Shown here piece by piece: positions 1-26,695 of a stretch of 26,695 nt of DNA. A program made the position numbers and the translations under genes. Source of the stretch: a virus; IMG/VR virus record IMGVR_UViG_3300022921_001037, positions 1-26,695 of that record. One strand, written 5' to 3'. Numbering within the stretch: the first letter of the stretch is position 1; each line of letters starts with the position of its first letter. The notes under the pieces are model-generated. The model saw only the letters and a program-made list of their open reading frames with translations, had not been told where the DNA came from and ran no database searches.

Positions 1-607
1 TGTGATTAGTAACAATCATTGGTACTTTTGCTTTACCTAGTTTCAATGTCAGAACACGAAATGCCGCTTTAGTTAACTGCGCCCTTGTCATGTCTCTAGT
101 CTCTTTACCATCTGCAGTATCTTCAATTTCTTTTGTTGTTGATAACATACCAAGACTATCAAGTACAAACATCAGTGGTTTACGGTCTGCTTCTGATTGT
201 TCGATGTACTTGTCAAGAATTTTAATGCCTTGTGTACGAAACTCTTGTACAGTAGTCACAGGCATCATGACGATACGATTTGTATCGATACCTCGTTCTT
301 CAATCATGTCTTTAGTCAATGCACTTTCAGTTTCAAAGTATACGACACCTGCATCAGGATTCGTATCTAAGAAGTACTTGACTAGACCGAGGGCGAAGAA
401 GGTCTTTCCAGTTGCGGATTCTCCAGCGATTGCTGTAATCTTGTTAGCAGGCAGACCGCCATAGATACTACCACTCAGTAGTGCGTTAAAGATGTAAGAC
501 CCGGTGTCGATGAAAGTTGAAACGTCTCCTGCTTCTACTCCATCAGCGACAATGCCAGCATACTCGTTCTTACTTTCTTTAACGATATCTTTTAAAAAAT
601 CATTCAT
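1..607 (-). CDS. uvsX: UvsX RecA-like recombinase, N-terminal part
   Basis: Phage strand-exchange recombinase that coats ssDNA and drives homologous pairing in recombination-dependent replication. The gene runs off the window edge, so only the first 202 codons are present. I translated it from the start at 607: a Walker A loop GESATGKT lies at about residues 62-69, preceded by the RecA-type stretch GGLPANKIT, and a Walker-B-like strand ([11 protein letters not shown]) follows. The start has a strong ribosome site, AGGAG, about 7 bases upstream. It has its own promoter, whose -35 box overlaps the stop of gene 43. The T4 order 43 then uvsX is preserved. A bacterial-type RecA is less likely given the neighbours uvsY and uvsW. 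Confidence 0.93.
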
Positions 608-630
608 AATATCTCCTATTGTATTATTGT

Positions 631-659
631 ACTATACACTATTATCTTGTTAATGTCAA
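631..659 (-). promoter_or_regulatory. sigma70-type promoter for uvsX
   Basis: Read on the minus strand: TTGACA at 659-654, exactly 17 bases, then TATAGT at 636-631. The TGA stop of gene 43 (658-656) lies inside the -35 box. The expected start of transcription, near 624, gives a short leader with AGGAG before uvsX. It matches the other promoters of this window in box sequence and spacing. Confidence 0.85.
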
Positions 660-3175
660 CTAAAAAAGTCATCAAGCGTGGCAATCTTTTCTAACTGCCA
701 TTTAATACTATCTGCAATAAATGTAAGTGGGTCTAAGAATGCCTTTTGAAATTGCATGTCATAATCAATATATCTATGTAAGTCAAACTCTTTAGGGAGA
801 GTTGAAAGAAAAGATATAATATTTTCACCGATAGGATTAGGCATCTTCAAGTGAATAAACTTAATCTTCTCACCATCTTTGATAAGAGGATATCTTTCAG
901 ATACTTTCTTATCTTTGACCATCTTGTTATACATCAGAGTACCACGCACATGCATCGGTGTACCCTTAGTGTAGACTTTCATTTCAGATGCATACTTCTG
1001 TACACCATTCACAGAGCGAGGGAACGCAATGTCTTCTGGAGGCATCTCTTTAAATTCTTCACGACACTTTTCAATGTACTCAATCAAATCATCATTCGAA
1101 CCATTCACAACAACTTTGATTGCTTCTTTCAACATCAGACGAACAGGCGCGGGTGTTGAAGATTTGACAACCTCAAGTCCCATAATCTTGAGTTTTGGTT
1201 CAGCATATTGAACACCCTCAGAATTATGCACATTCAGAATGTATCTTTTCTTAGCAGTCCAGATGCCTCGGTCAGCGATAACCTCTCGCTTCATAAACAT
1301 CTTTTGCTGATATGCATTCATATAAGAAGCAAGGTCTTGATAACTCTTATCAATAAACGGTTCCAACTTCTCGGAACCCACTCTATCAAGAAATCTAACA
1401 ATCTTAGGCGTGAGTTCACGACTTTGATCCTTCGATAGAGGTTCTCCCTCATTAAACACTTTTTGTACCAGTCCACTAAGATTAATGTAAACCGAATCCG
1501 TATCGCTTGCAATGACATAGTTCGCTCCATCAGTTTTCAGCAAGTTATTAAAGTACTTATTAATAGCATTCTCAATCCAACGAATAGACAACTGACCAGA
1601 AAGTGTGATGCCTTCTGCTTGTCGAATATCGAAATATCTAAAGTACTGATTACCCAAAGCACCATAAGCAGAGTTGAGAGCAATCTTCTTTGCTAACTGA
1701 ATGTTATGATTTCTTGCAATAACTTTCTGCAACTCAGGTTTCTTTGTAATCTCATATTCTTGTTCTGCTTCAAGCATCTTCTTCTTATAGAATGTTCGAC
1801 CTTCGTAAATCTCTTCCATCATAGCAGGAAGAAACCCTTGAAAGTCTTTTCTAAAGAATTGACCATTCGCCGCCATGCAATAACCTTCAGTATCGATTTC
1901 TTTCTTTGCAAGCAGGTCGTCAACAGAAACATGCACACTCTTCTCAACAATAGTGTCAGGAGAGATATTGTACTGCATAATCAAATGTGGGTATAGAGAG
2001 TTCAAGTCAAAAGACATGACCCACTCATGTTGTCCAATCACAGGGTCTTTCACATACGCGCCAGCATAACCATCAGACTTCATACCCAATCTCTTAGGTG
2101 GAATCACAACACCACGCTTACGCAAGTGATTATAGATGAGCATATCCCAACAGCGAACTTGTGAGAATACATCTTCATAGTTTACGCGAAAGTCATATGC
2201 CATCGTCAAGCACAAGTCAATAAGACCAAGTTTGTCTTCAAGTTGTGCTACGAGTTCAACGTCACGAATATTATAGTCTACAAACTTCTGCCAGTCTTTT
2301 GTGTAGAAGTCTTTGAAGTTTTCAAACTCATCATGATTAAGTTTCTCTGCGCCGAGTTCAGCATTAGCAATAAAGTCAAGTTTGAAACTCTCATAACCAA
2401 TACCGCGATACTTACGAAACAGGTCAAGATAATCTAGACCAGCAAGACCAAAGATATCATAGTACTGTTGTTCGCGACCTTGAATAGTTACCTTACCACC
2501 CTTGACAATCTTCCAAGGTGATAGATATCGAACTTGGTCTTCACCAAGCAATCGCTCTACACGATTTACAATGTATGGGATATCAAAGAACTTTGAATTC
2601 CAACCAGTCAGTACATCAGGTTTAACTTCATCCAAATAGCGAATAAAGTCTCGCAACATATTATGTTCGGACTCAAAATATCGATAGTCTACATCATCAC
2701 GTTTGTTGTTGTATGGGTGAAGACCCCATGTAGTATATTGACCATTGAGACTATTGCGAACAGTGATGAGTAGAATTTGTTCGTTAGCAGTTTCGATGTT
2801 TGGGAACCCATACTCAGTAGAGGTCTCAATGTCAAGTGAAAGAATTGAGATTTGACTAGTATCAAAATCAATATCATTCTGTTCATAGAAGTTGTCAGAA
2901 ATCCATTGATATTGAAATTGAGTTTGACCATATACTTTGAAGTTTGATACTTCTTTGTAACGCTCTAAGAATTCTTTACTCTCTTTGATACCGCCAGGTT
3001 GTACTGCGCCGACATATTGACCATCAAGAGTTTTATACTCTGTGGGTTCTTGGGATGCTAGAAACAGTGTGGGTGAGAACTCTTTATGTCGTTCCATGAT
3101 GCGTTGACCATAGTTGTCAACACCACGAACTAGAATATTATTACCCCATTGCTGGACATTTGTATAGAACTTCAA
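656..3175 (-). CDS. 43: Family B DNA polymerase, T4 gp43-like
   Basis: Replicative DNA polymerase with 3'-5' proofreading, 839 aa (T4 gp43 is 898). Exonuclease motifs: Exo I DIET at 115-118, Exo II around N193-D198 (WNSKFFDIP), Exo III YNIRD at 301-305. Polymerase motifs: A, DLNSLYPHLI from D390; B, KK...NSAYGALG at about 496-508; C, SDTDSVY with D558 and D560. The C-terminus ends in TLDDFFS, resembling the clamp-binding tail of T4 polymerase and gp55. The start is TTG at 3175: AGGTG lies 6-7 bases upstream, and the N-terminus (KFYTNVQQWGNNI) aligns with the T4 start, while the next in-frame Met is about 26 residues in. It is transcribed from its own promoter rather than directly behind regA as in T4. 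All catalytic residues are present. Confidence 0.98.
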   Translation of the reverse strand: MKFYTNVQQWGNNILVRGVDNYGQRIMERHKEFSPTLFLASQEPTEYKTLDGQYVGAVQPGGIKESKEFLERYKEVSNFKVYGQTQFQYQWISDNFYEQNDIDFDTSQISILSLDIETSTEYGFPNIETANEQILLITVRNSLNGQYTTWGLHPYNNKRDDVDYRYFESEHNMLRDFIRYLDEVKPDVLTGWNSKFFDIPYIVNRVERLLGEDQVRYLSPWKIVKGGKVTIQGREQQYYDIFGLAGLDYLDLFRKYRGIGYESFKLDFIANAELGAEKLNHDEFENFKDFYTKDWQKFVDYNIRDVELVAQLEDKLGLIDLCLTMAYDFRVNYEDVFSQVRCWDMLIYNHLRKRGVVIPPKRLGMKSDGYAGAYVKDPVIGQHEWVMSFDLNSLYPHLIMQYNISPDTIVEKSVHVSVDDLLAKKEIDTEGYCMAANGQFFRKDFQGFLPAMMEEIYEGRTFYKKKMLEAEQEYEITKKPELQKVIARNHNIQLAKKIALNSAYGALGNQYFRYFDIRQAEGITLSGQLSIRWIENAINKYFNNLLKTDGANYVIASDTDSVYINLSGLVQKVFNEGEPLSKDQSRELTPKIVRFLDRVGSEKLEPFIDKSYQDLASYMNAYQQKMFMKREVIADRGIWTAKKRYILNVHNSEGVQYAEPKLKIMGLEVVKSSTPAPVRLMLKEAIKVVVNGSNDDLIEYIEKCREEFKEMPPEDIAFPRSVNGVQKYASEMKVYTKGTPMHVRGTLMYNKMVKDKKVSERYPLIKDGEKIKFIHLKMPNPIGENIISFLSTLPKEFDLHRYIDYDMQFQKAFLDPLTFIADSIKWQLEKIATLDDFFS

Positions 3176-3205
3176 GAAGTCACCTCACATTTACATTATT
3201 ATAAT

Positions 3206-3234
3206 ACTATACACGATTGCGTATAGTTTGTCAA
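3206..3234 (-). promoter_or_regulatory. sigma70-type promoter for gene 43
   Basis: On the minus strand TTGACA (3234-3229), a 17-base spacer and TATAGT (3211-3206). It lies just downstream of the Sm-like gene, whose stop is at 3252-3250. The leader to the TTG start of gene 43 is about 24 bases and carries GAGGTG. Spacer and boxes match the uvsX promoter closely. Confidence 0.85.
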
Positions 3235-3249
3235 GTCTTTTATTGTCTT

Positions 3250-3555
3250 TTACCCCTTTAGGAGTTGAGATGGTGATGGTGGTACTACAAGTCCACTGCC
3301 GAATGCTTTGTTGTATCCGTTCAGTAATTCGTTGTTTGGTTCTGCAACATAAACAATTGTATGTTTACCAATTTCTAAATGGTTGTCTGTATATGGACAA
3401 TAAGGACCCATCTGAACAGACATGTTACCATTTTGTCCTGGCGCCATCATTACAATAGCAGGTTTATCTACATGGATGTGAGTATCATTTTCACTTTTTA
3501 CTTTAGCAATAATCTCTTCACCGTTAATCATTTTAATCAATTTAATATTAAGCAT
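3250..3555 (-). CDS. Sm/Lsm-like small phage protein
   Basis: About 101 aa. The opening (LNIKLIKMINGEEIIAKVKS) has the pattern of an Sm1 beta-strand motif (hydrophobic strand, xxNGEEhhAKV), followed by short strands ending in IVYVAEPN and a Gly/Pro/Ser tail. A family of Sm-like proteins is known from marine phages, so an Sm fold, possibly a ring binding RNA, is plausible; function is unknown. The start at 3555 is preferred over the ATG at 3561 because AGGAAG sits 8 bases before it but abuts the first ATG. It overlaps the end of the coiled-coil gene by 8 bases, implying coupling. The gene at 23925-24392 opens with a similar pattern (VRLVKLKNGDTLITKI), so the phage probably carries two members. 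Confidence 0.7.
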   Translation of the reverse strand: MLNIKLIKMINGEEIIAKVKSENDTHIHVDKPAIVMMAPGQNGNMSVQMGPYCPYTDNHLEIGKHTIVYVAEPNNELLNGYNKAFGSGLVVPPSPSQLLKG

Positions 3556-3769
3556 TATCATCTTCCTGTAATAGTTCTTTTAAGACTGCAATTGCGCCAA
3601 CAGTACTATTTGCTTCACGCTCTAATTGCGCGATTGCACCTTGATATTGCTTAATTGCTGATTTTTGTTGTTCAAATATTTCTTCTAATTCAGATATTTT
3701 AGTTTCGATGATTGATTTGGAAACATTCATCTTTTCAAGTTTATCCGTAACTGGTGTTTTTTCTGCCAT
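3548..3769 (-). CDS. small coiled-coil protein
   Basis: 73 aa if read from the ATG at 3769, which has GGAG 6 bases upstream; an earlier in-frame ATG at 3781 lacks a ribosome site and would contain that GGAG. From about residue 10 nearly the whole chain is a predicted amphipathic helix rich in E, K, Q and I/L, with heptad-like spacing, and no cysteine. Probably a dimeric or oligomeric coiled coil. It lies between the hsp20 terminator and the Sm-like gene, to which it is coupled by an 8-base overlap. No family recognised; a role as partner or scaffold is only a guess. Confidence 0.7.
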   Translation of the reverse strand: MAEKTPVTDKLEKMNVSKSIIETKISELEEIFEQQKSAIKQYQGAIAQLEREANSTVGAIAVLKELLQEDDNA

Positions 3770-3783
3770 CTGGTTCTCCATAA

Positions 3784-3814
3784 TTTAAAAATGAGCAGTT
3801 TTATCACATGCTCA
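3784..3814 (-). terminator. intrinsic terminator after hsp20
   Basis: On the minus strand TGAGCA pairs with TGCTCA (3814-3809 with 3797-3792) around an 11-base loop, followed at once by TTTTT. The stem is only 6 bp, so it may be leaky; the coiled-coil gene just downstream shows no other clear promoter. Confidence 0.5.
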
Positions 3815-3833
3815 GGTGGTGCCCTCCGAAGGA

Positions 3834-4289
3834 TTATTTAATATCAATCTTCTTAGGTAGTTTCCCCTCAGGAATGATACGCTCAAGTTCAACCCTCAAC
3901 ATACCATCTTTGAGTTCTGCTCCGTTGACAACAACTTCATCAGCAAGAGTAAACTTTCTAGTGAAAGAGCGATTAGAAATACCTTTCCAAATCGACAACT
4001 TATCTTTAGTGTCCTCTTGTTTTTTTGATTTGATTGTCAGACAACCTTCTGCAAAATCGATTTCAATATCATCTTTACTGTAACCAGCAAGTGCCATTTC
4101 GATAGTATATTTATAACCATCTTCAGCATCTTTGACAATATTGTATGGTGGGAACCCTGTGGATTCTGCCTGATGTGTCGCATAGTCCCACAACCTATTG
4201 AAGGTGTGGTCGAATCCAACAGCATATGGGGTTAGTAAGTTTTGGTCAAACGATTGTAACGCCGACCTTAGTGTGGTTAAATTAGTCAT
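3834..4289 (-). CDS. hsp20: Hsp20 / alpha-crystallin small heat shock protein
   Basis: ATP-independent holdase chaperone, 151 aa. The alpha-crystallin domain runs from about residue 45 (GFPPYNI) through IEMALAGYSKDDIEIDF, GISNRSFTRKFTLAD and LKDGMLRVELER to a short IPE-containing tail, as in IbpA-type proteins. Such genes are a hallmark of T4-like marine phages and are thought to assist capsid or host-protein folding. The start at 4289 is chosen because AGGAG lies 8-9 bases upstream; an upstream in-frame extension to 4352 would run through the terminator hairpin and is unlikely to be translated. It is flanked by terminators on both sides and has a late-promoter-like box upstream, so it looks like a separate transcription unit, probably late. 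Confidence 0.93.
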   Translation of the reverse strand: MTNLTTLRSALQSFDQNLLTPYAVGFDHTFNRLWDYATHQAESTGFPPYNIVKDAEDGYKYTIEMALAGYSKDDIEIDFAEGCLTIKSKKQEDTKDKLSIWKGISNRSFTRKFTLADEVVVNGAELKDGMLRVELERIIPEGKLPKKIDIK

Positions 4290-4314
4290 GTTTTTATCTC
4301 CTATTAAGCAAGAC

Positions 4315-4322
4315 TGTTTATA
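4315..4322 (-). promoter_or_regulatory. late-promoter-like TATAAACA box before hsp20
   Basis: TATAAACA on the minus strand differs by one base from the T4 late -10 element TATAAATA recognised by gp55. It lies 26 bases before the hsp20 start, leaving room for a short leader with AGGAG. It overlaps the T-run of the upstream terminator. Single short motif, so modest confidence. Confidence 0.4.
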
Positions 4323-4350
4323 AAAAGAAGACCCTACCATAGGCGTCTTC
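4320..4350 (-). terminator. intrinsic terminator of the replisome operon
   Basis: On the minus strand GAAGAC pairs with GTCTTC and, after one unpaired base, CCTA pairs with TAGG around a 3-base loop; TTTTTAT follows directly. It ends the transcript carrying 45-44-62-regA and the oxygenase gene at 4388-5056. Confidence 0.7.
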
Positions 4351-4387
4351 ACATAATATATATATCATCAATCATCATAATATAAAA

Positions 4388-5056
4388 CTATTTAGTCAAT
4401 ATTTCCGCGTTTCCTGCAATTGATACCCTTAAATTTTCACTGTGATAAGGTATCACTTGATGCTGTAACCAACTAGGGAATACTAACATATCTCCCTCTT
4501 CTGGTGATATGAAATATAAATTCTCATTATACTCATTATTTTCACCATAAAAGAACTGAATATCACCAGCATGTGGGAAGTCATTTATTTTTGGTTTGTG
4601 AGCATAAACAATAAATGATATACCCTTGGCATGTATATGTCTAGGTTGCCATGTATTAGCAAGTTGTCTATTTGCCCATATAGAATATACGGTGATAGAT
4701 TTTCGTTTATAATCTCTTGCTTCCACAGGTTCATTATATAATGCAACTAAGTAAGATGAGACTATAGAAGTTATTTCTGTTTTAACATCTGCTTGAGAAT
4801 GAAACCATTTATATAAGTCATAACTCTTAACAACAGAATTTTTAGTATCTTCAACCCAATTAGGATCACCTAATACAGGAAATGTAGGTAATAATTTTCC
4901 ATTATAATCCAAACTTGCAAATTTATCTTGAAAACTTTTAAGTGTTTCATTCGAAACTTTTGTTTTTAATATTGCAGGTCCGAAAGGTTTTATAATATCA
5001 ATATCACTATTAGCAAAACTTATTTGCGTTTCAAGTGATGCCATAAAGTCATTCAT
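4388..5056 (-). CDS. 2OG-Fe(II) oxygenase-like protein
   Basis: 222 aa, probable double-stranded beta-helix dioxygenase. The C-terminal half shows RHIHAKGISFIVYAHK (H140, H142), then GDMLVFPSWLQHQV with H199 and LRVSIAGN with R210, the layout of Fe ligand pair, distal His and 2OG-binding Arg in the 2OG-FeII_Oxy_5 / TIGR02466-like family. The first pair reads HxH rather than the classic HxD/E. It resembles the gene at 25974-26573 in this respect. It follows regA immediately (regA stop adjoins the ATG) and is the last gene before a terminator, taking the place gene 43 has after regA in T4. Substrate unknown. Confidence 0.75.
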   Translation of the reverse strand: MNDFMASLETQISFANSDIDIIKPFGPAILKTKVSNETLKSFQDKFASLDYNGKLLPTFPVLGDPNWVEDTKNSVVKSYDLYKWFHSQADVKTEITSIVSSYLVALYNEPVEARDYKRKSITVYSIWANRQLANTWQPRHIHAKGISFIVYAHKPKINDFPHAGDIQFFYGENNEYNENLYFISPEEGDMLVFPSWLQHQVIPYHSENLRVSIAGNAEILTK

Positions 5057-5467
5057 TTAAACTGTCTCTTGTTTTTTCTTCCCAATATTGTATTTTGTTT
5101 CTAGAACCCACTCGTTCTTCTCTTTGAACGCAATTACTTTAATCTGCGATAAGGGTGCTTGAACATCAATCTTTGCTTCATTGATTACAGATACAAGTCC
5201 CCAATCACTTAGTAATTTTACAATTGTGTTTCTACGACTTTGGTCTTCATCTGAAAAGTTTGTTTGCTTGCCATCTAGTCCAAAAAGTTCTTTGAAATGT
5301 ACAATGAAGTATCTACCTTGCTTATGTAAGATATGACAAGACTGATATAACTTTTTATCTTTCTTAGACGCAATCCCAATTCTAGAAAGCGTTTCTCTAA
5401 TTTTTAGAAAATCATCAGGTTGAGAAAGTTTAACCTCAACCATATTTTCAACTGTCCACTCATTCAT
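5057..5467 (-). CDS. regA: RegA translational repressor
   Basis: RNA-binding protein that represses translation of early phage mRNAs at their initiation regions. 136 aa; residues 9 onward align closely with T4 RegA (122 aa): PDDFLKIRETLSRIGIASKKD, LYQSCHILHKQGRYFIVHFKEL, LSDWGLV, and the KYNIG near the end. The start at 5467 is chosen because GGTGGAG lies about 6 bases upstream and its ATGA overlaps the gene 62 stop; a start at the internal Met (residue 9) would match the T4 N-terminus exactly but lacks a good ribosome site. It sits in the classic 44-62-regA order. Confidence 0.95.
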   Translation of the reverse strand: MNEWTVENMVEVKLSQPDDFLKIRETLSRIGIASKKDKKLYQSCHILHKQGRYFIVHFKELFGLDGKQTNFSDEDQSRRNTIVKLLSDWGLVSVINEAKIDVQAPLSQIKVIAFKEKNEWVLETKYNIGKKKQETV

Positions 5468-5847
5468 TTTGCTCCACCTTTATTTAATCTTTTTCTTATA
5501 AGTTCAATTTGTTTTTCAGAAAGGATAGATAGAGCAGAAATTGCTTTTGGGTATGAGTAGTTGAAGTATGCTTTTATACATTCTATATCGTCACTCTTCT
5601 CAAACTTCTGCCATTTATCAAATCGCTTTCGCTTACTTATACTATTTAGTAAATAATCAAATTGTAACTTTTTAGCAAGGTGTGGGCGTTGGTTCATCTC
5701 ATTCGCTTGCAGTACGGTATCAATACCCATACTCAAACCTCTATTGACAATAAAAGCATTGTAACTTTTTTCTGTCAAATCATCAACAATCAAATTCTCT
5801 TTAGTGTAATTGATTGCTTTAATATATTCAAAAGGATTATCGGTCAT
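5464..5847 (-). CDS. 62: Clamp loader small subunit gp62
   Basis: Small subunit that joins gp44 in the complex loading the gp45 clamp. 127 aa from the ATG at 5847 (a GTG lies one codon earlier); shorter than T4 gp62 (187 aa). Recognised by position between 44 and regA and by the stretch FIVNRGLSMGIDTVLQANEM followed by LLNSISKRKRFDKWQK, comparable to the T4 segment around GKRYGKWAK. No nucleotide-binding motif, as expected. The ribosome site is weak (GGA only), and the start overlaps the preceding oxygenase gene by 11 bases, so translation is probably coupled to that gene rather than directly to gene 44. Confidence 0.85.
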   Translation of the reverse strand: MTDNPFEYIKAINYTKENLIVDDLTEKSYNAFIVNRGLSMGIDTVLQANEMNQRPHLAKKLQFDYLLNSISKRKRFDKWQKFEKSDDIECIKAYFNYSYPKAISALSILSEKQIELIRKRLNKGGAK

Positions 5848-6556
5848 CACGTTTTACATTCCAAAAAAATACTTGATTAAGTCTCCAGTTTTTTGTATAC
5901 ACTTCATGATTACTTATATAACCACCATGCATATACCATCCAGGATATACAACAAGTCTATTATACTTAGCATCAACAATATCATACTTGATGCCAAGTG
6001 CGTTTAAATCTACACGAATATCATTCTCTTCTTTATATCCTAGAGTGGTTTCAATTTGCAATTTACCATCTACATGATAGAATGCAGTTCCACCTTCAGA
6101 ATGCTTATCTAGATATACGATACCCGCAACTTTAGTGTCACTATCTGTGTGAGGAAATTGTTGAAAGTTTTGTGTGGGAGTTTCAATCCATTTGAATAAA
6201 TTAAATCTACCAGGTTCTGGACTTCTTACAACTTTACACATGTCGAATGATGCATCAATCGCGTCCCATATAATCCTTTGATTATTATTTTGTGAAGTAT
6301 CGTTACTATAATTATCTTCTATAGTCAAACGACAATCATAATATTTTTCAAAGTTAAAAGATGGTAAGTTTTTATCCAAGTAATTCTTTTTGAATGCAGG
6401 TACATGAGCATCAATTAACATATCATGAATAGCATCTGGATTTTTATAGAAGTTATCACAGATAAAAATAGGACCTATACCATCAATATTATATATTTCA
6501 ACTTCAATATTACTTGAGACTGAAAACATCTCCATAGGAATATAAGGAACAGGCAT
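5837..6556 (-). CDS. 2OG-Fe(II) oxygenase-like protein inserted between 44 and 62
   Basis: 239 aa. Contains FPHTDSD (H136, D138), an intervening strand region, VVYPGWYMHGG (H210) and NWRLNQVFF (R225): the HxD...H...R pattern of Fe(II)/2OG dioxygenases, in a form resembling the DUF6445-type family. The upstream gene 44 ends in TAATG shared with this start, and the gene overlaps 62 by 11 bases, so it is translationally coupled on both sides within the clamp-loader operon. T4 has nothing here. The family pattern suggests a small-molecule or protein hydroxylase; substrate unknown. Confidence 0.72.
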   Translation of the reverse strand: MPVPYIPMEMFSVSSNIEVEIYNIDGIGPIFICDNFYKNPDAIHDMLIDAHVPAFKKNYLDKNLPSFNFEKYYDCRLTIEDNYSNDTSQNNNQRIIWDAIDASFDMCKVVRSPEPGRFNLFKWIETPTQNFQQFPHTDSDTKVAGIVYLDKHSEGGTAFYHVDGKLQIETTLGYKEENDIRVDLNALGIKYDIVDAKYNRLVVYPGWYMHGGYISNHEVYTKNWRLNQVFFWNVKRDDR

Positions 6557-7503
6557 TACTTAAACTCACAATCGACCATGACTTCAGTGAAGAATGCTAC
6601 CATGTTTACTTCTGGATCAGCAACATGAACATGTTTATACTGATAATCAGCAATCTTCAATACACAAGCAGGAACAGATTGTGGTTGTAAAGTTTCAGTC
6701 ATAGTGTCGTAGACTTTACGAAAGATGTCTGCGGCGTCACTTGTATTAACAGTTTCAGCAACCCACTTACGCATCTTCTGAAAGTCTTTGTCTTTACAGA
6801 ACTGAATAACTGCCTTGATTTCAACATCACCACTATTGCTTGCGCTTTCAGCATCGATAGTACCACCGATAGAAAGTTTCTGCAACTCGTTAAGAGTTCT
6901 GCGATAATCAGGAAAGAACTTCATTAGAAGACCAGCAACCGTACCTTCATCGTATGAGACATTCTCTTGTGCTAAGATATCTTGCACACGCTTGTTGAAG
7001 CGCATAGCAATCGCAGGACGCTCTTGCTTGGGAATGTTAAACTCAATAACAGAACAGCGAGAATGTAGTGCGGGAATAATCTTATTCTTGTAATTACAAG
7101 TAAAGATAAATCTACAATTCTTACTGAACTCTTCGATGAAGTTACGGAGTGCTGGTTGGGTAACGGCAGTTAGATAGTCTGCTTCATCATAGATGACGAC
7201 CTTGCCTTTACCTCCAAATGATACAGTTGAAGCAAAATTTACAATCTTAGTTCGTAGAGTATCAATATCTCCTTCGGAAGACCCGTTGAGAATAATCCAA
7301 TCGTACCCCATTTGCTGGCATAGTGCTTTTGCTACAGTAGTCTTACCTACGCCAGCAGTTCCACACAACAACAAGTTTGGTATTTCACCTTGTGTAACAA
7401 AGTCAAGAAAAGTCTTCTCTAAATGTTTAGGTAAAATAGCATCTTCTACAGTCTGTGGACGATACTTTTCGACCCACAGAAATTCATCACTTTTAATATC
7501 CAT
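6556..7503 (-). CDS. 44: Clamp loader AAA+ ATPase gp44
   Basis: Large (RFC-like) subunit of the sliding-clamp loader, 315 aa (T4 gp44 is 319). N-terminal VEKYRP at 11-16, Walker A GTAGVGKT at 48-55, Walker B VVIYDEAD with DEAD at 106-109, sensor strand FIFTCN, and the SRC arginine-finger motif at 148-150, followed by the helical lid and collar domains. GAGGA lies about 9 bases before the ATG, 21 bases after gene 45. Its stop overlaps the next start as TAATG. Confidence 0.97.
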   Translation of the reverse strand: MDIKSDEFLWVEKYRPQTVEDAILPKHLEKTFLDFVTQGEIPNLLLCGTAGVGKTTVAKALCQQMGYDWIILNGSSEGDIDTLRTKIVNFASTVSFGGKGKVVIYDEADYLTAVTQPALRNFIEEFSKNCRFIFTCNYKNKIIPALHSRCSVIEFNIPKQERPAIAMRFNKRVQDILAQENVSYDEGTVAGLLMKFFPDYRRTLNELQKLSIGGTIDAESASNSGDVEIKAVIQFCKDKDFQKMRKWVAETVNTSDAADIFRKVYDTMTETLQPQSVPACVLKIADYQYKHVHVADPEVNMVAFFTEVMVDCEFK

Positions 7504-7524
7504 TATATAATCCTCGTTGTTAAA

Positions 7525-8190
7525 TTAACCTTCGTATGTGCTATCAGTCTCCAATGCAACCCAATATTGTAGGTTCTTATTAGCATTGACCCAATGTGAG
7601 ATATTTTTGCTTGAAACAGTCAAGTCATACTCACCAGGAATCATACGCAGGTTATCACGCTTGAAGTAGAAGTTGAACTTAGTTCCATTACCTTCTGCAA
7701 CTTCAACATCAAAACGATTTGATGTTTGGTTCTTCTTATCAGTTGCGACAAGATTAATTGTATCACCATCAGAGACAAGTCCAACGTCAGGAAGTTGCAT
7801 AATGTTTGATGCTTTGAGCAAGTCAGTGTAGTTCGATTGTGTGATGCGAACCTTCACTTCTGCACTAGGCATAGTGATAGTTTTACTTGGAGACACAACC
7901 AGACTAGCATCAGCATACCAGAACTTAGAACTCGACTTACCTTGTGACACTGTTAAGTAATCATCGCCAAGAGAAATCTCTGGTGCTTCATATAGTGATA
8001 ACACACTCAATAAAGAGTTCAAGTCATAGATAGCAAACTCTTTTTCAAAAGTTTCTTCTACTGTTGCTTCTGCTAGAACATTTTTCATTACTGAAATAGT
8101 TTGCAGTTTCGTACCTGGTTTAATAAGTAGGTTCTCATTAATCTCAGAGAAGTTTTTCAAAACTTCAAAAGTTTGTTTACTAATTTTCAT
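7525..8190 (-). CDS. 45: Sliding clamp gp45
   Basis: Trimeric processivity clamp, 221 aa (T4 gp45 is 228), also the co-activator of late transcription through gp55. Aligns with T4 along its length: KISKQTFEVLKNFSEIN at the start, FAIYDLNSLLSVLSL, FWYADASLVVSPSK, LRMIPGEYDLTVSSK and the terminal YWVALETDSTYEG against T4 YVVALEADSTHDF. GAGGA precedes the ATG, which overlaps the stop of the DUF3310 gene as TAATG. Confidence 0.97.
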   Translation of the reverse strand: MKISKQTFEVLKNFSEINENLLIKPGTKLQTISVMKNVLAEATVEETFEKEFAIYDLNSLLSVLSLYEAPEISLGDDYLTVSQGKSSSKFWYADASLVVSPSKTITMPSAEVKVRITQSNYTDLLKASNIMQLPDVGLVSDGDTINLVATDKKNQTSNRFDVEVAEGNGTKFNFYFKRDNLRMIPGEYDLTVSSKNISHWVNANKNLQYWVALETDSTYEG

Positions 8191-8471
8191 TACAAATCCT
8201 CATCATGTATATACAGTTGTATTAGTGCGTAGTGTAGAACCTTCAACAGGTCTTTGCGGGCATCACTAGCAGTACCCTTTTTGCCGTATCGTTGTGCATA
8301 CTTTAGTACGTTACCGATACAGAAACCAGTGCCGTGTCCACCATCAATGATGAACTCGGTTGCTTGAAACTTGTCTTTTGAATAGTGACCATTCTCATAG
8401 GTGCTATCAATGTATGCTTGAAACTCTTCAATAAGTTTCTTCTCATTAAATTTATAATCGATTGTCTTCAT
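8190..8471 (-). CDS. DUF3310-like small protein
   Basis: 93 aa from the ATG at 8471; a longer reading to 8519 would start inside the terminator stem and is rejected. The C-terminal half (FCIGNVLKYAQRYGKKG ... ARKDLLKVLHYALIQL) is the pattern of DUF3310 (SaV-like) domains, in which a conserved N..KY..R/K..K motif is followed by a D..K...Y.. helix. T7 gp1.7, a nucleotide kinase, carries such a domain, but this short form lacks an obvious ATP loop. It precedes and is coupled to gene 45. A nucleotide-metabolism role is possible but unproven. Confidence 0.75.
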   Translation of the reverse strand: MKTIDYKFNEKKLIEEFQAYIDSTYENGHYSKDKFQATEFIIDGGHGTGFCIGNVLKYAQRYGKKGTASDARKDLLKVLHYALIQLYIHDEDL

Positions 8472-8489
8472 ATTCTCACTTTTCTCATG

Positions 8490-8518
8490 GTAAAAGTGGG
8501 TGGGGTTGCCCCCACCCA
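8490..8518 (-). terminator. intrinsic terminator after the winged-helix gene
   Basis: A perfect 9-bp GC-rich stem (TGGGTGGGG pairing with CCCCACCCA) closes a 4-base loop, followed on the minus strand by CTTTTACC. It sits between the winged-helix gene and DUF3310-45-44. The short T-run may let part of transcription through, giving less message for 45-44-62 than for the first gene. Confidence 0.7.
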
Positions 8519-8539
8519 TTAGGTGACTATAATGATGAG

Positions 8540-8797
8540 TTATGCGCCACGCATCGCAGTTACACCAGCGGCGATGACTGCCTTTGATGGTGTACCAACA
8601 CGATATGATACAGTACGCTTACCTGTTACAGGGTTCGCATAAATCATATTACCTTCAGCGCGAAGTTCACTGATACGGCGAGACACGTTGACTGTATCAG
8701 TCCGTGCTTTCCGTGCAAGTTGCTTGCGGGTGAAGGACTCACCAGTTGAAAGGGCATTCATAATTTTTGTCTTTACAGACGTTTTTACTTTTGACAT
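8540..8797 (-). CDS. small winged-helix DNA-binding protein
   Basis: 85 aa, basic. Residues about 8-68 fit a winged helix-turn-helix: KIMNALSTGESFTRKQLARKA, then DTVNVSRRISELRAEGN as the recognition helix region, then a wing ending in GKRTVSYRV. GGAGTG lies about 9 bases before the ATG at 8797. First gene of the replisome operon, behind its own promoter and a leader hairpin, and followed by a terminator. It could regulate this or neighbouring promoters, some of which carry GTATAC-centred palindromes, but that is inference. Confidence 0.8.
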   Translation of the reverse strand: MSKVKTSVKTKIMNALSTGESFTRKQLARKARTDTVNVSRRISELRAEGNMIYANPVTGKRTVSYRVGTPSKAVIAAGVTAMRGA

Positions 8798-8831
8798 ATT
8801 ATATTCACTCCATTAAGTTATGTTAAATGTC

Positions 8832-8852
8832 GAGGTGCCGACATGACACCTC
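8832..8852 (-). promoter_or_regulatory. hairpin in the 5' leader of the replisome operon
   Basis: GAGGTG and CACCTC can pair around a 9-base loop about 8 bases after the expected transcription start. Because no T-run follows, a leader structure (RNA stability, repression or attenuation) is more likely than a terminator. No known riboswitch was recognised. Confidence 0.4.
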
Positions 8853-8866
8853 TATCAATTGTTTTA

Positions 8867-8895
8867 AGTATACGCTTAAAACGGGGTTTTGTCAA
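8867..8895 (-). promoter_or_regulatory. sigma70-type promoter of the replisome operon, with palindrome
   Basis: TTGACA at 8895-8890, 17 bases, TATACT at 8872-8867, all on the minus strand. The -35 box and part of the spacer lie inside the 3' end of the CobS-like gene. An 8-bp inverted repeat (GTTTTAAG/CTTAAAAC, 8860-8881) with GTATAC near its centre spans the -10 box, as an operator would. Confidence 0.8.
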
Positions 8896-10060
8896 CAACT
8901 TCTTCGGTGCCGACTACACTTTCACCAGTACCAAAATCAGTACCGATGGCATCTGCATCAACCTTTGAGTAAAGGTCGAGGAAGGCAGATTTGGTTTCAT
9001 CGTCAAAACGATTAATACACATCTGGATCGCTTTTGTGCGATTGTTGAAGATTGTGTATGCTTTGACGATGTGGACAAGGCGGCGAGTTGCAATCAACTC
9101 ATCGATGCCTCCATCCATGAATGTCTTACGAATGATATCTGCCCACTTGGTCAGTTTATCAGCAAAGTCCATATCTTTTGAACCGGCAGAAGTCAACTCC
9201 TTTTCAAGGATTTTCTTTTCGGTTGCAATCGATGGATACTCTTGCTCAATCGTAATTGGGAAACGCTCAAGGAACGCTTCGTTTAGAATGTTAGTGCCAA
9301 TGAAGCGTCCGTCTTCACTGCCTTTACCTTTAGTATTGGCAGTAGCGACAATCTGAAATCCTGGAGCAGGTTCAACGAACTGATTAATCTTTTTAAGCAG
9401 AACACCTTTACCTTCGAGGATTGGTTGAATGCACATGATTTTGTTAGACGCAAGGTCAACTTCATCAAGGAGCAATACAGCACCGCGCTTCATTGCTTGG
9501 ACAACAGGACCATCGAACCAGATAGTCTCACCATCTTTAAGACGGTAACCACCTAGCAGGTCATCTTCATCGGTCTCAATAGTAATGTTGACGCGGAAGA
9601 ACTCGCGGCGCAAGGCGGCGCAAACTTGTTCAACCATCATAGTCTTACCATTACCAGATAGACCAGTGATAAAGATTGGATAGAACATCGCGGATTTGAT
9701 AATGTTCTTTACATCACTGAATTGTCCAAATGGGACATAATTTGGATATGCCGTTGGAATAATATTATTAATTGTAGTATCGGCAATAGAAATTTTCTTA
9801 ACAGGTTCAGTCACAAGGGTCTCCACAACAGCATTAGTTCGAACCGTTGCTACCGGAGCAACTTGAGTACTAACAGGATTTGATACTAATGAATATAACC
9901 CGTTGCCGAGTTTGAACTCATCTGATTTTACAATCCAAGAAGGAGCATATTTCATACCCAACTTGTTTGCAACTTCAACCAACTCGGACCGAGTGAAATC
10001 AGTCTTGGTTGGAAACATCTCCGCGGCAGTGCCGAGGAATTCTTCACGCTTATTCATCAT
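8876..10060 (-). CDS. cobS: MoxR-type AAA+ ATPase, CobS-like
   Basis: 394 aa. A small N-terminal domain (about 1-58, DFTRSELVEVANKLG) looks helix-turn-helix-like, then a linker, then a MoxR/CobS AAA+ module: Walker A GLSGNGKT at 133-140, Walker B VLLLDEVD at about 196-202, sensor ATAN at 239-242 and arginine finger ERF at about 265-267. In marine phages such genes are usually annotated cobS, after the cobaltochelatase subunit. No CobN is present here. The partner VWA gene lies just upstream, so an AAA+/VWA remodelling pair is the safer description. AGGTGA lies 6-7 bases before the ATG at 10060. Own promoter, nearly identical to that of its partner. Confidence 0.88.
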   Translation of the reverse strand: MMNKREEFLGTAAEMFPTKTDFTRSELVEVANKLGMKYAPSWIVKSDEFKLGNGLYSLVSNPVSTQVAPVATVRTNAVVETLVTEPVKKISIADTTINNIIPTAYPNYVPFGQFSDVKNIIKSAMFYPIFITGLSGNGKTMMVEQVCAALRREFFRVNITIETDEDDLLGGYRLKDGETIWFDGPVVQAMKRGAVLLLDEVDLASNKIMCIQPILEGKGVLLKKINQFVEPAPGFQIVATANTKGKGSEDGRFIGTNILNEAFLERFPITIEQEYPSIATEKKILEKELTSAGSKDMDFADKLTKWADIIRKTFMDGGIDELIATRRLVHIVKAYTIFNNRTKAIQMCINRFDDETKSAFLDLYSKVDADAIGTDFGTGESVVGTEEVVDKTPF

Positions 10061-10078
10061 ATTTAGTCACCTCATTCA

Positions 10079-10105
10079 TCATCATTATGTATACATTATC
10101 GCATA
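10079..10105 (-). repeat. 27-bp promoter repeat, copy 1 (CobS-like gene)
   Basis: Identical over 27 bases to 12493-12519. It contains TATGC, the -10 box GATAAT and, just downstream, the palindrome ATGTATACAT around the expected start of transcription. Confidence 0.9.
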
Positions 10106-10123
10106 TTTTTTAGAAGAAGTCAA
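10095..10123 (-). promoter_or_regulatory. sigma70-type promoter for the CobS-like gene
   Basis: Minus strand TTGACT (10123-10118), 17 bases, GATAAT (10100-10095) with an upstream TGC that gives an extended -10. A palindrome ATGTATACAT overlaps the start region. The leader to the ATG is about 28 bases with GAGGTGA. Confidence 0.85.
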
Positions 10124-10169
10124 GCATTATCCACACGATTTATGGTAATAATGTGAAATATTTTTCTAA

Positions 10170-12476
10170 TTATGCGGCAATCTTGTCAATAAATTTGCTC
10201 AAAATCACACGGTTCTGAAGTTTTCCTTTGGTCAGTTTCTTGAATGCTGTGGTCAACTGCGCTTTAGTAGCATCACTATCAACTGTCAATTCTTCTGGAC
10301 CAACCTCTAGGTGCTTACCACCTTTCAGAATATAGAACTCATCCAGACCACTATTATGAGCAACTACAGATTTTTCTTTCGTAAACACTTTACGAAACTC
10401 ATCGTATCCACCAAAGAATGCAGTAGTTGTTTCTAACTGGGAATTAGTCGCCACAAAGTTTTCATATGCATATTTTGTATCACTGCCGCTGGCGATAAAG
10501 AAACCAACTGTAGTGCAACCAGTAACGGAGCGCAAAGAACCGAATAGTGCTTTAGTAATACTCATTCTACGGCGATACCCAAGGTTCGAAACTCTAGAAA
10601 TTTCAGTTTCTTTTCTGGCAGTCTTATCGCGAATTCTCAAACTGCCAGCATAAAGATTATCATGAACCGAATAATCAGGACGCTCTATATCACTATAAGC
10701 ACCACTAATGGTGTGTGATGAACCATCAGTCAAAAATACTGCATTGCAAATTTCGATACGGTTCTTTGACTTGAATTTACTAACTAGTTTGTGAGCAACA
10801 ACCAATGCGGAATCAAGAGGTGTACCACCAAGATAATAGTTGCGAGGAAGTCCCCACCAACGAAAGTCACCAGAGGTTCTACGCTCAAACATTGATGACA
10901 TTGCCAAACAGCATTCTAATGAATTCTGAAATGCGACATTATTCATCTTGTCACCAAAAAGTTCTAGGAGTGTTACACCACTACAATCAATTTCATTATA
11001 GTTTGTTGATTGTGAATTCTTTGGTAGACCTTCTGCCCTTCTAACAGACTTTTCATATTCACTAGTGAATGCATATGCTGAAAAAGGTATGTTTGCTTTT
11101 TTACAGAATAGCGCAAGACAAAGCAATTGCTCCATAGTGCCTTTCATATTTTCTGCCATAGAACCAGACCAATCAAGGAAGAATACGATACCGTGGTTCT
11201 TACCGTTAGGAATGCTCATAACTTTTTTGAAAATATCTTCATTGTACTTGTAAGAATATAATTTTTCAGTGTTAAGAACACCAGTCTTATTCTCACTTGA
11301 ACGAACATATTGCATCGCCGCTTTTTTCATTTCGAATTCTTTGTGAAGGTAGTTGATTACCTTCTGGTTCTTTGTTTTAAATTCTTTAGCGGTCAGCGTC
11401 AATGCTTTACGGCGCGCGAAAGAAGAAAAGTCACCATTACCACCAAACCAATGTTCATGTAACTCCTTAACAACATTATCGTGACTGATAATAAAATTCT
11501 CAAGTTTTATATCTTTTGGAATGTCAATATAACCAATCTGCCGCTCAGGATCAGTAATGATATTCTCGCGCATACTTTTACGCGATGCAATATCTGTTAA
11601 CGCACCAGGACCAGATTGCTCTTCTGGTTGTTGAGAATCCATAGGAGTTTCAACATCATCATCTATACTAGGACCTTTTGCTTCAGGCAATTGGTCACCT
11701 TCACCTTCTGATGCATCGGATTCGGAATCATCAGTATCACTTAACTGCTCTTTACCTGATAGAACACTATCACCAGACTGAGCATTATCTGACTGTTTAC
11801 CTTCGCCAGTATCTTTATCTTCCTGATCCTTCTCATTTTGATTTTCAGTAGCACCAGTACTTAGATAATCATCCATTGACATATCGTTATCATTAGATTT
11901 TTCTTCTAACTCGTCTTTACAGTACTCCCAAATTTCTTCGGTTAACTGTAGAACCTCATCAAAGGTTTCTGTTTTTTTCGCTCTGGCATTGAATTGCAAT
12001 TCTTGTTCGTTGAATTGAATATCAATTTGAGTGCCTAGTTTTGCTTTGATGTTAAGACGGTCAATGTATAGCATTTTATCAACATCACGCTCGGCGATAT
12101 TGAAGAAATCTGCGGCGTTCAGTTTTGAATATGCAGAATAGAAGCACTTTCGTAAACCAGGATAACGGTCTTGAATTTTTCTTTCGATACGAACATCTTC
12201 TACAACATTAACGAAAGAATGAAAATTCTTAGGTTTATCTTCTAGAGTTGCTAGACCATCCATTGGCGTAAAGAGAGCATGAGAAACCTCATGACCAACA
12301 AAGAGGTCAATAACATCTTGGTCAGTATGCGAGTAATTAGGAAGTAAGAGTATACGGTTTTTTACATCGAAACTAGCAGTCTCGACATTTGCGAATTCAA
12401 CTTGCAAGTTTTCCATTGCAAGCAATTTTGCAAGGTTTGACTTGACCTCTTTTACTTTGTATTCGCTAAAACTCAT
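10170..12476 (-). CDS. cobT: VWA-domain protein with HExxH motif, CobT-like
   Basis: 768 aa, likely partner of the downstream AAA+ ATPase. N-terminal domain carries GHEVSHALF with H62, E63, H66 and a downstream VVEDVRIER (E93), a zincin-like arrangement that could bind zinc. Residues about 190-300 are a long acidic, Ser/Gln-rich low-complexity linker, a feature of CobT. The C-terminal VWA domain has a complete MIDAS: DWSGSM (D435, S437, S439), T552 in GGTPLDSAL and D584 in LTDGSS, with an insertion of basic residues after it. GAGGTGA precedes the ATG at 12476. In known AAA+/VWA pairs the VWA protein selects the substrate. Whether this one serves a cobalt chelatase, a protease-like activity or assembly of another complex is open. 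Confidence 0.85.
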   Translation of the reverse strand: MSFSEYKVKEVKSNLAKLLAMENLQVEFANVETASFDVKNRILLLPNYSHTDQDVIDLFVGHEVSHALFTPMDGLATLEDKPKNFHSFVNVVEDVRIERKIQDRYPGLRKCFYSAYSKLNAADFFNIAERDVDKMLYIDRLNIKAKLGTQIDIQFNEQELQFNARAKKTETFDEVLQLTEEIWEYCKDELEEKSNDNDMSMDDYLSTGATENQNEKDQEDKDTGEGKQSDNAQSGDSVLSGKEQLSDTDDSESDASEGEGDQLPEAKGPSIDDDVETPMDSQQPEEQSGPGALTDIASRKSMRENIITDPERQIGYIDIPKDIKLENFIISHDNVVKELHEHWFGGNGDFSSFARRKALTLTAKEFKTKNQKVINYLHKEFEMKKAAMQYVRSSENKTGVLNTEKLYSYKYNEDIFKKVMSIPNGKNHGIVFFLDWSGSMAENMKGTMEQLLCLALFCKKANIPFSAYAFTSEYEKSVRRAEGLPKNSQSTNYNEIDCSGVTLLELFGDKMNNVAFQNSLECCLAMSSMFERRTSGDFRWWGLPRNYYLGGTPLDSALVVAHKLVSKFKSKNRIEICNAVFLTDGSSHTISGAYSDIERPDYSVHDNLYAGSLRIRDKTARKETEISRVSNLGYRRRMSITKALFGSLRSVTGCTTVGFFIASGSDTKYAYENFVATNSQLETTTAFFGGYDEFRKVFTKEKSVVAHNSGLDEFYILKGGKHLEVGPEELTVDSDATKAQLTTAFKKLTKGKLQNRVILSKFIDKIAA

Positions 12477-12492
12477 TACGTCACCTCTTTTC

Positions 12493-12519
12493 TCATCATT
12501 ATGTATACATTATCGCATA
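12493..12519 (-). repeat. 27-bp promoter repeat, copy 2 (CobT-like gene)
   Basis: Exact copy of 10079-10105, again covering the -10 box and the ATGTATACAT palindrome. The flanks differ, apart from the ribosome site GAGGTGAC that both leaders share. Confidence 0.9.
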
Positions 12520-12537
12520 ATTTTGAACTAATGTCAA
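12509..12537 (-). promoter_or_regulatory. sigma70-type promoter for the CobT-like gene
   Basis: Minus strand TTGACA (12537-12532), 17 bases, GATAAT (12514-12509), extended -10 TGC. The TGA stop of the small membrane protein (12536-12534) lies inside the -35 box. Confidence 0.87.
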
Positions 12538-12680
12538 GCGATAATTGCACTAATTACGGCAAGAATGAAAAATAATCCGAAAAACACTCCAACTGTTGCA
12601 AAAATGCAACACATTGTCCAGTAAATAATTCTGAAAGGGAGTGTTAGTCCAAACCATAGTGCTTCAATAATCATCATCAT
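12534..12680 (-). CDS. 48-aa hydrophobic membrane protein
   Basis: I translated this by hand. It begins with three Met codons, MMMIIEALWFGLTLPFR, and continues IIYWTMCC then an almost unbroken hydrophobic run IFATVGVFFGLFFILAVISA. That gives one long or two short membrane segments around a single Arg, with two adjacent Cys. It has no visible ribosome site. The -10 box of its promoter ends 7 bases before the first ATG, so the mRNA may be leaderless. The stop lies in the -35 box of the next promoter. Position between a methyltransferase gene and the VWA gene gives no clear role; small phage membrane proteins can act in lysis, superinfection exclusion or host membrane control. No homologue recognised. 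Confidence 0.65.
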   Translation of the reverse strand: MMMIIEALWFGLTLPFRIIYWTMCCIFATVGVFFGLFFILAVISAIIA

Positions 12681-12686
12681 AGGTAA

Positions 12687-12715
12687 ACTATACCACAGAA
12701 TTATTTATATGTCAA
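12687..12715 (-). promoter_or_regulatory. sigma70-type promoter for the 48-aa membrane protein, with late-type box
   Basis: Minus strand TTGACA (12715-12710), 17 bases, TATAGT (12692-12687). The stop codon of the methyltransferase-like gene lies in the -35 box. The spacer contains TATAAATA (12709-12702), an exact match to the T4 late -10 element, so the gene may be read both early and late. Expected start from TATAGT is at or next to the ATG at 12680. Confidence 0.75.
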
Positions 12716-13395
12716 GCACTATTTTTAAAGATTGATGAAAATATTTTATAATTTGGGTTATGTGCATTCGATGCGAAATGAGCATATCTGGGAGATAGTA
12801 CTTGATTTTTATCCGCAATTTTTTCTACGGCAAGTACAACATCTTTTGTTATATCGCTATGATATACCTGCTTCAATCCATGAGTTTTCACTAAAATTTC
12901 TTCATATCGCTTATATTCTTCTTGGTCGGCAGTTTCTTGAATAATGATTATAGTACCATTATCCGCAACTGCTTGGCGCAATCTTAACAATAATGCACTC
13001 TTATTATCATAATCATTGAATGCATTCATAGAAAAAATCAAGTCTGCATTTATCTGTTTTGACATAATAAAGTCTTTGTAGAAATGGATATTACTATGTC
13101 TAATCTTACACTCATCTATCAACTCTTGGACATTACTATATCCAATTACTTTCTTAAATCCATATTGTGCTTTTAAGATAGATGCGCCATATCCCTTACC
13201 GCATTTTATATCCATTACAGTTTGCTCTTTTGGATTCACGATATAAGGTAACGCATAATGACGATAGGTGTTGTAGGCATATTTTTCAATGCCTACAATT
13301 TCATCATAATTATATGCCGTGTCAAAATCCTCATATGGAACAGGAGGATTATTGAATAGATTTCTACTTTTTATAAAAAACGAATATTGGTTCAT
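12712..13395 (-). CDS. SAM-dependent methyltransferase-like protein
   Basis: 227 aa, class I methyltransferase fold by pattern: motif I TVMDIKCGKGYGASIL at about residue 64, an acidic-end strand region, then NADLIFSMNAFNDYD as the motif IV area and a strand NGTIIIIQE. Motif I reads DIKCGKG in place of the usual DxGCGxG. The IFSMNAF segment lacks a DPPY-type nucleic-acid motif, so a small-molecule, lipid or protein target, or degenerate activity, is as likely as DNA. It overlaps the upstream DNA methyltransferase gene by 32 bases. Target unknown. Confidence 0.7.
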   Translation of the reverse strand: MNQYSFFIKSRNLFNNPPVPYEDFDTAYNYDEIVGIEKYAYNTYRHYALPYIVNPKEQTVMDIKCGKGYGASILKAQYGFKKVIGYSNVQELIDECKIRHSNIHFYKDFIMSKQINADLIFSMNAFNDYDNKSALLLRLRQAVADNGTIIIIQETADQEEYKRYEEILVKTHGLKQVYHSDITKDVVLAVEKIADKNQVLSPRYAHFASNAHNPNYKIFSSIFKNSA

Positions 13396-14920
13396 ATTTT
13401 AACCAGATGCCATTCACTTTGCAAAAATTCTTTGCTCGTGGTTTGCCTGTCTCCTCATCAACTCTGTTACCACCTGGCATCTGTGCAAGTGCCATCTTTA
13501 AGGTAGTAACATATTCAAAACCAAGTTCTTCACAAATTCTAATGCTGTCACCTTCAAGAGGTAGCATTTCATTGCCAAACTTTGCGTCAGCGATATTCCA
13601 CAATAAGTATCTATCACTCTTTAAGTATTTATATGCATTCTCTAAAGTCGGTTGCAAGAACCCCTCTACCCATGCGTCATATTGTCCGAACTTCTTATAT
13701 GACTGCTCCTCATCTTCACTATACGCTTCTTTCGCGAAATATGGTGGTGAAGTGAATACCATGTCGATGCTGTTTTCCTCACACGCAAAGGTCTCTGAAC
13801 CGACTTGATGAATTTCGTATGTGTTTGTGTGTGGGAAGAGTCCGTTACCTCTGTATGTTTTTTCATTAAAAAATCTCGCTAGTTCTTCGTATTTTGTTGA
13901 CTTGGTACCATCTTCCAATACAACAGTGTGGTCAGTGTTGGGATCAGTACCAATATAATGTATTGAACGGTCATCACGAACAGACATAGCACCCAGAATG
14001 CGACCACCCCAACCAGCACTAGGGTCCCAAATACGAATAGTAGACTGGTCTTTAAAATGTTCAGTATATTTCTCATAAAGATACTTTGCTGTAAGAGGAG
14101 GAAAATTGACTGCATATTGACACCATGAAATTCTAAAAGGTTTGAAACCTAATGGAAAGATTTTCTGACCTTTCTTAAAGTACATAATTTGATAAACATC
14201 GAATTCTTCTTTCATGTTCACTTTACACTTATCAGGAATGTTCAGTGTTTCGATTTCATCTCTCGTTAGAGTTAACCAATTTACACCTCGTAGTTTATCA
14301 TCATAACCTGTGTACTCTTGCTCTTTATCAGGTTTCAACCAGTAATCATGTGTATCGTATGTGCGACATGTAGTTTCAAACCAATTAATAAAATCAACAC
14401 CCCTATTAGCAGTGTGACGATTGGATCCAAACTCCAGTAGTTCGCCCGCCTTAATAGGGTTAGAATAATGATAGAAACTATCGCGCTTGAAATGACGGTG
14501 ACCATATGTGTATACCTTTTGAAATAAATCTTCATCAACAAAGTGGTCGTAGATAGATTTTGCTTTGCTGATATCGTTATAAACAATCTTTGTTTTCATC
14601 ATTGTAGGAAAGAACTGATTAGCGGCATTACCCACTACACTAGTGTTACGAATAACATCAGTTTCACCTGTCTCTTCATTATAACACTCAAAGTCTTTCA
14701 CATTGAATGATGACATTTTATTGAACTGGTCAATAATGCTTTGCTCATCCCAACCAACTCTAGGTGGTAGACCAAGCGTATCCCATGAGTAGACAACTTC
14801 TCTACGCATATCGCGCAACCACTGTCTGAACTCGTCATCTGTCATCCATAGAACCTCTTCGAATGTCTTGTTGACTTCGTGGTCTAATAGATAATTATTC
14901 TTCTCATAAAAATGCTTCAT
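13364..14920 (-). CDS. DNA methyltransferase (N4-cytosine/N6-adenine type)
   Basis: 518 aa. The catalytic part is C-terminal: SAM-binding motif I WDPSAGWGGRILGA at about 298-310, followed by IGTDPN, and catalytic motif IV MVFTSPPYF with SPPY at about 391-394, then a segment LLWNIADAKFG. TSPPY is typical of N4-cytosine and some N6-adenine methyltransferases, and the order motif I then IV fits. The N-terminal 290 residues match no domain I can name and are rich in aromatic and charged residues; they may be the target-recognition or a separate domain. It has its own promoter; no restriction endonuclease is seen nearby, so it probably protects or marks phage DNA, or regulates it. Confidence 0.8.
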   Translation of the reverse strand: MKHFYEKNNYLLDHEVNKTFEEVLWMTDDEFRQWLRDMRREVVYSWDTLGLPPRVGWDEQSIIDQFNKMSSFNVKDFECYNEETGETDVIRNTSVVGNAANQFFPTMMKTKIVYNDISKAKSIYDHFVDEDLFQKVYTYGHRHFKRDSFYHYSNPIKAGELLEFGSNRHTANRGVDFINWFETTCRTYDTHDYWLKPDKEQEYTGYDDKLRGVNWLTLTRDEIETLNIPDKCKVNMKEEFDVYQIMYFKKGQKIFPLGFKPFRISWCQYAVNFPPLTAKYLYEKYTEHFKDQSTIRIWDPSAGWGGRILGAMSVRDDRSIHYIGTDPNTDHTVVLEDGTKSTKYEELARFFNEKTYRGNGLFPHTNTYEIHQVGSETFACEENSIDMVFTSPPYFAKEAYSEDEEQSYKKFGQYDAWVEGFLQPTLENAYKYLKSDRYLLWNIADAKFGNEMLPLEGDSIRICEELGFEYVTTLKMALAQMPGGNRVDEETGKPRAKNFCKVNGIWLKYEPIFVFYKK

Positions 14921-14949
14921 ACTATAATCTCAACTTTACTAATTTATTC

Positions 14950-14978
14950 ATCATACACTATATAGGAAACTTTGTCAA
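14950..14978 (-). promoter_or_regulatory. sigma70-type promoter for the DNA methyltransferase
   Basis: Minus strand TTGACA (14978-14973), 17 bases, TATGAT (14955-14950). The TGA stop (14977-14975) of the upstream oxygenase gene lies within the -35 box. Leader of about 23 bases, with no strong ribosome site visible (GTTGAGA). Confidence 0.8.
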
Positions 14979-15544
14979 GCGTTATCTTGTTTCTTCCAGG
15001 TAATATTCATACATTTCCAGGCAAGAGTAATTCTCAAGTCTGATTTATTTTTAGGTGCAAGTCCTCTATGAGTATGAATTGAAGGAAACATTACTAATCG
15101 ACCTGGTTTATAATCAATTTCTTCGCGCATAAATTCAAAGTTACCTATCAGGTCTGTATTTAAATAATTTGGCATGTATAATAAAGTCCATAAGTTTTTA
15201 CCAATACTCTTTGTTGTAGGCACATCAGAATGAAGTGTTCCGTCTAACTCATATGTGTGTCCGTTAAGATAAATGTCATCAACTTCATTTAGGTGATACT
15301 GAAATTCTCGTTGTGCTACTAATTGAATATATGTAACTAGAGGATCATCTTCAATCTTCATTCCCATTTCACTATCTATTGAAATCCAGAAAATGCTCTC
15401 ATCGTTTACCGCGCCACTACGATTACCATACTTCCAATTATATCTCTTAGTAAAATATTCACTTGACCACTGAATGAAAGTCTCATCAAATGCCCCATCA
15501 ACAATAAGAACGTCTGCCTGCAATTCATTATTAATTTCAATCAT
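14975..15544 (-). CDS. 2OG-Fe(II) oxygenase
   Basis: 189 aa, prolyl-4-hydroxylase-like. Shows TLHSDVP (H105, D107), a central strand LWTLLYMPNYL, then LVMFPSIHTHRG with H157 or H159 as distal ligand, and LRITLAWK with R171 for 2OG. The HxD...H...R set is complete. A good ribosome site (GGAGAAAG) precedes the ATG, 9 bases after the PLP-fold gene. Last gene of the long block that starts beyond the window at uvsY. Phage members of this superfamily are common in marine T4-like phages, with unknown substrates. Confidence 0.85.
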   Translation of the reverse strand: MIEINNELQADVLIVDGAFDETFIQWSSEYFTKRYNWKYGNRSGAVNDESIFWISIDSEMGMKIEDDPLVTYIQLVAQREFQYHLNEVDDIYLNGHTYELDGTLHSDVPTTKSIGKNLWTLLYMPNYLNTDLIGNFEFMREEIDYKPGRLVMFPSIHTHRGLAPKNKSDLRITLAWKCMNITWKKQDNA

Positions 15545-15553
15545 TTCTTTCTC

Positions 15554-16321
15554 CTATGCCGCAACATTCCAAAACAAATTGGTTTTGCTTCTATCTATAT
15601 TTTCTTGTATTACTTTCCATGCTTTTGCGTCATATTCAGGCGCAGATGGAAATGGTGGTGCTTCAGATGCTTTCACAGGTTTATCATACTTGTATGCAGT
15701 CTCCCACAACTTCGCACGACCAATCTGCCTTTCATCTAACTTATGACCCGTCTGTATCACATGTACTTCGGACTCTGGGAATGCAAGTTGCAACCCTCGG
15801 TTCAGTGTTCCTGATGACCCTACTGTCCAGATTACGTCTGGCACTAGCGGTAGCGACTGCGCTACTTTCACTATACTTCCGAGAACCCAATCGTGTTCTA
15901 GTCCTAAAGGCAACGTCCTGCGGGTTTGCGGACTCTCTCTGCGGTATCGCTCTGCTCTTGACAGAGTAACATTTAGCATTCCCATCTTCACCCATTCGAT
16001 ACGACCTCCATACTCCATGTACTTTTGCTGATGCCAAGTTGGTTCTTTTCTATCTGCCCAAAAACAAGTTGATTTTTTACCATACTTTTGACAAACATAT
16101 GCTAATGAGATTGGACCCCAACCTACTTTGTTCGAACCACCGAACACCCACTCTTCGCAATCGGTATCCCGTATGAGTTTATCGATGAACCGCATTTTTG
16201 AACCTGCAGGTAGTAGGTCGTCCCGAACCACGATAACATCATCATGATTGCTAAGAACAGGCGCATCATAAGGGTCTTCCCAATCATTGACTAACTCTAA
16301 ATAATCTTCTGCATTTATCAT
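15554..16321 (-). CDS. PLP-dependent enzyme, fold type II-like (ACC deaminase / D-cysteine desulfhydrase-like)
   Basis: 255 aa from the ATG at 16321; a TTG three codons earlier is possible. VVRDDLLPAGSKMRFIDKLI resembles the PLP-lysine segment of ACC deaminase-type enzymes, with candidate lysine K42. GGSNKVGWGPISLAYVCQKYG fits the substrate-binding loop and helix, and TVGSSGTLNRGLQLAF the glycine-rich phosphate-binding loop. It is shorter than typical family members (about 320-340 aa). The middle of the gene (15780-15960) is about 53 percent G+C, clearly above its neighbours, suggesting recent acquisition. It overlaps the preceding fusion gene by 38 bases. Reaction unknown; amino-acid deamination or side-chain chemistry is the family theme. 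Confidence 0.62.
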   Translation of the reverse strand: MINAEDYLELVNDWEDPYDAPVLSNHDDVIVVRDDLLPAGSKMRFIDKLIRDTDCEEWVFGGSNKVGWGPISLAYVCQKYGKKSTCFWADRKEPTWHQQKYMEYGGRIEWVKMGMLNVTLSRAERYRRESPQTRRTLPLGLEHDWVLGSIVKVAQSLPLVPDVIWTVGSSGTLNRGLQLAFPESEVHVIQTGHKLDERQIGRAKLWETAYKYDKPVKASEAPPFPSAPEYDAKAWKVIQENIDRSKTNLFWNVAA

Positions 16322-17420
16322 TTGCTTCAATATCCACTACTAAATGAATTCTAGTATCATCACCATTATTCACTGCCATGTGTGGTTTTCGAATATCGAG
16401 GTACCACAGTTCACCTTCTTTCATATTAACTACATTCTTTACACCATGCATTGACCATGATGTGAACTCCATATTTGGATTCGTAATCACCGGAATATGT
16501 AGACGCATCATAGTGCCATCTGCTACTCCAAGATATGGATCAACTTGGTCTGTATGTCTACTCAATTCACCGCCACCTGGAGCGAGAGACATAAATCTAA
16601 CTCTCTCAATTCTATCGGTAGGAATCTTTGCAAGAATTTCATTTACATATGGAAATTGTTCACGCAATGGTGTGTCTTCACACTGCCAATCTTCCCATGT
16701 ATCATTATCTGCTTTCCATTTCTTATTCATCTCTACTGGTTTTGCAATAAATGATGGGTCTGGACGGTAACCTCGTAGTGAGATTGCTGACCATGCACCT
16801 TTTTTGTTGTAATTTGAGTAGTGATTTGTATACTCCATCGTCAATTTTTGTAGTTCGATGCGTATACGCGAGGTATCGATAGTATCAAAGTCACACTTTG
16901 CTATGGAAACCTCCTCAGCGCCGTCTATAGGCGGATGAGAACGATCCTCGAAAGAAGTGCTTGAATTGCGAAAGAATATGCTATAAATCTCTGCAAATGT
17001 TGTAATCTTACATCCAACATAATCAAATCCACAATCTTTAGCAAATTTGATAAAGTTATCATCTTCTGCCCAACCAATTAACCAACAATTTCTACTCTCA
17101 TAGTTACTGATATAGTTCTTTACATTTTCTGTATGATGTGAGATGTTTTGAATAACTACATCTCCTGGTTCTTTATATCCAATAATTGGACCTGCACCAT
17201 GCATTGTAATCTTTGAGCGAACTTTCGCTTCTGTAATATTAATCCAAGCATCACCTGCTTTTCTGAGTGACTTCTTATCTAAGTAGTCTGCAATATTATT
17301 CTTCTTAAATTGTGCAAAAGGACTATCCGTGTATGAATTATAGTGGTCATACTCCGTAGTAATTTCTTTTAGGTAATCTAACTGATAACCTTTCTGCCAA
17401 TCTTTCATTTCTTCTGTCAT
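16284..17420 (-). CDS. Fusion: N-terminal acetyltransferase-like region plus Asp/Asn beta-hydroxylase domain
   Basis: 378 aa. The C-terminal half (about 175-365) fits the aspartyl/asparaginyl beta-hydroxylase family of 2OG oxygenases: LSRHTDQVDPY with H289 and D291, MRLHIPVITN (R306, H308), GELWYLDIRKPHMAVN with H347, and TRIHLVVDIEA with R357. The N-terminal part has a segment (CWLIGWAEDDNFIKFAKDCGFDYVG, about 112-136) like the end of a GNAT acetyltransferase domain, but the acetyl-CoA loop is not clear. The hydroxylase call is strong, the N-terminal call weak. ATGA overlap with the JmjC-like gene upstream; the PLP gene follows with overlap. It could modify protein side chains or free amino acids. 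Confidence 0.75.
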   Translation of the reverse strand: MTEEMKDWQKGYQLDYLKEITTEYDHYNSYTDSPFAQFKKNNIADYLDKKSLRKAGDAWINITEAKVRSKITMHGAGPIIGYKEPGDVVIQNISHHTENVKNYISNYESRNCWLIGWAEDDNFIKFAKDCGFDYVGCKITTFAEIYSIFFRNSSTSFEDRSHPPIDGAEEVSIAKCDFDTIDTSRIRIELQKLTMEYTNHYSNYNKKGAWSAISLRGYRPDPSFIAKPVEMNKKWKADNDTWEDWQCEDTPLREQFPYVNEILAKIPTDRIERVRFMSLAPGGGELSRHTDQVDPYLGVADGTMMRLHIPVITNPNMEFTSWSMHGVKNVVNMKEGELWYLDIRKPHMAVNNGDDTRIHLVVDIEANDKCRRLFRVSQ

Positions 17421-17884
17421 TCATATGCTCCATACTCTATACTAAAACTCACAGATATTCTTGGCACTGTGACTGTTGGTTTGTGATTAACATTTGCTGG
17501 AATATATATCATTTGATTTAAACCAAGTTGACAATCATCAAAGCAATCTTCTACCCACCAATTAGTTCTCCCCTTTACCTGCCAAATATACACATCGTCA
17601 ATATCACTATGAACATCAACAGTGTTTTGTTGAGGAGACATGTTAGAATATATGTGACAGTTAACTTTATCTTTATCAGAAAGTCTTCTTTTTTCGAATA
17701 TAAATTTTCTAGTTTCTTCTACTTGCGGAATACACTCCGCACACAATATGATAAAGTTATCTTTGTTATGTTTTACGCCTTCCGAACCTCTCTGTTCGAT
17801 TGAATATGCATATGCATATGCTACATCATTCCAATCAAATAAATCAAAGTCATATTCAAAAACTTGTCTAAAATTAGGCAACAT
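17417..17884 (-). CDS. JmjC-like cupin oxygenase
   Basis: 155 aa. Residues about 75-150 form a cupin-like unit: VDVHSDIDDVYIWQVKGRTNWW with H92 and D94, then LGLNQMIYIPANVNHKP with H134, and a closing strand ISVSFSIEYG. The H-x-D plus distal H and the Q-x-x-G-x-x-x-W pattern resemble JmjC/ribosomal-oxygenase-type 2OG enzymes, though this protein is far shorter and lacks their extra domains. The ATG overlaps the end of the deformylase gene by 11 bases. A metal-binding cupin without 2OG activity is the alternative. Confidence 0.65.
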   Translation of the reverse strand: MLPNFRQVFEYDFDLFDWNDVAYAYAYSIEQRGSEGVKHNKDNFIILCAECIPQVEETRKFIFEKRRLSDKDKVNCHIYSNMSPQQNTVDVHSDIDDVYIWQVKGRTNWWVEDCFDDCQLGLNQMIYIPANVNHKPTVTVPRISVSFSIEYGAYE

Positions 17885-18413
17885 TCAACTTCAACTTTCC
17901 TTGTAGCACTAACTTCTTTAGTTTCTTATCTCTTGCTTTTAGTCCTCTTTCTAGAACTAACTTTGATGCTCGTTGTGTAAAGTCAATACCCATCATGTGG
18001 TCATACTCATGTAGAAACACTCTAGCAGTCATACCTTCAAATCGCATGTTCTTCGCTTCACCGGTTTCATCGTAGTAACTCACAAGACAAAATTTAGGAC
18101 GTTTAATTTGTAAGAACAAGAACGGCCATGTTAAGCAACCTTCTTTATAGTTGTCCATCTTATCATCAATTGTGAGAACTTGAGGATTAAACACATTCAA
18201 TCTCATATCATCAGTACCCATAACAAATACTTTAGTCTTTAGACCGACTTGTGGTGCAGATAAACCGACACCACCATAGTGTTTCATGTTAGTCCATAAC
18301 TGGTCAATAAGTTCTTTTGGGTCCATGAATGGATTATCAAAATCGAACTCAGGTGGTTTATTTCCTACTAAATCTTCAGCAGGTGTCAATTCTAGGATAT
18401 CACTCATCATCAT
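17874..18413 (-). CDS. def: Peptide deformylase
   Basis: Removes the N-formyl group from nascent proteins, using a bound divalent metal. 179 aa with all three family motifs: GVGLSAPQVG at 48-57, EGCLTWP with ligand C93, and HEYDH at 135-139 giving two His ligands and the catalytic Glu. A C-terminal basic helix follows. Deformylases are known cargo of T4-like marine phages, where they are thought to speed maturation of photosystem or phage proteins. The start lies in GATGATGATGAG at the end of the previous gene, so three consecutive ATGs are possible starts; which is used is uncertain. Confidence 0.95.
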   Translation of the reverse strand: MMMSDILELTPAEDLVGNKPPEFDFDNPFMDPKELIDQLWTNMKHYGGVGLSAPQVGLKTKVFVMGTDDMRLNVFNPQVLTIDDKMDNYKEGCLTWPFLFLQIKRPKFCLVSYYDETGEAKNMRFEGMTARVFLHEYDHMMGIDFTQRASKLVLERGLKARDKKLKKLVLQGKLKLNVA

Positions 18414-18672
18414 CTACCAGTTCATAATCGATTTCATAACCACCTTTTCGGTCAGTCCACAAATCTTCTTCACTGTCAAGAAGTTCTGCCCACCCCATAA
18501 GAATTTCATTATATTGGTCGCACTCTTCATCAGTATGGTCTTCACCATTCATAATTTCTTTAAAGCGTTCTACTGTCAAACCTTGTTCGATAATATGTTC
18601 TTCACTCACACTCATGTCTTTAGTGATTGTCATCTGATGATATTCTGTTTGTGTAAATCTCACTTCACTCAT
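18400..18672 (-). CDS. very acidic 90-aa protein
   Basis: By count 28 Asp/Glu against 6 Lys/Arg, net charge about -22 in 90 residues. The middle is likely helical (TVERFKEIMNGEDHTDEECDQYNEILMGWAELL, shown only for its pattern of acidic and hydrophobic positions) and the end is DDDE. Start overlaps the stop of the next acidic gene by one base. No family recognised. Such charge is compatible with DNA mimicry, but also with a simple acidic partner protein. Confidence 0.8.
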   Translation of the reverse strand: MSEVRFTQTEYHQMTITKDMSVSEEHIIEQGLTVERFKEIMNGEDHTDEECDQYNEILMGWAELLDSEEDLWTDRKGGYEIDYELVDDDE

Positions 18673-19106
18673 TATTTTCGTCCTCCTTCACCATCGATAA
18701 TAATATTTAGGCCAGTGTTAATAAAGATTTCGCAGTCATGGTCTACCCAATCTGCTTCTTCTACACCGCTATATCCATCTTCTTCAAATAGTTCTTCAAA
18801 CTCAGAGAGCATTTCTTCTGTGACATTTTTAGAACCTTCAAACTGTAACCACACACCATCATCTAGGTAATCCATATCTAGACCTTCATAGATGCCAGGT
18901 TCACATACACCATTCTCACTATCTTCTTTAAGTTCGGCGAGTTGCTCTTCGGTAACTTCACCTACCCATTTACCCCATCGCCAACCTTGGTCCATAGTGA
19001 TCCAATATTTTTCACCTTCAATTTCTTTATACCAAGTTTGGATTTCAGAAATAGATTTCTTATAGTTCGGTTCTACACTAACTTTAATTAATTTTTCTTC
19101 GCTCAT
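18672..19106 (-). CDS. very acidic 144-aa protein
   Basis: By count about 38 Asp/Glu against 12 Lys/Arg. An aromatic-rich N-terminal part (WYKEIEGEKYWITMDQGWRWGKW) precedes an acidic helical stretch with EELFEEDGYSGVEEAD. ATGA overlap with gene 46 upstream and one-base overlap with the 90-aa acidic gene downstream show it belongs to this operon. No family recognised; possible DNA mimic or regulator of the 46/47 nuclease, by position only. Confidence 0.8.
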   Translation of the reverse strand: MSEEKLIKVSVEPNYKKSISEIQTWYKEIEGEKYWITMDQGWRWGKWVGEVTEEQLAELKEDSENGVCEPGIYEGLDMDYLDDGVWLQFEGSKNVTEEMLSEFEELFEEDGYSGVEEADWVDHDCEIFINTGLNIIIDGEGGRK

Positions 19107-20818
19107 GTTATCATCCTAGAGTAGTTATTTGTTTTTTCAAATCTCATAATGTTAGTAAATTTATCTTGTAAGATATCACCCTTATGAGATATAACGAATG
19201 CATTGATGCCTTTGTCCATTGTATTTAGGATTTTAAGAAACTCTTCTGTTCCACTTGCATCTAGTGAACTATCGAATACTTCATCTAAAATAAGCAAGTT
19301 TGTGTTAGTTGAGTTTTTCATCTTTGCAATAGTACGCCAAGTAAACAGTAATGACAAATCAATACGCAACTTTTCACCTTCTGAAAATGATGCATACGAA
19401 AACTCATCTCTGTGGCGCGACTTGATTGTTTCTTTGAACGACCCATCTAAGTTGAATTGGACAAAGAAGTCAAGTGCTTGGAGAAAGTGATTAACATAAT
19501 GATTAATCACAGGTAGATACTGATTGATAATCTTCGTTTTGATACCAGTATCTTTCAATAGGTTTGCTGAGATTTCAGAATAATATCGCTGGTCGTTCAG
19601 TTCGTTCTTAGTGTCAGATACCTTACGTTCTTCATCACGCATTTCTGCTAGTTTTTGAACATGCTCATCTGCTTCAGGTAACGTAGCATTCGCAGTTTCA
19701 ATCTCAGTATTCCATTCAGCAATGCTTCTGTTGTTTGTTTGAATACGCAAGTTTAAGTCATTGACTTCTCCTTGCAGAGTTTGAATTTCATCATGAACTT
19801 TTGTAATTTGTGCTAAACGACTACGAACAGTTTCAAGTTCACCTTTTAATTGAATTTGTGCTTTGTCGAGTTCTGATAATTTATCTCTACGACTTTGAAT
19901 AACATCATTCTTAAACTCTTGAGGAATGTCTTGTTTGCATGTTCCACACTCATCATTATCATTATAGAATGCAATATCATTTGCAACTTTCGTTGCAGTT
20001 CTTTTCATTTGGTCTTGGATTGATGTGAACTTTTGATACCGTCTATCGTTACTTTCTTCATCTTCAATAGTTCCTCGTAAGTCTCGTATCCGGTCCATTC
20101 GCTTTGCGATTTCTCCTTCGTAAGTTGAAATTGCGTCCTGCGCCTTGACAATGCGTTGTTTAATGTCTTCTGTCGATTTCTTGCGTTGTTCATTTATTCT
20201 CTCCAAGTAGTCTTCTTGCAGATTGATTTTCTGTCGAACCACCGACAGATTTCCTTCTGCATCTTTATACTCTTGTGCAACTTGCAATAGTTCACCGCGT
20301 AGAATATCATTCATTCTTGTGAAGATTTGAATGTCAAGTAAGTCTTCGATAATCTCTCTACGATGAGGTGCAGGAAGTTGCATAAAAGGAACGAAAGATG
20401 ATGAACCAAGAACGACAATCTGCGTAAATGACTTATAGTTTAATTTGAGAATTTGCTTCTCTAAAAACTCTTGATAGTCTTTCGCCGCCGCATCTTGGTT
20501 CACCAAAACATTATTCTGATAGATTTCAAAGATAGTAGGTTTCATACCTCTGCGAATTTTATACTCCGATGAACCAATACTGAATTCAACTTCAACTAAC
20601 GCATCTTTAAGATTGATGGAGTTAACTAACTGTCCAACCTTAACTTTACGAAATGGTTTACCGAACAACGCAAAAGATAAAGCATCAATGAATGTAGACT
20701 TACCAGAACCATTAGTACCAACAACTAGTGTAGTTGGTGACTTACAGATGTCTACTTCTGTAAAAGCATTACCTGTTGATAGAATATTTCTCCATCTTAC
20801 TTTTTCAAATTTAATCAT
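19103..20818 (-). CDS. 46: Recombination nuclease subunit gp46 (Rad50-like)
   Basis: SMC-like ATPase partner of gp47 in end resection and host DNA degradation; 571 aa (T4 gp46 is 560). Walker A GTNGSGKST at 34-42, long coiled coils about 170-280 and 305-410, a zinc-hook CGTC at 291-294, ABC signature FSEGEK at 478-483, and Walker B LLILDE at 508-513 followed by the D-loop SSLD. ATGA overlap with gene 47. Complete set of motifs. Confidence 0.97.
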   Translation of the reverse strand: MIKFEKVRWRNILSTGNAFTEVDICKSPTTLVVGTNGSGKSTFIDALSFALFGKPFRKVKVGQLVNSINLKDALVEVEFSIGSSEYKIRRGMKPTIFEIYQNNVLVNQDAAAKDYQEFLEKQILKLNYKSFTQIVVLGSSSFVPFMQLPAPHRREIIEDLLDIQIFTRMNDILRGELLQVAQEYKDAEGNLSVVRQKINLQEDYLERINEQRKKSTEDIKQRIVKAQDAISTYEGEIAKRMDRIRDLRGTIEDEESNDRRYQKFTSIQDQMKRTATKVANDIAFYNDNDECGTCKQDIPQEFKNDVIQSRRDKLSELDKAQIQLKGELETVRSRLAQITKVHDEIQTLQGEVNDLNLRIQTNNRSIAEWNTEIETANATLPEADEHVQKLAEMRDEERKVSDTKNELNDQRYYSEISANLLKDTGIKTKIINQYLPVINHYVNHFLQALDFFVQFNLDGSFKETIKSRHRDEFSYASFSEGEKLRIDLSLLFTWRTIAKMKNSTNTNLLILDEVFDSSLDASGTEEFLKILNTMDKGINAFVISHKGDILQDKFTNIMRFEKTNNYSRMIT

Positions 20819-21882
20819 ACTACGTTATTACTCGCTTCCACATAAAGACGTTTCATGTCAGTCTTAATGCGTTGTTTATCTGCAGTTGTATCGACTTCAT
20901 CAACGTAAGTATTCAACAAATCTAACGTATCATCTAGTTTCAAATTCTTATCATCAACAAATGTCGCATCAAAGTCACTAAAGTCTTCAACTATTTTCAA
21001 CTCATGAACCCCTACATTATACAACAAATCAACTACTTTGTCAAATACTTTCGCATTAATTTTGTTGATTACTACCACCTTTACATATTTGTCTTTAAAA
21101 TCAGACGGATCAAAGTTCTCATATGACTTATCTCTATCGTTATATTCTAACTTTGCAAAGATTGTATAAGGGTTTTCTACGAATTCAATCTCTCTTGTTT
21201 CTGTGTCAAAGATGTGAAACCCTCTAGGATCACCATAGTCCGACCAAGTCATCTGATATGGATTACCGAGATATGTGATGTTACCTTGCGTTGACTTATG
21301 ATGGAAGTGACCTGAGCATACAAGTTCAAATCTATCAAATATCTTTCTATCAAGTCCGTGGTCAAAGTTCGTGAATCCTTTATACATCGTGAACCCTCGT
21401 ACTTCTAAATGACCTAACACAATCTCCGCATCGGTTTCAGAAATGACTTTCATTGTGTGGTCATAATTATCTGCACAAATCCAAGGAACGAATAAGAACT
21501 TTACATCATCTATAATTATATGCGCTGGTTCTGCGTGAATCCAAGGTTCGTTTTGACCATCAAACCCAGTGAATAAAGTTTCCATGCTATTTACTTCATT
21601 CGTGTTTTTGAAGTATGTGTCATGGTTACCAATAATCACATGTGTATCTACACCCATGCGACCTAGACGCCAGATGAAATCATGACGAAATTTCTGTAGT
21701 GTTTTGAAGTTTATGAACTTTCTTCTATCAGTAATATCACCTAAATGAATGCAATGTTTAATGTTATGCTCTTCTAGGTAAGGAAAGAAAGTGTTATCAT
21801 AGAACTTAAAAAAGTAATCATTAAATACATCACTATCATTTCTGGCACCAAAGTGGGTGTCAGTTATCAATGCTATTTTCAT
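20815..21882 (-). CDS. 47: Recombination nuclease subunit gp47 (Mre11-like)
   Basis: Metallophosphoesterase nuclease, 355 aa (T4 gp47 is 339). Motifs: TDTHFG (D8, H10), HLGDITDRR (D49), GNHDT (N86, H87), LGHLE (H158) and SGHFHH (H192, H194), the full two-metal site. AGGA lies about 9 bases before the ATG at 21882. The halogenase gene overlaps its start by 23 bases, so the two are probably coupled. Order 47 then 46 as in T4. Confidence 0.97.
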   Translation of the reverse strand: MKIALITDTHFGARNDSDVFNDYFFKFYDNTFFPYLEEHNIKHCIHLGDITDRRKFINFKTLQKFRHDFIWRLGRMGVDTHVIIGNHDTYFKNTNEVNSMETLFTGFDGQNEPWIHAEPAHIIIDDVKFLFVPWICADNYDHTMKVISETDAEIVLGHLEVRGFTMYKGFTNFDHGLDRKIFDRFELVCSGHFHHKSTQGNITYLGNPYQMTWSDYGDPRGFHIFDTETREIEFVENPYTIFAKLEYNDRDKSYENFDPSDFKDKYVKVVVINKINAKVFDKVVDLLYNVGVHELKIVEDFSDFDATFVDDKNLKLDDTLDLLNTYVDEVDTTADKQRIKTDMKRLYVEASNNVV

Positions 21883-23338
21883 TCACTATTTCCTCAATAA
21901 ATTCTCTATGTTTTTTATAGTTGCCAGGTGGTAAAGTACTAATACCATTTTCCCACATATGCTTGAATATTTCTCTATTACCAAGACCATTTAAATAGTC
22001 ACTGGCAACTTGTTTCGGTAAAAGGTCTAGACTATATAAAACTGTGTTCCAAGAAGTGTTATAGAATATATTATTGTCAGTATGCACTCCAATGTCTGTG
22101 TATTGTAGCACACGATACTGTGCAATGTCAATATATTTTTTAATATTTTCTGGTAAATGTGTTTTGTTTCTTTCTGCAACATGTTTCCAGAAAGGTGTAT
22201 CTTCTCTACAGTTCACATAATGCAATCTAATAAATTCAAACATATTTCTCATAATATTCTGAATTTCTCTATTATATCCATCAGTCACATTATTAGAGAA
22301 TCCTCTAGATGGTAAATGAACTGCTAGTGCTTTTGCTTGTTCTAAACCAACACCAATTGCAGTTGCTTCTAAAGGTTCGAAAAAGTGTGATGATAGTCCA
22401 ATCAGAACTACATTCTTATGCCAAGTTTTATTGTAGTATCCTGCTTCAAACTTAAATTGTTTTTTTACATCAGGTTCAAAACCAAGAACTTCTTTTACTT
22501 CTTGTACTGCTTCATCGAATGTTGTAAAGTTATCATTATATGCATATCCATTACCCATTCTCGTATATGTAGGTATGCGCCACATCCAACCATTTTTCAT
22601 TGCTTTGGCAGTAGTGAAACATCTATAGTTGTCACCTTCGTGTGGGCAAGGAAATGCAAACGCTGAATTTACAAACATGTCATCTTGCATTGACTGCCAT
22701 TTAAACTCAGGAATCTTCTTAGCGAGAATTCTTTGAAATCCTGATGCATCGACAAACAGGTCTGCTTCATATTCATTTTCTTTACTCTGAATAGAAAGTA
22801 ATCTACCATCATCTGCAAATGAAGTATCAACGATGTGGTCTTCATACACAACAATACCTAGTTGTTTACACATGCGAATGAGGAACTGATTGAGTTTAAA
22901 TGTATCAAAGTGATATTGTTTAGGAAAATTAGTACCACTACTATCTACCATACTTTTTGGTGGAACCATCCATTTATTTGCCAACTCTAATGGAACATCT
23001 GAGTTGTCCATGATACCGTAGTACCCGTATGGTTCACCATGAATTGTAAGTTCGGTTTTAGTTAGAGCGTGTAAATAGTCAGAATAATCTTTTTTCCAAC
23101 CCTCAAAATATACACCATATTTCAAAGTTGCATAACATTCTTTAACAATATCTTTTGGGTTTAGTCCCAGGATTTTGCGAAAGTTATCAAAATGTTCAGT
23201 AGAACTCTCACCAACTCCAACAATTGGAACTTCAGGAGAACCGACAACATAAACTGAAAGTCCAGGACGCAACTTCTTTATAGTCAATGCCGCAAATAAA
23301 CCTGCATTTCCAGCACCCACTATACCAATTGTATTCAT
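21860..23338 (-). CDS. Flavin-dependent halogenase (tryptophan halogenase family)
   Basis: 492 aa, FADH2-dependent halogenase by pattern. N-terminal FAD loop GAGNAG at 8-13, GVGESS at 41-46 (GVGEAT in the family), catalytic lysine position K73 in TLKYGVYFEGW (equivalent to PrnA K79), the GWMWRIP motif at 250-256 that separates halogenases from monooxygenases, and EPLEATAIG with E324 (equivalent to PrnA E346). All these residues are present, so it is likely active. A homologue from cyanophage Syn10, VirX1, has been characterised as a halogenase. It sits between sigma gene 55 and nuclease gene 47, with an excellent GGAGG ribosome site. No flavin reductase is seen here. Confidence 0.88.
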   Translation of the reverse strand: MNTIGIVGAGNAGLFAALTIKKLRPGLSVYVVGSPEVPIVGVGESSTEHFDNFRKILGLNPKDIVKECYATLKYGVYFEGWKKDYSDYLHALTKTELTIHGEPYGYYGIMDNSDVPLELANKWMVPPKSMVDSSGTNFPKQYHFDTFKLNQFLIRMCKQLGIVVYEDHIVDTSFADDGRLLSIQSKENEYEADLFVDASGFQRILAKKIPEFKWQSMQDDMFVNSAFAFPCPHEGDNYRCFTTAKAMKNGWMWRIPTYTRMGNGYAYNDNFTTFDEAVQEVKEVLGFEPDVKKQFKFEAGYYNKTWHKNVVLIGLSSHFFEPLEATAIGVGLEQAKALAVHLPSRGFSNNVTDGYNREIQNIMRNMFEFIRLHYVNCREDTPFWKHVAERNKTHLPENIKKYIDIAQYRVLQYTDIGVHTDNNIFYNTSWNTVLYSLDLLPKQVASDYLNGLGNREIFKHMWENGISTLPPGNYKKHREFIEEIVNENSIDN

Positions 23339-23340
23339 AC

Positions 23341-23913
23341 TTATTCCTCCATAAATTCATCTAAAGCACCTGAACGCTGTTTGCGTTTAGGTTTTTCTTC
23401 AGCAAATTCTTCCTCACGTTCTTCACTATCTTGTCGAACAAAATTATCTTGCAGAAAGTCTAAGTATTGGTTTGCATAGGCACTATCATCACCATCTTGT
23501 GTGAACATAGTTTCATCGACCATCATGTTCTGAATGAGTTTTTGCTTCAGTTCAGTTTGTTTCTTTTCTTTTTGAATTCTACGCAAGAATGCATAATAGA
23601 TAATTTGCGTAAAATAAGCAAAAGGATTCTTTGATTTTTCTGGATTGAAGTTATGTAAATACATTAAACAGTTTTCAATACCATCCGAAATCATATCGTG
23701 TTTATATGTATAATTAATAAAATTAGGACGATAAGATAAATGCTGTGCAATCTTTAAGAAACATTCACCCAAGTATCTTGTTACTGGTGGTTTCTGTTTT
23801 CCATCTGCTTCTGCTTTATCACAGTCTTTTCTATACTCAATTAATGCTTCTAAAAAATCTTTATTGTTAACATAATGTTCCCGTTTTTTGGGAATTTTTT
23901 TTGCACTGGTCAT
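23341..23913 (-). CDS. 55: Late-transcription sigma factor gp55
   Basis: Sigma-like factor that directs host RNA polymerase to late promoters with TATAAATA boxes. 190 aa (T4 gp55 is 185). Aligns with T4: the N-terminal YVNNKDFLEALIEYRKD, then HDMISDGIENCLMYLHNF, KNPFAYFTQIIYYAFLRRI, which is the sigma region 2-like core. The C-terminus GALDEFMEE resembles the T4 clamp-binding tail. GGAGAG precedes the ATG. Confidence 0.95.
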   Translation of the reverse strand: MTSAKKIPKKREHYVNNKDFLEALIEYRKDCDKAEADGKQKPPVTRYLGECFLKIAQHLSYRPNFINYTYKHDMISDGIENCLMYLHNFNPEKSKNPFAYFTQIIYYAFLRRIQKEKKQTELKQKLIQNMMVDETMFTQDGDDSAYANQYLDFLQDNFVRQDSEEREEEFAEEKPKRKQRSGALDEFMEE

Positions 23914-23924
23914 AATCTCTCCAA

Positions 23925-24392
23925 TTAGTGTTTTGTTATCTTACTTGCGTTATACAAATATTCTTCTATCTCATCTTGTAGTTCGGTGTTGTCACCAGGT
24001 TCGATGCTAATATTTAAATCATCTACCATACTCTTCAATCGTTTTAATCTTTCTATACTATTTTCATCTAAGTCATCAATCATGCTAGGCGGTGTTTCTA
24101 CCCTCAGTCTTTCAATTAGACGATTATAGTACATTATAACATCTTCTCTAGGTAATGTCAAGCATAAAATTTCTTTTTTTGAAATATGAAATATTTGATT
24201 ACCAGAAAAAGACTCCCACGGTCCGAACGTGGCGTTTTCATATGCACCACCACCTTCTCTGTCCTGTTGCATCCACTTATGTATTAACACAGGTTCTTTT
24301 AACGTAGCATATTCTTTCTCCTCACTTACATCAATTTTTGTTATAAGAGTGTCGCCATTTTTCAACTTCACTAGTCTTACTACTTCACTCAT
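23925..24392 (-). CDS. Sm-like phage protein, larger form
   Basis: 155 aa. The first about 100 residues look like an extended Sm fold: VRLVKLKNGDTLITKIDVS as strand pair, KEPVLIH, a glycine-rich insert GGGAYENATFGPW, then HISKKEILCLTLP. The C-terminal 50 residues are helical and acidic. The opening matches the pattern of the Sm-like gene at 3250-3555. ATGA overlap with uvsW and a 12-base gap before gene 55. RNA binding is an inference from the fold only. Confidence 0.65.
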   Translation of the reverse strand: MSEVVRLVKLKNGDTLITKIDVSEEKEYATLKEPVLIHKWMQQDREGGGAYENATFGPWESFSGNQIFHISKKEILCLTLPREDVIMYYNRLIERLRVETPPSMIDDLDENSIERLKRLKSMVDDLNISIEPGDNTELQDEIEEYLYNASKITKH

Positions 24393-25837
24393 ATCTTAAC
24401 CTTTATAATTTTATATTTAAATTTTTCTTCGTTATATTGTTTAATACGTTCTACAGCATGATCCAGTGTATAGTTTTTGTGGGCACCTCTACTCAAGTCA
24501 TCACTAATATCATATAATGTCGCTTCTGCCTTGTTATCCCCTAGTCTCAACCCACGCCCAATAGACTGAAGATTTCTAATTTTTGATTTAGATGGTGAAG
24601 CAAAAATGATGTTATGTAAGTTCCTAATGTTAATACCAGTACTGAAAGTGCCATAACTAGCAACAATAATTGCATCAGTTTCTTTCTCTGTGATTGCACG
24701 AATGTCTTCTCTTTCATTTGCATTAACTCCTCCATAGACAAAAAATACTTTTCTATCACCAACTTTTTCTTTAATCATTTCATATAATATCTTACCGTGT
24801 TTTTCAACATACTGAAATAGTAATAGAGTATTTCCTGTTTGATCCAAAGCGAGATTTTTTATAAAGTTATTTCTTGGTGCATGTGATACAAGAAAATCCA
24901 TCTCTTCTTGATAAGAGTATTTTTTAGTTGAATTTCTTACCTCATCAGAATAATTTAACATCAAACAATTAATTTTTAATTTTGCAAGTTGTCCATCTTT
25001 CATTAACTGCTTTGATGTTGTAAATCTGCGTACTTGACCAAATAATCCTTCTAACATTAACTTGTGCGTTTTTGCGTCATCTAGTGTTCCTGTCGTTCCA
25101 AAGCGCAACATAGCATTCTCACACTTCTCCATGAGCGTCTTTAGTGATGTTGCTTTAAATAGATGCGCCTCATCACCAATGACCATTGAGAAGTCTTTAA
25201 ACCATGCTTTGGGTAGTTTATATACAGACTGCCAAGTTGTAATTACTATTCTCTTATCGGTGTTCTTGTCATGTCCAGAATAAATTTTATGACAATTCTC
25301 ATCACTATCAAAACCATAATCTTTGAAGTCTTTATACATCTGTTCAACAAGAGAAGTTGTAGGAACAACTATAAGTACTCGTCCAGTTGTTGCTAGTCTA
25401 ATTAGTCCGTAAATGATTAATGATTTACCAGAACCGGTTGGAGATAGCATCATCAATCGTTTATCATTTATTCCATCTCTTATAGCATCAACTTGATAAT
25501 TTCTAGGATTAAAAGGAAGATTTAAGTCCAATAATGCCTTCACAACATCTTCTGTAGTTATTTCACTTTTTTTAACTACACTAGACTGACCCAATAGTTT
25601 ATATTCTCTAGTTCGACAAAACTCTTCTAAGTGATGCATCAATCCAATATACAATTGCTTTGTCCACATATTGAATAATCTTATTTTACCATCCCACATC
25701 TTATTTCTAAATGTAGGCATAAATTCTGCACCAGGAACTTTAAACGTAAAGTACTCTGATAGTTCCATAAGAACACCAGCATCTTCACATTCTACAGTCA
25801 TAAAGACTTCGTTCACTTTAGTTAGAATTATATTCAT
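24389..25837 (-). CDS. uvsW: UvsW-type DNA/RNA helicase
   Basis: SF2 helicase that unwinds branched DNA and R-loops and shifts origin-dependent to recombination-dependent replication. 482 aa (T4 UvsW is about 500). An N-terminal substrate-binding domain, then PRNYQ at 111-115, Walker A SPTGSGKS at 132-139, GDEAH at 221-225, motif III GTTGT at 247-251 and motif VI QSIGRGLRLG near 430. The start at 25837 overlaps the rubredoxin-like gene by 20 bases. Confidence 0.96.
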   Translation of the reverse strand: MNIILTKVNEVFMTVECEDAGVLMELSEYFTFKVPGAEFMPTFRNKMWDGKIRLFNMWTKQLYIGLMHHLEEFCRTREYKLLGQSSVVKKSEITTEDVVKALLDLNLPFNPRNYQVDAIRDGINDKRLMMLSPTGSGKSLIIYGLIRLATTGRVLIVVPTTSLVEQMYKDFKDYGFDSDENCHKIYSGHDKNTDKRIVITTWQSVYKLPKAWFKDFSMVIGDEAHLFKATSLKTLMEKCENAMLRFGTTGTLDDAKTHKLMLEGLFGQVRRFTTSKQLMKDGQLAKLKINCLMLNYSDEVRNSTKKYSYQEEMDFLVSHAPRNNFIKNLALDQTGNTLLLFQYVEKHGKILYEMIKEKVGDRKVFFVYGGVNANEREDIRAITEKETDAIIVASYGTFSTGINIRNLHNIIFASPSKSKIRNLQSIGRGLRLGDNKAEATLYDISDDLSRGAHKNYTLDHAVERIKQYNEEKFKYKIIKVKI

Positions 25838-25961
25838 CTGTTATATCTACAAAACTCTTATATGATGCACCACACTCAGGACAAACATAGTCCGGTGTTA
25901 AAGGTCCTTCTATCTCTTCAAAATATAGTTCACCGCATATAGCACATTGATATACTTTCAT
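25818..25961 (-). CDS. minimal rubredoxin-like protein
   Basis: I translated this 47-aa gene by hand. CAIC at 6-9 and CPEC at 27-30 (with following G-A-S) give the CxxC pair of a rubredoxin or zinc ribbon; the second motif region YVCPECGASYKSF is close to the rubredoxin consensus DWVCPVCGAPKSDF. It is shorter than a classical rubredoxin (about 52-54 aa), the loop between the cysteine pairs being cut down. GAGG lies 9-10 bases before the ATG. It lies between a 2OG-type oxygenase gene, 12 bases away, and uvsW, which it overlaps. Electron transfer to a redox enzyme is plausible; a structural zinc site is the alternative. Confidence 0.8.
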   Translation of the reverse strand: MKVYQCAICGELYFEEIEGPLTPDYVCPECGASYKSFVDITDEYNSN

Positions 25962-25973
25962 TGCGTTACTGCC

Positions 25974-26573
25974 TCATAATACTTCATTCAATAGTTTTTC
26001 GGAATCAGAAATTGGTGCATCTAAAGGTAAACCAATATCCATTACTATTGAAATTCTTTCATTATCAGTAAGATTTGCTTCTGTCTCATGCTCTAACCAA
26101 GAAGGAATAGCAATAACACCATTTTGATATGAATTCATTATCGTAAAAGGTTCAGGACCTAAAGGTAATAACTTGTGAGGATTCGTATTATGAATTACTA
26201 AATTACCATTTTCTCCATCATGCTTAATGTACCACACAATGCTATAAAGTTTCTTCATTCTATAATGACAATGTTGACCATGATGCTCATACTTTGATGC
26301 AAAGTTCATCCATAAAGTGTGAGGTATCAAATCAACCCCATGTAAGTCAGAAAAGTATTTTATATATTTTTCTTTAAATGCATCAAGTGCAGTATCTTTA
26401 GTATCTAAAAGATTAATTCTTGATGGACTTGTGGGTCCTTTCTCTACATTTTTATAACGATGCCAATCAATATGTGCTTTTCTTAACTCATCTACCCATA
26501 AGTCAGGATCGGCAGTTATAACAGGAAACATATCTGTGTATATTTTTGTTGGAAATAACTCAACAGTGTTCAT
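25974..26573 (-). CDS. 2OG-Fe(II) oxygenase-like protein
   Basis: 199 aa. Starts NTVELFPTKIYTDMF, the N-terminal pattern of TIGR02466/2OG-FeII_Oxy_5-like proteins. The core shows HHGQHCHYRMKKLYSIVWYI (H101, H103), then GVIAIPSWLEHETE with H162 and NERISIVMDI with R173. As in the gene at 4388-5056 the first ligand pair is HxH. The ATG shares its last base with the UvsY stop (TAATG). It is followed by the rubredoxin-like gene. Substrate unknown. Confidence 0.78.
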   Translation of the reverse strand: MNTVELFPTKIYTDMFPVITADPDLWVDELRKAHIDWHRYKNVEKGPTSPSRINLLDTKDTALDAFKEKYIKYFSDLHGVDLIPHTLWMNFASKYEHHGQHCHYRMKKLYSIVWYIKHDGENGNLVIHNTNPHKLLPLGPEPFTIMNSYQNGVIAIPSWLEHETEANLTDNERISIVMDIGLPLDAPISDSEKLLNEVL

Positions 26574-26695
26574 TACATTACCCCATTAGTAAACTTGTGC
26601 CATTCGATTGCATTCTTGATATCCCACCCACGCGAGTTGATGCTACGAACAACATATTCTAAGAAGTTTACAACCGTTTCATAATATACAACTTT
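26573..26695 (-). CDS. uvsY: UvsY recombination mediator, C-terminal part
   Basis: Only the last 40 codons are in the window; I translated them by hand. The segment NFLEYVVRSINSRGWDIKNA corresponds to T4 UvsY LDFCSGALDAIKSRGFAIKH near its C-terminus. UvsY loads UvsX on gp32-covered ssDNA. The position next to uvsW, as in T4, supports the call. It ends in TAATG shared with the oxygenase gene. Confidence 0.78.
   Translation of the reverse strand, partial: KVVYYETVVNFLEYVVRSINSRGWDIKNAIEWHKFTNGVM

Follow-up and report, generated by a model that had tools for sequence, protein, structure and literature searches.

Why would a marine T4-like virus of bacteria carry six candidate Fe(II)/2-oxoglutarate (2OG) oxygenases among its replication and recombination genes, and do these enzymes act together? 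The stretch of DNA analysed here, referred to as the window (26,695 nt; IMG/VR record IMGVR_UViG_3300022921_001037, positions 1 to 26,695), had been described in an earlier note as encoding six such proteins of at least four subfamilies, with a coordinated modification pathway as one possible reading. Our analysis supports DNA modification for one of the six, the protein encoded at 16284-17420, together with a neighbouring pyridoxal phosphate (PLP) enzyme, which the note had named, and a DNA methyltransferase, which it had not, and disfavours a pathway comprising all six.

Six oxygenase genes and their distribution

All six reading frames are present on the minus strand, candidate iron ligands could be located in each, and by profile the proteins fall into five families. 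The genes encode a PF13759/TIGR02466-type 2OG protein adjoining regA (4388-5056; PF13759, 59.9 bits, cut-off 27; H140/H142-H199-R210), a DUF6445 (PF20043) 2OG-like protein in the gp62/gp44 interval (5837-6556; 50.7 bits, cut-off 24, and only E 0.13 against PF13759 in a profile search; H136/D138-H210-R225), a small Fe(II)/2OG-type protein (14975-15544; H105/D107-H159-R171) for which phrog_274 (69 bits) is the sole supported profile, all 2OG profile matches being sub-threshold, a fusion protein with an AspH-type oxygenase (16284-17420; H289/D291-H347-R357), a JmjC_2/cupin-type protein whose gene lies immediately upstream of that for the fusion protein (17417-17884; PF08007, 29 bits, cut-off 22; H92/D94-H134, with R142), and a PF13759/phrog_81 2OG protein in the uvsY/uvsW interval (25974-26573; PF13759, 31.2 bits, cut-off 27; H101/H103-H162-R173). 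The neighbours named earlier were likewise recovered, namely uvsY (its C-terminal end at 26579-26695), gp46, gp47, gp44, gp62, regA, a halogenase, a PLP-fold protein and a rubredoxin-like reading frame of 51 residues with four cysteines (25818-25973), and a profile search adds UvsW. The candidate ligands of the 14975 protein, and H92, D94 and H134 of the 17417 protein, are invariant in 7/7 aligned relatives each. Given that the bare pattern H-x-[HDE]...H...R also matches five out of 24 further window proteins and fails to pick up two of the six oxygenases, the ligand motif by itself is weak, and we rejected it as stand-alone evidence.

Correlated presence of the six genes across relatives, which a joint pathway had been expected to show, was not found. 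Members of the 16284 family are present in 14 of the 18 related viral records searched (two short fusion-bearing records, G008 of 20 kb and G019 of 27 kb, were omitted from these searches), whereas the other five families are concentrated in the window's clade (G001-G006): the 17417-type was matched in 6/18 records (G001-G006), the 5837-type in 5/18, all within the clade, and the 4388 protein in 4/20. One coordinated pathway of six oxygenases, halogenase and PLP-fold protein would fit the fact that all these genes lie in one window and are largely common to its clade, that 14975 and 17417 sit within the same operon as the fusion gene, and that the slot between the PLP enzyme and methyltransferase genes discussed below often holds extra genes. 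However, matches to phrog_81, phrog_274, DUF6445 and the 17417-type number zero to three in each of the eight further fusion-bearing records (G007, G013-G018 and G020), and among 34 fusion loci the halogenase occurs in 5, the 17417-type in 7 and the 14975-type in 6, nearly all of the window's clade. Because the 16284 family is widespread and the others are largely clade-bound, we consider this single pathway very improbable and rejected it as the main reading. The 4388, 5837 and 25974 genes look like ordinary marine-phage 2OG genes outside any module, the last occupying the position of the annotated 2OG gene (T4-GC 412) in the uvsY/uvsW interval of the cultured cyanophage S-ShM2. The 14975 and 17417 genes lie in the operon, 14975 in the slot between the PLP enzyme and methyltransferase genes, yet they diverge faster and are absent from most other loci; as faster-changing neighbours, they might tailor the module's product.

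The fusion protein, the PLP enzyme and the methyltransferase

The 16284-17420 gene encodes a GNAT-like N-terminal domain (residues ~1-150) fused to an AspH/L-proline-hydroxylase-type Fe(II)/2OG oxygenase (~170-366; PF05118, 57.3 bits, cut-off 22.6). Its AlphaFold2 model (mean pLDDT 93.3), the one of the six that was modelled, contains the double-stranded beta-helix fold, with VIA-align Z scores of ~16 against 7v4m, 4p7x and 4p7w (for 7v4m, Z 16.6 over 157 residues at 2.5 A) and ~15 against AspH. The nearest relatives of the AspH domain are L-proline cis-4-hydroxylase and a nucleoside-antibiotic hydroxylase. The metal site (H289, D291, H347) and the 2OG arginine (R357) are invariant in all 65 rows of an alignment of 63 of 69 complete fusion proteins with the window protein and gp4 of mycobacteriophage LilMcDreamy, which matches the 16284 protein structurally across 370 columns. 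The Foldseek and VIA match lists bear on the oxygenase and not on the N-terminal domain. The latter aligns with a phage protein (hhalign probability 89%, E 2.2e-6) whose own Acetyltransf_1 match reaches just E 0.077, and two of its three sub-threshold PDB matches are acetyltransferases (E 0.15 and 0.19); we take PDB entry 1tiq to be a GNAT. GNATs carry an acetyl-CoA loop motif, (Q/R)xxGx(G/A), after strand 4. A loose version of this pattern occurs in 15/65 fusion rows, in none of them after the fourth strand (~residues 92-97 of the window protein), and we therefore term the domain GNAT-like only, as a weak assignment.

Overlapping the end of the fusion gene is the reading frame of a PLP fold-type II enzyme (PALP; 15554-16330, minus strand; phrog_7093, 125 bits). 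The window protein scores 20.9 bits against Pfam PALP, below the cut-off of 35; four of its homologues reach 40.1, 46.3, 44 and 43.5 bits, and a distant one 34.5. Its K45 is invariant in 44/44 rows (40 of 87 PALPs, the window protein and three others) and aligns with the lysine in the RDDL...GxK stretch of ACC deaminase (1j0a), presumably the lysine that holds PLP.

The third protein, encoded at 13364-14920 (minus strand), is a predicted N4/N6 amino-type DNA methyltransferase (PF01555, 30.4 bits, cut-off 26.7). Its N-terminal domain spans ~250 residues, motif I reads DPSAGWGGR and motif IV TSPPYF, and the AlphaFold2 model has a mean pLDDT of 87.1. D299, P300, S301, G303, R307 and T390-F395 are invariant in 28/28 rows (27 of 30 methyltransferases plus the window protein). 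The motif-I arginine and the PPYF..E.Y residues are also common to the homologues of Bacteroides phage DAC16, Mammaliicoccus phage PMS3 and Vibrio phage 2.058, around which 12-kb stretches held neither PALP nor fusion; these residues are thus not module-specific, and we rejected them as marks of the module. The end of the methyltransferase gene is overlapped by a class I SAM methyltransferase gene (12712-13395, minus strand; Methyltransf_23, 31.1 bits, cut-off 27), whose product matches general SAM methyltransferases and which is present in 6/73 loci.

Linkage of the three genes and their contexts in cultured phages

The sequence continues for 4 kb or more downstream of the fusion gene in 34 loci, one of which (L012) is the window's own phage. 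Of these, 31 contain the methyltransferase, 29 PALP and 28 both, including weaker matches for 9 of the 31 methyltransferases (120-135 bits) and 5 of the 29 PALPs (79-161 bits). Since the scans covered the best 80 of 569 and the best 80 of 227 confirmed stretches, these counts rest on similarity-ranked samples, and they are not independent, as many loci are related and have T4 gene order in common. Fusion-bearing whole records contain the methyltransferase family in 14/14 cases, with just weaker matches in G007 (22 kb away) and G014-G016, and PALP in 12/14. In 51/60 loci with a downstream PALP, the PALP frame abuts the fusion gene or overlaps it. In nine loci, fusion and methyltransferase genes stand without an intervening gene, seven of them with a 4-base overlap; the sole such locus searched whole (L163) has no PALP in 90 kb. 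A very distant PALP occupies the slot between fusion and methyltransferase in some loci, and the contents of the slot between PALP and methyltransferase vary among relatives, with extra genes being frequent. The three-gene set also occurs at other T4-like places, beside gp62, regA and DNA polymerase (L196) or near cobS and gp45 (L119). The fusion is present without PALP in L014/G007, and PALP without the fusion or a methyltransferase of this profile in G009 and G012. Within the window's clade, the three module proteins are 75-94% identical, similar to gp46 and gp47, and show dN/dS of ~0.06-0.14; the halogenase and the 14975 protein are 35-53% identical. A scan by pattern across 84,980 species yielded two fusion loci, both on T4-like phage contigs in MAGs.

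Three further candidates were rejected. The PAPS-reductase gene between PALP and methyltransferase in L195 had no relative in L001-L187 at E up to 1 and does not provide a general sulfur link; the annotated PAPS-reductase of Erythrobacter phage R6L was likewise unmatched by this search. Two conserved, uncharacterized families that adjoin PALP in a different group of phages (L074-L110) are weakly related to each other and found no support as relatives of ADDT, the amino acid:DNA transferase. A cyanobacterial host was not supported, with no Photo_RC match in the 14 fusion-bearing records, which are fragments.

Cultured phages place PALP in or beside DNA methyltransferases. In Erythrobacter phages R6L and ZS04, Pseudanabaena phage Pam4 and contig L100, PALP is inserted into a DNA methyltransferase, in the interval between motif I and motif IV. 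The uninterrupted methyltransferase of Microcystis phage Mae-JY30 aligns with both flanks (51-76% identity before PALP and 57-59% after), and in this phage PALP is the next gene. PALP and methylase lie close to the terminase genes in ZS04 and Mae-JY30. In Staphylococcus phage Alsa_1, ~1 kb separates a PALP (43.5 bits, cut-off 35) from a gene homologous to the window methyltransferase. In LilMcDreamy, gp4 follows genes for ParB, a queuine-transferase-like protein and ADDT (47.3 bits, cut-off 26.2), with terminase genes just downstream; the 9.7 kb viewed contain no PALP and no methyltransferase match.

A proposed DNA-hypermodification route

Judged from sequence, the most likely role of the fusion protein, the PLP enzyme and the methyltransferase is to hypermodify the phage's own DNA, probably by attaching an amino-acid-like group to a base. 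This proposal is based on the domain insertion, gene neighbourhoods and co-conservation, together with sequence families, predicted folds and catalytic residues, and from them we infer the DNA target, the base, the added group, the chemistry and the order of steps. The methyltransferase-fold enzyme would flip out a base and act at its exocyclic amine. Given that an SPPY motif favours cytosine N4, this amine would be the favoured target. The PLP enzyme could then make or rearrange an amino-acid-like substituent on the amine, for example by a beta-replacement adding an alanyl side chain or by processing a SAM-derived aminocarboxypropyl group. The AspH domain would subsequently hydroxylate the base-borne group, and the GNAT-like domain may bind or acylate it, the likely purpose being restriction resistance. 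A more specific course is put forward tentatively, as a possible but doubtful version: the PLP enzyme and a DNA methyltransferase, the former lying within the latter in some phages, would jointly assemble an amino-acid side chain at the exocyclic amine of a DNA base, and an AspH-type dioxygenase would then hydroxylate that side chain.

The same enzymes could serve other ends. The module might be separate cargo, hydroxylating and deaminating free amino acids of the host beside an ordinary anti-restriction methylase, with adjacency reflecting T4-like synteny. The kinship of the AspH domain to L-proline cis-4-hydroxylase, its match to a nonproteinogenic amino acid hydroxylase model (22.7 of 300 bits, far under the cut-off), the weak PALP matches to ACC deaminase, cysteine synthase and serine dehydratase, and the frequency of auxiliary genes in this neighbourhood are consistent with such a role. 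However, the pattern-based scan found no fusion in hosts, the association persists at other genomic locations and in the form of a domain insertion, and the module is conserved to a degree comparable to gp46, which makes cargo unlikely.

We regard it as quite unlikely that the target is tRNA or rRNA, with the PLP and AspH enzymes elaborating an exocyclic tRNA amine on which the methyltransferase has acted, for example to evade anticodon nucleases. The best solved-structure neighbours of the methyltransferase domain are indeed tRNA enzymes (Trm11, TrmN, Trm14 and m1A58 enzymes, Z 14-16, Trm11 at the top with 16.3), and a sequence search of the PDB with the 13364 profile gave two chance-level matches and no DNA methyltransferase. 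Yet PF01555 is a DNA methylase family, several of the viral neighbours bear the name N4-cytosine DNA methyltransferase, one homologue from a Vibrio phage carries the annotation N-4 cytosine-specific DNA methylase, and the insertion of PALP in or beside DNA methylases, near terminase genes in ZS04 and Mae-JY30, as well as the ADDT and ParB neighbours in LilMcDreamy, argue for DNA. Peptides are common substrates of the AspH and GNAT families, and the structural matches of the 16284 protein, whose GNAT-like domain is fused to the oxygenase, include AspH with a bound factor X peptide; that the target is a phage or host protein, or the product an anti-defence small molecule, is nevertheless highly unlikely, given that a DNA methyltransferase is the usual partner and the outside contexts are DNA-modification loci.

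If DNA hypermodification is right, many uncultured T4-like phages would use an undescribed route, and PLP and AspH chemistry would join the DNA-modification toolbox. Should the more specific course hold, no earlier DNA modification known to us has PLP chemistry directly on a flipped base, nor do we know of another AspH enzyme with DNA as its substrate. The module is directly testable, since cultured phages (R6L, ZS04, Pam4, Mae-JY30, and LilMcDreamy on M. smegmatis) carry parts of it.

Among known systems, Mom of phage Mu, which carbamoylmethylates adenine, similarly links a GNAT-like fold to a base amine; we know of no AspH or PLP partner of Mom. Amino-acid-derived groups on phage DNA are also made in the 5-hydroxymethyl-dU hypermodification of phages M6 and ViI, by an aG/PT-PPlase and an amino acid:DNA transferase. 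Similar to this system, an ADDT gene adjoins the fusion gene in LilMcDreamy; in contrast, ADDT was matched in 0/14 fusion-bearing records (the search control was without a match too), and the hub here is an amino-type methyltransferase. Parts of PMC9599517 touch on 5-hydroxymethyl-dU hypermodification.

Several oxygenases per phage genome have already been described (PMC3037559); a single cyanophage genome is reported to hold as many as five 2OG entries, and a pelagiphage group eight non-orthologous 2OG genes between its members (PMC3037559 and PMC9599517). The 4388, 5837 and 25974 genes resemble the 2OG genes that these sources describe in marine T4-like and pelagic phages, whereas the AspH fusion matched no phage record besides LilMcDreamy at E 1e-5. 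We found no published phage system combining PALP, methyltransferase and AspH, although an earlier description is possible (for example, Iyer et al., 2013); PLP and pyridoxal are absent from the text of PMC5512222 and PMC8670742, and the main text of PMC12783734 lacks the terms PLP, pyridoxal, oxoglutarate, hydroxylase and acetyltransferase. The latter source, as far as its main text goes, describes CmoA, CmoX and CmoY, the 5-carboxymethylcytosine system of Synechococcus phage S-B43. There, a phage methyltransferase homologue (CmoX) makes a handle on cytosine to which a second enzyme couples an amino acid, and the system is often linked to ParB-domain genes, which also accompany the fusion locus of LilMcDreamy. 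CmoX, however, is C5-type, carries SPPC as its motif and is partnered by an ATP-dependent ligase, whereas the window methyltransferase and its homologues carry TSPPYF in 28/28 rows and are joined by a PLP enzyme and an AspH oxygenase.

Linkage and conservation of the three genes

The fusion gene (16284-17420) encodes a GNAT-like domain joined to an AspH Fe(II)/2OG oxygenase, and its companions are a PLP fold-type II enzyme, PALP (15554-16330), and a methyltransferase (13364-14920). Scanning IMG/VR with the fusion protein gave 24 confirmed stretches and scanning with its alignment 227, of which the best 80 were used. Our linkage sample comprised 73 loci, each with a different fusion protein; at least 4 kb of downstream sequence was present in 34. 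Near the fusion in these 34 loci we found the methyltransferase in 31, PALP in 29 and both in 28, counts that include weaker matches for nine methyltransferases (120-135 bits) and five PALPs (79-161 bits); L014, L027 and L124 gave no methyltransferase match. Other neighbours were gp46 (30/34), peptide deformylase (25/34), genes of the 17417 type (7/34) and the 14975 type (6/34), and a halogenase (5/34). Given that the phages are related and the samples ranked by similarity, these counts are not independent trials, and absences are soft because the records are fragments.

We also searched 18 related viral records of 51-150 kb in their entirety, omitting two short ones of 20. All 14 that carry the fusion also carry the methyltransferase family, which is weak and 22 kb away in G007 and weaker in G014-G016, and 12 of the 14 carry PALP, which was not found in G007 and G018. 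Ten loci have PALP and the methyltransferase near each other but no fusion, although L042, L043 and L062 have too little upstream sequence to judge; the 97 kb of record G011 contain the pair and no fusion. In nine loci the fusion directly adjoins the methyltransferase, with no gene between. Since the methyltransferase thus pairs with PALP without the fusion, and adjoins the fusion without PALP between, it looks like the hub of the module. The usual place of PALP can be taken by a distant PALP (27% identity).

Identity of the three proteins within the window's own clade is 75-94%, comparable to gp46 and gp47; the corresponding values are 35-56% for 14975, 12712 and the halogenase, and 31-72% for 17417. 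Non-synonymous changes are far fewer than synonymous ones. The window is a complete viral record of 26,695 bases from a T4-like aquatic phage, in which we recognised the genes for gp43 DNA polymerase, regA, gp62, gp44, gp45, CobS/CobT-like proteins, gp46, gp47, gp55 and UvsW, as well as the end of uvsY. Nucleotide matches in the phage collection numbered five, all short. The proteins encoded by these genes are 100% identical in record IMGVR_UViG_3300020174_000010, which is probably the same phage.

Several further genes were noted in passing. A peptide deformylase gene (17874-18413) lies immediately upstream of 17417, and 54 of the 73 loci have a deformylase near the fusion. The gp47/gp55 interval holds a tryptophan-halogenase homologue (21860-23338; PF04820, 326 bits), which is 43-53% identical in close relatives and matches 70 phage records, chiefly from Synechococcus and other cyanophages. 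An unlisted 51-residue frame on the minus strand (25818-25973), flanked by uvsW and the 25974 oxygenase, has two CxxC pairs and resembles a rubredoxin or zinc ribbon. Elsewhere, a PAPS-reductase-domain gene (L195 3716-4396, 137 bits) sits between PALP and the methyltransferase, and a PAPS reductase is annotated near the methylase-PALP gene of phage R6L. In the L074-L110 group (e.g. L077 3653-7254), two or three conserved proteins of about 320-410 residues, without Pfam match, precede PALP; two of them show weak kinship to each other, and these genes possibly form a second PALP-linked pathway. A glycosyltransferase-like gene follows PALP in L053-L055, L057-L059 and L071 (e.g. L054 8774-10147); the one checked fell below the Glycos_transf_1 threshold (23.9 of 26.4 bits). 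By eye, the PALP-methyltransferase interval of L136, L155, L173 and L182 holds candidates for a PfkB/HldE-type kinase, a sugar-isomerase-type cupin and, in several loci, a dCMP deaminase. The PALP of Staphylococcus phage Alsa_1 (L191 7649-8377) lies near a DNA methyltransferase and that of Pam4 (L198 3768-6257) inside one, both being cultured phages; searching the phage collection with the former gave matches in the Alsa_1 and Pam4 records only.

DNA as the candidate target

Four lines of evidence were counted in favour of a DNA target. In mycobacteriophage LilMcDreamy, the protein homologous to the entire fusion is gp4 (30% identity over 66%, tblastn; 370 aligned columns with the fusion model, TM 0.78/0.80), immediately preceded by gp3, an amino acid:DNA transferase (47.3 bits, cut-off 26.2); ParB and a queuine-transferase-like protein are encoded upstream and terminase genes lie downstream. 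The methyltransferase itself exceeds the cut-off of the DNA methylase profile PF01555, and its viral structural neighbours include named N4-cytosine DNA methyltransferases. As a third line, PALP is inserted into a methyltransferase, between its DPFAGGSVR and CPPY motifs, in Erythrobacter phages ZS04 and R6L, contig L100 and Pseudanabaena phage Pam4 (whose PALP is a distant member, 30 bits to the PALP profile built here). The uninterrupted methyltransferase of Microcystis phage Mae-JY30 aligns to both flanks of the insertion, and PALP is a separate neighbouring gene there and in L102; in Alsa_1 it lies ~1 kb from a methyltransferase homologue. ParB/sulfiredoxin genes are annotated next to the Mae-JY30 PALP, and the ZS04 protein, as we read its sequence, appears to start with a ParB-type region.

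The fourth line is that the fusion occurred at just two loci when 84,980 species of bacteria and archaea were scanned by pattern, and each of the two contigs carries T4-like phage genes (one module adjoins gp62, regA and DNA polymerase, not gp46); had the gene been borrowed from host metabolism, hosts should have it too. Weighing against a DNA target, tRNA methyltransferases are the best solved structural neighbours of the methyltransferase's catalytic domain. On balance, we lean towards the three genes forming a DNA-modification module, any specific chemistry being much less likely.

The methyltransferase has a SAM-type motif I and an SPPY motif, PALP a candidate PLP lysine (K45) and the fusion an intact Fe/2OG site. 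SPPY motifs point to an exocyclic amine, N4 of cytosine, and the methyltransferase would act on such an amine, probably cytosine N4. When plants make beta-substituted alanines, PLP enzymes of fold-type II generate aminoacrylate and can join it to ring nitrogens, which suggests that PALP may add an alanyl side chain to the base; alternatively, the group could be a SAM-derived aminocarboxypropyl. Hydroxylation of the added group would then fall to the AspH domain, for which the nearest solved structures are free-proline hydroxylases or enzymes of nucleoside-antibiotic biosynthesis. No acetyl-CoA loop was found at the expected place in the GNAT-like domain.

Six oxygenase-type genes and their known counterparts

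The earlier note had located six Fe(II)/2OG-type genes, starting at 4388, 5837, 14975, 16284, 17417 and 25974; their coordinates proved right, and each has candidate iron ligands and an arginine. Five of the six proteins score above the curated cut-off for a Pfam family, whether 2OG, JmjC/cupin or DUF6445. A structure was predicted for one of the six, 16284 (mean pLDDT 93.3), its C-terminal half adopting the AspH/proline-hydroxylase fold (Z about 16). The 14975 protein belongs to phrog_274 and its 2OG similarity is weak. This family is labelled 'DNA endonuclease V', probably in error: an HxD...H...R set is conserved in 14975 and the aligned members, and the 16284 oxygenase model has a Foldseek match (E 8.5e-6) to a P-SSM2 protein bearing the endonuclease name.

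Co-occurrence speaks against the proposal that all six serve a single pathway. The 16284 family occurs in 14 of the 18 related records, whereas phrog_81 (8/18), phrog_274 (8/18), DUF6445 (5/18) and the 17417 type (6/18) are concentrated in the window's own clade, G001-G006; the eight fusion-bearing records outside it (G007, G013-G018, G020) have 0-3 such oxygenase matches each.

Multiple 2OG genes are ordinary for such phages, given that several per genome have already been described and that the uvsY-25974-uvsW arrangement is the same in S-ShM2. According to PMC3037559, 14 of 16 cyanophages have 2OG-FeII proteins, and PMC9599517 describes eight non-orthologous 2OG genes in total for a pelagiphage group. 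The window's relative G003 (IMGVR_UViG_3300017909_001085, 125,860 bases) has eleven distinct oxygenase/cupin-type places, compared with at most five 2OG entries for any one genome in the table row of PMC3037559.
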